Positions 1-64,000 of a stretch of 64,000 nucleotides of DNA are shown in pieces. Position 1 is the stretch's first letter; each line of letters begins with the position of its first letter. Under the pieces are notes generated by a model that saw only the letters and a list, made by a program, of their open reading frames with translations, had not been told where the DNA came from and did no database searches. The position numbers were made by a program, and so were the translations under genes. Source of the stretch: Rhodococcus sp. P-2 (GTDB lineage: Bacteria > Actinomycetota > Actinomycetes > Mycobacteriales > Mycobacteriaceae); NCBI RefSeq assembly GCF_016598535.1, contig NZ_CP066779.1:5454053-5518052 (forward strand), in the 5' to 3' direction.

Positions 1-1193
1 ACCCCGTGCTGAAGAAGATCAACGAGGAGGTCAAACTCCAACTCGAAGACAGCTTCATGTTCTATCTACCGCGGATCTGTGAGCATTGCCTGAATCCGTC
101 GTGTGTCGCATCCTGCCCGTCAGGGGCGATGTACAAGCGAACCGAAGACGGGATCGTTCTCGTCGACCAGGACAAGTGCCGCGGCTGGCGGATGTGTGTC
201 TCCGGATGTCCTTACAAGAAGGTGTATTTCAACCACAAGACGGGCAAGGCCGAGAAATGCACGTTCTGCTACCCGCGCGTCGAAGTGGGGCTGCCGACCG
301 TGTGTGCGGAGACCTGTGTCGGTCGCTTGCGCTACATCGGCCTCATCTTCTACGACGTCGACAAGGTACTCGAGGCGGCGACCGTACCCGACGAGAAAGA
401 TCTGTACGAGGCTCAACTCGATGTCCTGCTGGATCCGAATGATCCCGAGGTCGTCGAAGGTGCTCGCGCAGAGGGCATCTCGGACGAGTGGATCGAGGCG
501 GCGCAGAGGTCACCCATCCACGCTTTGATCAAGGACTATCGCGTCGCACTGCCCCTTCATCCGGAGTTTCGCACCATGCCGATGGTCTGGTACGTCCCGC
601 CCCTGTCCCCCGTGGTCGATGCCGTGAGCCGCGACGGCCACGACGGGGAGGACGTCGGCAATCTTTTCGGTGCTCTCGACTCGTTGCGGATTCCGATCGA
701 ATATCTGGCCGGACTGTTCACGGCCGGCGATACCGATATCGTCGACGGAGTTCTGCGACGACTGGCCGCGATGCGTTCGTACATGCGCGACATCAACCTC
801 GGCCGTGAACCTCAGCCCCATATCCCCGAGGCGGTAGGAATGACGGAGGAAGACATCTACGAGATGTACCGCCTTCTGGCTTTGGCAAAGTACGAGGAGC
901 GCTACATCATTCCCACTGCCTACGCGGTCGACGGGCACAGACTCGAGGAGACGGCAACCGAGTGCGCTCTGGATTTCGACGGCGGCCCCGGTATGCACGA
1001 GTCCGGACCGTTCGGCGAGGCCAGCGGTGGCCCGGTCCCGGTGGCAGTCGAGACCTTTCACGCCTTGCGTGAGCGTCAGACGACGGAGGAATTGTCCGCC
1101 AACTCCGCTGACCCGTCCCGGGTCAATCTCCTGAACTGGGACGGCAAGGGCAAACCCACTGGGCTCTTTCCCGATCGAGGTGCGCGTCGATGA
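1..1193 (+). CDS. narH: Respiratory nitrate reductase beta subunit NarH, 5' truncated by the window edge
   Basis: This is the C-terminal roughly 395 residues of the electron-transfer subunit of a membrane-bound molybdenum nitrate reductase. It carries electrons through Fe-S clusters from NarI haem to NarG on the cytoplasmic side. Cysteine groups typical of NarH are visible: CEHCLNPSC, then CRGWRMC, where Trp replaces a Cys as in the [3Fe-4S] cluster of NarH, then EKCTFC and a final CAETC. The reading frame is open to the left edge, so the true start lies upstream, presumably after narG. The stop overlaps the narJ start (ATGA), which shows translational coupling in a narGHJI operon. The family call is secure. 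Confidence 0.96.
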   Translation, partial: PVLKKINEEVKLQLEDSFMFYLPRICEHCLNPSCVASCPSGAMYKRTEDGIVLVDQDKCRGWRMCVSGCPYKKVYFNHKTGKAEKCTFCYPRVEVGLPTVCAETCVGRLRYIGLIFYDVDKVLEAATVPDEKDLYEAQLDVLLDPNDPEVVEGARAEGISDEWIEAAQRSPIHALIKDYRVALPLHPEFRTMPMVWYVPPLSPVVDAVSRDGHDGEDVGNLFGALDSLRIPIEYLAGLFTAGDTDIVDGVLRRLAAMRSYMRDINLGREPQPHIPEAVGMTEEDIYEMYRLLALAKYEERYIIPTAYAVDGHRLEETATECALDFDGGPGMHESGPFGEASGGPVPVAVETFHALRERQTTEELSANSADPSRVNLLNWDGKGKPTGLFPDRGARR

Positions 1194-1861
1194 TCGGGTT
1201 CGGCCGAGGCAATCGCAGAAGCGGTCGCCGCAGCGCGGTCGCGCAACACCGACTGGTGTGGCATGCCGCCGGATTGCTGTTGGCCTATCCCGACGCGGGT
1301 CAAGGCGAGCGACTCGGCGTCGTCGAGGACATCCTCGGCCATCTGCCGCCGAATTCGCGAGATCAGCTCGCCGAGACCTGTCGCTTTCTGCGTGGCTGCG
1401 ACGAATACGTCGCGGCCACGCAGTACGTCGAGACATTCGACCTCCGGCGGCGCAGCACCCTCTACCTGACGTACTGGACTGCGGGCGATACACGCAATCG
1501 AGGGCGCGAGATCTTGTCGTTCGCCGACGCCTACCGCGGGGCCGGAGTCGAGCCTCCGAAGAGCGAATCGGCAGACCACCTGACCGTCGTACTCGAGTTC
1601 GCCGCATGCGTCGATCCCGAAGCCGGATCGAAACTGCTCTCAGCGCATCGTGTTCCGCTGGAGACCATCTGGTCTGCACTGACCGACTCGACCTCACCGT
1701 ACGCGCCGGTTCTCGCGGCGGTGTGCGGAACACTGCCGTCCGTGTCGAATCAGGACGTCCTTCGAGCCCAGCATCTAGCGGCGTCGGGTCCGCCGGCCGA
1801 AGCAGTCGGACTCGAACTCTTCACCTTGACCGTCCCACCCCGCCGTGAAGGAGTGACGTGA
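1190..1861 (+). CDS. narJ: Nitrate reductase molybdenum cofactor assembly chaperone NarJ
   Basis: A 223-residue acidic, helical, cysteine-poor protein of the NarJ/TorD family. These cytoplasmic chaperones bind apo-NarGH and help insert the molybdenum cofactor before membrane attachment; they are not part of the final enzyme. Family features seen are the early segment WHAAGLLLAYPD and the middle segment YLTYWTAGDTRNRG, both typical of actinobacterial NarJ. The start ATG overlaps the narH stop by four bases, and narI begins one base after its stop. Position between narH and narI is strong supporting evidence. Confidence 0.95.
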   Translation: MIGFGRGNRRSGRRSAVAQHRLVWHAAGLLLAYPDAGQGERLGVVEDILGHLPPNSRDQLAETCRFLRGCDEYVAATQYVETFDLRRRSTLYLTYWTAGDTRNRGREILSFADAYRGAGVEPPKSESADHLTVVLEFAACVDPEAGSKLLSAHRVPLETIWSALTDSTSPYAPVLAAVCGTLPSVSNQDVLRAQHLAASGPPAEAVGLELFTLTVPPRREGVT

Positions 1862-1862
1862 G

Positions 1863-2594
1863 ATGTCTGCCGGTGAAATCTATTGGGATGTAGTTCCGTA
1901 CGTGGTCTTGGCGATCTTCGTGATCGGTACGTGGTGGCGCTATCGCTACGACAAGTTCGGTTGGACGACACGATCATCCCAATTGTACGAACACCGATTG
2001 CTCCGCATCGGCAGTCCACTGTTCCATTTCGGGATCCTGGTCGTGATCGTCGGGCACTTCATCGGGTTGGTGATACCGCAGTCGTGGACCGACGCGATCG
2101 GGATGAGCGAGCACGTTTATCACGTGCAAGCCCTTGTACTGGGCTCGATTGCGGGTGTATCCACATTGGTCGGAGCCGGGATTCTCGTGTACCGCAGGCG
2201 CACCCGCGGACCCGTCTTCATGGCAACGACGTGGAACGACAAATTGATGTACGTGGTGCTGATCGCCGCAATCGTCGCCGGTCTGGCAACAACAGTGCTC
2301 GGCTCCGGTGCGTTCGGCGAGGAAACCAACTACCGCACAACCGTTTCCCCATGGTTTCGTTCGATCTGGATCCTGCAGCCCCGAGGTGACCTGATGGCTC
2401 AGGCCTCGCTCGATTTCCACATCCACGTCTCGATTGCCATGGTGTTGTTCGCATTGTGGCCGTTCACGCGCCTCGTGCATGTCTTCAGTGCACCGGTCGC
2501 GTACCTGTTCCGGCCGTACATCGTCTACCGCAGCCGCGACGACGCTCGTAAGAACGAGCTGGTCGGCTCACGTCCCCACCGTCGGGGTTGGTGA
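1863..2594 (+). CDS. narI: Respiratory nitrate reductase gamma subunit NarI (cytochrome b)
   Basis: A 243-residue integral membrane protein with about five transmembrane helices. It oxidises menaquinol and passes electrons through two b-type haems to NarH. Family signs are the N-terminal helix before WWRYRYDKFGWTTRSSQ, histidines in FHFGILVVIVGHFIGL and in DFHIHVSI, and the C-terminal segment RLVHVFSAPVAYLFRPYIVYR. These are the places where NarI carries haem ligands. It is the last gene of the operon. Its 3' end overlaps by 27 bases the 3' end of the convergent transporter gene on the minus strand. Confidence 0.95.
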   Translation: MSAGEIYWDVVPYVVLAIFVIGTWWRYRYDKFGWTTRSSQLYEHRLLRIGSPLFHFGILVVIVGHFIGLVIPQSWTDAIGMSEHVYHVQALVLGSIAGVSTLVGAGILVYRRRTRGPVFMATTWNDKLMYVVLIAAIVAGLATTVLGSGAFGEETNYRTTVSPWFRSIWILQPRGDLMAQASLDFHIHVSIAMVLFALWPFTRLVHVFSAPVAYLFRPYIVYRSRDDARKNELVGSRPHRRGW

Positions 2595-3554
2595 ACTCAC
2601 CGCCCGCAATCGTCGCAGCGAAGCGATCAGCAGGACTGTGCACAGCGCTACCGCCGGCCACACCAACACTGCACCTACCGGCTTCAACCAGGTAGCTGAC
2701 GCCGTCGCTGCGACGGTCAGTGACGCGGCCGAGGTCATGCCCATCGGGAATGCGGTCGACCAGCGTCTGACGTCGTAGTCGAGTCGCGGCCAGACCAATT
2801 CGCAGACAAGCAACACTGCGTAACATCCGAGCACGATGACCATGAGCCCCACGCTCAACCGTTGGCAGAAATGATGCAGTCCTTGCGGCCAACCGACAGC
2901 CTGCGCTGCTGCGGACAGTTTTCCGGCCGCAAGCGTCGAAATCGCCAGCGCCCCACCGAAGACCCAATGATCTCCGGCACCGATGCGGAGCTGGTTGAAC
3001 GAGAACCTGACGAGCACCAAGACATAGAACGCCAGGCCGAGAACGAAAGCAACGGCCGACGGAATCGCGATCCAATGCGCCGTGGTTGTGGCCGCCAGCG
3101 TTGCTCCCAACACAGCCAGGCCCTGGGTGGCCACACACAGCAGAAAATGCACGCCGACGGTCGGCGAAGTCCAGTGTCGAATCACCGCCGGTATGAGCAC
3201 GATCCACGCGAGCACTGCGATCGCGAGCGCAGTGAATCCGACAAGACTCCAATCGAACAGGGCGAATCGTGTGCCCAGGACTGTCGTCGCCGCTACGCCC
3301 GTGAGTGCCGGAGGGGTATCCGCCTCGTCGATCCACCGTGCTCGATCATCGACCAACCTCGATGCGAACACCACAGTGAGAACGAGCCAGATTGCCGTCC
3401 CGATCACCAGCCACACCAGCGAAAACGCCTCGAGCCCGATCAGATGCAACGCTACGGACACGATTCCAGAGGACATCGCGGCCGCTCCCGCGCCCGGAGG
3501 GATGACCTCGAGCGTGCGGCCTGCTGTCGATCTAGCGCGGTGATCGCCGGACAC
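2568..3554 (-). CDS. TDT-family membrane transporter (tellurite resistance / C4-dicarboxylate type)
   Basis: About 328 residues with roughly ten hydrophobic helices. The early segment PPGAGAAAMSSGIVSVALHL matches the start of helix 1 in TDT/SLAC1-fold carriers, which transport dicarboxylates, sulfite or other anions, or give tellurite tolerance. The GTG start at 3554 is chosen because it precedes this segment by about 15 residues and follows a GGA-containing leader. The open frame extends to 4181, but that part overlaps the flavoprotein gene and has no family resemblance. Convergent with narI, overlapping it by 27 bases. The substrate cannot be told; nitrite or another anion linked to nitrate respiration is only a guess. 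Confidence 0.78.
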   Translation of the reverse strand: MSGDHRARSTAGRTLEVIPPGAGAAAMSSGIVSVALHLIGLEAFSLVWLVIGTAIWLVLTVVFASRLVDDRARWIDEADTPPALTGVAATTVLGTRFALFDWSLVGFTALAIAVLAWIVLIPAVIRHWTSPTVGVHFLLCVATQGLAVLGATLAATTTAHWIAIPSAVAFVLGLAFYVLVLVRFSFNQLRIGAGDHWVFGGALAISTLAAGKLSAAAQAVGWPQGLHHFCQRLSVGLMVIVLGCYAVLLVCELVWPRLDYDVRRWSTAFPMGMTSAASLTVAATASATWLKPVGAVLVWPAVALCTVLLIASLRRLRAVSSPTPTVGT

Positions 3555-3855
3555 ACATCCATGATGCGTGACGGTGCAGCCGGGTGCGGTGATTTCGACC
3601 CGGCAATTCGAATTGGTCCGCCCCGAATCGTTCCCCGCTCGGCACGCTGAAGCAAGAATCTGGAGCGTTGGATCGCCGTGGCCTGTTGGCCGATTGCCGC
3701 AACACTCAGTGCGGTCCAGTTTTTCAAGTCGAGGCCCAACAGCTGAGTACTTGATGTGCACCCTCTGATCCTCGGACGACTGTCCGGAACAGGCCTTCTC
3801 TCGCTCACCGGGAAGGCACGTATGGGGCGCCGCCATCTGACCATAGCTTTGTGAC
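3555..3855. other. Intergenic region between divergent transporter and flavoprotein genes
   Basis: About 300 bases with no convincing gene. A minus-strand frame covers part of it but shows no protein-like composition. The stretch TAGCTT at 3844-3849 lies only six bases before the plus-strand ATG at 3856, and no ribosome binding site is visible, so the flavoprotein mRNA may be leaderless. Nothing else recognisable was seen. Confidence 0.4.
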
Positions 3856-5289
3856 ATGGACAACAACGTCGATGTCATTGTCATCGGATCGGGTGCTGCC
3901 GGATCCGCCGCAGCACTCCAAGCACACGCTGACGGCGCGTCGGTGGTGATTCTGGAGAAGAGCGGACGCGATGCCGCGGGCGGCAATACTCGACTGTCCG
4001 GCAGTGGATGGTTCGTCAACCAGGACCCTGCTGCCGCCCGCACCTTCCTGCGTTCGTTGAACGGATCGTTCACCGTTGCCGACGATGTCATCGACGCCTG
4101 GGCAGAGAATACGCAAGGACTTTCCGACTGGCTCCGCAGTCTGGGTGCATCTGTAGCGATGACCGGCGATTTCCATTCCACGGCGGAGTACGGCGAACTC
4201 GACGGAAGTTCTTGTTACGCAGGGATGGACACCATCGAAGGGAAGATGGGCAATGAACTTCTCTACCACTTCCTCGTTTCCGCTCTCGCTGAACGCGGCA
4301 TCACCACTCTTTTCGACACCGAAGCCACCAGACTCTTGACGGATGAATCCGGATCGGTGACCGGAGTCGAGGTCCGTTCGAGTGAACAAACTTCGGAGAT
4401 CCAAGCGCGCCGGGGCGTCATTCTTGCCACCGGAGGATTCGAAGCGAATCCGGCCATGGTGCGCGACTACTTGCGTCTGGAGAATCCGAAGATCTGGGGC
4501 TCACCGTCGGCAACCGGCGACGGCCACCGCATGGCGCAGGCAGTGGGCGCAGATCTGTGGCATATGAACAACATGATGACCATTACGGGAATCCCCGGTG
4601 ATGCCGAGAATCCCACGGGTTTCTTTCTCGCGCTGTGGAATGCACATAATTACGTATTCCTCAGCCGGGAAGGTCGACGTTTCACCGACGAGTCAGCCGA
4701 AATGCGGCACGGTCATGTGTTCAGAGAGGGCTCTTACCAACACTTTCCAGTGCAACCGATGAACATCGTCTTCGACGAGACGATGCGGTTGGCCGGACAA
4801 TTGAGCCCCAGCCGTGACGCACTGCCCGTCGGACACAGAGTCCTCGACGAAAGGTACGAGTGGAGTTCGGACAATCAAGCCGAGATCGACAAGGGTTGGA
4901 TCGTCAAGGCGGACACGCTTGCCGAGCTCGCCGAGAAGCTCGGACTGGACCCCACAGTCGTGGAAACGAGCGTGCGCCGCTACAACGAGGCGTGCACAGA
5001 CGGCGTAGACCACTCGTTCGGTCGCAAGCCCGAGACTCTGGCTCCGATAGCGATCGCTCCGTTCTACGCCGTCTCCGGGCCACCGCTGCTGGGATGGAGT
5101 AGCGGTGGGCCGCGCCGCGACGGTCATTCCCGCGTACTCGACACCGCCGGTAGCCCGATTCCGGGACTGTATGCGGCGGGCGCGGTGAGTTCCACCTACA
5201 GCGCGGCAAAGGACGGTGGATTCCACATTGCCGACGCCTTCGCATTCGGCCGTGTCGCCGGGGCCCACGCTGCCGCGCGCCAAGCTTGA
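3856..5289 (+). CDS. FAD-dependent oxidoreductase of the fumarate reductase / 3-ketosteroid dehydrogenase-like family
   Basis: A 477-residue soluble flavoprotein. The N-terminal dinucleotide fold has GSGAAG at residues 11-16 and ends its second strand in an acidic residue (VVILEKS), which binds the FAD ribose. Next come the GGNTRLSGSG flavin loop and the C-terminal segment GLYAAGAVSSTYSAAKDGGF, typical of FAD_binding_2 proteins (fumarate reductase flavoprotein, urocanate reductase, KstD-like). The substrate cannot be assigned: neighbours give no pathway, and the covalent-FAD histidine region of succinate dehydrogenase is not evident. There is no Shine-Dalgarno sequence, so translation may be leaderless. 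Confidence 0.85.
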   Translation: MDNNVDVIVIGSGAAGSAAALQAHADGASVVILEKSGRDAAGGNTRLSGSGWFVNQDPAAARTFLRSLNGSFTVADDVIDAWAENTQGLSDWLRSLGASVAMTGDFHSTAEYGELDGSSCYAGMDTIEGKMGNELLYHFLVSALAERGITTLFDTEATRLLTDESGSVTGVEVRSSEQTSEIQARRGVILATGGFEANPAMVRDYLRLENPKIWGSPSATGDGHRMAQAVGADLWHMNNMMTITGIPGDAENPTGFFLALWNAHNYVFLSREGRRFTDESAEMRHGHVFREGSYQHFPVQPMNIVFDETMRLAGQLSPSRDALPVGHRVLDERYEWSSDNQAEIDKGWIVKADTLAELAEKLGLDPTVVETSVRRYNEACTDGVDHSFGRKPETLAPIAIAPFYAVSGPPLLGWSSGGPRRDGHSRVLDTAGSPIPGLYAAGAVSSTYSAAKDGGFHIADAFAFGRVAGAHAAARQA

Positions 5290-5310
5290 TACCGTCGGCC
5301 TTTCGACTGA

Positions 5311-5961
5311 CTAGCTGCGCACAATCACGTGGCTCGTCAGTTGTGGGCGATCGTCACGCAGATGAATCCTCTGCGCCGGATGAAACCGGGATTCGTACCG
5401 AGACGCTATCGCCTCGGCGGTCCCGTAATAGCTCACATCGCGCGGACGAACCTTCGCGCGCCGCAAGGACTCGTCGAAGCTGGCTTCAACCCAGATTCGT
5501 AGGTCGAACTGATCTCGCATCAGTCCCCGAAAGAGCAGAACTCCCTCGACGAGCACGATGGCACGATCTGGAACCCGGGCCTTCGTTACCACCGATTCGT
5601 CCGTCTCCGGATCAGTCGAGACGTAGGAAATGTCGGAAACTTCGGCCGACCGTAGCGGCACCAGCACACGACTGCTGAGGATCGAATAGTCGTACGCATC
5701 CTCGAGATACCCACGCACCGCGTCGGGATTGTTGTTTCGTACGGCTTTCGCAGTCGAGAACTCGTCGCCACGGATCGTGACGACGTCATGGCCCGCCGTC
5801 GAGATACCGTCAGCCAACTCGTCTGCGATGGTCGATTTTCCGGACGCCTCGATTCCCGAGAGCCCGACGACAGTGCGTCCGAAGCGTACTTCGTGGCACC
5901 GTACGACGTGCTCGACAAGAGAACCCGAATCATCCGCGCCGAAGGTCTTCTGCCGATTCAC
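5311..5961 (-). CDS. P-loop nucleoside kinase-like protein (uridine kinase family)
   Basis: A 216-residue protein with a Walker A motif GIEASGKST near residue 36 and the later segment DRAIVLVEGVLLFRGLMRDQ. The second segment resembles the region of uridine kinase/phosphoribulokinase enzymes that follows substrate binding. It probably phosphorylates a nucleoside or other small molecule in the cytoplasm. The GTG start at 5961 forms a GTGA overlap with the stop of the upstream 100-residue gene, so the two are coupled. The exact substrate is unknown; Rhodococcus genomes carry several such uridine kinase-like proteins. Confidence 0.75.
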   Translation of the reverse strand: MNRQKTFGADDSGSLVEHVVRCHEVRFGRTVVGLSGIEASGKSTIADELADGISTAGHDVVTIRGDEFSTAKAVRNNNPDAVRGYLEDAYDYSILSSRVLVPLRSAEVSDISYVSTDPETDESVVTKARVPDRAIVLVEGVLLFRGLMRDQFDLRIWVEASFDESLRRAKVRPRDVSYYGTAEAIASRYESRFHPAQRIHLRDDRPQLTSHVIVRS

Positions 5962-6260
5962 ACCCGAGCGGCCTTGACCTCGTCGAAGAACGCGATGACG
6001 GCGGCTTCATTCTCCGGCGGGACCGTCATTGACGCCCGTGGACCCGCTACCGCGATGGAGTCGTCGGCGAGCCGGTTTCCGATGGTGAGCTTCAGTCCCG
6101 ACTTCGACGGTTTCGCCTTCACCGCAATGTGTTCGACATGCCAGCGAGCCACTTCGCTCGTGCTCGCAGCGGTGCGGTCGAAGACCTCCACCGTGCGGTG
6201 GTCGAGGACCATGACGATGTTGGTCCCGACGGTAACTTCCAGATAGCGTCGTTCCGCCAC
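5958..6260 (-). CDS. Hypothetical protein, 100 residues, coupled to the kinase gene
   Basis: A small, probably soluble protein beginning MAERRYLEVTVGTNIV from a GTG start. It looks like a beta-rich domain followed by a C-terminal helix (ENEAAVIAFFDEVKAARV). I recognise no family. The stop overlaps the downstream kinase start (GTGA), so the two proteins may act together. Upstream, CACGGTGTG at 6258-6266 and CACACCGTG at 6296-6304 form a 9-base inverted repeat with a 29-base gap around the start codon and leader. This could be regulatory, but the evidence is thin. Confidence 0.6.
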   Translation of the reverse strand: MAERRYLEVTVGTNIVMVLDHRTVEVFDRTAASTSEVARWHVEHIAVKAKPSKSGLKLTIGNRLADDSIAVAGPRASMTVPPENEAAVIAFFDEVKAARV

Positions 6261-6329
6261 GGTGTGCGCCTTTCGGTCAGTTGAACCCGACGCTACACAC
6301 CGTGGCAGATCTCAGCGTGACATAACTCC

Positions 6330-6377
6330 GCTATTCAAAACTTCAGCTGTTCAGAACTTCTGTTGTTCAGAACTTCA
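6330..6377 (-). repeat. Three tandem 16-bp repeats ending exactly at a stop codon
   Basis: Three adjacent 16-base units occupy 6330-6345, 6346-6361 and 6362-6377. They read GCTATTCAAAACTTCA, GCTGTTCAGAACTTCT and GTTGTTCAGAACTTCA on the plus strand. The last three bases are the complement of the TGA stop of the dehydrogenase gene, so the array begins at the stop codon and runs into the 3' untranslated region. The period is not a multiple of three. A comparable 16-bp triplication overlaps another gene end at 40891-40938. Confidence 0.85.
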
Positions 6378-7205
6378 GCGGGATGAACTACCCGCATCCA
6401 CCGGCAGGGCGACCGACGTGATGTAGCGGGCCTCGTCGGAAGACAGGAACAGAGCAGCGTTCGCTACGTCCACCGGTTCGATCCACGGAATGGCGAGCAT
6501 GTTCATCGTCATCGCGGCCGCAGCGAATTCCTCCCGCGTCGGGTTCTCGAGATCGGGGCGGAACTTGCCGCGCACCAACGGGTTCTGAATCATCGGGGTG
6601 TCGACGTTGGTGGGATGGACCGTGTTGACCCGCACGTTGTACGGCGCCAGTTCCTTTGCCAGCGAACGCATCAGACCGACTACACCGTGCTTGGCTGCGG
6701 TGTAATGCGCAACCCCGACCAGCCCCCGAAGTCCGGCGATGGAGCTCGTGAGTGTCATCGATCCCCCACCTCGCTCGATCAAGTGCGGAGCCGCGACCGT
6801 CGTGGTGTGCCACACCCCGGTCAGGTTCACGTCCAGCATGGTCTGCCACATCGTTTCCGACATGGTCAGTGCCGCGTCGGAGGACGTGATACCGGCTGTA
6901 GCGCACACGATGTCGAGTCCGCCGAGCGCTTCGACCCCCGCGTCGACCGCACTGCGTAGTGCCTCGAGATCCCGAACGTCCACTACTGCAGATTCGACCT
7001 TTCGCCCCATCGCCCGAATCTGCGCAACGGTCTCGTCGAGATCGGCCTCTGTTGCGGGCGGCGTGACTGTCGTTTCCACCGACGTGCACACGTCGACCGC
7101 GATGATGTCCGCGCCCTCTTCGGCAAAACGCACGGCCTGAGCCCGCCCGATTCCCCGAGCCGCACCCGTGATCAGCGCGATCTTGCCTTCCAATCGAGAA
7201 GTCAT
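6375..7205 (-). CDS. Short-chain dehydrogenase, mycofactocin-coupled type
   Basis: A 276-residue SDR oxidoreductase. It shows the cofactor motif TGAARGIG near residue 14, the NAG-equivalent CATAGI, the catalytic Ser of TLTSSIAG and the YxxxK pair in HYTAAKHGVVGL. The insertion ATEADLDETVAQIRAMGRKV and the segment RPDLENPTREEF match the actinobacterial subfamily that includes carveol dehydrogenase, which holds NAD tightly and hands electrons to mycofactocin. It probably oxidises a hydrophobic secondary alcohol. ATG at 7205 is preferred over a TTG one codon upstream. It is the last gene after the monooxygenase and the second SDR. Confidence 0.88.
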   Translation of the reverse strand: MTSRLEGKIALITGAARGIGRAQAVRFAEEGADIIAVDVCTSVETTVTPPATEADLDETVAQIRAMGRKVESAVVDVRDLEALRSAVDAGVEALGGLDIVCATAGITSSDAALTMSETMWQTMLDVNLTGVWHTTTVAAPHLIERGGGSMTLTSSIAGLRGLVGVAHYTAAKHGVVGLMRSLAKELAPYNVRVNTVHPTNVDTPMIQNPLVRGKFRPDLENPTREEFAAAAMTMNMLAIPWIEPVDVANAALFLSSDEARYITSVALPVDAGSSSR

Positions 7206-7209
7206 CAAT

Positions 7210-8007
7210 TCACACTTTCTGGGTCAGGCCGGCGTCGACGACCAACTGACAGCCGGTCATGTAACGGGACTCCGCGGATGCGAGAAACAGGACGGCATTG
7301 CTGACATCCACCGGATCGACCCAGGGAACGGGCAACAGGTTGCGTGCGCTCAGTACTGCAGCAGCATCTGCTTCGGTGGGATTCTCGATGTCCGGGCACA
7401 GGTTCGCGAACACTCGCGCATTGATGATCATCGGGGTACGTACCGAACCCGGATGCACGGAGTTGACGCGAACGCCCTCCGCCCCCAACTCGTTGGCCAG
7501 CGTTCTGGCCAGACCCACCACAGCGTGCTTGGCGGCGCTGTAATGACCCGCTCCGGCAATACCTTTGATTCCGGCGGTCGAGCTGACCAGAACGACGGAT
7601 CCACCGTCGCCGAAGTGCGGAACACAGGCCTTGACGGTGTGCCACGCCCCGGTGAGATTGACGTCCAGCGATCGGTTCCACACTGCCGGTTCGATGGTCC
7701 ACGACGGTCCCGGTGTGTCGTAGACGCCGGCGTTGGCGACCACGACGTCCAGACCCCCGAGTTCGGTAACGCACTCGGCCACTACTGCGGCCAAGCCGTC
7801 GAAGTCCCGAATGTCCGCCACACCGGTGACCGCGACACCGCCTCGACCACGCACTGCCTGAGCGGTTTCCGCCAACCCCGATTGTGCCTGTTCGACGTCC
7901 AACGCGATCACGGACGCGCCTTCTTCGGCTAGCCGCTCACAGTGTGAACGTCCCATTCCGCCGGCAGCACCCGTTACGAGCACCCGCTTGCCCTCGAGAC
8001 GACTCAT
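7210..8007 (-). CDS. Short-chain dehydrogenase, mycofactocin-coupled type
   Basis: A 265-residue SDR protein, paralogous to the neighbouring dehydrogenase. It has TGAAGGMG near residue 13, VVANAGVYD, the catalytic Ser in LVSSTAG, and YSAAKHAVVGLARTLA with the catalytic Tyr and Lys. It also has the same late segment CPDIENPTEADAA seen in carveol-dehydrogenase-like enzymes. The start ATG at 8007 forms an ATGA overlap with the end of the monooxygenase gene. The open frame continues upstream but only as an antisense-like extension inside that gene. Likely an alcohol dehydrogenase acting before or after the Baeyer-Villiger step. Confidence 0.88.
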   Translation of the reverse strand: MSRLEGKRVLVTGAAGGMGRSHCERLAEEGASVIALDVEQAQSGLAETAQAVRGRGGVAVTGVADIRDFDGLAAVVAECVTELGGLDVVVANAGVYDTPGPSWTIEPAVWNRSLDVNLTGAWHTVKACVPHFGDGGSVVLVSSTAGIKGIAGAGHYSAAKHAVVGLARTLANELGAEGVRVNSVHPGSVRTPMIINARVFANLCPDIENPTEADAAAVLSARNLLPVPWVDPVDVSNAVLFLASAESRYMTGCQLVVDAGLTQKV

Positions 8008-9629
8008 GCGTGCACCGCGCTGTTCAGCTCGAAGCCTCGGTATCCCGCTGCTGCCACGTCTGCACAGATGTCGGAGTAGACACCGAAGCCTCCGATGAAG
8101 GGCATGAAGATCCTCGGCTTTCCCGGGATGTTGGCTCCCATGTACCAGGAGTTCGCGGATGGAAACAATGTTGCCGACGCCCGACGCGAGCACTCCTCGA
8201 GCCAGGTGTCCACGGCTTCGGCGCTCGGCTCGATGGTGTCGATGCCGTTGGAATCGAGATGGTCGATCGCGCCGGCGATCCAGTCGACGTGCTGCTCGGC
8301 AGCGAGGATCATGTTCGACACTACACTCGGGCTACCGGGTCCGGTGACGATGAACAGGTTCGGGAAGCCGTGCACTCCCAAGCCGAGATAGGTTCGCGGA
8401 CCCGCATGCCAGTTCTCTCGCAAGGTCTCGCCGCTGCGGCCACGGATCTCGATGCGATCGAGTGCCCCGGTCATCGCATCGAAACCGGTGGCGAACACCA
8501 ATGCGTCGAGCTCGTAGTGGGCGTCGGCCGTCTTGATCCCGGCCTCGTCGATTGCCTCGATCGGTGCAGTCTTGAGATCGACCAGGCTCACGTTGTCGCG
8601 GTTGTAGCTCTGGTAGTAGTCGGTGTCCGTCACGATCCGCTTGGTCCCGATGGGATGATCGTTCGGGATCAGCAAGTCGGCGATGGCCTGATCTTCGACC
8701 ACCGATCTGATCTTGGCCTCGGCAAACGCTGCTGCCGTTGCGTTGGCGTCGATGTTGCTGGTCTGGTCGGCGAAGGTTTTGGCGAACAGGACACCGCCGA
8801 GCTTCCACCGCTCTTCGTAGGCCGCGTTTCTCTCGGCCTCGGACACCTCGAGCGCACTGCGCGGGTCCGAGACGAACGGTGATCCACCGCCGCTGCGCTT
8901 GGACAGTGCTCGACGCTCGGCGTAGTCGGCCTTGATCTCGGCGCGCCGCTTGTCGTCGAGCGGTGTGTTTCCCGCCGGCACACTGTAATTCGCGGACCGC
9001 TGGAACACGAAGAGGTGCTCGGCTTGCTCGGCGATCAAAGGAACGGACTGGATGCCCGACGATCCGGTACCAATCACTCCCACTCGCTTGCCGGTGAAAT
9101 CGACGCCCTCGTGCGGCCAGAAACCGGTGTGGAAGACCTCACCGCCGAAAGTCTCCCGACCTGCAATGTTCGGAACGTTCGCGGTCGAGAGGCTGCCAGT
9201 GGCGCACACCACGAAGCGTGAGGTGACGTCATGACCACCGTCGGTGCGCACTCGCCACGTCGACGAAGCCTCGTCGAACTGTGCGCTCTGAACACGGGTA
9301 TCGAAGGTGAACCCACTGCGTAGGTCGAAACGATCGGCAACGTGATCGAGGTAGGACAGGATCTCCGGTTGCGCGGCGTACTTCTCGCTCCAGTCCCACT
9401 CCTGTTGCAGCTCTTCGGAGAACGAGTAGGAGTAGTCGAAACTCTCGACGTCGCAGCGTGCGCCCGGGTAGCGGTTGAAATACCACGTGCCGCCCACTCC
9501 GGAGCCCGCTTCGAAGCCGTGGACACGCAACCCCTGCTCGCGAAGTCGGTGCATGGCGTACATGCCGGCGACGCCGGCGCCGATGACTACGACGTCGAGT
9601 GGTGCGGTGGAGAAGTCAGGATCGGTCAT
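8004..9629 (-). CDS. Flavin-containing Baeyer-Villiger monooxygenase
   Basis: A 541-residue class B flavin monooxygenase. GAGVAG at residues 17-22 binds FAD, followed by GGTWYFNRYPGARCDVES, a hallmark of cyclohexanone- and phenylacetone-monooxygenase relatives. The fingerprint FGGEVFHTGFWP fits the Baeyer-Villiger pattern FxGxxxHxxxW[PD], and GTGSSGIQ is the NADPH-binding motif. It should insert oxygen into a cyclic or linear ketone to give a lactone or ester. The two downstream dehydrogenases are coupled to it (ATGA overlap), so the operon probably runs alcohol to ketone to lactone, as in monoterpene or alicyclic degradation. The actual substrate is not evident. Confidence 0.93.
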   Translation of the reverse strand: MTDPDFSTAPLDVVVIGAGVAGMYAMHRLREQGLRVHGFEAGSGVGGTWYFNRYPGARCDVESFDYSYSFSEELQQEWDWSEKYAAQPEILSYLDHVADRFDLRSGFTFDTRVQSAQFDEASSTWRVRTDGGHDVTSRFVVCATGSLSTANVPNIAGRETFGGEVFHTGFWPHEGVDFTGKRVGVIGTGSSGIQSVPLIAEQAEHLFVFQRSANYSVPAGNTPLDDKRRAEIKADYAERRALSKRSGGGSPFVSDPRSALEVSEAERNAAYEERWKLGGVLFAKTFADQTSNIDANATAAAFAEAKIRSVVEDQAIADLLIPNDHPIGTKRIVTDTDYYQSYNRDNVSLVDLKTAPIEAIDEAGIKTADAHYELDALVFATGFDAMTGALDRIEIRGRSGETLRENWHAGPRTYLGLGVHGFPNLFIVTGPGSPSVVSNMILAAEQHVDWIAGAIDHLDSNGIDTIEPSAEAVDTWLEECSRRASATLFPSANSWYMGANIPGKPRIFMPFIGGFGVYSDICADVAAAGYRGFELNSAVHA

Positions 9630-9703
9630 GGTGGTCACGCTACGAGTGGGTTGGTTGGTAGAGGAACGGGTTCTCCCGCTGGGTGGGCGGGCGAGGCGGG
9701 TTT

Positions 9704-9785
9704 GTCCACCGATAGGAGGACACCGATGTCGTCCGGCACTGGGACCGGTAGGCGGACAGACCCGAAGGGAATTGGGGGCCATAGT
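9704..9785 (+). promoter_or_regulatory. Promoter region with two spaced GGACA boxes (copy A)
   Basis: Two related boxes, ACCGATAGGAGGACA (ending 9722) and ACCGGTAGGCGGACA (ending 9758), are exactly 36 bases apart. A CATAGT hexamer that could act as a -10 element starts 22 bases after the second box, and the ATG lies 79 bases after it. The region upstream of the paralogous gene at 11124 has the same boxes and nearly the same distances. This implies a shared regulator, plausibly the response regulator encoded between the two genes. Confidence 0.6.
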
Positions 9786-9836
9786 TGTCTCATCACCGAA
9801 ACACACGGTCACCGAGACCGACAAATCGAGGAGAAC

Positions 9837-10280
9837 ATGATGAGCACCAACACAATTCGACCCGAAGCAATTTCCTTCTCCGGCCTCAGCATGGCAGCTC
9901 TGGTTGCCCGCGCCGCCGGTGCGAACACGGTGAAGTCGATAACCGACACATCCGTCACGACGGCGATGATCAGCAATTCGGGTCGCGGCGCCCTGTATCT
10001 GGTCGACGCGTCCAATCCGAACGGCGACTGGGTCGTCCCGCCGGCGGATTACATCCTCCCCAACACGAACGTCAACGTAGTCGCCACCAGTAAGAACCAG
10101 AACGACTTCCCCATCGTGCTCACGTACCGCTCCGACGACGGTCGAGTGTTCGTCTTCAGTGCCACCAATTCGAAGACCAGGGCAGATGTCGGCGGTACGT
10201 ACGCCACCGACGACCACGACGTCACGGTGACGATGACCTCGGGTTACCCGGCCATGAATGTCACCTACGTGATCCGGTGA
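9837..10280 (+). CDS. Small protein, paralogue of the exported protein at 11124; function unknown
   Basis: A 147-residue protein. The start is placed at the first of two ATGs behind a clear AGGAG site. The N-terminus has a modest hydrophobic stretch (SGLSMAALVARAAGA) but few basic residues before it, so a signal peptide is possible rather than certain. The remainder is Asn/Thr/Val-rich and predicted beta-structured, with the segment LVDASNPNGDWVVPPADYIL. That segment corresponds to LLDSASNPYGQWINGPRSYL in the gene at 11124, and both proteins end with a GYPxMN motif (PAMNVTYV here, PTMNASYD there). I recognise no characterised family. Divergent from the monooxygenase operon. Confidence 0.72.
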   Translation: MMSTNTIRPEAISFSGLSMAALVARAAGANTVKSITDTSVTTAMISNSGRGALYLVDASNPNGDWVVPPADYILPNTNVNVVATSKNQNDFPIVLTYRSDDGRVFVFSATNSKTRADVGGTYATDDHDVTVTMTSGYPAMNVTYVIR

Positions 10281-10287
10281 CGCTTGC

Positions 10288-10947
10288 TCACTCCAACAGA
10301 CCCTGTCGCATCGCAGCGGCGACGGCGGCGCCTCGATCGTTGACTCCGAGTTTCTCGTAGAGGCGCTGTACGTGGGTCTTGACAGTGGAGGGCGCGAGAA
10401 AGAGCTGTGCGGCGATGGCCGGGATGCTTGCGCCCTGCGCGATCAATCCGAGAACCTCACGTTCGCGGGCACTGAGCGTCGGACCGGAAGGTTCACTGCG
10501 ACGCCGGACCTCCCCCACCAATCCGGCGGCGATGCTGGGCGGCAACACGTCTCGGCCCGCGGCACAGTCGAGTACGGCGCTCACGATCTCGGCGCGAGTG
10601 GATTCCTTCGGCAGGAACCCGGCAGCGCCGGCTTGCAGAGCCTGATAGACGACGGACGACTCGTCGTGAGCGCTGAGCAGTAGCACCCTGGTCGGAAGCT
10701 CGTCTCTGACCACTGCGGCGGCGACCTGAGTTCCGTCCAGGTGCGGCATCCGGAAATCGAGCAGCGCCACCTTCGGGCGTAGTTCGCGGATCATTGCGAG
10801 CGCTGCTGCGCCGTCGTCGGCCTCGCCCAGGACGTCGATGCTGTCACTGCCGGTCAGGGCCCGAACCACGCCCTCACGGAACAGCGGGTGATCGTCGCCG
10901 ACCACCACGGAAACCTTGCCGACCACCGGCTTCGTGCCTTCTCGCAT
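10288..10947 (-). CDS. NarL/LuxR-type DNA-binding response regulator
   Basis: A 219-residue two-component regulator. The receiver domain has the acidic pair D18-D19, the phosphorylation site D64 in LLDFRMP, and K114. The C-terminal LuxR helix-turn-helix has LSAREREVLGLIAQGASIPAIAAQ followed by STVKTHVQRLYEKL. No sensor kinase gene is nearby, so its partner is elsewhere or it acts as an orphan. It sits between two paralogous genes whose promoters share spaced GGACA boxes, and its own start is divergent from the second of these. It is therefore the natural candidate to bind those boxes. Confidence 0.92.
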   Translation of the reverse strand: MREGTKPVVGKVSVVVGDDHPLFREGVVRALTGSDSIDVLGEADDGAAALAMIRELRPKVALLDFRMPHLDGTQVAAAVVRDELPTRVLLLSAHDESSVVYQALQAGAAGFLPKESTRAEIVSAVLDCAAGRDVLPPSIAAGLVGEVRRRSEPSGPTLSAREREVLGLIAQGASIPAIAAQLFLAPSTVKTHVQRLYEKLGVNDRGAAVAAAMRQGLLE

Positions 10948-10997
10948 TGCTCACTTTCTCACGCCCGTATCAGCAATGCGAGCACTTGCGCCTCCCC

Positions 10998-11073
10998 CGA
11001 TCGGGGGACAGACGATTCAACCCCGCCGCGGCCCCGTCGGCGGACATACAGCAGCACTCATTCGCGACAAGAT
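10998..11073 (+). promoter_or_regulatory. Promoter region with two spaced GGACA boxes (copy B)
   Basis: The boxes CCCGATCGGGGGACA (ending 11010) and CCCCGTCGGCGGACA (ending 11046) are 36 bases apart. CAAGAT starts 22 bases after the second box, and the ATG at 11124 lies 78 bases after it. The geometry equals that of copy A upstream of 9837, while the bases between the boxes differ, so spacing has been conserved. Lies in the divergent interval between the response regulator and the exported protein. Confidence 0.6.
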
Positions 11074-11123
11074 TGATTCATCGCCGAGAACGGCAACCAC
11101 ACACCATCCCAGGAGCAGACATC

Positions 11124-11585
11124 ATGCGTACCAACACCACTCGCTTCGTAGCAGTCACCGCAATCGCCCTCGCTCTCGGCGGAACCGCTCTGGGAACCGC
11201 AGCGATCGCCAACGCCGGCACCATGCCGACCGACGGCCCGACGGTTGCCATGACCATCACCAACAACACCGACAACCCGATGCTGCTGGACAGCGCGTCC
11301 AACCCCTACGGACAGTGGATCAACGGCCCCCGCTCCTACCTCGCCCCGCACACCACCGAGATCGTCACCGCGTACAGCAGCGATCCCCGAGGCATCGGTG
11401 TCGACGTCACCTACAACGTGGCCGACGGCGTCCAGACCGTGATGGCGGCCAACAACTACGCCGGCAACCCCACCCTCGACGGCACCCGCATCATCGGCGA
11501 CCCGACGCACGTCATCCTCACCGACTACATGGCCACCGGCTACCCCACGATGAACGCCTCCTACGACGTCTTCACGCAGAACTGA
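11124..11585 (+). CDS. Secreted protein of unknown function, paralogue of the gene at 9837
   Basis: A 153-residue protein with a classic Sec signal peptide: basic MRTNTTR, a hydrophobic core AVTAIALALGGTALGTAAIA, and probable cleavage after ANA near residue 31. The mature part begins with TVAMTITNNTDNPM and is probably beta-rich with many Asn, Thr and Asp residues and no cysteine. It ends with GYPTMNASYDVFTQN. The ATG at 11124 is preceded by AGGAG. The shared core with the 9837 protein, in the same order, indicates duplication around the response regulator. The fold is not recognised. Confidence 0.78.
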   Translation: MRTNTTRFVAVTAIALALGGTALGTAAIANAGTMPTDGPTVAMTITNNTDNPMLLDSASNPYGQWINGPRSYLAPHTTEIVTAYSSDPRGIGVDVTYNVADGVQTVMAANNYAGNPTLDGTRIIGDPTHVILTDYMATGYPTMNASYDVFTQN

Positions 11586-11676
11586 ACCAAGCGTCGAAGC
11601 ACCCACGAACTTGATCCGCTACGGCCCACGACCCGGTATCCGCATGGATGTCGGGACGTGGTGTGCGCTGACCAGC

Positions 11677-12852
11677 TCAGACGCGTTCGACCAACACGCA
11701 GCGGGCACCACTGAAGATAGTGGGCATGCACTTGTTGCAGTGGATGCACAGTGAATGGGTATCGGATTCGGCTGCGATCCGATTGATCAGATCCGGTTCT
11801 CTGAGCAGCGCCCGTGCCATGGCGACGAACTCGAATCCCTCCGCCATTGCCGTATCCATTCCCGCCTTGTCCGTGACACCGCCGAGCAGCACGAGCGGCA
11901 GCTTCACCGCAGCACGGATCTGCCGAGCCTCTTCCAACATGAACAGCGGCTTGTACGGATAGGTATGCAACATGCTCTTACCCACCAACTGCACACCGAG
12001 TCGAACAGGTTGCGGCATCGCGGCGGCAAACTCGCGGATCGGCGCATCGCCCTTGAACAGGTACATCGGGTTGAGCAGTGAGCTACCCATCGTCAACTCG
12101 AGCGCATCGACGCTTCCGGATGCTTCGAGCCACTGCGCCACCTGGATTGCTTCGTCGACCCAAAATCCTCCTGGCACACCGTCGTCCATGTTCAGCTTGG
12201 CCAAGATGGCGATCTTGTCGCCGACGGCATCGCGCACACTGCGTGCAGTGTCGAGTACGACGCGAGCCCGGTTCTCCAGTGATCCGCCGTAGGAGTCCTT
12301 ACGACGGTTGAGTTTCGGGCTCAGGAACGAGCTCGCGAAATAGTTGTGACCGAAGTGGATCTCGACGGCGTCGAATCCTGCCTCGACGGCAAGTCGCGCA
12401 GCGCTCCCGTGCGCCGCCGCAATTCTGGTGATGTCCGCTGTCGTGGCAGTGCGAATCATCCTCATGCTCAACGGATTGAACGAACTCGACGGTGCCAGCG
12501 CGGGCAGTCCGGTCGACTTCTGGTTCGCCACGGGACCGGCATGCCCGAGCTGCGCCGACGCAGCAGCACCTTCGGCGTGAATGGCATCGGTGAGCCGCCG
12601 TAGCCCGGGGAGGGCATCGGGCCGCATCCACAGCTGACCGTATTCGGTGCGTCCTTCCGGTGCGACGGCGCAGTACGCGACGGTGGACATCCCGACCCCA
12701 CCGGCTGCCGGGCGTCGATGGAATTCGATCAGCTCGTCGGTGACCAGGGCGTCGGGAGTTTTGCCTTCGAATGTCGCGGACTTGATGATTCGATTTCGAA
12801 GGGTCACCGGGCCGAGCTTTGCCGGGGCGAGTACGTCGGGAGCAGCGGTCAT
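11677..12852 (-). CDS. NADH:flavin oxidoreductase, old yellow enzyme / 2,4-dienoyl-CoA reductase-like
   Basis: A 391-residue FMN barrel enzyme. Family marks include LGPVTLRNRIIKSATFEG at the N-terminus, AQLGHAGP, FDAVEIHFGHNYFASSFLSP for the active-site histidine pair region, NRRKDSYGGSLENRAR, LGGVTDKAGMDTAMAEGFEF for FMN phosphate binding, and the C-terminal CIHCNKC. The CxxCxxC-type ending resembles the cysteine cluster of the larger Fe-S family members, but the NAD(P)H/FAD domain is absent. It probably reduces an activated double bond. ATG at 12852 has GAGAGG upstream; the longer open frame lacks support. Confidence 0.88.
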   Translation of the reverse strand: MTAAPDVLAPAKLGPVTLRNRIIKSATFEGKTPDALVTDELIEFHRRPAAGGVGMSTVAYCAVAPEGRTEYGQLWMRPDALPGLRRLTDAIHAEGAAASAQLGHAGPVANQKSTGLPALAPSSSFNPLSMRMIRTATTADITRIAAAHGSAARLAVEAGFDAVEIHFGHNYFASSFLSPKLNRRKDSYGGSLENRARVVLDTARSVRDAVGDKIAILAKLNMDDGVPGGFWVDEAIQVAQWLEASGSVDALELTMGSSLLNPMYLFKGDAPIREFAAAMPQPVRLGVQLVGKSMLHTYPYKPLFMLEEARQIRAAVKLPLVLLGGVTDKAGMDTAMAEGFEFVAMARALLREPDLINRIAAESDTHSLCIHCNKCMPTIFSGARCVLVERV

Positions 12853-12937
12853 CAAGTTTGCCTCTCGCGGGAGTTGTTTGCAGGACGGTAAATCCACGGC
12901 CGAGAGATGGCCAGCGACCGTGCCACGGAGCGGGAAA

Positions 12938-12974
12938 CGACTTCAGCCCGGCCGAGGTGGCCGGGCTGAAGTCG
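12938..12974 (-). terminator. Terminator hairpin after the ABC transporter operon
   Basis: A perfect 16-bp stem (CGACTTCAGCCCGGCC / GGCCGGGCTGAAGTCG) with a five-base loop lies 11 bases beyond the stop of the livF-like gene on the minus strand. There is no strong T-run, which is common in high-GC actinobacteria. Confidence 0.8.
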
Positions 12975-12984
12975 TCAGTGCCGT

Positions 12985-13704
12985 TCAGACTCGTCCGAAG
13001 TACGCATCCTTGAGCACTGCCAGGTCGTCGATGTCCTTGGCGTCGGCGTCGAGAACCACCTTGCCGATGTCGAGGACCGTCACGTGATCGGCGACGCTCA
13101 TCGCAGCCTCGACTGCCTGCTCGACCAGCAGAACAGCCAGGCCGGTTTCCTTGAGTTGTTGGACGCGGTCCATCACCTCACCGACGATCACGGGAGCGAG
13201 ACCGCCCGAAGGTTCGTCGAGAAGGAGTAACCTCGGCTGCGCCATCAGCGCTGCGCCGATCGCGAGCATCTGCTGCTGACCGCCCGACATGGAACCGGCG
13301 GGAAGCGAACGCTTCTCCCCCAGGATCGGGAACATCTCGTACATGGACTCGACGGACTCCATGAGTTCGCTGCGCTTCACCTTGCGGGTATAGCCACCGA
13401 GCAGGAGGTTTTGTTCGACGGTCTGCTTGTGAAAGACCCGCTTGCCCTCCTGCACGTATGCCATTCCCTGCCGCACCCGCTTGTGCGCGGGAACTCCGGT
13501 GATGTCGGCGCCGTCCATTTCGACGGTTCCAGAAGCCACCTTGTTGAGGCCGGACAGGGCACGCAGCGTGCTCGTCTTGCCGGCTCCGTTGCGTCCGAGG
13601 AGGGCTGTCACCTGACCGGGATAGACGTCGAACGAGACATCCCAGACGACGCGCAGATCGCCGTACCCGGTCTGCAGGTTGCGGACCTTCAGAATCGGTT
13701 CCAT
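12985..13704 (-). CDS. Branched-chain amino acid type ABC transporter ATP-binding protein (LivF-like)
   Basis: A 239-residue ATPase. It has Walker A GRNGAGKTS, Q-loop YVQEGKRVF, signature MSGGQQQMLAIG, Walker B LLLLDEPSGGL and a switch histidine replaced by the LivF-typical LLVEQAVEAA. It pairs with the ATPase half of the fused protein upstream to power uptake. ATG at 13704 overlaps the upstream stop (TGATG) behind GAGGTGA; a GTG three bases earlier is the alternative. It is the last gene of the four-gene operon. The substrate may be an amino acid, amide, urea or an aromatic acid. Confidence 0.93.
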   Translation of the reverse strand: MEPILKVRNLQTGYGDLRVVWDVSFDVYPGQVTALLGRNGAGKTSTLRALSGLNKVASGTVEMDGADITGVPAHKRVRQGMAYVQEGKRVFHKQTVEQNLLLGGYTRKVKRSELMESVESMYEMFPILGEKRSLPAGSMSGGQQQMLAIGAALMAQPRLLLLDEPSGGLAPVIVGEVMDRVQQLKETGLAVLLVEQAVEAAMSVADHVTVLDIGKVVLDADAKDIDDLAVLKDAYFGRV

Positions 13705-15554
13705 CACTTCACCTCACTGGTCTGATGGTCCACCGCGCCGATTTCTTCGAGAAGCGCTTCCTCATCGCCGGACTTCACTCCGAGATACTCGCTCAACACG
13801 CGTGGGTGATGTTCGATCGTCGCGGCGTCACCGGTAGCGATCACCTGTCCCTGAGCCAGTACCACGATCTCGTCGGCCAACGAGAGGACGAGGCGGAAGT
13901 TGTGCTCCACCAACACCACTGTGGCCCCGGCATCACGCAGCACCCGGATCAGGTCTGCCAGGCGTTCGAGTTCGTCCTCGTCGAGTCCGGATGCCACCTC
14001 GTCGAAGAGGACGACCCTCGGCTCGGCGATGACGGCGCGAGCAACCTCGAGCATGCGTCGCATCCCCAGGGGCAGCGACGTCGCGATCTCGTTGCGTAGG
14101 TGCGACATCCCCACGAGTTCGAGGACACGTTCGGCCTCGACGATGTCGGCCTTTGCGATCCTGCGGAAGCTGGGCAGACGAAGCACGGCCGACGCCATCG
14201 ACGCGCGGTGCACCGAATAGCGTCCGGATGCAACAGCTTCCAGAACTGTGATGTTCTCCGGAATCGTCGGAGTCTGGAACGTGCGCGCCACACCCACGCG
14301 GGCCACCTTGTGCGGCGACGACTGCGAGACCACCGTGTCACCGATCGTGATCACACCCGCATCGGCGGTGTAGAACCCGCAGATCATGTTGAGCATGGTC
14401 GTCTTACCTGAACCGTTGGGTCCGATCAACGCGGTGACCTTACCGGCCTCGGCCGTCAACGTTGCCGCATTGAGTGCCTGGTTACCACCGAATGCCTTGG
14501 ACACTCCGTCGACCACCAACCGAGCGCCGTTGATCGCCGCAAGTTCCGGTGTCCCACCGCCGTTTTCCTTTGCAGTGACTACGCCCAGGCCGGCCTTGCG
14601 ATCGAGTTTCGAGACGATCGCTCGTCCGACCTTGGTCAAACCACCGGAGAGCAGCACGCCGCCGATGATCAGGAAGCCGCCGTAGAAGATCAGCGAGTAC
14701 TCCTGGAACGCCGTCGACTGGTTGGGACCGAGCTGCATGATCGCGGCACCGACAACGGCGCCGTACACACTTGCCGCCCCGCCCAGGATCGACGCCGCCA
14801 GAACTGCTGTGGCAAAGGTGAACCCGAAGGCCTCCGGCGAGATGAACAGGTCGGTGTTGGCGAACAGCGCACCCGCCAGACCCGCCGGGAAAGCACCGAT
14901 CGCATACCCGAGCAGCTTCATCCGGAACACCGACACACCCTGCGACGACGCCAGAACCGGCGACTGCTTGAGCGTGCGGAACGCGATGCCGTGGCGTGAG
15001 ACCACGAGGTTCCGCATCACCGCGAACCAGAGGACGGTCACGACGACGACCACCATGTAGTACTGCTGAGTGTCGAGTTCGGAACCGAAGAGCGTCGGCG
15101 GTTCCATACCGGTGAGGCCGTTTCGGCCGCCGGTCTTACCGCCGAAGATCGCCAGTACGTCCGGTACCAGCAGAACCAGGAAGAACGACGTCATCGCCAG
15201 GGACCAGTTGCCCAGGCGCAGACCGGGAACACCGGTCAAGATACCGACCGCCAGCGCCACAGCTCCGGAGGCAGCGAGCTGGAGCAGAATGTCGGTGTGA
15301 CCGGCCTGGGACATCAGACCCGCGGTGTAAGCACCGGCCGCGTACATCGCGGCCTGGCCGAGGGCCAGTTCACCGGCAAAGCCGAGGCTCAGGTTCAGGC
15401 CACTGACCACCAGCGCCAGGATGCAGGCCAATTGAATCTGCCGTGATGTCGACAGGTCGAGTCCCATCACGGGCAGCAACAGGATCACCACGGCCAGGAC
15501 GAGTGGGATGATCCAGCTCGGTAGGGAACGGAAAGTCCGCCACGCGCTTACCAT
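13704..15554 (-). CDS. Fused LivM-type permease and LivG-type ATPase of an ABC transporter
   Basis: A 616-residue fusion. Residues about 1-320 form a LivM-like permease with some nine helices, including the family segment LALVVSGLNLSLGFAGELALGQAA. Residues about 350-600 form a LivG-like ATPase with Walker A GPNGSGKTT, FQTPTIPENITVLE, signature SLPLGMRRMLEVARA, Walker B VVLFDEVASGLDEDE and VLVEHNFRLV. Such fusions occur in HAAT-family transporters of actinobacteria and proteobacteria. It should dimerise with LivH and LivF. Stop and start overlap the neighbouring genes or lie one base apart, so all four are co-transcribed. Confidence 0.93.
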   Translation of the reverse strand: MVSAWRTFRSLPSWIIPLVLAVVILLLPVMGLDLSTSRQIQLACILALVVSGLNLSLGFAGELALGQAAMYAAGAYTAGLMSQAGHTDILLQLAASGAVALAVGILTGVPGLRLGNWSLAMTSFFLVLLVPDVLAIFGGKTGGRNGLTGMEPPTLFGSELDTQQYYMVVVVVTVLWFAVMRNLVVSRHGIAFRTLKQSPVLASSQGVSVFRMKLLGYAIGAFPAGLAGALFANTDLFISPEAFGFTFATAVLAASILGGAASVYGAVVGAAIMQLGPNQSTAFQEYSLIFYGGFLIIGGVLLSGGLTKVGRAIVSKLDRKAGLGVVTAKENGGGTPELAAINGARLVVDGVSKAFGGNQALNAATLTAEAGKVTALIGPNGSGKTTMLNMICGFYTADAGVITIGDTVVSQSSPHKVARVGVARTFQTPTIPENITVLEAVASGRYSVHRASMASAVLRLPSFRRIAKADIVEAERVLELVGMSHLRNEIATSLPLGMRRMLEVARAVIAEPRVVLFDEVASGLDEDELERLADLIRVLRDAGATVVLVEHNFRLVLSLADEIVVLAQGQVIATGDAATIEHHPRVLSEYLGVKSGDEEALLEEIGAVDHQTSEVK

Positions 15555-15555
15555 T

Positions 15556-16413
15556 TCACACCACCCGTTCTCGGACGTTGCCGAACAAGCCGGCAGGTTT
15601 GACCATCAAGATGACGATCAGCACCGTGAAGACGGCGATATTGCTGTACTGACTTCCCGCCCACAGGGCGGTGAACGATTCCACCAGGCCGACGGTCAGT
15701 CCGCCGATCAAAGCGCCTGGCAGAGAGCCGAACCCGCCGATCGCCAACGCCACGAACCCCTTGAGGGCCAGCGCGGCCCCCAATGTCGCAACTGCAAACG
15801 TCTTGGGACCGACCAGCAGTCCGAGGACACCGGCCAATGCACCCGAGAAGGCAAACGCACCCAGCGCCAAACGTCGGACGTTGACTCCGCGCAGCATCGC
15901 CGCTTCACGATCCTCGGAGATACCGATCAGAGCCAGACCCGTCATGGTTTTCTTCGAGACGTAACTCAACCCGATGACCAGTGCGATCGCCGCAACAAGC
16001 AGAGCGATCTCGACCGGGTAGGTACGGCCGCCGAGTAGGGTGATCGGTTCGTTCGATCCGAAGAAAGGAACCGTGAGAGGTTCACTACCCCAGATCAATT
16101 GGGTTGCACCGTTGAGCAGGGTGGCGACGCCCAACGTCGTGACCAACTGGTTCTGGTGATCGGCCACCGGTCTGATCGCGACGATCTCCTCGACCGAGGC
16201 GAGGAGCATCACGGTCACGGTTGCCATGACGGCCACCACGAGAACGGGGAGTTTCAGGGTCACCAGACCCGTGTAGGCGACGAAGGTGCCCACCATCATC
16301 AGTTGAGCTTGAGCGAAGTTGAAAGTGTTGGACGAAACGAAAACGATGTTGTACCCGATGGCAACCAGCACGTAGACCGCGCCGAGCGCCAATCCGGACC
16401 ACAGAATGGTCAT
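15556..16413 (-). CDS. Branched-chain amino acid type ABC transporter permease (LivH-like)
   Basis: A 285-residue permease with about eight transmembrane helices. The opening GLALGAVYVLVAIGYNIVF and the segments NTFNFAQAQLMMVGTF and EDREAAMLRGVNVRRLALGAFAFSGALAGVLG are typical of LivH, the last covering the coupling region. It forms the membrane channel with the LivM part of the fused neighbour. The start ATG overlaps the stop of the binding-protein gene (ATGA), and the next gene begins one base after its stop. Confidence 0.92.
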   Translation of the reverse strand: MTILWSGLALGAVYVLVAIGYNIVFVSSNTFNFAQAQLMMVGTFVAYTGLVTLKLPVLVVAVMATVTVMLLASVEEIVAIRPVADHQNQLVTTLGVATLLNGATQLIWGSEPLTVPFFGSNEPITLLGGRTYPVEIALLVAAIALVIGLSYVSKKTMTGLALIGISEDREAAMLRGVNVRRLALGAFAFSGALAGVLGLLVGPKTFAVATLGAALALKGFVALAIGGFGSLPGALIGGLTVGLVESFTALWAGSQYSNIAVFTVLIVILMVKPAGLFGNVRERVV

Positions 16414-17624
16414 GACGCAGCCGGGTTTCCGAACTGACCGTTGAGGATCTTCGTCGGGCTGATGAACTTCAGCTCACTGGTATCCGGGTTCGGGCCGTGG
16501 TTGTCGGAGCTGAAGTTGTAGCGCGAGAGGAATGCGGTCTTGGCATTCTCCTGGACCTCTGCGGTTTCCAGTGCTTCGGCGAGCTTCTTCGGATCGGTCG
16601 AACTGCCGACCTTCTCCGCTGCGGCCGCGACGAGGGGGAATGCGTCGTAGTTGTCCGCGAGGATCAGCGTCGACGGGATCGAGCCCAGCGACGCCATCGT
16701 GTCCACCATCGTGGTGACGAGCGCGTTGTTCGGATCGAACACCGTGCTGGTGAACACCTGCGTCACGAGGTTCTTCACCTGTGGGGTGCCGAGCACACCG
16801 GCGGGCGGATCGTTGGCGATCAGGTTGGTGGCAGAGACCGACGTGTTGCCGATCAACGGCACGTCCCAGCCGAGTCGCTCCAGGCTCTGCAACACGTATC
16901 CGAGCGGGGCGCCGTACGCGTCCAACGCGATTGCCGTTGCACCGGCATTCTTCAGCGACTGCAACTGAGCCGTCATGTCCAGCGCGGCGGCGTCGTACTC
17001 CTCGTTGCCCGCAGCCTTCAAGCCGACCTTCTCGAGCGCACTGGTCATCTCCTCGCCGAAAAGTTCACCGTAGGCGGTACTGCCGTGCAGGACTCCGACG
17101 CTGCTGTAGCTCTTGGTCTTTGCATACTCGGAGATGCCGCGAGCGGTGTCGGTCGCACCCGGAGCCAGGTCGAAGTTCAGCGGGAACTTCGAGGGGTCCG
17201 TCGAATCGGGAGAAGGCGCCATGCTCAGCGAGAGGATGTTGTTCTGCTTGAGGATCGGGAGAACCGCAGCCGCAATCGACGAAGGACCCGAGTTGAGGTA
17301 GAGGTCAGGCTTGTTCCCCGAGTTGATGGCTTCGCGCAGCTTGGTGACGGCGATGGTTGCATCACCCGCGTCGTCGACAGTGGTGAGCTCGATCTGACGG
17401 CCACCGATTCCCCCGGCCTCGTTCTGGACCTGAACGCCGGCCTTGGTGGCCAGCAGCGAGGTCTGCGAGTTCGCCGCGAGAACGCCCTGTGCACTGATCC
17501 CGCCGGTCAACAGCACTCGGTACGGCGAATCCGCGCCACCTTCGGACTCCGAAGAACCACTACACCCCGCGAGAGCCAGAGCCGTCACGGCTACTGCCGC
17601 AACAAGAATGGGCCGACGATTCAT
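16410..17624 (-). CDS. ABC transporter substrate-binding lipoprotein (LivK-like)
   Basis: A 404-residue periplasmic-binding-protein type I receptor. The N-terminus MNRRPILVAAVAVTALALAGC is a lipoprotein signal with lipobox LAGC, so the mature protein is anchored to the outer face of the membrane. The segment GVQVQNEAGGIGGRQIELTT is a hallmark of the leucine-binding protein family. ATG at 17624 is chosen because it starts the signal peptide; the upstream open frame has none. First gene of the transporter operon, with a pair of palindromic sites about 100 bases upstream. Confidence 0.93.
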   Translation of the reverse strand: MNRRPILVAAVAVTALALAGCSGSSESEGGADSPYRVLLTGGISAQGVLAANSQTSLLATKAGVQVQNEAGGIGGRQIELTTVDDAGDATIAVTKLREAINSGNKPDLYLNSGPSSIAAAVLPILKQNNILSLSMAPSPDSTDPSKFPLNFDLAPGATDTARGISEYAKTKSYSSVGVLHGSTAYGELFGEEMTSALEKVGLKAAGNEEYDAAALDMTAQLQSLKNAGATAIALDAYGAPLGYVLQSLERLGWDVPLIGNTSVSATNLIANDPPAGVLGTPQVKNLVTQVFTSTVFDPNNALVTTMVDTMASLGSIPSTLILADNYDAFPLVAAAAEKVGSSTDPKKLAEALETAEVQENAKTAFLSRYNFSSDNHGPNPDTSELKFISPTKILNGQFGNPAAS

Positions 17625-17725
17625 GTCTGCACTCCTAGAACACATGTATGCACCGAACGTCAGGCGAATACCTGACGAAAGAAGGGTCGACCGGTGGACG
17701 CGCCTGATTTGGAGCACCAGCCGAC

Positions 17726-17762
17726 CAAGCATCCGCTTGATGATCTAGCAAGCAGTTGCTTG
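17726..17762 (-). promoter_or_regulatory. Twin palindromic operators upstream of the ABC transporter operon
   Basis: Two copies of the palindrome CAAGC-N4-GCTTG lie at 17726-17739 (central ATCC) and 17749-17762 (central AGTT), with centres 23 bases apart. They are 102-138 bases upstream of the binding-protein start. Perfect arms with differing centres suggest protein binding, probably by a dimeric TetR- or GntR-type repressor encoded elsewhere. The interval 17763-17882 holds no other feature I recognise. Confidence 0.6.
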
Positions 17763-17882
17763 GGTTGGAGCATAGAATGTGATCTGGATAACGTCAAACG
17801 CGTAAAAGAGGATTCATGGAAGCGGACGCTATGCACATTCAGGTCGCCTCGACAGACCGATTCCCGCTGGGTGGAAACGCCA

Positions 17883-17942
17883 AAACGGCCCCACGCCCTG
17901 CGGGATTCGATGAAATGAATCCGACAGGGCGTGGAGCCGTTT
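17883..17942 (-). terminator. Terminator of the dnaK-grpE-dnaJ-hspR operon
   Basis: A long inverted repeat just after the hspR stop. The outer arms AAACGGCCCCACGCCCTG and CAGGGCGTGGAGCCGTTT carry one mismatch, and an inner stem GGATTC/GAATCC closes an eight-base loop. On the minus strand it ends in GCCGTTTT. The near symmetry means it may also stop transcription coming the other way. Confidence 0.85.
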
Positions 17943-17956
17943 GTGACTAGGTCCGA

Positions 17957-18367
17957 CTACCGCTGGTTGCGGGGTTTCCAGACCACCAACGCGTTGTTGC
18001 GCGGAATCGGAACGAGGTCCCGGCGGTAGCCCGCATGGACTTTCGCGATTTCCTCGGCCAATTCGCGGACGCGATGCTGCAAAGCCTCGACCTGGTTGGT
18101 CAGTTCGATGATCCGTTTGATTCCGGCAAGGTTGACGCCCTCGTCCTGCGAAAGCCGTTGCACCTCACGAAGAAGCGCAACATCACGCGGGGAGTAGCGT
18201 CGTCCTCCACCAGTGGTTCGGTGAGGGGTGACCAAACCGAGTCGATCGTAGTTGCGCAAGGTCTGCGCATGCATTCCGGCCAACTCGGCTGCCACCGAGA
18301 TCACGAAGATCTGGGCGTCAGGATCGACCGTCGCATCCCATTGATTCTGCGGTCGTTCGGTCATCAT
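17957..18367 (-). CDS. hspR: MerR-family heat shock repressor HspR
   Basis: A 136-residue repressor. The MerR-type helix-turn-helix is visible as [39 protein letters not shown], with the later segment [12 protein letters not shown] and a C-terminal coiled coil. HspR binds HAIR sites and represses the dnaK operon, using DnaK as co-repressor. ATG at 18367 overlaps the dnaJ stop (ATGA); a GTG four codons earlier is less likely. Two HAIR-like sites are present upstream of dnaK in this window, consistent with autoregulation. Fourth gene of the operon, as in mycobacteria and Streptomyces. Confidence 0.95.
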
Positions 18368-19536
18368 GCACCGGCCCACCCGGCCCGTGGATCGAACCCG
18401 CTCGCCTTCTCGGCTTCGAGATAGGTCTTCAGCGCTTCGATCGCCGGGTCGTCCAACTTCTGCGGGACGGATACCTTGACGGTGACCAGAAGATCACCAG
18501 CACCATCGGGACGCTTGGGGATACCGCGTCCGCGAACTCGCAGAATGCGTCCGTCCACCGTCCCGGCCGGAACCTTCACTCCGACACGGCCCTCCAGAGT
18601 CGGCACGGACAGTGTCGTGCCGAGCACCAGTTCGCCGTAGCTCACCGGAACCGTCAGAGTCAGGTCGTCACCGTTGCGGCCGAAGACGCTGTCGGGCTTG
18701 ACGCGGATGTTGACGAACAGGTCACCGGCCGGTGCTCCGCGGAGGCCCGCTTCGCCCTTGCCCTTGAGCCTGATCTTCTGACCGTCACTCACGCCGGCGG
18801 GCACGCGAACCGTGATGGTCCGTGTCCGGTTGGTGACGCCGCTACCGTGGCAGTCCTCGCACGGCGAGTCGATGATCGAGCCGGTTCCCCGGCAATCGTC
18901 GCACGGCTCACTGAATCCGAAGGCGCCCTGGTTCCGGCTGACAACGCCGGTTCCGTTGCAATGCGGGCACACTCGCGGGCTGGTGCCTGGCTTCGCGCCG
19001 CTGCCGTGGCACGTGGTGCACGACGTCGGACTTGTCAGACGAAGTGGGACGGTGACACCGAGCGCTGCTTCACGGAAGGCGAGCGTCGTCTCGGTCTCGA
19101 GATCCTTGCCTCGACGCGGGCGGTTGGGTGCGGCTGTGCGCTGGCCCGCTCCCCCGCGGTTGAACAATCCGCCGAAGATGTCGCCGAGACCCGAGTCCTG
19201 CGCGCCGGCACCGCCGCCGAACAGATCGTTGATGTCGAAACCGCCGGCGCCGGGGTTGAATCCGCCGCCGCCTTGGGCGCGGGGGCCGAAGCCTCCGCTG
19301 GCAAAGAGGCGCCTGGCCTCGTCGTACTCCTTGCGCTTGTCCGGATCGGACAGAACGGCATGAGCTTCACTGACGGACTTGAAACGCTCTTCGGCCTTCG
19401 CATCGTCAGGGTTGGCGTCGGGATGAAGATCCCGAGCCAGCTTGCGATACGCCTTCTTGATTTCGTCGGCCGTCGCGGTGGACGAGACGCCCAGCTCCTT
19501 GTAGAAGTCCTTCTCGATCCACTCCCGTTGACTCAC
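18364..19536 (-). CDS. dnaJ: Chaperone DnaJ (DnaJ1, Hsp40)
   Basis: A 390-residue co-chaperone that stimulates DnaK ATPase and delivers unfolded clients. The J domain covers residues about 10-75 with HPD in [11 protein letters not shown] Gly/Phe-rich linker follows ([14 protein letters not shown]). Four zinc-binding repeats [24 protein letters not shown] and CEDCHGSG come next, then the C-terminal substrate domain. GTG start at 19536 with GGAGACG upstream, 22 bases after the grpE stop. Its own stop overlaps hspR. Linkage to hspR marks this as the DnaJ1 type. Confidence 0.96.
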
Positions 19537-19558
19537 TGGGCGTCTCCTCCTCTCACTC

Positions 19559-20151
19559 TTACTTCGCTTCTTGTTCTGAACCGTCTGCAGGCTTGTCGCC
19601 TACCCGGTCCGTCACGGCCACCATCGCGGTCCGAAGGACCCGGTCGCCGAGCTTGTAACCCTTGCGCATGACCGTCCCGAGTACGGGGTCGTGGCCTTCG
19701 CCTTCATGCTGCACCGCTTCGTGGAGTGCGGGATCGAAATCGTCACCCTCGTTACCGAAGTCGGTCAAACCCAGACCCGTCAGGGTCGTGTTGAGCTTGT
19801 CCGCGAGTGCACGCAGTGGACCCGATTCGAGGTCACCGTGTGCCCGGGCGCGATCCAGGTCGTCGAGGATTCCGATGAGCTCGGTGATGACCGAAGCCCG
19901 CGCGGTTTCCTTGATGACCTGCTTGTCACGCTCGACGCGACGACGGTAGTTGGTGAACTCCGCCTGAAGTCGCTGCAGATCCGCAGTTCGTTCGGCGAGC
20001 TGATCGGTGGCGGATGCTTCCTCCACGATCGACTCTGCTTCCTGAACTACCCCTGTGTCTTCCGAGTCGAGCGGCGGCAGGGATTCCCCCGCCGCCTCTC
20101 CTTGTGCACCGGTCTCGGGGTCGACCGGGTTGTTCTCGGGGTTGTCCGAGG

Positions 20152-20155
<4 letters not shown>
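19559..20155 (-). CDS. grpE: Nucleotide exchange factor GrpE
   Basis: A 198-residue protein that opens the DnaK nucleotide cleft to release ADP. The N-terminal half is acidic and coiled-coil ([20 protein letters not shown]). The C-terminal beta domain shows [15 protein letters not shown] and [22 protein letters not shown], diagnostic of GrpE. The GTG start at 20155 overlaps the dnaK stop (GTGA), so translation is coupled. Confidence 0.96.
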
Positions 20156-22005
<1,850 letters not shown>

Positions 22006-22079
22006 AGTGTTCCTACCTTTCGTTCTGCGGTTCTCTGCCCGAGTGGTTGATCTCGAACATGACCGCGAGTTTTTCGCTT

Positions 22080-22100
22080 GGTGAGCGTCCTCCGCTCAAG
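22080..22100 (-). promoter_or_regulatory. HAIR-like HspR operator, dnaK-proximal
   Basis: GGTGAGC-N7-GCTCAAG, an imperfect match to the HspR palindrome CTTGAGT-N7-ACTCAAG. It lies 75-95 bases upstream of the dnaK ATG, just downstream of a possible minus-strand promoter whose TTGACT starts near 22126, where a repressor would block transcription. Confidence 0.7.
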
Positions 22101-22134
22101 TTTGCCTCCGACCGTAGCCGGGAGTCAACTCGAA

Positions 22135-22155
22135 GTTGAGCCGGGGGCGCTCAAG
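22135..22155 (-). promoter_or_regulatory. HAIR-like HspR operator, distal
   Basis: GTTGAGC-N7-GCTCAAG, with a perfect inner palindrome TTGAGC/GCTCAA. Its centre is 55 bases from the first site. It lies about 90 bases before the divergent membrane-protein gene at 22247, so HspR might affect both directions. Together with site 1 this resembles the multi-site HspR-controlled dnaK promoters known in actinobacteria. Confidence 0.8.
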
Positions 22156-22246
22156 CTTGTCGAAATGGTCAACTACAGCCCACGTAGATTTGTTCCCGCC
22201 TTCCCCGAAAAGCCGAAAAAGTGTGCCACATCACTTCCAGATCTGT

Positions 22247-22843
22247 ATGAATGGCTACGATCGGCCGGTGACCGATCCCGACAATCCTCGCGTTCGACCT
22301 GCTCGACCGGCGCCGGCGCGCCCAGCCCCCGAGCGACCCGACGTCTCGGTTCGGCCGCTCCGACCTGCAGCGAACGACGAGACGCCCAAAGCCGTGACGT
22401 TGTCTACTTCTGCCTGGATCGGCTCGTTCGTCGTCCTGGCCGGTATCGCCGGAGTGGTAGTCACCAGCCTCGACGACGTCCGGTCAGCCCTCGAGGAATC
22501 GACTGCGCGCGACAATCCCGGATACTCGTCCACCGACATCTCCGATGCCGTGACGGTCGTCCTGGTGGGCAGCGGCGGCGGCGCTCTCGTCCTGGTCCTG
22601 CTCGCACTCATGAGCCTTCAACTCCTCCGTGCCCGCAAGAACGCCGGGCGGGCGATGACGGCGATCGTGGGAGTCGTGAGCATCGCGGCCGGACTCGGCT
22701 TCATGTCTCTGGTCGACGGCGCTGCGGATATCGGCGCTGGAGTTCTGAGATGGGGTCCGATTCTCTACTGCGTCCTTGTCGCAGTGGCGGCGATCGCTCC
22801 GTTCACTCCCGGTGTCAGCACCTGGTTGCGAGTACGCCGATGA
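22247..22843 (+). CDS. Hypothetical membrane protein with a proline-rich cytoplasmic head
   Basis: About 198 residues. A basic Pro/Arg/Ala-rich N-terminus (RPARPAPARPAPERPDVSVRP) precedes about four transmembrane helices: STSAWIGSFVVLAGIAGVVV, then a loop DDVRSALEESTARDNPGYSS, then three helices. The start is uncertain. ATG at 22247 is used, but GTG at 22268 (MTDPDNP-type beginning) is plausible and neither has a clear Shine-Dalgarno site. The stop overlaps the next gene (ATGA). It is divergent from dnaK across the HAIR sites. I recognise no functional family. Confidence 0.75.
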   Translation: MNGYDRPVTDPDNPRVRPARPAPARPAPERPDVSVRPLRPAANDETPKAVTLSTSAWIGSFVVLAGIAGVVVTSLDDVRSALEESTARDNPGYSSTDISDAVTVVLVGSGGGALVLVLLALMSLQLLRARKNAGRAMTAIVGVVSIAAGLGFMSLVDGAADIGAGVLRWGPILYCVLVAVAAIAPFTPGVSTWLRVRR

Positions 22844-23844
22844 AGGTTCACGTACAACTCGACTCCGCGCCGGGCGCGGGCGCTGCTCGCAGCCGTGAAC
22901 TCGCGGAGACCGGCGCCGGCGGCCTGTTCACCTTCGAGGGACCACACGACGTGTTCTTCCCACTCGTCGAAGCGGCATCGGCCGTCGACCTCGACCTGAT
23001 GACCAACGTCGCCATCGCGTTCCCCCGCAGTCCCATGCATCTGGCGCATTCGGCCAACGACCTGCAGTTGCTCAGTCGCGGGCACTTTCGCCTGGGTCTC
23101 GGATCGCAGATCAAACCGCACATCGAAAAACGCTACAGCGCAACGTGGTCGCGTCCAGCGGCCCGCATGAAGGAGACGGTCGCCGCGGTCAAGGCGATCT
23201 TCACGGCATGGGAGAACACTTCGACGCTGAACTTCCGCGGCGAGTTCTACACCCACACACTGATGCCACCGACGTTCGATCCCGGCCCCAATCCCTATGG
23301 GCCGCCGCCCATCCTGATGGGGGCACTCGGGCCGGTGATGACCCGAACGGCGGCGGAGGTGGCCGACGGACTACTGGTCATGCCGTTCCACACACACCGC
23401 CATTTCCTCGAACGAACACTTCCGGCCGTCGATGCCGGTCTTCGTGAATCCGGCCGCACCCGAGAAGAATTCACGATCATCCCGCAGGTCATCGTCGGCG
23501 TCGGCCGCGGCGACGAACAACTCGCCGCGGCTGCACGAGGCGTCCGAGCCCTGCTCTCGTTCTACGGTTCGACGCCCGCATACCGTCCGGTGCTCGACGT
23601 CGAAGGGTGGGGCGAGGTCCAACCGGAACTCAATGCCCTGTCCAAGCGAGGCGGCTACGCCGACATGGCGTCACTGATCACCGATCCGATGCTGACCACA
23701 CTCGCCGTCGTCGGCACCCCCGAAGAGTGTGCGGCCGAGATTCGGCGGCGGTTCGGCGAGCATGCCGACGAGGTGTGCTGCTACTTCCCCGGTTACGACG
23801 CAGAACCGGCCGACGTGGCGTCGCTGATCTCGTCTCTCGACTGA
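22840..23844 (+). CDS. Luciferase-like (LLM class) oxidoreductase, probably F420-dependent
   Basis: A 334-residue TIM-barrel protein. Typical LLM segments are FTFEGPHDVFFPLVEAAS, DLMTNVAIAFPRSPMHLAHSA, RGHFRLGLGSQIKPHIEKRY and PPPILMGALGPVMTRTAAEVADGLLV. In actinobacteria most such enzymes use coenzyme F420 rather than FMN; FMN cannot be excluded from sequence. The substrate is unknown. The start ATG overlaps the stop of the membrane-protein gene (ATGA), and the convergent azoreductase ends five bases after its stop. Confidence 0.88.
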   Translation: MKVHVQLDSAPGAGAARSRELAETGAGGLFTFEGPHDVFFPLVEAASAVDLDLMTNVAIAFPRSPMHLAHSANDLQLLSRGHFRLGLGSQIKPHIEKRYSATWSRPAARMKETVAAVKAIFTAWENTSTLNFRGEFYTHTLMPPTFDPGPNPYGPPPILMGALGPVMTRTAAEVADGLLVMPFHTHRHFLERTLPAVDAGLRESGRTREEFTIIPQVIVGVGRGDEQLAAAARGVRALLSFYGSTPAYRPVLDVEGWGEVQPELNALSKRGGYADMASLITDPMLTTLAVVGTPEECAAEIRRRFGEHADEVCCYFPGYDAEPADVASLISSLD

Positions 23845-23849
23845 ACTGC

Positions 23850-24494
23850 TCAGGCTCGCAGAGTGCGTGCCAGCTCGACGAGCGATTCCCGGGCAGCGCG
23901 CAGGCTTTCGTCACCCTGCTCGATCAGAGGTGCCATCGCCGGAATACGGTGCGCCAACGTCAGTTCCGCGGTGATGACGGAGACATCCATTCCCATCGAC
24001 ACCCCGAGCACCTGCACGAGTGGCGGGACGGTGTGATCGTTGGCCTCGTTCCCCGAACCCGGCCCATAGGTGTTCCCACGGCTGGACACGATCACCACCG
24101 GCTTACCGGCCAGCGGCTGAGTGCGCGTGTCGAAAGGCACCGTCGTCCCCAGGACGTGTACGTAATCGATCCATGCCTTCAACGTGGACGGGATCGACCA
24201 GTTGTACATCGGTGCACCGATCACGACTACGTCCGCAGCGATGAGTTGCTCGATGATCCGAGCCTGCAGTGCTTCCGCGGCGGGATCCGGAATCTCCCCA
24301 TCGACTCGCAAGCGTGGTGCGTAGTGCAGGGCCGCATCCGCGAGGTGCGGCAACGGATCCCGATGCAGGTCCACCGTCACCGTCGTGTGATCCGGGCTGT
24401 TCTTCGACCACTGCTGAGCGAACAGGGCAGTCAGATCACGCGAGGTCGAGTTGTGGAGTTCGGCAGACGAATCGATGTGAAGTAGCTGTGGCAT
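23850..24494 (-). CDS. FMN-dependent NADH-azoreductase (AzoR family)
   Basis: A 214-residue flavodoxin-fold quinone/azo reductase. Hallmarks are [19 protein letters not shown] for the FMN phosphate loop, [19 protein letters not shown] and [12 protein letters not shown]. It transfers electrons in pairs from NAD(P)H to quinones or azo dyes and usually protects against thiol or quinone stress. It lies 23 bases downstream of the MFS exporter gene on the same strand, a pairing that suggests detoxification plus efflux of an aromatic compound. Confidence 0.9.
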
Positions 24495-24517
24495 CCCTCA
24501 TCACTACCAGAGCGCGC

Positions 24518-26101
24518 TCAACTCTTCTCCGCGGCGAGATCGGATTCTGCCGCGTACTGCGCCAGCAGAACACGTTCGCGCTCGCGATGCGGATAGAAGA
24601 ACGTCACCACCGCGGCCCCGGCGCACACGATGATGATCGCCGCGATGTAGGCGTTTGTATCCCCGTCCAGGAAGGCGTTTTTGGCGGCGGTCATGATTTG
24701 GTCCGCGTATTGCGGGTAGCGTTCCGCCAGAACTTCGGCGCTGGAGAAAGATTTGGTGAGCGCGGCCTGAGTTTCGGGAGTCACCTCCGATGCGTTCGGT
24801 GATGACGAGATCGCATTACCCAACGATTTTGCGTACCCGGCCGTGAGTATTCCGCCGAGAATCGACTGCATGATGGCCCCGCCCAGGTCACGTTGCAGGT
24901 CCGACGTTCCCGACGCCATACCCGCGCGATGCACGGGAACGGATCCGGTCAGCGAACGAGATGCCGGTGTGCCGGCCAGGCCGACGCCGATGCCGACCAG
25001 TGCGTAGGCCAGCGCGACCTGCCAGTACTGGGTGCTTTCGTTCCACAGGAACAGCGCGACGAACAACCCCAGAACGACGAACAAGTAGCCGGAGAGCAGT
25101 GTGACGCGGGCGCCGTACTTTTCGATCATGGTCGCCGAGCGCGGCGCAACGATCACCATCGCCAGCGCAGCCGGAATGATGGCCGCACCGGCTGCCAGCG
25201 TCGAGTAGCCGAGGACGTTCTGCAGGAACTGCTGGCCGATGAACATCGCACCCATGAGCGAACCGAACACGACCAAACCGCCCACCGCCGCGACCCAGAA
25301 GGTCGGGCGCGCGGCTACGTGAAGATCGAACAACGGATTGACCGCGCGTCGCTGTTGCAGGAAGAACCCGATACCCGCGACGACCGCTATCGCCCCGAGC
25401 ACGAGAGCCAACGTGCCCGAACCCTTCACCGGCGCGAAGTTGATGGACAACACCAGCGCCCCGATGAAGACGATCGACACTGTGCCGCCGAGGTGATCGA
25501 CCCGCTCGGTCGTCTCGTTGACGTGAGCGGGCACCAACACCAGCGAACAGATCAGGGCCACGAGAGCCAACGGAAGGGTGACGAAGAAGACCGAACCCCA
25601 GTGAAACTGCTCGAGCAGCGCCCCCGAGACGATCGGACCGAGTGCTGAAATCGCGCCACCGATTGCCGACCACATGGCAATCGCCTTGGTTCGTGCCGGC
25701 CCGGCCCACAGCGCCGTGATGATCGCCAGCGTCGTCGGGAATGCCAGACCTGCCGACACGCCCCCGACTATCCGAGCGAGGAACAGCACTTCGAAGTTCC
25801 CGGCGAATCCCGCAACGATCGACGCCGGAATGGACAGCGCCATACCGGTGACAAGCAACATCTTGCGGCCGTATCGGTCTCCCAAGGCCCCCAGGTAGAG
25901 CACCGTTCCGGCCAGGCCGAGCGAGTACCCGACCGCGATCAGGTTCAGTTGCGTCTGGCTGGCGTCGAAGGCCCGCCCGATGTCCGGCAGCGCGACATTC
26001 GCGACCGAGAGATTGAGGTTCGCAACCGCAGCGACCAGGATGAGCGTCCCCAGGACGAGGGTGGCTCGATCCGGTGAAGCGGACTTGATGTCACTCGCCA
26101 T
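24518..26101 (-). CDS. MFS drug exporter of the DHA2 (EmrB/QacA) type, 14 helices
   Basis: A 527-residue membrane protein. The count of helices, the motif GDRYGRKMLLVTG after helix 2 (motif A) and GGVSAGLAFPTTLAIITALW (motif D1-like) identify a proton-driven multidrug antiporter. The last helix is followed by a basic tail HREREVLLAQ-like region. It is first in a two-gene unit with the azoreductase. No regulator gene is adjacent. The 104 bases upstream to the iniC end hold no recognised operator. Confidence 0.92.
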   Translation of the reverse strand: MASDIKSASPDRATLVLGTLILVAAVANLNLSVANVALPDIGRAFDASQTQLNLIAVGYSLGLAGTVLYLGALGDRYGRKMLLVTGMALSIPASIVAGFAGNFEVLFLARIVGGVSAGLAFPTTLAIITALWAGPARTKAIAMWSAIGGAISALGPIVSGALLEQFHWGSVFFVTLPLALVALICSLVLVPAHVNETTERVDHLGGTVSIVFIGALVLSINFAPVKGSGTLALVLGAIAVVAGIGFFLQQRRAVNPLFDLHVAARPTFWVAAVGGLVVFGSLMGAMFIGQQFLQNVLGYSTLAAGAAIIPAALAMVIVAPRSATMIEKYGARVTLLSGYLFVVLGLFVALFLWNESTQYWQVALAYALVGIGVGLAGTPASRSLTGSVPVHRAGMASGTSDLQRDLGGAIMQSILGGILTAGYAKSLGNAISSSPNASEVTPETQAALTKSFSSAEVLAERYPQYADQIMTAAKNAFLDGDTNAYIAAIIIVCAGAAVVTFFYPHRERERVLLAQYAAESDLAAEKS

Positions 26102-26205
26102 GCGCGTGCTCCCATCGAGGTGGGACCCGGACCTGGGAGTTACGCCCGGATCATCCCGAACTCAAGATAGAACCCTCTCCAAGCGCTCGCACAGTGAACG
26201 GGTCC

Positions 26206-27690
26206 CTATTCGGGCACAATTTCAGCCAAGACGCCCTCGGCGCTGCGGGCAGCAACCAGGCAGGCGCGCGAGGTAAACCTGTCGAAGAGCGGATGCCTGG
26301 ACAACTCGCGCCATCGCCGGACAGCCGCGGTAGCCCGCGCACGCTGCACCTCCGGCGATTCTTCCGGTTCGCAGCCCAGACGATCACTGGCCCGGATTCC
26401 GTAGCCACCGATCAGTCTTTGCAGTTGTGCCAGGTCGTCGGGTGGCAGATCCGTGTGTACCGAACGAAGTCGCCCGAGCAGTCGAAGTTCGTGGAAACCG
26501 TGAACGTCGGCGAGCAACCGTTGTGCCTCTGCCGCGATCTGATCGCCTTCCTCACTCGGATCGGCTTCGAGGATCCGGCCCAACGTCACCAGTGCTGTGT
26601 GCGATTTCAGTTGATCCGCGCGCTGCCCGAATTGAACGTCGATCACCTGACGCAGTTCGTCCAGTCCGCTTCGCTCCAACAATTCCGCGGCCAGGGACGG
26701 GGAATCAGTGGCGCCCAGCTTGATCGACGTCACGGCGAGACGAATTCCGAAGAGCCCGAACCGATCGGCCAACTGCGCGCGCATGGCCGCGTCGACCGGA
26801 AGCGGACTGTCCTGCCTGGCAAAACGGTCCGCGGAGAGCAGCGCAAGGCTCAGATCCTCGGCCGGAACCTGCGCGAGCGCCGAGAAGGCCGCGAACTCAC
26901 TCTGCCGCATCGTCCGAGCAGCGAGGGCGAGCAAACCTGCCACCGGAACCACCGACTGGCACAGGCCGGTTCGCTCCAACTCCTCGGCAAATCGTGCCGC
27001 GACGTCCTTCGCCGAGGACAACGCGTCGAGTCTGCCTGCGCCGACCTCGTCAGCGCGCGAGAGAACACCGATCACTCCGAGCGGGCCGGATTCTCCGCCG
27101 ACATGATCAGCGATCTTCCCGAGGAACTGCATGTCGCTGGCGTTCAGGGCGCGCAGCAGATAGACCACTGCATCCGCGCCCGGTGCCCCGCCGTCGGGAA
27201 CAAGCATGTCCCAGGTTCTGGCCGAAACCTCGGTCGAGAGCGACGAGGTACCAGGGGTGTCGATGATCGTCGTGCGAGCCAATGCCGAAGACGGCCAGTC
27301 GACGTCGATGCGGTCCACCGAGTCTGCGGTGTACTCCCCCAGATCGAACGTGAGCCTGCCGTCGCGGCGCGTCACCGGCACGTTGAACTCGGCACCGTTC
27401 TCGGCCGTCGCGGTCACCTGCGGCGTTGTCCCGTTCCGATACCAGGTGACGACGCGCGTGCACTCCGTCGCGTCGGTCGGCGCTATATCCTGTCCGACAA
27501 GCGAATTGAGCAGTGTCGACTTACCCGCTTTGAGGGAGCCGGCGAGCGCCACTCGGAGTGGCTCGTCGAGCCTGGCTGCACATTCTTCCAACTGGGCTCG
27601 CGTCTGCGGCTGGTCCGCGTAGACCCGTCTGGCGTGGTCGATCAGTGCGTGTGCCGACTCCACGGCGGTCAGAGCAGTCGCGGCATTCAT
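26206..27690 (-). CDS. iniC: IniC-like dynamin-family GTPase
   Basis: A 494-residue GTPase close in length to mycobacterial IniC. The G1 motif GSLKAGKST is at residues 51-59, and G3 is DTPGTSS. The late region is helical with many Arg and Leu residues (AVRRWRELSRHPLFDRF). In mycobacteria iniC belongs to the isoniazid-inducible operon and works with IniA, a membrane-fission dynamin-like protein, in the response to cell-wall damage. The start overlaps the iniA stop (ATGA). The role here is inferred from family and gene order. Confidence 0.88.
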   Translation of the reverse strand: MNAATALTAVESAHALIDHARRVYADQPQTRAQLEECAARLDEPLRVALAGSLKAGKSTLLNSLVGQDIAPTDATECTRVVTWYRNGTTPQVTATAENGAEFNVPVTRRDGRLTFDLGEYTADSVDRIDVDWPSSALARTTIIDTPGTSSLSTEVSARTWDMLVPDGGAPGADAVVYLLRALNASDMQFLGKIADHVGGESGPLGVIGVLSRADEVGAGRLDALSSAKDVAARFAEELERTGLCQSVVPVAGLLALAARTMRQSEFAAFSALAQVPAEDLSLALLSADRFARQDSPLPVDAAMRAQLADRFGLFGIRLAVTSIKLGATDSPSLAAELLERSGLDELRQVIDVQFGQRADQLKSHTALVTLGRILEADPSEEGDQIAAEAQRLLADVHGFHELRLLGRLRSVHTDLPPDDLAQLQRLIGGYGIRASDRLGCEPEESPEVQRARATAAVRRWRELSRHPLFDRFTSRACLVAARSAEGVLAEIVPE

Positions 27691-29555
27691 GCGTTGGTCA
27701 CCTTTGCCGAAGCAGGAGCGGGAGTTTCGCCGATCAGCGTTCCGGCAACGGCATCAAGCTCTGCGACGACGCGCATGTCGGTCTCCAGACGCTTGATACG
27801 AGCTGAATGTTCACTCGACTCCAACTGCGCGGCTTCCTGCGTGGCGCGGAGGGATTCGTTGATCGAGCGCAGCGCCTGCTCGGCGATGTCGGTGAAATGA
27901 TCCCGCAGAAGCCGCTGCACCAGGCGGAGGCGATCCTTCGACTCCTTGCCCACCTGGAAGCTGACGTCGTCGGCAAACCGTCGGATAGCCGCTTTCGCCT
28001 CGGCCCGACGCTTGAGCACCTGCGCTTGCTTGTCTTCGCGATAAGCCTTGGTACCCAGCAGAACCCCGGCTCCGATCGAGATCGGGTTGACCAGTGCCAT
28101 GCCCATCATCGTGGTGATCAAGCCGAACATCAGGACGCCGCCGTACGAGCCGCGCATGCCGACCAGGACCTTCTGAGTGATCCCGATTCGGCCGGATTCG
28201 AGGTCCGACAACGCGCCAACCGGTTCCAGGAAACCGTCGGTGTCGGCAACGTCGAGATGCGGGAGCGCGACGTCGCCGGTCTCCGCAAAGTGCTGCGCCA
28301 CAACCTCTGCCAACCATTGAGCTCGATCGTGAGCCCACACGAAGTTGTCTCCGATAGCGGTGGCAATCTCCTGTTCGAGCCACTCCCCTACTACGTCCCA
28401 GTCCTTACCGGGATCGCCTTCGTCGACAGTCTCTTCGGCCTGGCGGGTGACCCGGCGCAACCGGTCCCGGAGGTCGTGATCGATGTCGGCGGCGAGGTCT
28501 GCAATGCCGTCGCCGAGGCTCTGTTGCCAGAGTGAGGTCTTCTTGTGCAGTTCCTCGGCCGCTGCTCGAGCACGCTGCAGGCCGGCGACCGCTGCCTGAG
28601 CTGTCGACGGATCCTTCAACGCCGCAAGCTCACTGCCCATCTCCAACGTCAGATGCGCTGCCGCGGAACGGACGTCCATCGCAACGGCGCGTCGAGTGTT
28701 CGACTCGGCACGCGCAACGACGTTGTCCCGCAAGAACTGATAGAGGTCCAAAAATCCGGATTCCGCTTCGAGTTCCTTGTCCTCCAGCCTCAGAGCGTGC
28801 GACCGCAGTACCGAGGAGATCGGAATGAGCGGCAGGTCCAACCCGGCTCGCTGGAGATGTCCGCGATCGGCGTCGAGGATCTGCCGCCAGTGCGGGTACA
28901 GATCGGTCTTGCTGATCAACCCGGCTACCGCAGGACACAGATTGACGACCTGGCGGATGAATCCCAGCTCCGGTTCGGTGAACTCCTGGCTGGAGTCCGA
29001 CAGAACCAACACTGCATCGGCCGCAGTGATCAATCCCAATGTTCCTGCAGCATGAGGATTTCCATGACCACCGACACCGGGGGTGTCGATCAGAACCAAA
29101 CCGTCGGCCAACAGAGGACTGGGAACACCCACTTCCACACGCAGAACTTCACGCCCTTCGGCGCGAGGCGTGGCCGGGGTGATCCCCATCAGTTCTTCGA
29201 GTGGGAGGGGCACCCGAATGGGCGCCGCACCCGGATCGGCGAGAATCAGTTCGGCGACCGCGGTCTCCGCGTGCTGAACGACCGTCGCCACGGCAGTGGT
29301 CTCGTCGTCACCGACCGAGCACACGTCGATGCCGAGCAGAGAATTGACGAACTGGCTCTTGCCCTGCTTGAGGGGTCCGACCACCACGATACGAATACGC
29401 GGATCATTGACTCTGACCTGAGCATTCTCGAGTCGGCGCACCAGATCCGTTCGCCCGAAATCCTTCGCCACGACTGCTGTTCGTTCGAGCAACGACGCCG
29501 TCGACGACGCGACGCGCGCCTTCCGACTGCTTACCTGACTCGCTGAATCACTCAT
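27687..29555 (-). CDS. iniA: IniA-like bacterial dynamin GTPase
   Basis: A 622-residue protein, near the length of mycobacterial IniA. G1 is GPLKQGKSQ at residues 60-68 and G3 is DTPGVGGHG. A helical stalk follows with KDPSTAQAAVAGLQRARAA. Near residues 460-500 a hydrophobic Gly-rich stretch (YGGVLMFGLITTMMGMALV) is the likely membrane-inserting loop. IniA remodels the inner membrane when the envelope is stressed. ATG at 29555 is taken because it begins a typical N-terminus; the 21 extra upstream codons lie beside an intergenic hairpin. Coupled to iniC. Confidence 0.9.
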   Translation of the reverse strand: MSDSASQVSSRKARVASSTASLLERTAVVAKDFGRTDLVRRLENAQVRVNDPRIRIVVVGPLKQGKSQFVNSLLGIDVCSVGDDETTAVATVVQHAETAVAELILADPGAAPIRVPLPLEELMGITPATPRAEGREVLRVEVGVPSPLLADGLVLIDTPGVGGHGNPHAAGTLGLITAADAVLVLSDSSQEFTEPELGFIRQVVNLCPAVAGLISKTDLYPHWRQILDADRGHLQRAGLDLPLIPISSVLRSHALRLEDKELEAESGFLDLYQFLRDNVVARAESNTRRAVAMDVRSAAAHLTLEMGSELAALKDPSTAQAAVAGLQRARAAAEELHKKTSLWQQSLGDGIADLAADIDHDLRDRLRRVTRQAEETVDEGDPGKDWDVVGEWLEQEIATAIGDNFVWAHDRAQWLAEVVAQHFAETGDVALPHLDVADTDGFLEPVGALSDLESGRIGITQKVLVGMRGSYGGVLMFGLITTMMGMALVNPISIGAGVLLGTKAYREDKQAQVLKRRAEAKAAIRRFADDVSFQVGKESKDRLRLVQRLLRDHFTDIAEQALRSINESLRATQEAAQLESSEHSARIKRLETDMRVVAELDAVAGTLIGETPAPASAKVTNA

Positions 29556-29591
29556 GAGCTTCGTTGACCCGCAATTCTTCCGGACTCGAAT

Positions 29592-29630
29592 ATCCGGCCC
29601 TGCGAACGCATAGCGCACGCAGGGCCGGAT
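29592..29630 (-). terminator. Hairpin between iniB and iniA (attenuator or processing site)
   Basis: A perfect 13-bp stem ATCCGGCCCTGCG / CGCAGGGCCGGAT with a 13-base loop sits in the 123-base gap between iniB and iniA. It has no T-run on the operon strand and lies 37 bases before the iniA start. Likely a partial terminator or RNA stabiliser that sets the iniB to iniAC ratio. Confidence 0.65.
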
Positions 29631-29678
29631 TTGTTACATCAGGTCATTTTGACCGATTTCAGTTCCTGCGTCAGCAGA

Positions 29679-31967
29679 TCAGGGATGCAGGTGATCGACA
29701 ACCGCAACCGGGTCGATGTGATCGACCGGCGCTGCAACCGAATCCTCGGCGAAGAGCGAGTGCCCGGCATCGGCGCTCAGTCCCGAATCGGAGCCCGAAC
29801 CGAAAGCATCGGTCGCATCGATCGACGACCACGGGTTCAGCGCACCGGTCAACGAACTCGTCAGGTCGGACACTCCGCTGACTGCTCCACCGAGTGATCC
29901 ACCCAGGTCAGCGACGCCGCCGCCGCCGCCAACGGTACCGCCACCGTCGACGGTGCCACCAGCAGCCGCGGCTGCGTCGGCACCGATCGAACCCGTCACG
30001 TCGGTAGCTGCTCCGACAGCCCCGCCGAGCGATCCACCGAGGTCGGTGACGCCGTTCAGTGCTGCGCCGAGCGACCCTCCCAAACCGGCTGCCGCGTTCG
30101 TGGCTGCGTCGAGACCTGCGGTTGCGTCGAGCCCTGCTGTTGCGTCCAGAGCACCGCCCACCGTCGCTCCGAGATCGCCGGTCACAGCACCGAGGTTCAG
30201 TCCGTCCGCCGCTATACCTCCGAGGTCGACGGAAGGCAGTTCAGCGGAGATCGGGCCAAGGTTCACTGCGCCGAGGTCGACGGAAGGCAGGTCGGCGCCG
30301 ATCGAACCGGTGTCGATTCCGCCGAGGTTCAGTGCCGTGTCCAGCGCTCCACCGAGTGCACCTTCGGCACCGAGAACGCTGTCGAGTGAGCCCCCCAGCC
30401 CGAGGCCGGCGCCCAGCGCACCGTCCAGCGCGCCGGTGAGGTCCGTGCCCACGGAACCGACAGCACCCAAGCCACCTGCACCTGCGAGAGCGGTGTCGAG
30501 AGCCGCAGCCACACCGGCGGCCAAGCCTGCTTCGCCGCCCAGGCCGAGTGCACCACCGAGGTCGATTCCGGTAAGTCCACCTGCGCCCAGCGCCGCGTCG
30601 AGGGCGCCGCCGAGTCCACCTGCGAGCCCGGCATCGACGCCGAGCGCCGAACCGAGGACGCCTTCGAGAGCCGTCGACAGATTCGCGCCGCCGCCCAGAG
30701 CCGCTGCGAGGTCTGCTCCGAGACCGCCTTCGATGTCGAGTGCTCCCCCGAGCAATCCGCCCAGTGCGCCGCCCAGGTCGGCTCCGACCGTTCCGCCGGC
30801 GCCGAGGGCACCGGAGAGTGCTGCGCTGAGCTGAGCGCCGAGGTCCGCGCCGCCGCCGAGTACGGCGTCAAGGTCGAGTCCTCCGCCGAGGCCCAGTGCT
30901 GCGTCGAGTGCGCCGCCGAGTGCAGTTTCCAATCCGCCACCGACGCCGAGTGCGCCGCCGAGTGCGCCGCTCAGGGCAGCACCGAGGTCGAGGCCGCCTG
31001 CGATATCGGTGAGGACGCCGACATCCGTGATCGCTCCGAGGACGCCGCCGAGCGATGCACCCAGATCGGCGCCGATCGTGCCGCCGGCTCCCAGGACACC
31101 GGAGAGCGCGCCGGACAATGCCGTGCTGAGGTCGCCCGTCAGAGCGCCGGCCAGATCCAGGCCGCCGCCGAGGGCAAGGGCGGATTCCAGAGCGCCGGTC
31201 AGGCTCGCCCCCAGTTCGCCGCCGATGTCGAGAAGACCACTGAGGTCTGCTGCGCCGCCGAGGAGTCCACCGAGAGCCAGTCCGAGATCGGCTCCGAGAT
31301 CGCCACCGATGGCGAAGACGGGTGCGAGAGCTCCGCTGAGCCCTGCCGTCAGGTCGAGTCCGCCGACCGCGCCGATCGCGGCGTCGAGGGCTGCTCCCAG
31401 TTCCGCGGTCAGGCCGCCGGTCACCCCGAGGGCACCGCTCAGAGCCGCGCTGAGCTGTGCGCCCAGATCGAGAGCTCCCTCGAGATCGAGTGCACCACCC
31501 AGACCGAGACCGGCTTCGATGACGGCGCCGAAGGCTGCACCGAGGTCGGCACTGATCTCGCCGCCGATGGCAAGCGCAGCACTGAGGGCTGCTGCGAAGT
31601 CGCCGACCAGGTCGAACTGGCCGCCGAGGGCTCCTCCGACTCCGAGGCCCGCGCCGGCGCCGAGCCCCAGGCTGCCGCCCAGACCGCCACCGAGACCACC
31701 GGTGAGGCCGCCGCCGATTCCGAGTCCGCCGCCGATCGCACCGGCAGCGGACGCGCCGGCGTTGACGATCGCGGACAGGTCGGCGCCGCCACCGGCAAAG
31801 AGGCCGGACTCGGCGACCAGCGGAGCGACCGCGACGATGTCGGCGGGGCTGACGTCGCACAGACCGGCAGCATTGAGGGCCGCAGTCGGGTTGGCGCAGT
31901 AGTTGGCAGCTGCCTCGTCGTCACGAAGTAGCCCGAGGATGAATTCGAGTACGGCGTTGGTTGCCAT
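29679..31967 (-). CDS. iniB: IniB-like giant Ala/Gly/Leu-rich repeat protein
   Basis: A 762-residue protein. The first 60 residues (MATNAVLEFILGLLRDDEAA, then CANPTAALNAAGLCDVSPADI) match the IniB N-terminal domain. The rest is a long chain of degenerate units such as LGGALGGGLDLG and LSAALSGALG, rich in Ala, Gly, Leu and Asp, ending with a unique acidic/His tail. Mycobacterial IniB is about 480 residues, so the repeat region here is expanded. No signal peptide is seen, and the role of IniB is not settled. Start at 31967 behind AGGAGA. First gene of iniBAC. GC-rich repeats make long false frames on the opposite strand. Confidence 0.88.
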   Translation of the reverse strand: MATNAVLEFILGLLRDDEAAANYCANPTAALNAAGLCDVSPADIVAVAPLVAESGLFAGGGADLSAIVNAGASAAGAIGGGLGIGGGLTGGLGGGLGGSLGLGAGAGLGVGGALGGQFDLVGDFAAALSAALAIGGEISADLGAAFGAVIEAGLGLGGALDLEGALDLGAQLSAALSGALGVTGGLTAELGAALDAAIGAVGGLDLTAGLSGALAPVFAIGGDLGADLGLALGGLLGGAADLSGLLDIGGELGASLTGALESALALGGGLDLAGALTGDLSTALSGALSGVLGAGGTIGADLGASLGGVLGAITDVGVLTDIAGGLDLGAALSGALGGALGVGGGLETALGGALDAALGLGGGLDLDAVLGGGADLGAQLSAALSGALGAGGTVGADLGGALGGLLGGALDIEGGLGADLAAALGGGANLSTALEGVLGSALGVDAGLAGGLGGALDAALGAGGLTGIDLGGALGLGGEAGLAAGVAAALDTALAGAGGLGAVGSVGTDLTGALDGALGAGLGLGGSLDSVLGAEGALGGALDTALNLGGIDTGSIGADLPSVDLGAVNLGPISAELPSVDLGGIAADGLNLGAVTGDLGATVGGALDATAGLDATAGLDAATNAAAGLGGSLGAALNGVTDLGGSLGGAVGAATDVTGSIGADAAAAAGGTVDGGGTVGGGGGVADLGGSLGGAVSGVSDLTSSLTGALNPWSSIDATDAFGSGSDSGLSADAGHSLFAEDSVAAPVDHIDPVAVVDHLHP

Positions 31968-32301
31968 GGCGGGTTCTCCTGAAGTTCGTTGACCGGGTTG
32001 TTGCCGGTGGGTTGTTGCCGGTGATCCGGAAACTGGTGCGCTGCCAGAGGTAGCGAGTGGAATCAACGCTAAGAACTTTTGCGGTGGGGGCCAACGGGGT
32101 GCACCCCCCTCATCTGCAGGGGCGGACGGGGAAGTCCCCTATGGGCTACGCACGGTCGGATTAGGGGATTTGCCCCGATTAGGGGATCGGCCCCCTACTT
32201 CTTCGCGACGCCTCCGATCCGGTAACGATCTTGGTCCTGAAACCGACATCGCAGACAACCGCGACAGTCCTTCTGTCGCCCACGACCAGGGGAGTTCGTT
32301 C
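31968..32301. promoter_or_regulatory. Divergent regulatory region of iniBAC and the Hsp70-like / iniR genes
   Basis: A 334-base interval without genes. It holds the palindrome GGGGTGCACCCC at 32096-32107, an inverted box TCCCCTATGGG at 32135-32145, two perfect-length tandem 18-bp units at 32159-32194, and CCCCCTA at 32191-32197. The last 16 bases before the plus-strand gene contain AGGGGAG, a good ribosome binding site. The cluster of TAGGGGA/TCCCCTA boxes is the obvious place for IniR to bind. Confidence 0.65.
32159..32194 (-). repeat. Tandem 18-bp repeat in the iniB promoter region
   Basis: Two abutting units, GATTAGGGGATTTGCCCC (32159-32176) and GATTAGGGGATCGGCCCC (32177-32194), differ at two positions. 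Each contains TAGGGGA, found inverted at 32135. Head-to-tail binding sites one and three-quarter helical turns apart would suit an oligomeric regulator. They lie about 190-230 bases upstream of iniB. Confidence 0.75.
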
Positions 32302-34029
32302 ATGGCGGCAGGGCTCGGCATCAGCATCGGTTCGGCCACTCTCGTAGCTGTCACCGACGGCTCGACCGGTGAAACGCAACAGGTCCGCTTACCCAGTGCA
32401 CTGCAATTGGACGACGGATCCGTCATCACCGGATTTGTCGAGCGCGTCGGCGACCCGATTCCGATACTTGCCGCCGACGGTACCGAGTACCGTGGCGAGG
32501 CTCTCGCGGCAACAGCGGTAGGCGCGCTCGTGGGCCAGGCGGACGGCGATGAAGGGACAACCGTTGTCCTGGCTCACCCGGTGGCGTGGAACCGCCACAC
32601 AACACGCACCATGGAGTCCGCGCTGGACGATGCCGGCGTTCACGGGGCTACTCTCGTCGCCGAACCTGCGGCCGTCATGGCGTGGCTCGCCGCTTCCGGA
32701 ACTGCTGTCAACGACGGTCTGACCGTCGTCTACGACCTCGGCGCTCGCTCGCTGGACGTCACGATGATGTCCACGACCGGCGGACGGAGCGAAATCTTCG
32801 GAAAGCCACTGCGCAGCGAGGACATCGGCGGCGACGAATTCGATCACCTCGTCACCGTGCACCTGCTCGATGCGGTTTCCGACCACTTCGCAACCCTTGA
32901 TCCCTTTGCTCCCGAGACGATTGCCGCGCTGGAAACTCTGCGCGAGAATGCCCGCGCAGCCAAGGAGGAGCTTTCCACCGAGACGGAAACCGTTGCCCGA
33001 GTGGCGCTTCCCGGCGCCCTGAGCGACATCCGACTCGTCCGTTCCGAGCTCGAGGATCTGATCCGGCCCGCCCTCACCGAATCGGTGGCTTTGGTGCGTG
33101 AAAGCCTGCGATCTGCCGGCGTCGAGTCCAGTGACGTAAATCAGGTTGTTCTGGCCGGAGGAAGCTCGTCCATTCCCCTAGTCGCCGAGCTGTTGTCTGC
33201 GGAGCTTCGTGTCCCGGTGATCGCCGACGCCGATCCAGCGTCGTGCGCGGCGTCCGGCGCCGCGGCCCTCGCACTCGACGCCAGAGACTCGCACGTGCCG
33301 GCCGCCGCCACTGCAGTGATTCCCGTCGAGCCGTCGCGCAAGCCCGCACCGGTTCCCACCTTCTCCACGCCGTTGATTGCCGAGCCGACCGAAGAAGAGA
33401 ACACGGCGACTCGACGCTCGTCGAGAGTGGGTGTCGTTGCTGCAGTGGTGGGAGCATTCATCGTGCTCGCCGCAGGCGGACTCGGAATCGGAACAGCCAT
33501 GGACAAGATCAACATTCCGTCCAGTTCGGCGAACACCACCAACGAGTCCACCTCGTCCACCGCTTCGACCACACCGGACTCTACTCCCGGCAGCACCACG
33601 GCAGCCGAAGCAGCAGGCACCGGATCCACGACTGCGAACAACGGCACTCAGAACAATCAGCCCGGATCTCCCGCTGCCGCAGCGGGTTCGACGACGGCGC
33701 CAGGGGCAGTGCCGGTTGCCGGCGCACCGGCTGGATCCGCGCCCGCACCGGGCGAGACCGCTCAGTCGGCGCCTGCACCTGCCGCACCCGGCGCCCCGGC
33801 TCCCGCACCAGCCCCCGGCCCGGCACCCGCGCCCGCGCCCGCCCCGGGAGCAGGCGTCGGAACCGGTATCGGTGATGCTGCGACCGGCATCGGCAACGGA
33901 GTCGGCGGTCTGGTCGACGGCGTCGGGAACGGAGTCGGCGGCGTGGTCGGAGGCCTCGGTAACGTCGTCGGTGGTGTCGGCAACGTGGTCGGTGGTGTCG
34001 TCGGCGGCGTCACCGCGCCGATCCGCTGA
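32302..34029 (+). CDS. Hsp70-like protein with a transmembrane helix and Pro/Ala/Gly-rich outer tail
   Basis: A 575-residue protein. Residues about 1-330 resemble the Hsp70 nucleotide domain: GISIGSATLVAVTDG (phosphate 1, with Ser for the usual Asp), EPAAVMAWLA, VVYDLGARSLDVTMM near residue 143 (phosphate 2, Gly-rich loop changed), GGDEFDHLV and VVLAGGSSSIPLV near 283. The Hsp70 substrate domain is absent. A single helix at about 375-398 (VGVVAAVVGAFIVLAAGG) is followed by a Ser/Thr-, then Pro/Ala-, then Gly/Val-rich tail expected outside the membrane. It is divergent from iniB and 14 bases upstream of iniR. A sensing or scaffold role is inferred. Confidence 0.8.
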   Translation: MAAGLGISIGSATLVAVTDGSTGETQQVRLPSALQLDDGSVITGFVERVGDPIPILAADGTEYRGEALAATAVGALVGQADGDEGTTVVLAHPVAWNRHTTRTMESALDDAGVHGATLVAEPAAVMAWLAASGTAVNDGLTVVYDLGARSLDVTMMSTTGGRSEIFGKPLRSEDIGGDEFDHLVTVHLLDAVSDHFATLDPFAPETIAALETLRENARAAKEELSTETETVARVALPGALSDIRLVRSELEDLIRPALTESVALVRESLRSAGVESSDVNQVVLAGGSSSIPLVAELLSAELRVPVIADADPASCAASGAAALALDARDSHVPAAATAVIPVEPSRKPAPVPTFSTPLIAEPTEEENTATRRSSRVGVVAAVVGAFIVLAAGGLGIGTAMDKINIPSSSANTTNESTSSTASTTPDSTPGSTTAAEAAGTGSTTANNGTQNNQPGSPAAAAGSTTAPGAVPVAGAPAGSAPAPGETAQSAPAPAAPGAPAPAPAPGPAPAPAPAPGAGVGTGIGDAATGIGNGVGGLVDGVGNGVGGVVGGLGNVVGGVGNVVGGVVGGVTAPIR

Positions 34030-34043
34030 CCGGACGGCTTTCG

Positions 34044-36479
34044 ATGAACCGTGACAGCGGCGCCGAATCGTCCTACATCGCGGGACTTTTGCGCGGCATC
34101 GACCTGACTGCATCGCCACTGCGCCTGTTCGTCACCGGGACCGACGCCAGCGCTCGACCCCAAGTGACGAGAGCGGTGCGGAAGAGAATCGAATCGGGTG
34201 ACAAGCCCGTGGTCACCGCAGTCACGCTTGACGCCCCGGTCGATGCGATCGTGGTGATCGCGGACGCGCAGGCTCTGACCTCCGACGAAATCCGCGCCCT
34301 GAACGAACTGGTTCACCGTGACGACCTCGGAGTTGTCATCGCCTCCGATCGGATCGATCCTCCACTCGCACCGATCTATTCGAACATCTCGAGTTTCGGC
34401 ACCGTCCTTCATCTGAACCCGTTGAACCGATCCGACATTCGGAAGATCGCCGCAGAGCGAAGAGTTCCGCTCGACGACCGTGCCGTGCTGGCGCTCGAGC
34501 ACCTTGCCGGTGGTTCCTTCGGGGCCGTCGAAGCGTATTTCGCCGCTGCCTCGGCGGGCCGCCCGGAAATGGCGACAGCCGTACGCACACACATCCTCCA
34601 TCAGGTCACAGCTCTGCATCCGATCGAGCGGGAGATCCTCGCGGTTTCACTCGCCGTCCCGGACATCGACGCCTTCGAACTCGATCTGGGACAGGAGAAG
34701 TTCAGCCTCACAGCGGCATTCGACCGAGCACTGGCGACCGGCCTTTTCGGTTCCCGATCACCTCTCGTCGCAAGCGTGCTGGCCGAGTCGACCAGCACCG
34801 CGCGCATCCGCAGCGAGCTGATCAGAATCGTCGAATCACGCGCGCACGCGCGAACTCTCGACGTCGACACCGCGCGAAAACTTTTCGACTCCGGCATCCG
34901 CCACCGCGACCTCGCGGCCGTACTACGAGACGCAGTCGACGGCAGCACACCGGCGGTCGCGGCAGATCTCTTTCGTCGCGTGAATTCGATCGAGGCTCTC
35001 GGCCTGGCCGACACGCTTCTGTACGCCCAGGTCTCGGCTCGAAGTGGTGACCTCGACACCGCTTGCCGCCTGGCCGATTCCGTCATCGCCGAACCCGATC
35101 CCGGCAACGCGCAACTGGCGGCGGCGGTACGAATCCGCGCAGCTTCATCCGCGGCGTGCGGCCAACTCGGCGCCGCTGCAGATCTCTACACCTGGCTCGG
35201 TCCGGAGCGCACCGGAACCGAATCCCCCTTCGCCGCAATCACCTTCCTCGGCATCGGCAAGGTCGACGACGCGAACGCAGCACTGACCGGAATCACCGGA
35301 TCACCGTCGAGTTCCACGGTCGGCGCTGCGACCCTGGCCAACGGACTGATGCAGTCGGTGACGGGAGTCGCACCGACTGCGCTCAACACGATGTCGCGCG
35401 CGCTCTCGCTCCCCGGCGGAGCAGACACATCTGCATTCCAGCCGGATTCCGCCCCGGCACTGGTAGCTCTTGCACTCCTGCACAACGGCGCCCACGAACG
35501 GGCCGCCACTGTCGTCTCGGCCGCGATCGCCGCCGTCGACGCAAGCAGCCACACGTGGGCACGGCTCCACATCCTTCGCGCCTGGATCGCGATGGTCCGC
35601 GGGCAGGACGCGGTCCTCGAGGGCCTTCCGGACGAGGTGGTCCGCGGCCCCCTCCGCGAGCGCGACTCACTGTTTCTACACGCGCTGATCGTCGGCCTCG
35701 CTCGTCGCACCGGCGATCTCGCTCAGTTACGTCGAGCTTGGTCGGGCGCGGCCGGCGCCCTCTCTTCGTGCAGCGTAGATCTCTTCAATCTCCTCCCCGT
35801 CGGCGAACTGTGGCTTGCCGCAGTGCGACTCGACGAGACCGAGCAGGTCGAGCATCTGGTCGACGACGCGCGCTCGCTCCTGCGCGCACTCGGTGAGCCG
35901 CCGCTGTGGTCTTCGCCGCTTCATTGGTACGGCGTCCAGGCATCGATCCTCGCGCAGTCACCCGCCGACCTCCTTCCGCATGCGCACGCACTCGCGGAAT
36001 CAGCCAAAACCCACACGTACGCAGCCGGTTTGGCGACCGCAGGCCGCCAGTGGCTCCTCCTCCTCCAGGGCAGCGTCGACGCTGACGATGTCGAAGCCGC
36101 GGCGCGGACGCTGAGTCGGATCGGACTCCCCTGGGACGCAGCCCGCCTCGCCGGCGAAGCAGCGCTCCGCACACCGGACACCAAATCGGCGACGGCATTG
36201 CTCCACGTCGCGCGCTCGCTTCGCACAGCGTCGACGGCCGAGGCGAACGGAACCGATTCGGCCGACAATGCGGCGCCACCGTCGGTACTGACCGAGCGCG
36301 AACAAGAAGTTGCCGAACTCGTCGTCGTCGGCCTGACGTACCGGGAAATCGGCGAACGTCTCTACATCTCCGCCAAAACCGTCGAGCACCATGTCGCACG
36401 CATCAAGCGTCGCGTCGGCGCGCAGTCTCGTTCGGAACTGCTCACCATCCTTCGTAGCATGACACCAATGAACAAATAG
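34044..36479 (+). CDS. iniR: IniR-like MalT-type regulator with a LuxR DNA-binding domain
   Basis: An 811-residue STAND-type regulator. The N-terminal ATPase region is degenerate (VTGTDASARPQVT where Walker A is expected; AIVVIADAQAL as Walker B-like). A long helical, TPR-like sensor region spans residues about 250-730. The C-terminal LuxR helix-turn-helix is LTEREQEVAELVVVGLTYRE, then SAKTVEHHVARIKRRVG. Size, architecture and position next to iniBAC match mycobacterial IniR (Rv0339c), reported to activate iniBAC in response to free trehalose. It begins 14 bases after the Hsp70-like gene, so the two form an operon. Confidence 0.82.
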   Translation: MNRDSGAESSYIAGLLRGIDLTASPLRLFVTGTDASARPQVTRAVRKRIESGDKPVVTAVTLDAPVDAIVVIADAQALTSDEIRALNELVHRDDLGVVIASDRIDPPLAPIYSNISSFGTVLHLNPLNRSDIRKIAAERRVPLDDRAVLALEHLAGGSFGAVEAYFAAASAGRPEMATAVRTHILHQVTALHPIEREILAVSLAVPDIDAFELDLGQEKFSLTAAFDRALATGLFGSRSPLVASVLAESTSTARIRSELIRIVESRAHARTLDVDTARKLFDSGIRHRDLAAVLRDAVDGSTPAVAADLFRRVNSIEALGLADTLLYAQVSARSGDLDTACRLADSVIAEPDPGNAQLAAAVRIRAASSAACGQLGAAADLYTWLGPERTGTESPFAAITFLGIGKVDDANAALTGITGSPSSSTVGAATLANGLMQSVTGVAPTALNTMSRALSLPGGADTSAFQPDSAPALVALALLHNGAHERAATVVSAAIAAVDASSHTWARLHILRAWIAMVRGQDAVLEGLPDEVVRGPLRERDSLFLHALIVGLARRTGDLAQLRRAWSGAAGALSSCSVDLFNLLPVGELWLAAVRLDETEQVEHLVDDARSLLRALGEPPLWSSPLHWYGVQASILAQSPADLLPHAHALAESAKTHTYAAGLATAGRQWLLLLQGSVDADDVEAAARTLSRIGLPWDAARLAGEAALRTPDTKSATALLHVARSLRTASTAEANGTDSADNAAPPSVLTEREQEVAELVVVGLTYREIGERLYISAKTVEHHVARIKRRVGAQSRSELLTILRSMTPMNK

Positions 36480-36495
36480 TTAGCTGCATATTGTC

Positions 36496-36519
36496 CGAAC
36501 GGTTGCATTTATCCGTTCG
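36496..36519 (+). promoter_or_regulatory. Inverted repeat after iniR
   Basis: CGAACGG and CCGTTCG enclose ten bases in an AT-rich stretch 17 bases after the iniR stop and about 70 bases before the next gene. The stem is short and lacks a T-run directly after it. It may be a weak terminator or an operator for the following gene. Confidence 0.4.
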
Positions 36520-36590
36520 AGTGATAGTTTTCACAGGAATCAGGGCATACATACCGAGCAAAGTTCGGTAACTGTGAAACGGGGATCGCT

Positions 36591-37835
36591 ATGAAGTGGG
36601 GAGTCGGACTCGTCGTCGGCAACAAACAAAGCATTGCCGCGATCGCGAAACCCGACTCGGCACCAGTGATCCTCGAACGCGAATCGGTGCTGCACCACGC
36701 TCCTGACGGCACCGTGCAGCTAGGTGGAACCGCGACAGGATCCGCCGGCTTGCGGGGGTTCCTCGACAGGGTCGGAACTGACGATACCGACAACTTCTCC
36801 GAGCACATGACCCGAGGAGAGGAACTCGTAGCGACAGCGATGTATTGCCTGGTCAAGGAGGTCCGGACACTCACTGACCAGAGTCCGAACATCTCCGCGG
36901 TGATCCCGGCTGGTTGGTCGAACGATTCTGTCGCCGCGCTCCGTGACGCACTCGACAGTATGGATCTCGACGGCGTCGACCTGATTCCGGAAGAGGAAGC
37001 CTCCGCGGCTTGGCTCGCGGATCCGGAGGCCGCCGACAGAGCAGCTCGCGGAGCAGCAGCGTTGGCCGCGCCTTTCGCGATCGCCCCTACCCAACCCGAA
37101 CCCGAACCAACCGACCTGGCCGAGCCGGAGGGAGTCCCCGAGGAGTTTCCACCGTTCGTCCTGATCGAGCCGGAGCCGGAAAGTGACGCAAAGGTCCCGG
37201 TCGCGAAAGCACCGAGCGTCGACGGCTGGCTGAATCGTCAGTGGCAGTCGGAGCGCCGACCGATCATCGTCGCAGCAGTCGCCGCAGTTTTTCTGACGCT
37301 GTCGGGTTGCGCGGCAGCGCTCGTCATCGCGCACACGTCGACGGTTCCGGCGCCTCGGATTCTCGACGCACAATCTCCCTTGTCCCCCGGCACCACGCCT
37401 GACACCGCACCGAGCCCGTCCGGCGGGGCATCGCAGACAGCGACCTCGCTCCCGCCTCAGGTACCCGCGCTCGGATTACGACCGACGACGCCGTGGTCAC
37501 CCGAACCGGAATCGCTCTCGCCCGACCCCTTGCCGACATCCGAGATTCCGAGCGTCGGCGTCGAAAAATCGCCGACGGGCACCGCGACCGTGCAGCAGGG
37601 TTCGCCGATCACCGTGCAGATCCCCCCACTTCGGATCGAGAATCTACCGCCGGCCGTCGGACCGCTGGATCCGGTTACCCCGGACAACCCCACCGCGACC
37701 GACCCCACGAATACACAGTCGACGCCGACACAGCCCTCCAACCCGACCGACACAACCGATCCGGCGGCTCCGAATCCCGACATGCCCGTCATGCCCGTGG
37801 CCCCGAGACCCGGAATGCCAAGTCAGCCAGAATAA
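36591..37835 (+). CDS. Half-Hsp70-like membrane protein with a Pro/Thr-rich outer tail
   Basis: A 414-residue protein. Residues 1-150 resemble only the first lobe of an Hsp70/actin fold: MKWGVGLVVGNKQSIAAIAK, then SAVIPAGWSNDSVAALRDAL and EEEASAAWLA. The phosphate 2 and adenosine motifs are missing, so nucleotide hydrolysis is unlikely. An acidic Pro/Glu linker (PTQPEPEPTDLAEPEGVPEE) leads to one membrane helix at about 224-247, then roughly 165 residues rich in Pro, Thr and Ser outside. Same layout as the Hsp70-like genes at 32302 and 53915. GGGGA upstream could serve as ribosome binding site. Its role is unknown. Confidence 0.72.
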   Translation: MKWGVGLVVGNKQSIAAIAKPDSAPVILERESVLHHAPDGTVQLGGTATGSAGLRGFLDRVGTDDTDNFSEHMTRGEELVATAMYCLVKEVRTLTDQSPNISAVIPAGWSNDSVAALRDALDSMDLDGVDLIPEEEASAAWLADPEAADRAARGAAALAAPFAIAPTQPEPEPTDLAEPEGVPEEFPPFVLIEPEPESDAKVPVAKAPSVDGWLNRQWQSERRPIIVAAVAAVFLTLSGCAAALVIAHTSTVPAPRILDAQSPLSPGTTPDTAPSPSGGASQTATSLPPQVPALGLRPTTPWSPEPESLSPDPLPTSEIPSVGVEKSPTGTATVQQGSPITVQIPPLRIENLPPAVGPLDPVTPDNPTATDPTNTQSTPTQPSNPTDTTDPAAPNPDMPVMPVAPRPGMPSQPE

Positions 37836-37878
37836 TTCAGCTGTCCGAGCGGAGGCGCACATTCGTTGTCGGAACTTT

Positions 37879-37892
37879 TCCCCTATGGTGGG
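37879..37892 (+). promoter_or_regulatory. TCCCCTATGGTGGG box upstream of the first serine protease
   Basis: The box shares TCCCCTATGG with 32135-32144 in the iniB region. It sits 44-57 bases before the protease ATG, so TATGGT could also be a -10 element. A regulator link to iniBAC is inferred from the shared sequence alone. Confidence 0.4.
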
Positions 37893-37935
37893 TGCGGTAC
37901 CTACCGGCTCGGTGCCGGGGACTTGAAGGGATTTC

Positions 37936-39276
37936 ATGCGTAACTCGTTGGCGATCCGCACCGCTGTGGTCGGCGCCTCGGCACTACTGCTCGCAGCTCC
38001 ATTCATCACGACGGCATCGGCAGAGCCCGCCTCCGATACGCAGGTCGAACAGCTCGAAGCCGATCAGCTTCCGGCCGAGTTGGTCGAGGCGATCGCACGC
38101 GATCTGAAGATCTCTCCACAGGAGTATCTGGACCGCGCCGCCAAGGCTCAGGAACTCGGCGCATACGCCCAGGAGTTCAAGTCCGAGCGCCCTGGCGACT
38201 ATGCCGGCTCGTGGATGGGACTCGACGGTCAGCCCGTCGTAGCCGTCACCACCACCGAAGCTGCTCGCATCGCCGCCGACGACGGTTACCGCACGCACGT
38301 CGCCCCTGTCTCCGCCGACACCCTCGAGAAGACGCTGGCCGACGTCAACGGTTGGATTGCCGGGCTGCCCAAGGAAATCTCACGCGCAGTCAATTCGGCG
38401 ACGATCGACGTCTTGAACAACCAGGTCGTCATCGACGTCGCGAACAGCCCTGTCGGGCAGGCGCTCAATCTTCCGACCCTGCTCGAGAACACCAAGATCG
38501 TTCTCAGCCCGGACGGTGGCGGATCGGTCGAGCCCGGAGCGCTCGGCGGCGACACCTACATCACGTCGACTGGCCCCATTCGTGAGACGCCGACCGAGAA
38601 CATCTCGGTCTGCTCGTTCGGGTTCAACGCCGTCGACGATCAGAACAATGCTCTCAATATCAGTGCCGGACACTGCAATCCGGCCGAGGGCTCGAAGTCT
38701 CCCGTCTACCTGCCGAACCACGCGAACGTCGACGACAGTCAGTTGATCGGCGCGTTCTCACAGTCTTCCGTCGGCAACAACTCCGGCGATCTCGATTACT
38801 CGGTCATCAAGTTCGACCAGTCGGGTATCGACGCAGGCCTCGACCGCGCTGCCGTCCGCGGCGCCAACGGGACCACCCTCGCGATCACCGGAACAGCACG
38901 TCCCGTGATCGGCGCTCCCATCTGCAAGTCCGGTCAGACGTCCTCGTTCACCTGTGGCGTCGTGGCAGCCGATCGCGTCGAAACACAGCTGCTCATGGCC
39001 GACGGTGATTCACGAACCGTCCGCGGATTCGCCGGTACCGCGTGCACCCTCGCCGGGGACAGCGGCGGCGCCATCGTCTCCGGAACCTTGGCGCTGGGTA
39101 TCACCAGCGGCTCCAACAGCAGCGGCGCACCGAGTTGCAACGAGGCGAACCTGGTACTGGCAACCTCCGGTGGAACCTCGAACCTGGGTATTCCGGTCGG
39201 AGACATCCTCGATGCGGCAGATCGCGCATCCGGTGGCGGTGTCGGTTCCGGTATCCGCGTTCGCACTGCCGGTTGA
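37936..39276 (+). CDS. Secreted chymotrypsin-fold (S1) serine protease with a pro-domain
   Basis: A 446-residue preproprotein. The Sec signal peptide ends near residue 29 (TTASA|EP). A helical pro-domain follows to about residue 220. The protease domain carries the triad His246 (NISAGHC), Asp287 (GDLDYSVIKFD) and Ser376 (GDSGGAIVSG), with paired cysteines CSFGF/GHC and ICKSG/FTCGVV typical of streptogrisin / alpha-lytic relatives. The pro-domain should guide folding and be removed outside the cell. It is followed by a terminator and a second, paralogous protease gene, all on the strand of the Hsp70-like genes. Confidence 0.88.
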   Translation: MRNSLAIRTAVVGASALLLAAPFITTASAEPASDTQVEQLEADQLPAELVEAIARDLKISPQEYLDRAAKAQELGAYAQEFKSERPGDYAGSWMGLDGQPVVAVTTTEAARIAADDGYRTHVAPVSADTLEKTLADVNGWIAGLPKEISRAVNSATIDVLNNQVVIDVANSPVGQALNLPTLLENTKIVLSPDGGGSVEPGALGGDTYITSTGPIRETPTENISVCSFGFNAVDDQNNALNISAGHCNPAEGSKSPVYLPNHANVDDSQLIGAFSQSSVGNNSGDLDYSVIKFDQSGIDAGLDRAAVRGANGTTLAITGTARPVIGAPICKSGQTSSFTCGVVAADRVETQLLMADGDSRTVRGFAGTACTLAGDSGGAIVSGTLALGITSGSNSSGAPSCNEANLVLATSGGTSNLGIPVGDILDAADRASGGGVGSGIRVRTAG

Positions 39277-39295
39277 CCAACCCCTGATTCACGCT

Positions 39296-39332
39296 CTGTG
39301 CCCGCCGATCTGTTCTCGATCGGCGGGCACAG
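39296..39332 (+). terminator. Terminator after the first serine protease
   Basis: A perfect 15-bp stem CTGTGCCCGCCGATC / GATCGGCGGGCACAG with a seven-base loop begins 20 bases after the stop codon. It separates the two protease genes transcriptionally. Confidence 0.88.
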
Positions 39333-39500
39333 TGCTGTTATCGGTCGGGATCAGCGCTGTGTGCTCATGTAACGGGTGGGAATAGCGCGTTCGAACCCAT
39401 ATAGTCATGGTCGACTGTGATCGGCTCACCACAAGTCCGTGAGCCGTATCCGTGTGCTCCCAGGGGGGTGGTACGCGGTCAACGAAGTGGAAAGGCCCTC

Positions 39501-40811
39501 ATGCGAAGCTCCATCGCACGTCGTGCCGCAGTGTTCGGTTCGGCCGCGCTGCTGCTCCTCGGACCGATTACCGCGGTCGCGAACGCAGAACCGAACGAAT
39601 CCGGGGTATCCGACCAGGCAGCCCATCTGCCCGTCGAACTCGCCGACGCTCTACAGCACGACTTGGCGCTGACGCCCGACCAGTTCGTCTCGCGTTCCGA
39701 ACTCGCACAGAAGCTCGCGGAGTTCGCCGCCATCGCGCGCGTCCAGTTCCCCGACTCCTTTGCCGGCGTGTGGCTCGACGACCTCGGCAAGGGCGTCGTC
39801 GCTCTCGCTGACGGTCGCGACAAGGACGCCGCCCGCGAGGCCGCCGAAAAGGCCGGCTTCGAGGTCAAGGACGTCGCGCAGAGCGAGCAGGCTCTGCAGA
39901 GTCAGCTCTCGGCACTCAACTCGTGGCTCGATTCGCAGCCTGCCGAGGTCGCGGACCTCGTGCGTGGCATCGCCGTCGACGTGGTCGGCAACGGAGTTGC
40001 CCTCACGGCCGATCCGGCCGCCGGCATCGAATTGCCTGAGTTCCTGAAGCGGACCGTTGTGCACACCGCTGCTCCGCTGCTGGTTCCCCCGATCGTCGCG
40101 GACCTCATCCCCGCAACCGGATCCGCAACCGGCGACGCCGCACTGGGCGGAGACGCCTTCGGCGCGACCTCAGGCAACACCGGACTGCGTTGTTCATTCG
40201 GCTTCAACGGCACCGACGGTTCCGGACGCACGGTCAACATCAGCGCCGGCCACTGCGATCCCAACCGCGCCGCTGCCGGTACCTCGAATTCGAGCCAGGT
40301 CTTCCCGATGGTGAACAACCAGACCGGGCCCCGCGTCGGATACTTCGCCAAGAGCAGCTTCGACGGGCGCGACTACTCGATCATCAACATCGACGACAAC
40401 GCGAAGTACCGCTTCGAGAACAACAGCGTTCGGGTTCCGTTCAACCGTTCGGTCAACATCACCGGTACCGCCGATCCCGTAGTGGGCGCCCCGGTCTGCA
40501 AGGCCGGATCGACCACGGGCTTCAGCTGCGGCGTCGTCACCGGCGTCAACCGCGTCGCCAAGGTTTTGGATCACACCCTCGACAACGGCTTCACCACCAA
40601 TATCTGCGTCCTGCAGGGTGACAGCGGTGGTCCCATCGTCTCCGGAACGTTGGCCGTCGGCATCACGAGTGCGTCCAATGTCGCCACCTCTCCCCTGTGC
40701 GAGATCGCGCAGGCCGAGACATTGTTCGGGCAGGAAGCACCGACGCAGTATGCGACGCCGATCAACGACATCCTCGCTGCCAATCCGGGCCTGAAGGTTC
40801 GCGACTACTGA
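39501..40811 (+). CDS. Secreted chymotrypsin-fold (S1) serine protease, paralogue of the preceding gene
   Basis: A 436-residue preproprotein. ATG at 39501 with AAAGG upstream starts a signal peptide MRSSIARRAAVFGSAALLLL cut near ANA|EP. The helical pro-domain includes LPVELADALQHDLALTPDQF, parallel to LPAELVEAIARDLKISPQEY in the first protease. Catalytic residues lie in SAGHCDPN, GRDYSIINIDD and GDSGGPIVSG, and cysteines are conserved in the same places. A strong hairpin terminator follows. Targets are unknown; tandem duplication beside envelope-stress genes suggests work on surface proteins. Confidence 0.88.
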   Translation: MRSSIARRAAVFGSAALLLLGPITAVANAEPNESGVSDQAAHLPVELADALQHDLALTPDQFVSRSELAQKLAEFAAIARVQFPDSFAGVWLDDLGKGVVALADGRDKDAAREAAEKAGFEVKDVAQSEQALQSQLSALNSWLDSQPAEVADLVRGIAVDVVGNGVALTADPAAGIELPEFLKRTVVHTAAPLLVPPIVADLIPATGSATGDAALGGDAFGATSGNTGLRCSFGFNGTDGSGRTVNISAGHCDPNRAAAGTSNSSQVFPMVNNQTGPRVGYFAKSSFDGRDYSIINIDDNAKYRFENNSVRVPFNRSVNITGTADPVVGAPVCKAGSTTGFSCGVVTGVNRVAKVLDHTLDNGFTTNICVLQGDSGGPIVSGTLAVGITSASNVATSPLCEIAQAETLFGQEAPTQYATPINDILAANPGLKVRDY

Positions 40812-40835
40812 TCGCACGCATTCCCCGAGACAGCA

Positions 40836-40874
40836 AAACGGGCGCCACACCTTCTGAAGGTGTGGCGCCCGTTT
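40836..40874. terminator. Bidirectional terminator between convergent genes
   Basis: A perfect 18-bp stem AAACGGGCGCCACACCTT / AAGGTGTGGCGCCCGTTT with a three-base loop, flanked by A on one side and T on the other. It serves the protease gene on the plus strand and the secreted-protein gene on the minus strand. Confidence 0.92.
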
Positions 40875-40890
40875 CGACGTTCGTAACGTC

Positions 40891-40938
40891 TTACCGGAAG
40901 AGCTGCTTACTGGAAGAGCTGTTTACTGGAAGAGCGTT
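40891..40938 (-). repeat. Three tandem 16-bp repeats overlapping a stop codon
   Basis: Units at 40891-40906, 40907-40922 and 40923-40938 read TTACCGGAAGAGCTGC, TTACTGGAAGAGCTGT and TTACTGGAAGAGCGTT. Each starts with the complement of TAA. The third unit contains the genuine stop and last codons (Leu-Phe-Gln-stop) of the minus-strand gene, so the 3' end of the gene has been copied twice downstream. The period is 16, as at 6330-6377. Confidence 0.9.
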
Positions 40939-41573
40939 GTTCCGGCCGGAGCGTTCAGGACCTTGATCAGATCCATGCCCGCAACGATTGCGGTTCCGCC
41001 GCCGGCGAGGATGGTACCGGCGACTCCACCGATACCGGCACCGGTGACCATGCCGGGGAGGCAGCCGATAACCAGGCCGGGCAGACCCACGATGCAACCG
41101 ATGACTGCACCGACGATCGTGCCGGTGAGGCTACCGATCTGCGTGGCAAGCCCGAGCTGTGACTGAAACTTCTCGATTGCCTTCTGATCCTCGTCAGGCG
41201 AAGCAACCGGGGTGAACTCGGCAGCGACCGGCTTCGGCTTGGAGCTGGCCGGATCCAGGTTCGGCTTGAGGGTGAGGGTCTTGCCGTCCTCACTGACGGT
41301 CTCGTCGAACGGGAACTGAACGTCCCCGAGGTTGAACGCGAGCGGCAGACTCACGAGAGTTGCGCCCTGGCTGTTCTGCAGGTCGACGTGTGTTCCGTCA
41401 CCCGATACCCGGAATGCCCCGGCGTCGATGGTGGTGACAACAGCCTGGTCTACGACCTCGGCGGTATACGAAACGTCGGGTGACGTCTCCGGAGCTGCGT
41501 AAGAAGTACCTGCAGCGATGCCCGTAGCGGCAATGGTCATCGCTGCGACGGCCGCAGCTTTACGAATGAACAT
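40923..41573 (-). CDS. Secreted protein with a Gly-rich hydrophobic C-terminus, function unknown
   Basis: A 216-residue protein. ATG at 41573 behind GGAGG starts a Sec signal peptide MFIRKAAAVAAMTIAATGIA, cut near SYA|AP. The mature N-terminal domain is beta-like (SYTAEVVDQAVVTTIDAGAF, then GATLVSLPLAF). The last 75 residues are hydrophobic and Gly-rich (IGSLTGTIVGAVIGCIVGLP and further) and may insert into a membrane or the mycolate layer. Such two-part secreted proteins are common in Rhodococcus and relatives, but I know no function. The 3' end is triplicated as a 16-bp repeat. Confidence 0.8.
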   Translation of the reverse strand: MFIRKAAAVAAMTIAATGIAAGTSYAAPETSPDVSYTAEVVDQAVVTTIDAGAFRVSGDGTHVDLQNSQGATLVSLPLAFNLGDVQFPFDETVSEDGKTLTLKPNLDPASSKPKPVAAEFTPVASPDEDQKAIEKFQSQLGLATQIGSLTGTIVGAVIGCIVGLPGLVIGCLPGMVTGAGIGGVAGTILAGGGTAIVAGMDLIKVLNAPAGTTLFQ

Positions 41574-41932
41574 TTTCAATCCTCCCCGGGATCGGGCGGG
41601 CGTCAGTCGATGACTCACACCACCCGTTTCCCCTGTGCGTGACGGGCGTAACGATAACAGCCGGTCGGTTGTCCTCACCTGCTCGGAACCCGAGTTAGGG
41701 CTGCCTGACAGATGGACACCTGACGGGCACCGCCTAACGTGACGACCAGACATGTCTGCGTCTGACCAAGCCCGTCCGACGCAGAAGATTGATCTCTCCA
41801 GGCCACGAGCGGTTACCAGCCGGTACCTACAGGCTGGTAATGCTAGTTACTGGCGGGTAACATAACGCAGGTTAGTATCAGTGGGCTGTCCCGAGGTGGC
41901 CGACGCGTCGCCCTGAAACGAAAGGCCGCGAC
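41574..41932. promoter_or_regulatory. Divergent regulatory region upstream of etfD, with twin operators
   Basis: A 359-base interval without genes. Near the etfD side are two related inverted repeats, GTTACCAGCCGGTACC (41812-41827) and GTTACTGGCGGGTAAC (41846-41861), with centres 34 bases apart. The second is a near-perfect TTAC-N6-GTAA palindrome, the style of TetR-family sites. A TAGTAT hexamer near 41873 may be the -10. Further upstream CAGACATGTCTG (41747-41758) is a perfect 12-bp palindrome. The rest holds nothing recognisable. Confidence 0.6.
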
Positions 41933-44900
41933 ATGAATGCCCTGACGATTACGTTGGGCACGATTGGTGCTCTGCTGAGCTTGGTGTGTTGGTACATCTT
42001 CCTCTCAGGCGCGCTGAGGATGTTCAACACCGTGCGCATCGGCCAGTCGGCACCCGATCGATGGCGCCCGTTCTTCCCTCGCTTCAAGCAGATGATCATC
42101 GAGTTCATCGCGCACACGCGCATGAACAAGTTCCGCAGCGTCGGCTGGGCCCACTGGCTCGTCATGGTCGGCTTCCTCGGCGGATTCCTTCTGTGGTTCG
42201 AGGCCTACGGACAGACGTTCAACCCCGAGTTCCACTGGCCCATCTTCGGTAACACGTGGGCGTGGCACCTGTGGGACGAGATCCTGGGCCTCGGCACCGT
42301 CATCGGTATCACCACGCTGATCGTGATCCGTCAGCTCAACCACCCGCGCCTGCCCGCACGCCTGTCCCGTTTCGGCGGCTCCAACTTCAAGGCCGCTTAC
42401 GTCATCGAAGGCATCGTCCTGCTCGAGGGCCTGGGCATGATCATGGTCAAGGCCGGCAAGATCGCCACCTACGGTCACGCCAATCCGTGGACCGACTTCT
42501 TCACCATGCAGGTCGCAAAGCTGCTTCCCGCCAGCCCCGTCATGATCTCGGTGTTCGCGTTCGTCAAGCTGATGACCGGCATGATCTGGCTCGCCATCGT
42601 GGGCCGCAACATCACGTGGGGCGTCGCGTGGCACCGCTTCTCCGCGTTCTTCAACATCTACTTCAAGCGTGAAGACGACGGCACCGTCGCGCTCGGCGCG
42701 GCAAAGCCCATGATGTCCAAGGGCAAAGTCCTGACGATGGAGAACGTCGACCCCGACACCGACACTCTCGGCGCCGGAAACATCGAGGACTTCTCCTGGA
42801 AGGGCTGGCTCGACTTCACCACCTGCACCGAGTGCGGGCGTTGCCAGTCCCAGTGCCCTGCTTGGAACACCGGAAAGCCGCTCTCCCCCAAGCTGCTCAT
42901 CATGTCGCTGCGTGACCACGGCTACGCCAAGGCCCCGTACCTGCTCGCCGGTGGACGCAAGGACATGGGCGGCGACGAGATCGGTCTCGTCGACGCCGAA
43001 GGCAACGTCAAGGAAGCCGCCCTCGCAGCCATCCCCGAGGCAGCACGCCTCGAGGCCGACCGCAAGCTCGTCGGTGAAACCGTCGAAGGTGAGATGGCCC
43101 CGGTCATCGACGCCGAAACCTTGTGGAGCTGCACCAACTGCGGCGCCTGCGTCGAACAGTGCCCCGTCGACATCGAACACGTCGACCACATCATCGACAT
43201 GCGTCGCTACCAGGTCCTGATCGAATCGGAGTTCCCCTCCGAACTCGCCGGCCTGTTCAAGAACCTCGAGAACAAGGGCAACCCCTGGGGCCAGAACTCC
43301 AAGGACCGTCTCAACTGGATCAACGAGATGGACTTCGAGATCCCCGTCTTCGGCAAGGACGCCGACAGCTTCGAGGACTACGAGTACCTCTTCTGGGTCG
43401 GCTGCGCCGGCGCCTACGAAGACCGTGCCAAGAAGACCACCAAGGCCGTCGCCGAACTCCTTGCCACCGCGGGAGTGAAGTTCATGGTCCTCGGCGCCGA
43501 CGAAACCTGCACCGGCGACTCCGCACGTCGTGCCGGCAACGAGTTCTTGTTCCAGCAGCTCGCAATGCAGAACATCGAGATGCTCAACTCGGTCTTCGAC
43601 GGTATCGAGCAGAAGAAGCGCAAGATCGTCGTCACCTGTGCGCACTGCTTCAACGCTCTCGGCAACGAGTACCCGGAGGTGGGCGGCGACTACGAGGTCG
43701 TGCACCACACTCAGCTGCTCAACCGTCTGGTGCGTCAGAAGAGGCTGATCCCGGTTGCATCCGTGAGCGAAGACGTCACCTACCACGACCCGTGCTTCCT
43801 CGGACGCCACAACAAGGTCTACGACGCTCCCCGTGAACTCATGGAAGCGTCAGGCTCCAAGCTCGTCGAGATGCCGCGCCACGGCGAACGTTCCATGTGC
43901 TGTGGCGCCGGTGGCGCCCGCATGTGGATGGAAGAGAACATCGGCAAGCGCATCAACGTCGACCGCGTCGACGAAGCGCTCTCCACCAACCCCAAGAAGA
44001 TCGCCACGGGTTGCCCGTTCTGCCGCGTCATGCTCACCGACGGCGTCACTGCCCGCCAGGAGCAGGGCCAGGGCGAAGGCGTCGAGGTCGTCGACGTCGC
44101 GCAGCTGATGCTGAACTCCGTCACCCGCCTCGATCCCGCCCAGCTCGGCGAGAACATCAAGGTGATCCCGCGTGAGAAGGCACCGGTCGCTGCTGAGGCA
44201 AAGGCTGAGACCGTCGAGCAGGATCGGGTCGCCGAGGTCGAGGAAGCAGCTGCCACCCCGGAAGCCAAGGCAGCTCCGGCAGGCAAGGGTCTGGCCATGA
44301 AGGGCCTCGCCAAAGCACCAGGCGCAAAAGCTCCCGGCGCCAAGGCACCCGGCAAGGGCCTCGGAATGGCCGGCGGGGCAAAGGCTCCCGGCGCCAAGAA
44401 GGCAGCTCCCGCCGCAAGCGCGGAAGCTCCCGCTGCCGAAGATGCTGCACCGGCCGCACCCGCGGCAAAGCCCAAGGGGCTCGGTCTTGCGGGCGGAGCC
44501 AAGGCTCCCGGCGGCAAGGGACTGCAGATGAAGGGCGCCGCCAAGGCACCCGGAGCAAAGGCCGCTGCAGCACCGGCAGCGGAAGCTCCGGCAGCGGAAG
44601 CTGCTGAGGCTGCTGCACCCGTCGCCAAGCCGAAGGGTCTGGGCCTGGCGTCCGATGCCAAGGCTCCGGGTGGCAAGGGACTGCAGATGAAGGGCGGAGC
44701 CAAGGCTCCTGGCGCGAAGGCTGCTCCGGCTGCCGCTGCGCCTGAAGCACCTGCTGCTGCGGCTGCGCCTGAGGCGCCGACGGAGGCTCCGGCTGCCGAG
44801 GCTCCCGCCGCCCAGGCGGAAGCCCCGAAGGCTCCACCGGTCGCCAAGGCAGGCGGGCTCGGATTCAAGTCGGGCGCAAAGGCGCCTGGTGCCCGGAAGG

Positions 44901-45103
44901 CAGCTCCGGCTGCAGCTCCCGCACCTGCTGCGGAGGCACCGGCAACGAAGACCGAACCCGTGAAGGCAGAACCCGCTGCGGACGCACCTGCCGAGGCGTC
45001 TGCACCCGCGGAAGCTGCGGCACCCGCTGTGGCGCCGCCTGCCCCCAAAGCAGGCGGACTCGGCTTCAAGGCCGGTGCAAAGGCTCCCGGCCGCAAGAAG
45101 TAA
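41933..45103 (+). CDS. etfD: Membrane Fe-S oxidoreductase EtfD (electron-transfer flavoprotein dehydrogenase type)
   Basis: A 1056-residue protein. The N-terminus has about six transmembrane helices in a NarI-like arrangement. Two [4Fe-4S] motifs follow, CTECGRCQSQCP near residue 298 and CTNCGACVEQCP near 400. Two CCG domains come next (VTCAHCFNALGNE, YHDPCFLGRH, SMCCGAGGARM, ATGCPFCRVM), as in heterodisulfide-reductase-like proteins. The M. tuberculosis homologue Rv0338c (EtfD) passes electrons from EtfBA, and so from acyl-CoA dehydrogenases, to quinone. Residues about 745-1056 are an Ala/Pro/Lys-rich tail with repeats such as GAKAPGAKAPGKGLGM. Twin operators upstream suit control by fatty-acid metabolism. 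Confidence 0.92.
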   Translation: MNALTITLGTIGALLSLVCWYIFLSGALRMFNTVRIGQSAPDRWRPFFPRFKQMIIEFIAHTRMNKFRSVGWAHWLVMVGFLGGFLLWFEAYGQTFNPEFHWPIFGNTWAWHLWDEILGLGTVIGITTLIVIRQLNHPRLPARLSRFGGSNFKAAYVIEGIVLLEGLGMIMVKAGKIATYGHANPWTDFFTMQVAKLLPASPVMISVFAFVKLMTGMIWLAIVGRNITWGVAWHRFSAFFNIYFKREDDGTVALGAAKPMMSKGKVLTMENVDPDTDTLGAGNIEDFSWKGWLDFTTCTECGRCQSQCPAWNTGKPLSPKLLIMSLRDHGYAKAPYLLAGGRKDMGGDEIGLVDAEGNVKEAALAAIPEAARLEADRKLVGETVEGEMAPVIDAETLWSCTNCGACVEQCPVDIEHVDHIIDMRRYQVLIESEFPSELAGLFKNLENKGNPWGQNSKDRLNWINEMDFEIPVFGKDADSFEDYEYLFWVGCAGAYEDRAKKTTKAVAELLATAGVKFMVLGADETCTGDSARRAGNEFLFQQLAMQNIEMLNSVFDGIEQKKRKIVVTCAHCFNALGNEYPEVGGDYEVVHHTQLLNRLVRQKRLIPVASVSEDVTYHDPCFLGRHNKVYDAPRELMEASGSKLVEMPRHGERSMCCGAGGARMWMEENIGKRINVDRVDEALSTNPKKIATGCPFCRVMLTDGVTARQEQGQGEGVEVVDVAQLMLNSVTRLDPAQLGENIKVIPREKAPVAAEAKAETVEQDRVAEVEEAAATPEAKAAPAGKGLAMKGLAKAPGAKAPGAKAPGKGLGMAGGAKAPGAKKAAPAASAEAPAAEDAAPAAPAAKPKGLGLAGGAKAPGGKGLQMKGAAKAPGAKAAAAPAAEAPAAEAAEAAAPVAKPKGLGLASDAKAPGGKGLQMKGGAKAPGAKAAPAAAAPEAPAAAAAPEAPTEAPAAEAPAAQAEAPKAPPVAKAGGLGFKSGAKAPGARKAAPAAAPAPAAEAPATKTEPVKAEPAADAPAEASAPAEAAAPAVAPPAPKAGGLGFKAGAKAPGRKK

Positions 45104-45114
45104 GCGCACCACTC

Positions 45115-45149
45115 GCGAATGCCCTCACCGTCATGGTGGGGGCATTCGC
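45115..45149 (+). terminator. Terminator after etfD
   Basis: A 15-bp stem GCGAATGCCCTCACC / GGTGGGGGCATTCGC with one T-G pair and a five-base loop, followed by TTTGT. Begins 12 bases after the stop. The convergent gene ends 27 bases further on. Confidence 0.9.
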
Positions 45150-45175
45150 TTTGTCTGGAGCCCGAGGTCGGCCTG

Positions 45176-45640
45176 TCAATCTGCGACAAGCATCACCGCA
45201 CCACGCGCACCACGCGCACGCCCGACGCCCCTTTCCTGCTGCCGTCCGATGACGTAGCGCCCCGGAGCGATTCCGGTCGCGCCGTGCTCCGGATGGATGA
45301 GGTAAGCGGTCACCTGGGTGTCGAGCACGCCGAGTGCAAGGCCCCGAGCGTCTTTCACCGGTGTCGACCACACGCACTCCCCTACGTCTGCAACCAGACT
45401 GTGAGGGTTCCCGCCCGCCGCGCTTCGCAGCAGTTCCACTCCCGAGAGTGGAACGTCCACGGATCGAGTCCACGGTAAGGGCGTGACGATATTTGCGAGC
45501 AGCGAAAACGGGATCACGATGAGATCGCCCTGCGCTTGAAGACCGTCGACGACGGGAATGGACACTTCCTTGTCGAGATAGTCGAAGACGTCGAGGCCGG
45601 TGAGGGTGGTGAGAGCGGACAAGGTCATGTTCGAGTTCAT
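45176..45640 (-). CDS. Hypothetical protein, 154 residues, partner of the DUF6745-type gene
   Basis: Begins MNSNMTLSALTTLTGLDVFD at ATG 45640; a second in-frame ATG four codons later is possible. Segments such as LVADVGECVWSTPVKDARGLALGVLDTQVTAYLIHPEHGATGI suggest a soluble mixed alpha/beta domain, with a basic C-terminal tail. No family is recognised. It starts 46 bases after the stop of the upstream 392-residue gene, so both are probably co-transcribed. The open frame runs further upstream inside that gene but without support. Confidence 0.6.
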   Translation of the reverse strand: MNSNMTLSALTTLTGLDVFDYLDKEVSIPVVDGLQAQGDLIVIPFSLLANIVTPLPWTRSVDVPLSGVELLRSAAGGNPHSLVADVGECVWSTPVKDARGLALGVLDTQVTAYLIHPEHGATGIAPGRYVIGRQQERGVGRARGARGAVMLVAD

Positions 45641-45686
45641 AAGTATCACCAAGGGGTTAGAGGGTTCGAGGTTGTGTGTGTGAGGT

Positions 45687-46865
45687 TCAGGTTCGACGAA
45701 CGAGGCGTGCATAGTCGGCACCGGTGATGCCGTAGGTCCAGCCGGCTGCATCCAGCGCGGACGTGAACCATCCGGGCACATGCAGTCCGTATCGCCGCCG
45801 ATGCCCGTCGCGTTCCAGAGAGCCGTTGACCGCGAGCAGGATTCGCCCACTTCGGCCCCAGCCTTCCGGCGACGCGTAGAGCTGTAGCAGGCAACCGGCA
45901 TTGCCCGGATCATCGGTTTCGTCGACCAGTATCAGTCCGGCGCTCTCGATGTAGGTATCCCAGCCGATGCGCTCGATCGCGCACCGACGGATCTCGACAT
46001 TGCGCTCCAGTGCGATCCGTTCGGCGGTCGGGTCGAGCACCACCCAGTCGGGAACGATCGCCCCGTGCAGAACGAATGCATGTGCGCCGTCTCCGAATTC
46101 AATTGCAGGGCCATCAGAATGGTGCAGTCGCCGCTCTCCCAGCGTGCTGCCCGGTATCGGTTCGCTATGCACGGCGCCGGGTCGTTCAGCCATGATGCAC
46201 AGGTTGTCGAACGCCCACCACCACCCGGTCGAGTCAGCGAGTGCGGTCTGCACGTCCAGGAGTTCACGATCTTCCGAATCGAAGGTCGCGAGACCGTATC
46301 GACGGAACGTGTCGTAGTACGCGATTCGATGGGCTTCCTGCTGTCCGTACCAGGTCACTCCGCCTGCCATCGGGGTCGACATCGTTCGTATCGCGACCGC
46401 GACTCCGTCGAACAGCGTGGTGTGCAACGATTCCCAAACGGACGCCCTGATCAGGCGCTGCCTCTGCCGGCGTTCTATCTGCCAGTCAGCTTTCCGACCT
46501 TGGATACTCGCGTTCATACGTCGGCGCGATGACGCGAACATGCTCGCGATATGTCCGGACGGGCAGTCGAGTCCGGCGCCGTCGAAGGACATCGTGGTCG
46601 ACAAACCTTCGGCGGCGATCAGATCCGAACCGGCACGGGGAGACGGAACCCAGACAAACTCCGGTTTCGGGAGTCCGGATCGCCGATATAGTTGCGCGAC
46701 AGCAGATTCTGCAGTGGATCGATCGGCCGGACGTGTACACAAGCCGCGTTCGAGCCATACATCGCGGACTGCTTCCAAGGCCTGATTGTCTACATCGAAG
46801 ATATCGATGTTCTCGGTCGATGTCGCTCGACGTGACGTCGACGAGCGAAACGGTGCGGCGCTCAC
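45687..46865 (-). CDS. DUF6745-type protein of unknown function
   Basis: A 392-residue soluble protein. The stretch HHSDGPAIEFGDGAHAFVLH, then GAIVPDWVVLDPTAERIALE and RRCAIERIGWDTYIESAG, matches the widespread actinobacterial and cyanobacterial domain I know as DUF6745, whose function is unknown. The middle is Trp- and Tyr-rich (TGWWWAFDNLCIMAERP). The GTG start at 46865 lacks a clear ribosome binding site. Upstream, the palindromic stretch CTGTAG-N8-CTACAG (46891-46910) could be an operator. The small gene downstream is its likely partner. Confidence 0.75.
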   Translation of the reverse strand: MSAAPFRSSTSRRATSTENIDIFDVDNQALEAVRDVWLERGLCTRPADRSTAESAVAQLYRRSGLPKPEFVWVPSPRAGSDLIAAEGLSTTMSFDGAGLDCPSGHIASMFASSRRRMNASIQGRKADWQIERRQRQRLIRASVWESLHTTLFDGVAVAIRTMSTPMAGGVTWYGQQEAHRIAYYDTFRRYGLATFDSEDRELLDVQTALADSTGWWWAFDNLCIMAERPGAVHSEPIPGSTLGERRLHHSDGPAIEFGDGAHAFVLHGAIVPDWVVLDPTAERIALERNVEIRRCAIERIGWDTYIESAGLILVDETDDPGNAGCLLQLYASPEGWGRSGRILLAVNGSLERDGHRRRYGLHVPGWFTSALDAAGWTYGITGADYARLVRRT

Positions 46866-46896
46866 GCGACGGTGGCGGTGTCCGCCTTTCCTGTAG

Positions 46897-47154
46897 TCAT
46901 AGTTCTACAGCGTGGCACGCAAATGCTACGGACGCAAGGGTTCCTTGAGTGTGACGCCGAGAACCGGCCACCGATCCCCACACCGAACATCCTCTCCAGC
47001 GCCGCGAAACCGGTTCGAAATCCACGACGTTCGTGGGTTCACCGGCCGCGTCACACACGGCCGACCGGTACCCACCGGTCGCACCGCCGAGGACGTGCGC
47101 TGGAACGAGAAGCTCCGCGACCAGCTCGGTGACGCGGGGTGGCAGGTCGGTCAT
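46897..47154 (-). CDS. Possible small protein, 85 residues
   Basis: Starts MTDLPPRVTELVAELLVPAH at ATG 47154 and uses GC-rich third positions for its first 55 codons, like real genes here. It begins 29 bases after the stop of the S9 peptidase on the same strand. The last third loses this codon bias, and its stop lies inside a palindrome, so the frame could be partly spurious. The interval is otherwise empty. No family is recognised. Confidence 0.4.
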   Translation of the reverse strand: MTDLPPRVTELVAELLVPAHVLGGATGGYRSAVCDAAGEPTNVVDFEPVSRRWRGCSVWGSVAGSRRHTQGTLASVAFACHAVEL

Positions 47155-47183
47155 TGCGGGCTTCGCACGCAGCCGCGGGGTTG

Positions 47184-49124
47184 TCAGCTACCGATCGCAG
47201 GCTTCCACAGCTCCAGCGTCGGGATGTCTGGTGGGGTGAACCCGAGTACCTGCCCGTAGAAGGACAACTCGGCGTTGCGTGAGCTGATGATGGTCGACTG
47301 CTTACGGAATCCGTGCGATTCACCCTCGTAGGCCAGGTAGGCGTGCGGAATACCCTTGGCCACCAGTGCATCCCGGAATCGTTCCGCCTGCGAGGGCGGC
47401 ACGATCGGATCGTCGAGGCCCTGGAGCAACAACACCGGGCAGTTCAACCCGTCGACGTTGTTGAGCGGAGCACGTTCGGCGTACAGGTCGGCAGATTCCG
47501 GCAGTGGACCGATCAACCCGTCGACGTAGCGCGACTCGAAATCGTGAGTTTCCTGCACGAACAGGTCCAGTTCTGCCACCCCGAAATAGGAAGCACCACA
47601 GGCGAACACGTCGGACGTGGTCAGTGCGGCCAGAACAGTCCATCCGCCGGCAGACCCACCCTCGATGGCGAGGCGGGCCGGATCTGCGAGCCCCTGCTCG
47701 GCCAATCCGGTGACTGCGGTGACGACATCCTGCACGTCGACGACACCCCACTGACCGCGCAATCGATTACGGTACTCACGTCCGTAACCGGTCGACCCGC
47801 CGTAATTCACATCCACCACTCCGATTCCGCGGCTGGTGAAGAAGGCGTAGACGAGGTTGAGGGCCGGTGCGACGTGCGCCGTCGGGCCGCCGTGAACAAA
47901 CGCGACGTACGGCGGCAGTTCGCCGTCGAGTCCTTTGTATCGCGGACTGCGCGGCGGATACGCAACGGCGTGAACTTCTCGCCCGTGTCCGTGAGCCACG
48001 ACTGCTCGCGCTTCCGGAAGATATGCAGACTCGGGCAATTCTTCGACCGACGAACGGATTTCGGTCAGTTTTCCGGTACCGAGGTCCAGTTCACGTAGCG
48101 CGCCCGCCAGTTTCGCGCCTCCCGAGACGAGCAGCAACCGGTCGCCGCGAACCTGCATGAGGCCGATACTGGTGACCCCGGGGATCTCGATGTCGCGTAG
48201 TTCTCCCGACGCGGGATCGAGCACCCCCAGGGTGTCGGTTCCCACGGTGCGCGCGGTGAGAAGGTGGCCGTTGTCGAGTTCGACGAACCAGCGCGCACCG
48301 AAACGCCACTGTGGCCCACCGAAATCCGCCTCCACCGGGCAGATCGGGGTGATCTCGGCGCCGACGCGATAGATGTTCCACCAGCCGCTGCGATCGCTGA
48401 TTGCGAAAAGTTCGTCGTCGGTGATCCACTCCGGTTGCAGGACCGACTCTTCGGGTCCGCCGATCAGTACGGAGTAGTCCTGAGCGACGCCGTCGACTAG
48501 TGGAGCTACGCGCAGTTCGGTACCGTCCCAGGGCATTTGCGGATGGTTCCACGCGATCCAGGCGATCTTGGTTCCACTCGGCGAAAGCCTCGGTGACGAA
48601 AGGAAGTCCGAACCGCCGACGATCGAGCGGATCTCGCCGGAACCGTCCAGCGGAATCGCGCAGATATCGCGAGTGATCGCCCCGTCCTCCGCGTGCGCTT
48701 CCCGAACCGCCCACACCTCACCGTTCACGATCTGCAGGTCTGCGTATCGCAACGCGGCCGGCGACGCCGGTTCGGGCGTAAGAGCCCGCGGAGTGACTCC
48801 TTCGAGGATGTACACCCGTTGATCGGAGAATTCACTGAAGACCAGTTTTCCGGACTCCGTGACAGTCCAGGCGCCACCGCCGTACTCGTGAACCCTCGTC
48901 CGCGCGTTCCACGGCGCCGGGAGGATGTCGACTGGTTGGTTGTCGAGACCGGATCGACGAATCGACGTCCGACCACTCTCGGTCGGACGAATTTCAGCCC
49001 ACCAGATCTCGTCGCCGACGTATCGTCCGCCCTCGACAGGGTGGCCACCTGCAGCCAGATCAGCTGCTCCGATCGGAGAAGTCCACGATCCGTACGGGGC
49101 TGCAATCTGCTCGCTGGGGGTCAT
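47184..49124 (-). CDS. S9-family prolyl oligopeptidase-like serine peptidase
   Basis: A 646-residue two-domain peptidase. Residues about 1-390 form a beta-propeller of WD-like repeats that filters substrates. The C-terminal alpha/beta hydrolase holds the nucleophile in EGGSAGGWT, the acid in LLQGLDDPIVPPSQAE and the base in YEGESHGF. It probably cleaves short peptides or acylated amino acids in the cytoplasm, since no signal peptide is present. ATG at 49124 is chosen; the upstream extension has poor composition. Divergent from the aminotransferase gene across 76 bases. Confidence 0.9.
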   Translation of the reverse strand: MTPSEQIAAPYGSWTSPIGAADLAAGGHPVEGGRYVGDEIWWAEIRPTESGRTSIRRSGLDNQPVDILPAPWNARTRVHEYGGGAWTVTESGKLVFSEFSDQRVYILEGVTPRALTPEPASPAALRYADLQIVNGEVWAVREAHAEDGAITRDICAIPLDGSGEIRSIVGGSDFLSSPRLSPSGTKIAWIAWNHPQMPWDGTELRVAPLVDGVAQDYSVLIGGPEESVLQPEWITDDELFAISDRSGWWNIYRVGAEITPICPVEADFGGPQWRFGARWFVELDNGHLLTARTVGTDTLGVLDPASGELRDIEIPGVTSIGLMQVRGDRLLLVSGGAKLAGALRELDLGTGKLTEIRSSVEELPESAYLPEARAVVAHGHGREVHAVAYPPRSPRYKGLDGELPPYVAFVHGGPTAHVAPALNLVYAFFTSRGIGVVDVNYGGSTGYGREYRNRLRGQWGVVDVQDVVTAVTGLAEQGLADPARLAIEGGSAGGWTVLAALTTSDVFACGASYFGVAELDLFVQETHDFESRYVDGLIGPLPESADLYAERAPLNNVDGLNCPVLLLQGLDDPIVPPSQAERFRDALVAKGIPHAYLAYEGESHGFRKQSTIISSRNAELSFYGQVLGFTPPDIPTLELWKPAIGS

Positions 49125-49200
49125 CGCTCGACAATAGCCAACTGGTCGCGCGACACGGTCCCCGACAATGCACTTGCACAGTGGTGGAATCATGTAACTC

Positions 49201-50454
49201 GTGAGCACACCAGAACCCGTCCGCCACCGTCAGCCGCAGCGCGAGCTGGAGCAGTCGTCGAAGCTCCAGAACGTCCTGTACGAAATCCGTGGACCGGTGC
49301 ACGCGCATGCCGCCCGGCTGGAGGCGGAAGGGCACCGGATCCTCAAGCTCAACATCGGCAACCCGGCACCGTTCGGATTCGATGCCCCCGACGTGATCAT
49401 GCGGGACATGATCGCTGCGCTGCCCTATGCGCAGGGCTATTCGGAGTCGAAGGGCATTCTGTCGGCGCGGCGCGCAATCGTGACGCGCTACGAACTGGTT
49501 CCCGGCTTCCCCGAGCTCGACGTAGACGACATCTACCTCGGCAACGGTGTCTCAGAGCTGATCACGATGACCATGCAGGCCCTCCTCAACAACGGCGACG
49601 AGGTGCTGATCCCGGCACCGGACTATCCGCTGTGGACCGCGATGACGAGCCTGTCCGGCGGTACACCCGTCCACTACCTCTGCGACGAGGCAAACGACTG
49701 GAATCCCGATATCGCCGATATCGAATCCAAGATCACCGACAAGACCAAGGCTCTCCTCGTCATCAACCCGAACAACCCCACGGGTGCGGTGTACTCGATG
49801 GAGGTTCTGCAGCAGTTGGTCGATCTGGCGCGCAAGCATCAGCTCCTGCTCCTCGCCGACGAGATCTACGACAAGATCCTCTACGACGACGCAAAGCACA
49901 TCTCGCTGGCGACGCTCGCCCCTGATCTGCTGTGCCTGACGTTCAACGGCCTCTCGAAGGCCTATCGTGTCGCGGGCTACCGCTCCGGCTGGGTCGCGAT
50001 CACCGGGCCGAAGGATCATGCGGCCGGGTTCCTCGAGGGTCTCGATCTCTTGGCTTCGACGCGGCTGTGCCCCAACGTCCCCGGACAGCACGCCATTCAG
50101 GTGGCCCTCGGTGGACACCAGAGCATCGAAGACCTGATCCTGCCCGGCGGCCGTCTTCTCGAGCAGCGCGACGTCGCTTGGGAGAGACTGAACATGATTC
50201 CGGGCGTTTCGTGTGTCAAACCACGCGGCGCGCTCTACGCCTTCCCTCGTCTGGATCCGAACGTCTACGAGATCCACGACGACGAGAAATTGGTGCAAGA
50301 CCTGCTTCTCCAGGAGAAGATCCTGATGGTTCAGGGCACCGGGTTCAATTGGCCCAATCACGATCACCTTCGGATCGTCACGCTCCCGTGGGCCCGAGAT
50401 CTTGCCGTCGCCATCGAGCGATTCGGCAACTTCCTCACCAGTTACAAACAGTAG
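49201..50454 (+). CDS. alaA: PLP-dependent alanine/aspartate-type aminotransferase (AlaA-like)
   Basis: A 417-residue fold-type I aminotransferase, very similar along its length to E. coli AlaA: KLNIGNPAPFGFDAPD, ILYDDAKHISLATLAPDLL and PGVSCVKPRGALYAFP. Lys253 in NGLSKAYRVAGYR should bind pyridoxal phosphate, and VINPNNPTGAVYS contacts the cofactor. It makes alanine from pyruvate and glutamate. The start is a GTG at 49201. The mycobacterial counterpart (Rv0337c, often called aspC) is also beside etfD. A strong terminator follows. Confidence 0.92.
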   Translation: MSTPEPVRHRQPQRELEQSSKLQNVLYEIRGPVHAHAARLEAEGHRILKLNIGNPAPFGFDAPDVIMRDMIAALPYAQGYSESKGILSARRAIVTRYELVPGFPELDVDDIYLGNGVSELITMTMQALLNNGDEVLIPAPDYPLWTAMTSLSGGTPVHYLCDEANDWNPDIADIESKITDKTKALLVINPNNPTGAVYSMEVLQQLVDLARKHQLLLLADEIYDKILYDDAKHISLATLAPDLLCLTFNGLSKAYRVAGYRSGWVAITGPKDHAAGFLEGLDLLASTRLCPNVPGQHAIQVALGGHQSIEDLILPGGRLLEQRDVAWERLNMIPGVSCVKPRGALYAFPRLDPNVYEIHDDEKLVQDLLLQEKILMVQGTGFNWPNHDHLRIVTLPWARDLAVAIERFGNFLTSYKQ

Positions 50455-50499
50455 ATTCTCCGGCTGAATCCGGCTGAAATCGAGTAAACAACTCGTTGT

Positions 50500-50537
50500 A
50501 CAAATGCCCCGTAAACGTAAAACGACGGGGCATTTGT
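50500..50537 (+). terminator. Terminator after alaA
   Basis: A perfect 13-bp stem ACAAATGCCCCGT / ACGGGGCATTTGT with a 12-base A-rich loop, beginning 46 bases after the stop codon. Confidence 0.9.
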
Positions 50538-50699
50538 GCGACCTTGGTCACATTTTTCGCAAACCACACGGTTTGATTGACACTTTAACTATTTAGTGAC
50601 CTGCCCTGATGTGAAAACGGTCCAACCGGTACGTGATTCGTTGCGGAATTGGTAGTTGGACAACGCGCCAAATCGGTTTGAAATTGGGTACATTAGTTA

Positions 50700-50800
50700 T
50701 CAGCACTTCGGTGCCGCGAGCACCTGGTATCCCTCCCCCCCCTGTGGATACCAGGTTGGTGGCGGGGACAACCCCCCCTGTTCCCCGCCACCCAGCTCGA
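50700..50800 (+). ncRNA. 6C small RNA (B11-type)
   Basis: Two adjacent perfect 11-bp hairpins have C-rich loops of equal size. Stem 1 is 50722-50732 / 50746-50756 with a 13-base loop holding eight C. Stem 2 is 50758-50768 / 50782-50792 with a 13-base loop holding seven C. Both loops end CTGT. A small UUCG-capped hairpin (GCACTTCGGTGC, 50703-50714) precedes them, and TACATT at 50689-50694 may be the -10. The 6C RNA of actinobacteria (B11 in M. tuberculosis) is defined by exactly this pair of C-loop stem-loops; the loops can pair with G-rich mRNA sites. RNA ends are estimates. Confidence 0.88.
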
Positions 50801-50831
50801 CCAATCTCCGTTTCACACCCCTCATCGGTAG

Positions 50832-50904
50832 CACCGGTTTTCACGGGCACTGCCTTTCGTCGGCACCGCCTTTCACCGACACTGCCTTCCAACACTGCCT
50901 TCAG
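50832..50904 (+). repeat. Degenerate 16-bp tandem repeat downstream of the 6C RNA
   Basis: Five units start at 50832, 50848, 50864, 50880 and 50893. The first three are 16 bases, the fourth 13. The shared core is CACYGCCTTTC (CACCGGTTTTC in unit 1). The array lies between the 6C RNA and the promoter of the YibE/F gene. No function is known. Confidence 0.75.
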
Positions 50905-50907
50905 AAG

Positions 50908-50949
50908 CTGACCATTCGCTTCGGAGCCGATAACATTGCACCGGTGCAA
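50908..50949 (+). promoter_or_regulatory. Promoter and operator of the YibE/F gene
   Basis: CTGACC (50908-50913), a 17-base spacer and TAACAT (50931-50936) make a plausible promoter. A perfect 14-bp palindrome TTGCACCGGTGCAA (50936-50949) overlaps the expected transcription start, 27 bases before the ATG. A repressor bound there would block initiation. The regulator is unknown. Confidence 0.6.
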
Positions 50950-50975
50950 ATCCCCAGTCCGACACTCAGTTTCCG

Positions 50976-52238
50976 ATGAGTCACGGCCACGGCCACGGTG
51001 GACCCATTCAGATCGGCCCCACCGCCTCACGCGTCGTGATCGGCTTGCTCGTCGTCATCGGCATGATCGTCGTCGCGGCAGCAATCGCACTGTGGCCGGA
51101 CAAGAACACCATCCCCGTCCCACTCCCTTTTCAGAATGCCGACGGCAGCTCGGTGGAAACCGAGGCGGGCACGGTCACCATGCAAGACCTCGGCGACTGC
51201 GGGAGTTCCTCCGCTGGAAGGGTATTCGTCGGCGCCCCGCAACCGCCGCCCACGTCGGCCTATCAATGCCAGCGGAGCATCGTCGACATCGAATCCGGGC
51301 CGAATGCCGGAACCAAGACACTGCTCGAGGTCATCCCGGGCGCCGGTCAACCGGATCTACGAGTCGGTGACCACATTCGTCTCGTGCGTCAGACGGACCC
51401 GAACGGCAATACTCAGTACTCCTTCGAGGACTATTCGCGTGGACTCCCGCTGGCACTGATCGCCTTGGCGTTTGCCGTAGTCATCATCGCTGTTGCGCGG
51501 TGGCGCGGATTGCGCGCTCTCGTCGGACTGGTGATCGCATTCGGCGTTGTCGTCGGATTCCTCCTGCCCGCCTTGCTCGACGGCAAGCCTGCGATACCGG
51601 TTGCACTGGTCGCCGGCGCGGTGATCTTGTACGCGGTTCTCTATCTGGCGCACGGTGTCTCACTCAAAACCAGTTCGGCATTGCTCGGCACCCTCGCCGC
51701 GATGGTGCTCGCGGCGGTTCTCTCCTATCTCTGTATCGAACTGACCCATCTCACCGGGTTGTCCGAAGAGCAGAACACCAATGTGCAGACATACATCGAA
51801 CACATCGACATCACGGGCCTGCTGCTGGCGGGCTTCATCATCGGATCGCTCGGTGTTCTCAACGACGTCACCATCACCCAGGCATCTTCGGCATTCGAGT
51901 TGGCCGAACTCGACAAGCACGCTCCTCGCCGAAAGGTGTTCAGTGGGGCGATGCGGGTCGGACGCGATCACATCGCCAGCACTGTCTACACCTTGGTCCT
52001 CGCGTACGCCGGCGGGGCGCTGCCACTGCTGTTGCTTTTCAGTGTCAGCGGGCGCCCACTCCAAGACGTGTTGGTCGGTGACGCCGTCGCGATCGAAATC
52101 GTCCGGTCCGCGGTCGGCGGAATTGCTCTGGCTCTTTCGGTTCCGCTCACCACCGCAATCGCCGTCATTCTCGCGCGCCCGCCCGGTAGTGCGATCAAGA
52201 CCGGCCCCACGTCAGGTGGACGCCACTCCAAACGCTGA
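50976..52238 (+). CDS. YibE/F-like multi-pass membrane protein
   Basis: A 420-residue protein. It has a His/Gly-rich start (MSHGHGHGGP), one helix, an extracytoplasmic domain of about 110 residues with a C-x-C-like pair (DLGDCGSS, YQCQRS), then about seven helices. The segment ITGLLLAGFIIGSLGVLNDVTITQASS is the hallmark of the YibE/F family. The family's function is unsettled; transport has been proposed. No Shine-Dalgarno sequence is visible. Its 3' end faces the third Hsp70-like gene, nine bases apart. Confidence 0.88.
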   Translation: MSHGHGHGGPIQIGPTASRVVIGLLVVIGMIVVAAAIALWPDKNTIPVPLPFQNADGSSVETEAGTVTMQDLGDCGSSSAGRVFVGAPQPPPTSAYQCQRSIVDIESGPNAGTKTLLEVIPGAGQPDLRVGDHIRLVRQTDPNGNTQYSFEDYSRGLPLALIALAFAVVIIAVARWRGLRALVGLVIAFGVVVGFLLPALLDGKPAIPVALVAGAVILYAVLYLAHGVSLKTSSALLGTLAAMVLAAVLSYLCIELTHLTGLSEEQNTNVQTYIEHIDITGLLLAGFIIGSLGVLNDVTITQASSAFELAELDKHAPRRKVFSGAMRVGRDHIASTVYTLVLAYAGGALPLLLLFSVSGRPLQDVLVGDAVAIEIVRSAVGGIALALSVPLTTAIAVILARPPGSAIKTGPTSGGRHSKR

Positions 52239-52247
52239 CACCGGGTT

Positions 52248-53915
52248 TCAGAGTCCGGGGATCGGCGGGAGGACCGGCAACAGAATCGGCGGCAGCCCCG
52301 GAATGTAGATCGCGGGCGGCGGAGGTGCGGGTGCAGGCGCCGGCGGCACATAGGTGTCCTGCACAACCGGCGGGGCCTCGACCACCGGTGGCGCTTCCTC
52401 CGTCGTGGGCGGGGGCGGGGTCGTCGTGGGCGGGGGCGGCGGAGTCGTCGTGGTAGTCGGTGCCGTCGTGGTCACCTCGGTTGCCACAGGTCCGGCTTCG
52501 TCGGAATCACCGAAGACCTTTCCGCCATAGCCCAACCCCAACCCGACGATGACGACTGCCGCGATCACACCGGCGCCCAGGCCGGCGAAACGCAGCGGAT
52601 TCCTCGGTTCCGTGGACGTGGTTTCCGCAGTCTGTGTACCGGCAAGCCACGACGGGTGCGCGGTTCCTGCTCCTACTCCCTCGTCTTCGCGCACCGCCGA
52701 GTACGCCTGGGCGTCAACCATCACGGCCTCGGTGTCGGCGTCACGTTCTGTGCCGAATCCGTCCGTGGCCGGGTCGCTGACGGCGACCGCGAGATCTGCG
52801 GCCGGATCGAATCGTTGCTCGTGTCGGTTCGGTCGCGGCTGCGGCAGGTCCGCAGCATACGGACTCGACATCTGTTCCTGTGGAACAGACTTCGTCTCGG
52901 CAGCGCCCTCCGGCCGTTCCGATTCGGGGAGCGTAGCGACTCCTCCATGACTGAACGCCTGTACCGGGACAGGCACCTCAGCCGGTGTGTGAATCGGATA
53001 GGGCGCGAAGATCGGTGCCACAGCAGGGACCTGGACCGGTGCAGCGACAGGTCGTGACGACGGCGCCAGGGACGACTCCGCGATCAGTGCAGCGCCTTGC
53101 GCAGCCACCAGTTCAGGCTGTTCTGGCGCGATGACGGGGCAATCCAGCCACGCAGCGAGCGTCGCCCGCACGATCGGGATGCGCGCACCGCCACCGATGA
53201 GGACAATCGCGTCCGGGTTACGGCCGGACGTTGCGATGACCTCCCGTATTTCTCGGGCAAAGGCCTCCACCGACGTGATGACCAACGAATCGAAAACTTC
53301 CCGCGACAGCAGGAGAAGCCCACCGGGACCGGGCAGGCACACCGCGCTCCGTGTGGACAGTTGTTCCTTGGCAAGTCGGCATCGCGACTGCAGTTCGGAG
53401 TCGCCGCCCGGGTCGGCCGGCGTCGAGATTCGGCGGCGTACGGTCTGGTCGGAGTAAACGAGGTCGTCGAAGTGGTCGCCGCTGATCCGAGTCGACCGAG
53501 CAGTCACGACGGTAGACCTCGAATGCCTGTCCACAACGCTGATCGTCGATCCCGAGCTACCCATGTCGACGACGACAAGCGTGCTCTGGTCGGTCAGCGC
53601 ACCGGGTTCCTCGAGCATCCGAAGCGTGGCTGTAACTTCGGGAATCAACTCGAAGTTGCCGATGCCTTTCTGCTCGAACGCGGCCTGGAGTGCACCGGCT
53701 TGCGCTTGATCGCGGTAGGCGACGACCGTATGACTGCCAACGCCGACATTCTCGGCCAATGCCACCTTCGTTGCTTCTGCGGCGATTTCCTCGGGAACGT
53801 CGCGTCCGCGATCGACCGCTCTTGATCGAAATACCGGACCACGGTGGTCGGGCGTCCCCGGGCGCGCCAAACGCACAGCGCTGGCTCCCACCGTCACACC
53901 CAATACCAAGTTCAT
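52248..53915 (-). CDS. Hsp70-like protein with a transmembrane helix and Pro/Thr-rich outer tail
   Basis: A 555-residue protein. Residues 1-290 resemble an Hsp70 nucleotide domain: MNLVLGVTVGASAVRLARPG (phosphate 1, acidic residue missing), LVVVDMGSSGSTISVVDRH (phosphate 2), SGDHFDDLV and AIVLIGGGARIPIVRATLA (adenosine). No peptide-binding domain follows; instead there is a long acidic linker, a helix near 438-460 (GLGAGVIAAVVIVGLGLGYG) and a tail of Thr and Pro runs ending PPILLPVLPPIPGL. Same architecture as the genes at 32302 and 36591, so these are three related membrane proteins in one window. CCCCTAGTGGG lies about 70 bases upstream. Confidence 0.8.
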   Translation of the reverse strand: MNLVLGVTVGASAVRLARPGTPDHRGPVFRSRAVDRGRDVPEEIAAEATKVALAENVGVGSHTVVAYRDQAQAGALQAAFEQKGIGNFELIPEVTATLRMLEEPGALTDQSTLVVVDMGSSGSTISVVDRHSRSTVVTARSTRISGDHFDDLVYSDQTVRRRISTPADPGGDSELQSRCRLAKEQLSTRSAVCLPGPGGLLLLSREVFDSLVITSVEAFAREIREVIATSGRNPDAIVLIGGGARIPIVRATLAAWLDCPVIAPEQPELVAAQGAALIAESSLAPSSRPVAAPVQVPAVAPIFAPYPIHTPAEVPVPVQAFSHGGVATLPESERPEGAAETKSVPQEQMSSPYAADLPQPRPNRHEQRFDPAADLAVAVSDPATDGFGTERDADTEAVMVDAQAYSAVREDEGVGAGTAHPSWLAGTQTAETTSTEPRNPLRFAGLGAGVIAAVVIVGLGLGYGGKVFGDSDEAGPVATEVTTTAPTTTTTPPPPPTTTPPPPTTEEAPPVVEAPPVVQDTYVPPAPAPAPPPPAIYIPGLPPILLPVLPPIPGL

Positions 53916-53982
53916 GATCCACCTTCGTCGACCGTGGACGGGTCCTGTCAGCAGACCCCGTCATTCCCCGGCCGGAAGTCTA

Positions 53983-53993
53983 CCCACTAGGGG
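53983..53993 (-). promoter_or_regulatory. CCCCTAGTGGG box upstream of the third Hsp70-like gene
   Basis: On the minus strand the sequence CCCCTAGTGGG lies 68-78 bases before the start codon. It resembles TCCCCTATGGG in the iniB region and TCCCCTATGGTGGG before the first protease. A shared regulator is possible, but three short matches in a GC-rich genome could be chance. The rest of 53916-54064 shows nothing else. Confidence 0.35.
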
Positions 53994-54064
53994 TGGTCTA
54001 CAAGGTTCGCGCATCGCATCTAACGCCTAATCGCAGCTACTTTTTCGCTACCTGGACGTTCGAC

Positions 54065-55384
54065 CTACCGCCCCAATCCGCGATAGTTCCATCCAGCAGC
54101 ACGCCAGACCTCCGGATCGAGGCAATTTCTGGCGTCGACGATGACGCGTCGACGAACGAGCGGATCCAGATCGGCGGGCACGAGCGAGGCAAACTCGTCC
54201 CATTCGGTCGCAATCAAGACGACATCAGCGTTCTTGCAGGCGTCTGACGTGGAGGTTGCGTAGTGAAGGGTGGGAAAGAGTCGGCGAGAATTGTCCATTG
54301 CCTTCGGATCGAAGACGGTGACTGCCGCCCCGTGCAACTGCATCATTCCTGCGACGTTGAGCGCAGGCGAATCGCGCACATCGTCGGATTCCGGCTTGAA
54401 TGCAGCCCCCAGCACCGACACGTTAGCTCCCAGCAAACCATCATCACAGGCCGCCGTCACCAGCTCGACGGCTTTCGTGCGTCGTCGCATGTTGATGCTG
54501 TCGACCTCGCGAAGGAAGTACAACGCTTGGTCCACACCCAGTTCTCCGGCCCGCGCCATGAAAGCCCGGATGTCCTTCGGCAGACATCCCCCGCCGAACC
54601 CCAACCCCGCATTCAGAAACCGTCTGCCGATCCGATCGTCGTATCCGAGAGCGTCAGCCAACATCGTCACGTCGGCCCCGGTGGCCTCGCACACCTCCGC
54701 AATCGCATTGATGAAGGACACCTTGGTGGCGAGAAATGCATTCGCCGATCCCTTGACCAACTCGGATGTCGCCAGGTCGGTCACGAGAAACGGCACCCCC
54801 GCGCCCAATATCGCGGCATACACCTCACGAAGAACACCTTCGGCGCTTCCCGGTCGATCACGATCGATCCCCAGAACCAACCGATCAGGTCTCAAAGTGT
54901 CCGCGATGGCGTGCCCCTCACGCAGGAACTCCGGATTCCAGGCCACCTCTACTGCTGCGCCCGCCGGCGCGCCGGCACGTAGTCGCTCGCCGAGAGCGGC
55001 AGCCGTACCTACCGGAACCGTCGACTTGCCGACGATCAGAGATGGCCGTCGCAACAACGGCGCCAGCAGATCGATCACCGAATGAACGTGGCTCAGATCC
55101 GCGCCGTACTCCCCTTTCTTCTGCGGAGTCCCCACACCGACAAAATGAATGTCGGCAAAATCTGCGGCATCGGCATAGGACGTCGTGAACCGGAGCCGAC
55201 CCGACTCCAGATTCTTCTCCAGCATGTCGGTCAGACCCGGCTCGAAGAACGGGACCTCCCCACGGGACAACTTGTCGACCTTGGACTGGTCGATGTCGAC
55301 CCCCAGCACGTCGTGACCCAATTCGGCCATACACACAGCGTGGGTCGCGCCCAGGTATCCCGTTCCGAACACGGTCATCTTCAT
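54065..55384 (-). CDS. ugd: UDP-glucose 6-dehydrogenase, copy 1
   Basis: A 439-residue NAD-dependent enzyme that oxidises UDP-glucose to UDP-glucuronate. The Rossmann motif is FGTGYLGATHAVCMAELGHD. TPQKKGEYGAD, KSTVPVGTA and WNPEFLREG are family marks, and the catalytic cysteine is in FGGGCLPKDIRAFM. The start MKMTVFG at 55384 fits the N-terminus of the second copy at 58869. It supplies uronic acid for capsule or exopolysaccharide. Divergent from the phosphatase gene across 108 bases. Confidence 0.93.
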   Translation of the reverse strand: MKMTVFGTGYLGATHAVCMAELGHDVLGVDIDQSKVDKLSRGEVPFFEPGLTDMLEKNLESGRLRFTTSYADAADFADIHFVGVGTPQKKGEYGADLSHVHSVIDLLAPLLRRPSLIVGKSTVPVGTAAALGERLRAGAPAGAAVEVAWNPEFLREGHAIADTLRPDRLVLGIDRDRPGSAEGVLREVYAAILGAGVPFLVTDLATSELVKGSANAFLATKVSFINAIAEVCEATGADVTMLADALGYDDRIGRRFLNAGLGFGGGCLPKDIRAFMARAGELGVDQALYFLREVDSINMRRRTKAVELVTAACDDGLLGANVSVLGAAFKPESDDVRDSPALNVAGMMQLHGAAVTVFDPKAMDNSRRLFPTLHYATSTSDACKNADVVLIATEWDEFASLVPADLDPLVRRRVIVDARNCLDPEVWRAAGWNYRGLGR

Positions 55385-55492
55385 GTGTTGTTGGTATGCG
55401 TCCGAACTTTCCGAAACGCGTACGCCAGATGGGCGCGAAACCAACATCGGGCGTACGACGAGTGCGTCGCGCGTGCAACCTATGCTTCTGCC

Positions 55493-56017
55493 ATGCACGT
55501 TCTCTTCGTTTGTACGGGAAACATCTGCCGATCACCCACGGGCGAACGCCTCGCACGTGCATATGCCGCCGAAGCCGGGATCATCGGATTCACCGCGTCG
55601 AGTGCTGGAACCCGGGCGATGGTCGGGCACCCGATCGAGCCGACGGCCGCGAGGGTTCTCGCGGGGCTCGGCGGCGACCCCACGGAGTTTCAAGCTCGAC
55701 GCATGACAACAGCGCTGGCCTCGGACGCCGACCTCATTCTCACGATGACCGAAAGTCAGCGAGACAAAGTCCTGGCGATGGCTCCGGCGCGGCTGAAGCG
55801 CACGTTCACCCTTCGAGAAGCCGCACGGTTGGGCTCGCTCGCGGATGCAGGAACGGTCGACGACCTCGCCGCCGCCAGGCCCCGATTTCGTGCCACCGAA
55901 CCCGAGGACGTCCTGGATCCGATGGGTAAGGAAGAGAAGGTGTTTCACGAGATCGGACTTCAGATCGCCGATCTCGTCGGCCCACTGCTCAGCCGACTTC
56001 GCTTCGGTGAGCGCTGA
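55493..56017 (+). CDS. Low-molecular-weight protein tyrosine phosphatase (Wzb/PtpA-like)
   Basis: A 174-residue phosphatase. The P-loop is VCTGNICRSP with nucleophile C7 and R13, and the general acid is D142 in DVLDPMGKEE. It should dephosphorylate the tyrosine-rich tail of the Wzc-like kinase encoded convergently, a control loop known for exopolysaccharide export. Its 3' end overlaps the kinase 3' end by 29 bases. ATG at 55493 is chosen because the P-loop begins seven residues later, the standard distance. Confidence 0.93.
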   Translation: MHVLFVCTGNICRSPTGERLARAYAAEAGIIGFTASSAGTRAMVGHPIEPTAARVLAGLGGDPTEFQARRMTTALASDADLILTMTESQRDKVLAMAPARLKRTFTLREAARLGSLADAGTVDDLAAARPRFRATEPEDVLDPMGKEEKVFHEIGLQIADLVGPLLSRLRFGER

Positions 56018-57413
56018 GCGAGGTCACCGCGGTCAACTGCGGTAGCGATTTGTCCGACTCGTAGTAATAGCTGTACTCGTACGCATTGCGTCCGCGAGAC
56101 GGCGTCATCGTGATGACAGTGCCGAGGACGTGCGCACCCACACTCTGTAGGTTTCCGACCGCGCGCGCCAGTTGATCGCGCTTCGTGGAGCCGTGTCGGG
56201 CGATCACCAGAGCGCCGTCCGACATCGCGGCCAAAACCGCGGCATCCGTGACGGGGAGCAACGGCGAGGCGTCGATGATGACGTAGTCGTAGCGCGCCCG
56301 CAGTTCCCCGAGAACATGTTTGGCCGTGTCCGTACCGAGTAGTTCGCTCGGGTTCGGGGGGATCGGTCCGGAGGCGAGCACAGTCAGCCCGTCGAACTCG
56401 GTCGGCTGAAGCACATCGTCCAGCGTCGCTCGACCGGAGAGCACCGAACTGACGCCGACACTTCCGATCAATCCCAAGTACTTCGATACTCGCGGCTTGC
56501 GGAGGTCGCCTTCCATCAGGCACACCGATTTGCCGGCCTCCGCCAAGACGAGAGCGATGTTCACGGCCGTGGTCGTCTTACCCTCGGAGGGAAGCGAACT
56601 CGTGACGACGATGACACGCGGTGGATGGTCCACCTCGAGGAACTGAAGGTTGGTGCGCAATTCACGGAAGGCTTCGGCACTCACGGAATTTCCGTCACTG
56701 AAAGCGATCGCGTGATTGACCTCGACGTCCTTGTCGAACGGGATCGTGCCCACCATCGCCGAACCCGCAATCTCTTCGACCGTTCGACGATCCTTCACCG
56801 TGTTGTCGAGCCGATCACGAATCAACGCAAGCGCGATTCCCGACGCCAGTCCCGCCACGGCTCCTAGAGCGAGGTTGCGTGAAGTCTTAGGTGACACGGG
56901 AACAGACGGTTCTTGGGCCTGCTGCTCGACGACCACACGCGCAGGCGGCGTTCCGCCGTTCTCAGGCGTCTCCAGTTCCTTTGCCAGTGAGACGAATTCG
57001 GACGAAAGAGTATCTGCAATCTCCCGTGCGAGTTCCGGTGAAGGATCCTTGACTCCGAGGTCGATCAGCACAGTGTCGGGCGCCGACGTCGCAGTGACCT
57101 TGGACGCCAACTCGTCAGCCGACATCCCGCCGACCACTCTCGGCCCCAGTGCGTCGATCGTCCGCTGCGCGAGAGTTCGGCCGGTCAGGAGTTTTGTATA
57201 GGACAGAACACGCTGCTGTGACAGCTGGCTACCTTGAAGTGCCTCGTTGACCGAGGTACCCGCCGACGTCGAAACGAAAAGCCTCGTCGAGGCCTGGTAG
57301 ACGGGCGTCGAAAGAAGAGAAGCGCCAAGGGCTCCCAGGATTCCGAGCACCGTTACAGCAGCGACGATTCGCCATCTGGCTTGCAATATCTTCAGGTAGT
57401 CGACAATTTCCAT
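55989..57413 (-). CDS. Polysaccharide co-polymerase / tyrosine autokinase (Wzc/CpsCD-like)
   Basis: A 474-residue fusion. Residues 1-200 are a chain-length (Wzz) domain with two membrane helices (IVAAVTVLGILGALGASLL near 17 and LALGAVAGLASGIALAL near 181) around an outer loop. Residues 230-450 are a bacterial tyrosine kinase with Walker A SSLPSEGKTT (Lys279), A' motif CLMEGDLRKP and DYVIIDASPLLPVTDAA. The tail YEYSYYYESDKS holds the autophosphorylation tyrosines. It controls polymerisation and export of the polysaccharide, opposed by the phosphatase next door. Confidence 0.92.
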   Translation of the reverse strand: MEIVDYLKILQARWRIVAAVTVLGILGALGASLLSTPVYQASTRLFVSTSAGTSVNEALQGSQLSQQRVLSYTKLLTGRTLAQRTIDALGPRVVGGMSADELASKVTATSAPDTVLIDLGVKDPSPELAREIADTLSSEFVSLAKELETPENGGTPPARVVVEQQAQEPSVPVSPKTSRNLALGAVAGLASGIALALIRDRLDNTVKDRRTVEEIAGSAMVGTIPFDKDVEVNHAIAFSDGNSVSAEAFRELRTNLQFLEVDHPPRVIVVTSSLPSEGKTTTAVNIALVLAEAGKSVCLMEGDLRKPRVSKYLGLIGSVGVSSVLSGRATLDDVLQPTEFDGLTVLASGPIPPNPSELLGTDTAKHVLGELRARYDYVIIDASPLLPVTDAAVLAAMSDGALVIARHGSTKRDQLARAVGNLQSVGAHVLGTVITMTPSRGRNAYEYSYYYESDKSLPQLTAVTSLSAHRSEVG

Positions 57414-57543
57414 CTTGATGTCTCCTTCGGCTCACGCATGCCCACTGCGGGTCTGAGCGGTTCTTGCCGGTCAGACCGCGAGGGCGAACCGGGCTTTCTC
57501 AACTTCGATATCGATCAACTGCAGCAGGCACGATGCCTGGTAC

Positions 57544-58869
57544 TCACGGACGTCCCAATCCGCGGTATGTCCAACCAGCGCCTCGCCAGTCGTCGGGGGA
57601 AAGGCAATTGCGCCCGTCGACGATCACCTTCTTGCGAACCACCGAATCAAGATCGGACGGCTGCAACTTCAAGAATTGGGGCCACTCGGTCAACACCAGG
57701 ACGACATCAGCACCTTCGCAGGCCTCCAACGCATTTGCCGAATAGGTCAACGTCGGGAACAGCGCACGCGAATTGTCCATGGCCTTCGGGTCGTACACGT
57801 TCACCGCGGCACCTTGGAGCTGAATCTGGCCCGCGACATTGAGCGCCGGCGAGTCACGAACGTCGTCCGAGTCCGGCTTGAACGCGGCACCCAGAATTGC
57901 AACTCTCGCGCCGAGCAGCGATCCGCATGCCTCCCGTGCCAATTCGACCATGCGTGTACGTCTGCGCATGTTGATGTTGTCGACCTCGCGAAGGAACGTC
58001 AGTGCTTGGTCGGCACCTAGTTCACCGGCGCGAGCCATGAAGGCACGGATGTCCTTCGGTAAGCAGCCTCCCCCGAAACCAATTCCCGCGTTGAGAAATC
58101 GACGTCCGATCCGAACGTCGTATCCGATCGCGTCGGCGAGCACTGTGACGTCGGCACCAGCAGCCTCGCACACTTCGGAAATGGCGTTGATGAACGAGAT
58201 CTTCGTGGCCAGGAATGCGTTCGCTGATGCTTTGACCAACTCCGCCGTAGCCAGGTCCGTGACGAGAAAGGGAATCCCCTCATCGACAAGGTCTGCATAT
58301 ACCTCGCGCGCAACAGATTCCGCGCGTCCGTGTCGATTGCGGTCGACCCCGAGCACCAGACGATCGGGATGCAATGTGTCCTGGACGGCAAATCCCTCAC
58401 GGAGAAACTCGGGATTCCACGCCACTTCGACGGCGTCGCCGCTCGGTGCCAGCTCCCGCGCGCGCTTACCGAGCCGTTCCGCGGTGCCCACCGGTACCGT
58501 GGACTTCCCGAAGATGACCGAGGGCTTGGTGAGTAGCGGTGCCAGAGTCTCGATCACGGCATCCACGTAGATCATGTCCGCAGCGAACTCGCCCTTTTTC
58601 TGCGGTGTACCGACCCCGAGGAAGTACACGTCCGCAAATTCAGCGGCTTCCTCGTAAGACGACGTGAACTTCAGTCTTCCTCGATCGATATTTCTTCGTA
58701 GAACCTCACGCAAACCTGGCTCGTAGAAAGGAACTTCCCCTGCTGCCAGTTTCTCCAGCTTTGCCGCATCGACATCCACTCCGAGGACCTCGTGACCGAG
58801 TTCGGCCATACAGGCCGCGTGTGTCGCGCCCAGGTATCCCGTGCCGAAAACTGCTATGCGAGTGCTCAT
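57544..58869 (-). CDS. ugd: UDP-glucose 6-dehydrogenase, copy 2
   Basis: A 441-residue paralogue of the gene at 54065, alike through nearly the whole length: FGTGYLGATHAACMAELGHE, KSTVPVGTAERL and FGGGCLPKDIRAFMARAGEL with the catalytic Cys. It makes UDP-glucuronate. Chosen start is MSTRIAVFG at 58869. Two copies 3.5 kb apart around the tyrosine kinase and phosphatase imply local duplication and perhaps different regulation. The 130 bases downstream to the kinase gene show no clear terminator. Confidence 0.93.
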   Translation of the reverse strand: MSTRIAVFGTGYLGATHAACMAELGHEVLGVDVDAAKLEKLAAGEVPFYEPGLREVLRRNIDRGRLKFTSSYEEAAEFADVYFLGVGTPQKKGEFAADMIYVDAVIETLAPLLTKPSVIFGKSTVPVGTAERLGKRARELAPSGDAVEVAWNPEFLREGFAVQDTLHPDRLVLGVDRNRHGRAESVAREVYADLVDEGIPFLVTDLATAELVKASANAFLATKISFINAISEVCEAAGADVTVLADAIGYDVRIGRRFLNAGIGFGGGCLPKDIRAFMARAGELGADQALTFLREVDNINMRRRTRMVELAREACGSLLGARVAILGAAFKPDSDDVRDSPALNVAGQIQLQGAAVNVYDPKAMDNSRALFPTLTYSANALEACEGADVVLVLTEWPQFLKLQPSDLDSVVRKKVIVDGRNCLSPDDWRGAGWTYRGLGRP

Positions 58870-58922
58870 GGTGCTCGATCTACTTTCTCGAGAGTGTGTG
58901 AAGTGTTGATGGGATGGGAAAT

Positions 58923-59891
58923 TCACGTACGTAGGGCACCGATGTTGTCGCGGTACCACGAGACCGTCGACGCGATCCCTTCGCACAATCCGATGGTCGG
59001 CCGCCATCCAATCTCTCGAATCATGCTCACGTCCAGAAGTTTCTGCATCGTTCCGTCAGGCTTCGAGGTGTCCCATCGCGTCTCGCCGGTGTATCCGACC
59101 TCGTCGGCAACCATCGAAGCGATCTCACGAATTGTGTGATCCTCGCCGGTTCCGACATTGACATGCGATGCACCGTCGTAGTTGTCGAGCAGATGCAGAC
59201 ACGCCGACGCCAGATCGTCGACATGCAGAAATTCACGGCGAGGATTGCCACTCCCCCAGTTGACAACCAACGGCACTGCGGACGACTGCGCCTCGTCGTA
59301 ACGCCGAACGAGGGCGGGCAGTACATGCGATCCGCGCGGCGAGAAATTGTCGCCCGGGCCGTACAGGTTGGTGGGCATCGCCGAGATCCAGGATCGACCA
59401 TGCTGTCGTCTGGCAGCTTGGACATGGAGTATTCCCGCAATCTTTGCAATTGCATAGGCATCGTTGGTCGGCTCGAGATGCCCGGTGAGCAGGTACTCCT
59501 CCTTGATCGGCTGCGGCGCCAATTTCGGGTAAATGCACGATGATCCGAGGAACAGGAGACGCTCGACGCCGTGTGCAAGCGCAGCGTCGAGCACGTTCAC
59601 CTGGATCCGAAGATTCTCCGACAGGAAGTCGACGAGGAACGCGCTGTTCGCCGCAATTCCACCAACTTTTGCTGCTGCGAGGATCACATTGGTCGGCTTT
59701 TCGCGGGCAAAGAAATCGAAGACAGCGTCCCGGTCACGCAAATCGAGTTCGGCGGACGACTTTCCGAGAAGGTTCGTGAAGCCTTCGGATTCCAGGTGCC
59801 GCCACACCGAGGAGCCGACCAATCCTCGATGTCCGGCTACGTAGAACGGTGCGCCTCGATCGAGCGCTCGCGCTGCGAACGAATCACTCAT
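58923..59891 (-). CDS. fcl: GDP-L-fucose synthase
   Basis: A 322-residue extended SDR that epimerises and reduces GDP-4-keto-6-deoxymannose to GDP-L-fucose. It shows [16 protein letters not shown] (NADP motif), FLGSSCIYP (catalytic Ser and Cys), [10 protein letters not shown] (Tyr and Lys) and NLYGPGDNF. The ATG at 59891 overlaps the gmd stop (ATGA), and the two enzymes are consecutive in the pathway. Fucose would be a unit of the exopolysaccharide. Confidence 0.94.
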
Positions 59892-60919
59892 CGCGTCGCC
59901 AACCAGTCGGGAAGTGCCGGAGTGTCGATCCACGGGCGCCCCTCATGTTCGAGCGCTTCGATGTCTGCGTCGACCATGATCCGGGCCAGTTCGGGGGTGT
60001 GCACTCCGGCCTTCCACCCGAGTTTGCGCTCGGCATGACTCGGATCCCCGATCAAGGCGTCGACCTCAGTCGGACGAAGGTACCGCTCGTCGAATCGCAC
60101 GTGATCTTCCCAGTTCAGACCCGCATGTTCGAAAGCGACTGTCAGGAAGTCGCGCACCGAATAGTTGCCACCGGTGGCGAGCACAAAATCCTCAGGCTCG
60201 TCGACCTGCAACATGCGCCACATACCCTCGACATACTCCGGCGCATATCCCCAATCACGAATCGCGTCGAGATTACCCATGTACAGATGATCCTCGATCC
60301 CTGCCTTGATACGCGCCACCGCACGCGTGATCTTGCGCGTCACGAACGTCTCACCGCGCCTGGGAGACTCGTGATTGAACAGAATTCCGTTCACCGCGAA
60401 GATCCCGTACGCCTCACGGTAGTTCTTCGTAATCCAGTACGAGTACACCTTCGCCGCACCGTAGGGAGAGCGTGGATAAAACGGCGTCTCCTCGTTCTGC
60501 GGCGGTGGCGTCGCACCGAACATCTCAGAACTCGACGCCTGGTAGAACCGGCAGTCGAGCCCCGCCATCCGCACCGCCTCCAGAAGACGGATCGACCCCA
60601 CACCCGTCGTGTTCCCCGTGTGTTCGGGTTCGTCGAAGCTGACCCGGACGTGAGACTGCGCAGCAAGGTTGTACACCTCGTCCGGCTTGATCTGCGCGAG
60701 CAGCGTCACCAGGCGCGCTCCGTCACTGAGGTCACCGTAGTGAAGGAAAAGCCGCGCATCCACATGGTGGGGGTCCACATAAATGTGGTTGATCCTCGAA
60801 GTGTTGAACGTCGACGATCTACGGATCAGTCCGTGAACCTCGTAGCCTTTGGAGAGCAGCAACTCGGCGAGGTACGAGCCGTCCTGCCCCGTGATTCCGG
60901 TAATCAGTGCGCGTTTCAT
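59888..60919 (-). CDS. gmd: GDP-mannose 4,6-dehydratase
   Basis: A 343-residue enzyme that converts GDP-mannose to the 4-keto-6-deoxy sugar. [17 protein letters not shown] binds NADP, then [29 protein letters not shown] with the catalytic Thr/Glu region, [13 protein letters not shown] with the active Tyr and Lys, and [19 protein letters not shown] at 60919 follows GGAACGCAGG. Coupled to fcl. The 97 bases before the next gene hold no clear promoter. Confidence 0.95.
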
Positions 60920-61016
60920 CCTGCGTTCCTTCCGTTGCGGGACAGCCCGCCTGATAGTTGCGAAACCACGGTTGTGGTCCGTATTCCTCCGAATCGACCG
61001 GCAGTCTTGATCTCGC

Positions 61017-61814
61017 TCATGCGTGTCCTCTCGAACGGCCGAGGAACTTTCGAATGTCGCGCGATGCCAACCGGACGAATGTCGAGTTACCGAACAGGTA
61101 GCGCCGCCACAGACGTTTGGGTTCCGATGCAAGTCGATACAACCACTCGAATCCCGAATTTCGTACGAAAGACGGTGCCTCAGAAACGGTTCCGGCCAAG
61201 AAGTCGAAGGCCGCGCCGACACCGACGGCCACGTAGTCCGTTCGATCCGCTATCGCCTTCGTGACAAAATCCTGCTTCGGCGCTCCCAAGCCGACCCACA
61301 CGATGTCCGGCGCCGACGGACCGACCTTCGTGATGATGTCATCGACGAACTCCTTGCTGAACGCGGCAAACGGCGGGGCGTAAGTGCCAGCCACCGTGAT
61401 GCCCGGGTACAACTCTTCCACTCGATCCGTCAAAAGACTCAACGTCTCTTCTGTCGTGCCGACAAAATGGTGACGAAGGCCGTAGCGGCGCCCCTTGTCC
61501 AGGGTGGCCTCGAAGAACGATGGACCCCGGACTGGTCGAACACCGACGTGATCGGAAGCGGTGGCGCCGATAAGGCGCATCACCCAACTGACCGGGGTTC
61601 CGTCTGCGAAGTTCACACCGGGACCCTTCAAAATCGCGGAGTAGTCACGATCGTTGTGCGCCGCCGACACGCAGTAGGAATTCGACAACCTCACGGAGAC
61701 TCCGGTTCCCGCTCCCTCTCGTCTGTCGTTGACTACCCAATCAGTAGCTCCCTCGAGGTTGGTCGCGGCAAACGGAATGCCACCCACCTCGATGACCTCG
61801 AACGGACTGCTCAT
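61017..61814 (-). CDS. WecG/TagA/CpsF-family glycosyltransferase
   Basis: A 265-residue GT26-type enzyme. [16 protein letters not shown] (catalytic Asp region), [27 protein letters not shown] and [13 protein letters not shown] are the family signatures. It adds a sugar to a lipid-linked intermediate at the inner face of the membrane. ATG at 61814 with GGTGAG upstream is preferred; a GTG at 61826 would overlap the previous gene. Part of the run of exopolysaccharide genes on the minus strand. Confidence 0.9.
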
Positions 61815-61819
61815 CTGTC

Positions 61820-62986
61820 TCACCACTTTTCAGCGTTCCCTTGTTGACGTTCATTGCACTGGCCGTAGCTGCGCGACAAGACCGATTTCAACCGAGATCG
61901 AGTCCAATCACGCTGCGGTTCAAAGAGAGAAAGCTCTGTCTCGACAACCGATCGAGCGATACGCGAGACGAGAGTCGACGCCGGCGCAACCGGGATCGCC
62001 ACGGCGTTCCTACCGGCCAGTGTCGGTACACCGCCGAGATCCAAACAGACCACCGGCAGGCCCACGGCCGCTGCTTCGGCCGCCACCCAGCCGCCCGAAT
62101 CGTGCATGCTCGGGAAGAGCAGAACGGAGGAGGCCCCCATCTCGCCCACCACTTCCGATCTGTCGCGCCACCCGCGAAGCGTGATCTGACCGCGGCGATA
62201 CGGAAGCGACATCTCAATCCGCCCACGGGCGGGTCCCTCCCCGACAAAGGTCATGGACCACTCGGTGCCCAGCTGCTCGAGCGCATCCAGAATCAGATCG
62301 ATTCCTTTGTACTGCAACAGTCTTCCTACGAACAAGAGTCTTCGTTTCGGCCTGGGTACCGTTTGCTTCTCGATTCCGTCGTAGTCCAGGACACAATTGG
62401 GTTGGACGACGACGTTGCGTGCCCGCGGTGCGCCACGTCCGCTGTCGGAGTTCATCGCGATGAAAGTGTCGACTCGTCCTGACATGAAGATGTGTGTCAG
62501 TGACCGAGCGGCTTTCGTCGAGCAGGTCCGAACTGCCGTGGTTGCCAGATACCGCAAACCGATGCGCTTGGCGAGTGGCATCGGCGGGTAGGTGTTGCCC
62601 CCGGCAGGCCCCCATACGAGTCGTGCGCCGCCGGCTCCACCGAACAGCACCGGTGGGGGCAGCCAGTCGGACGCGAACGTTGCATGGTGCAGGACGTCGA
62701 AGTGTGCCGCTTCACGACGAACGAACAGTGAAGTGTGCCAGAGCCATCGGAGATATCGACCGTACGATCCGGCTTCTTCCGCGGTCAAAGTCGCTATTCG
62801 TACGACACGAACTTCGCAACCGAGCTGTTCACATTCTGATTCCAATGTGGGGGCCTCACCGGAGCGAGTCACCACCGTGATCGACTCACACAGTTCGGAA
62901 GCCGCCGAGAGAAGCGCCCAACCCGCCCCGGATTCACTCCCCTGATTCGGATCGCAGGCGTATGCCGTCATCAACAACCGTGTCAT
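61820..62986 (-). CDS. Glycosyltransferase, GT4 type
   Basis: A 388-residue GT-B fold enzyme. The N-terminal acceptor domain begins MTRLLMTAYACDPNQGSESG. The C-terminal donor domain has LLFVGRLLQYKGIDLILDAL and PSMHDSGGWVAAEAAAVGLPVVCLDLGG, where the E-x7-E-like motif binds the nucleotide sugar. The start overlaps the stop of the preceding glycosyltransferase gene (ATGA). Donor sugar unknown; GDP-fucose or UDP-glucuronate made locally are candidates. Confidence 0.9.
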   Translation of the reverse strand: MTRLLMTAYACDPNQGSESGAGWALLSAASELCESITVVTRSGEAPTLESECEQLGCEVRVVRIATLTAEEAGSYGRYLRWLWHTSLFVRREAAHFDVLHHATFASDWLPPPVLFGGAGGARLVWGPAGGNTYPPMPLAKRIGLRYLATTAVRTCSTKAARSLTHIFMSGRVDTFIAMNSDSGRGAPRARNVVVQPNCVLDYDGIEKQTVPRPKRRLLFVGRLLQYKGIDLILDALEQLGTEWSMTFVGEGPARGRIEMSLPYRRGQITLRGWRDRSEVVGEMGASSVLLFPSMHDSGGWVAAEAAAVGLPVVCLDLGGVPTLAGRNAVAIPVAPASTLVSRIARSVVETELSLFEPQRDWTRSRLKSVLSRSYGQCNERQQGNAEKW

Positions 62987-63879
62987 CGCGCTACCTCGAG
63001 CCTCTGTGCGCGCGGCATCCGTGAACCGCGGTGGCCGAATTGCTCTGAGAACCAACCGATGTTTCGTGCACCGTTGTCGAGAACCACGCGTTTGATCCGT
63101 GGGCTGATCAGGGCAGCGGGGATCAAGGTCGCCGACGCGAGTACGAGCAAAGCGCGTTTGGCAATCTGAACCGTCAGCAGTGGCAGTCCGAGCTGTCCCT
63201 GACAGACCGCGAGGATTCGTCCGTTGTTGACGTACCGGGCGAAGAGCCAGGAGTTCCGACGCCGTTCCTCGTCGACGGGTTCGTACGCAAGCGCCTCGTC
63301 GCACCACAGCAGCCGGACACCGCCGGCACTCATCCGGAGCGTGAACTCGGTGTCCTCGCCGCCAGGTAGATCCCAGTCGTCACTGAAGTTCAAGCCGTTC
63401 AAAGCTTTCAGGTCCAACAACAGATTTCCAGCACCTGCCGACGCAACCGGCGTCCCGGTCGAATGTCGAACGCGAGTGTGCAATGGAAGTTCCGAGGCGG
63501 GCAGGCCCACCGGAATCACGGGACCGGCCACAGCACCTGCGTCGAAATCTGCGGCGCAGGTGAGGAGATTCGACAGCCAGTCGAAGTCGACGTACTCGTC
63601 GTCGTCGACGAAGATGATGTACCGACGATCTCGTGCACGGGCGAGATCGACCAGCGCACGTCGTGCCGGAGATACCCCGCCGAATCCGAGATGCAATCGT
63701 TCGATCCCGTCGGCGACACATATCGGCGTCGTGGATTCCGGATCGTTGTCGCCCACCACGATTTCGGCCTCGACGCCGGCGCCCTCGATCGACGCCTTGA
63801 CACTCTCGACGCACACAGCAAGTGAGGCTTCTCGACGGAACGTCAGAATCGCGACCATGACGCCGCTCAGGTTCTTCAT
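62983..63879 (-). CDS. Glycosyltransferase family 2
   Basis: A 298-residue GT-A enzyme. VMVAILTFRREASLAVCVES starts the nucleotide-binding strand, YIIFVDDDEYVD holds the metal-binding DDD, and DWDLPGGEDTEFTLRMS is the catalytic ED motif. Near the C-terminus a hydrophobic stretch (ALLVLASATLIPAALI) may bind the membrane. Both start and stop overlap neighbouring genes (ATGA), so it belongs to a tightly coupled operon. Confidence 0.9.
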   Translation of the reverse strand: MKNLSGVMVAILTFRREASLAVCVESVKASIEGAGVEAEIVVGDNDPESTTPICVADGIERLHLGFGGVSPARRALVDLARARDRRYIIFVDDDEYVDFDWLSNLLTCAADFDAGAVAGPVIPVGLPASELPLHTRVRHSTGTPVASAGAGNLLLDLKALNGLNFSDDWDLPGGEDTEFTLRMSAGGVRLLWCDEALAYEPVDEERRRNSWLFARYVNNGRILAVCQGQLGLPLLTVQIAKRALLVLASATLIPAALISPRIKRVVLDNGARNIGWFSEQFGHRGSRMPRAQRLEVAR

Positions 63880-64000
63880 GAGAGATCAACTTTCGGTCGA
63901 GAGGCGTGATTCATCGAGACCAGGAGTGCGACGCTCGCGCTGACACACGCCGACAGCGCCAAGGCTCCAGCGACATAGACGGCATCGTCGGACAGTCCGG
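63876..64000 (-). CDS. C-terminal end of a membrane protein, cut by the window edge
   Basis: A short open frame of 40 residues ends with TGA overlapping the next ATG (ATGA). The visible end reads DDAVYVAGALALSACVSASV, then ALLVSMNHASRPK, a single hydrophobic helix followed by a basic tail. The context of sugar polymer genes suggests a polymerase, ligase or flippase, but the part seen is too short to decide. Confidence 0.6.
   Translation of the reverse strand, partial: GLSDDAVYVAGALALSACVSASVALLVSMNHASRPKVDLS

Follow-up and report, generated by a model that had tools for sequence, protein, structure and literature searches.

A conserved gene pair of an Hsp70-like protein and the iniBAC regulator IniR in Rhodococcus and its order

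In Rhodococcus sp. P-2, as across its order, the gene for IniR, the regulator that switches on the response to envelope damage, is accompanied by a gene, here called H1, which encodes a degenerate Hsp70-type domain, and this gene pair is maintained. Gene order, close spacing, co-occurrence, fold, residue losses, selection and conserved upstream boxes, all of them observed, point very probably to H1 as a partner of IniR. The full proposal, to which we give a probability of about 0.55, is that H1 and IniR constitute a dedicated two-protein regulatory unit, H1 binding IniR as its holder or licenser. The DNA analysed ("the window") is a stretch of 64,000 nucleotides, in which the following features were assigned:

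26206..27690, minus strand: iniC, dynamin-type GTPase
27687..29618, minus strand: iniA, dynamin-type GTPase
29679..31967, minus strand: iniB, with an IniB N-terminal domain above cut-off
31968..32301, no strand: divergent intergenic region between iniB and H1
32161..32194, plus strand: probable IniR operator, two copies of TTAGGGGATnnnCCCC at a distance of 18 bp, a conserved feature of iniB-H1 gaps throughout the order
32302..34029, plus strand: H1, the IniR-linked gene (Hsp70-like nucleotide-binding domain, residues 1-333; linker; single membrane helix; outer tail)
32302..33300, plus strand: Hsp70-type domain of H1, both lobes complete, Ser in place of the phosphate-1 Asp
33433..33489, plus strand: membrane helix of H1, residues 378-396, from helix prediction and a family-wide charge difference across the helix
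33490..34026, plus strand: outer tail of H1, Pro/Ala/Thr/Gly-rich, dN/dS 0.07-0.13 against three near relatives
34044..36479, plus strand: iniR, MalT-like STAND regulator, starting 14 nt past the H1 stop
36591..37835, plus strand: H2, lobe-I-only Hsp70 remnant with a membrane helix (37263-37319) and a P/T-rich tail
52248..53915, minus strand: H3, of a separate Hsp70-like membrane subfamily, adjoining yibE/F and UDP-glucose/GDP-mannose dehydrogenase genes, outside the IniR module

The H1-iniR pair across genomes

In the window, iniC, iniA and iniB lie on the minus strand, followed on the plus strand by H1, iniR, H2 and two trypsin-like protease genes (37936-39276 and 39417-40811), a map which confirms the placing by the sequence-only reading of H1 and H2 on the two flanks of iniR and of H1 divergent from iniBAC. 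A true dnaJ and dnaK are also contained in the window. The window's IniR shows near full-length similarity, a LuxR-type DNA-binding end and adjacency to iniBAC, and is 91-92% identical to the IniR of Rhodococcus qingshengii and Rhodococcus sp. IEGM 1409; against NCBIfam NF038181 it scores 468 bits, below the curated cut-off of 750, which is exceeded in just 6 of 151 genomes of its family. Trypsin-like protease genes often lie 3' of iniR in the loci of Rhodococcus and Nocardia, and none was recognised in the mapped Mycobacterium loci. As a system component they were set aside: in 123 loci, proteases occurred with an H2-like gene in 45 and alone in 11, an H2-like gene alone in 12 and neither in 55, counts inflated by kinship and thus left as a plain observation. 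A second, shorter IniR-like frame was seen just 3' of iniR in two loci (L075, from 11345; L080, from 2809).

The survey covered 151 genomes of the window's family (tool group f1, which we take to be GTDB Mycobacteriaceae), 80 of which had IniR at the chosen cut-off, and 79 neighbourhoods were retrieved. To these were added 80 named IniR loci, the best 80 of 407 confirmed relatives, so that the named set leans to near kin, with three loci of other families (L182, L186, L194); its family members include Rhodococcus, Nocardia, Mycobacterium, Williamsia and others. Two of the 160 stretches had no IniR frame above 80 bits, and merging of identical IniR reduced 158 to 142 distinct loci. The cut-offs in the 151-genome table were about 1e-30 for IniR and about 1e-60 for H1, the latter chosen because true DnaK scores about 1e-42.

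H1 was found directly upstream of iniR, on the same strand, in 123 of the 142 distinct loci of this sample, which includes the best 80 of 407 named relatives. The remaining 19 comprised six with iniB* in the place of H1 and 13 with nothing recognised upstream; 12 of these 13 had merely 0-424 nt to the contig edge, the other (L113) having 8.8 kb and a different layout. With the 12 contig-edge loci set aside, the pair is present in 123 of 130 informative loci. Order-wide, IniR was detected in 61 of 200 genomes (E 1e-30), and of the 43 outside the family, 40 had an H1-like gene in the retrieved stretch, 39 upstream on the same strand. The linkage to iniR in related genomes, which the sequence-only reading had made its own test, is therefore borne out for H1 throughout the order.

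Adjacency is not strictly required, since iniB* occupies the place of H1 in six loci, five from named Mycobacterium and one from genus group g29; an H1-like gene stands beside iniC in five of them, and the sixth contig is too short to judge. According to excerpts of PMC5760070, the gene that separates iniR from iniBAC is iniB* in M. tuberculosis, M. bovis and M. smegmatis. The distance from the H1 stop to the iniR start is 14 nt in the window. Of 137 loci, 96 allowed a gap value to be chosen, with a median of 3 nt, and the other 41 did not. A 4-nt overlap is found in 28 of 40 other-family loci, the values of four of these (L224, L241, L245, L250), and of L247, not being meaningful. No H1-IniR fusion was found across the loci examined. 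Of the 151 genomes, 75 have both genes, 5 IniR only, 4 H1 only and 67 neither, kinship among the genomes making any p-value generous; of the five with IniR only, four have their iniR at the end of a contig and one (G011) shows a weak H1.

H1-like proteins also do other things, as their genes are more widespread than IniR, both in Mycobacterium (114 against 81 of 118 genomes) and order-wide (102 of 200 genomes at E 1e-45, against the 61 with IniR). Some Mycobacterium-type loci carry a full-length H1 paralogue directly 3' of iniR (L037, 11381-13144; L137, 5781-7001), which in a quick tree (SH-aLRT only) has an origin separate from that of the downstream copies of Rhodococcus.

H1 could, alternatively, serve the effectors, anchoring or organising IniA/IniC or IniB at the membrane and being made together with IniR as both are needed under envelope stress. 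Its divergence from iniBAC in most loci and the H1-like gene adjoining iniC in several mycobacteria agree with such a role, as do the Gly/Val-rich, somewhat IniB-like stretches which a loose pattern picks out in 45 of 122 H1 tails. Nevertheless, it is with iniR (often by a 4-nt overlap), and not with iniBAC, that H1 is tightly spaced, and helix-less forms of H1 exist, so that we regard an effector role as unlikely.

Domain, helix and tail of H1

The fold matches of H1 cover a complete two-lobed Hsp70 nucleotide-binding domain. Beyond about residue 333 only the linker, the helix and a low-complexity tail were found, with no substrate-binding domain or lid, in agreement with what had been read from the sequence. 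The catalytic residues of DnaK are D8, K70 and D194 (DnaK numbering), a set which H1 does not carry as a whole. In the domain alignment of 119 H1 of the window's family, the D8 position is D or E in only 3, Lys is not among the six commonest residues at the K70 position, and D194, the phosphate-2 Asp, is retained in 117. In other families the phosphate-1 Asp is retained in 39 of 44 and the phosphate-2 Asp in 10 of 44. The glycines of the adenosine motif are kept in 119 and 118 of the 119 family members and in 35 of 44 elsewhere, the other 9 not being aligned. The H1 family is a clear case of an Hsp70 relative lacking the chaperone half whose lost catalytic residues differ between branches while its gene neighbour remains unchanged. 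One reading of conserved adenosine glycines beside variable hydrolysis residues is that binding matters more than hydrolysis; with the adenosine pocket kept, the hydrolysis site partly lost and the chaperone half gone, H1 most likely binds nucleotide, hydrolysing it slowly or not at all.

These residues bear on two further explanations. In the first, a special case of the H1-IniR unit, H1 would be an ATP gauge, switched by ATP binding so as to license IniR on the ATP surge that follows cell-wall inhibition. The retained adenosine motif and the branch-specific loss of hydrolysis residues would suit it, and iniBAC promoter activity was reported to track ATP, itself proposed as the signal (PMC6104191, excerpts). 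Those data, however, are from BCG, M. bovis being reported with iniB* between iniR and iniBAC (PMC5760070), and IniR has its own ATPase domain, already proposed as the ATP sensor (PMC6104191), which leaves the gauge improbable, about on a par with the effector role. The second explanation, that H1 is a chaperone relative aiding the folding of IniR or IniB with no part in signalling, could appeal to its Hsp70 fold and to the true dnaK and dnaJ of the same window; the lack of a substrate-binding domain and the altered catalytic residues make it less probable still.

Of 120 distinct H1 genes from the window's family (sample including the best 80 of 407 named relatives), 119 are predicted to encode a single membrane helix between inner domain and outer part, with the inner side positively charged. 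IniB-like repeats at the tail end were rejected as a general feature, being limited to some lineages, and mycobacterial tails are Thr/Pro-rich. Linkers vary between lineages, and inspection by eye gave no universal short motif to claim. A match of H1 to the Rv0340 family (E 0.002) was discarded as too weak. In comparison with the near relative L089, the H1 domain, the H1 tail and IniR have dN/dS values of 0.14, 0.13 and 0.13, while H2 reaches 0.30 in its domain and 0.58 in its tail; the tail values are rough because low-complexity tails align poorly.

Outside the family the helix is not a constant companion of the pair. Among 32 other-family H1 scored (nine weaker ones being left out), 21 lack a helix beyond the domain, 4 carry a terminal one and 7 a helix with a long tail; the 21 still precede iniR, so the tail is not needed for retention of the pair. 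In the lineage closest to the DnaK root (L182, L194, L239, L247), GIDxGTT and DLGGGTFD are both retained, and helix and tail are both present. A quick tree was built from 41 H1 domains and rooted with DnaK; it accounts for helix plus tail by a single event, their loss in the branch that contains L217, L227, L186, L241, L243 and L233, the end helix of the last being scored as no tail. The membrane form is accordingly probably the original one, a result in favour of a membrane role at the outset, and the pair persists where that form has been lost. The polarity is uncertain, with near-root supports (SH-aLRT only) of 84-95 and a long DnaK branch; the opposite view, of helix plus tail as a later addition in Mycobacteriaceae, is disfavoured by the same tree.

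The other Hsp70-like genes and the candidate operator

The sequence-only reading had attributed an Hsp70-type fold, one helix and an outer tail to H1, H2 and H3 alike. This stands for H1, with its full two-lobed domain, and H3 is an Hsp70-like membrane protein, whereas H2 retains lobe I only. H2 is missing from the maps of L094 and L116, save for a 43-residue fragment in L094, is shortened in L096 and L117, and is under weaker selection than H1 or IniR; comparison with PHROGs gave one match, at E 0.32. It may be a later duplicate of H1 which kept lobe I alone. H3 starts 15.8 kb past iniR, and at least 11 sampled genomes that lack IniR contain relatives of it (E below 1e-50). In 20 H3 loci, including that of the window, a sugar-nucleotide dehydrogenase gene adjoins in 10 and yibE/F in 10, within short flanks. 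The surroundings of H3 (52248-59007) hold polysaccharide-type genes, with two UDP-glucose/GDP-mannose dehydrogenases and a Wzz-type protein with an AAA domain. A fourth degenerate Hsp70-like gene of the same genome (L240, from base 8397; C1, about 901636-902286) is 34% identical to the H3 query.

That all three membrane proteins are wall sensors acting on IniR or on IniA/IniC is, in view of these data, quite improbable. The near-universal helix in family H1, the ancestral state of helix and tail on the quick tree and the purifying selection on the H1 tail in near relatives would agree with it, but H3 occurs without IniR, H2 is lost or shortened in kin, and 21 of 32 other-family H1 lack the helix. 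A relay to IniR is plausible for H1, given the order-wide linkage, and is weakened for H2 by the half-domain and relaxed selection, and for H3 by its different neighbourhood and its IniR-less genomes.

TAGGGGAT emerged from a count of word pairs in the iniB-H1 gap. TAGGG[GA] is present in 115 of 115 distinct gaps (shuffles average 27), and TTAGGG[GA] in 100 of 115, compared with 13 of 2,300 equal-length windows from the same loci; two copies within 40 bp occur in 66 of 115 gaps and 7 of 2,300 control windows, mostly spaced by 15 or 18 bp, with 180 of 186 sites oriented toward H1. Of 39 gaps from other families, 38 contain TTAGGG[GA] and 30 contain two copies of TTAGGG within 40 bp, neither appearing in 780 control windows. 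The six loci in which H1 is not adjacent also have such sites ahead of iniB and of iniB*/iniR. Within the window, TTAGGGG is located solely at 32161 and 32179, and the exact 16-base pattern is found nowhere else in the whole genome; with up to two mismatches it gives 29 genome matches, which carry no meaning as a control gives 38. From their place and conservation, the boxes at 32161-32194 are probably bound by IniR. The MalT box likewise starts GGGGA. In the text of the IniR paper (PMC5760070), "palindrom", "consensus" and "binding site" are absent and "motif" appears just in a reference title, and among the matches listed for TTAGGGG in the mycobacterial literature none is about iniB by title.

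Proposed regulation and known parallels

In the proposed mechanism, H1 and IniR would be produced from one operon as a dedicated unit, H1 contacting IniR directly and either keeping it inactive or licensing it; in membrane-form H1, helix and outer tail would position the complex at the inner membrane. The envelope state, or the ATP rise after cell-wall inhibition, would alter this contact, and IniR would then activate iniBAC at the TTAGGGGAT boxes between iniB and H1. In one branch of the order, where the helix seems to have been lost, H1 would be soluble. A closely coupled, conserved, degenerate Hsp70 suits a holder or licenser, with the partners of MalT and the DnaK-HspR couple as parallels. 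A holding, negative sign is conceivable, if slightly short of an even chance; IniR, functional in M. marinum and M. tuberculosis, is enough for induction when overproduced (PMC5760070, excerpts), which a titratable holder would fit. More tentatively, the pair could be an ancient, order-wide one in which an Hsp70-fold pseudo-ATPase gates a STAND factor, originally as a membrane sensor, with one branch soluble and H2 arising by duplication and halving in Rhodococcus/Nocardia.

With the pair maintained throughout the order, H1 may be a missing part of the damage-signal route to IniR. Binding of trehalose by IniR was left undecided by its authors (PMC5760070, in the part available). How IniR senses envelope damage can be put directly to the test in a harmless Rhodococcus, given a partner gene that is conserved and closely coupled and an operator that is predicted. 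The same partial text gives one sentence to an M. smegmatis gene with the neighbourhood of H1, probably the downstream paralogue of several Mycobacterium loci; anchor, tail, spacing and wider conservation are not described there. Beyond this sentence, no account of H1 and no Hsp70-STAND pair of this kind were found in the open-access literature, subscription papers lying outside the search.

As for known systems, E. coli has a STAND regulator with IniR's domain layout, MalT, whose partners are comparable with the proposed H1: MalK holds it at the membrane, and MalY and Aes do so in the cytosol (PMC10427625, excerpts). In contrast to H1, none of these partners is Hsp70-related, MalK being the ATP-binding subunit of a transporter, MalY a PLP enzyme and Aes an esterase. 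In Streptomyces and mycobacteria, DnaK is the co-repressor of HspR (PMC10415612, excerpts), an Hsp70 protein controlling a transcription regulator by binding, as we infer for H1 and IniR. DnaK, however, is a full chaperone, while H1 is a degenerate nucleotide-binding domain only, plus, in the window, a membrane anchor. Ssz1 binds ATP without hydrolysing it. This member of the ribosome-associated complex is among the fold matches of H1 (5mb9, 6sr6) and, unlike H1, is ribosome-associated and retains its substrate-binding domain.
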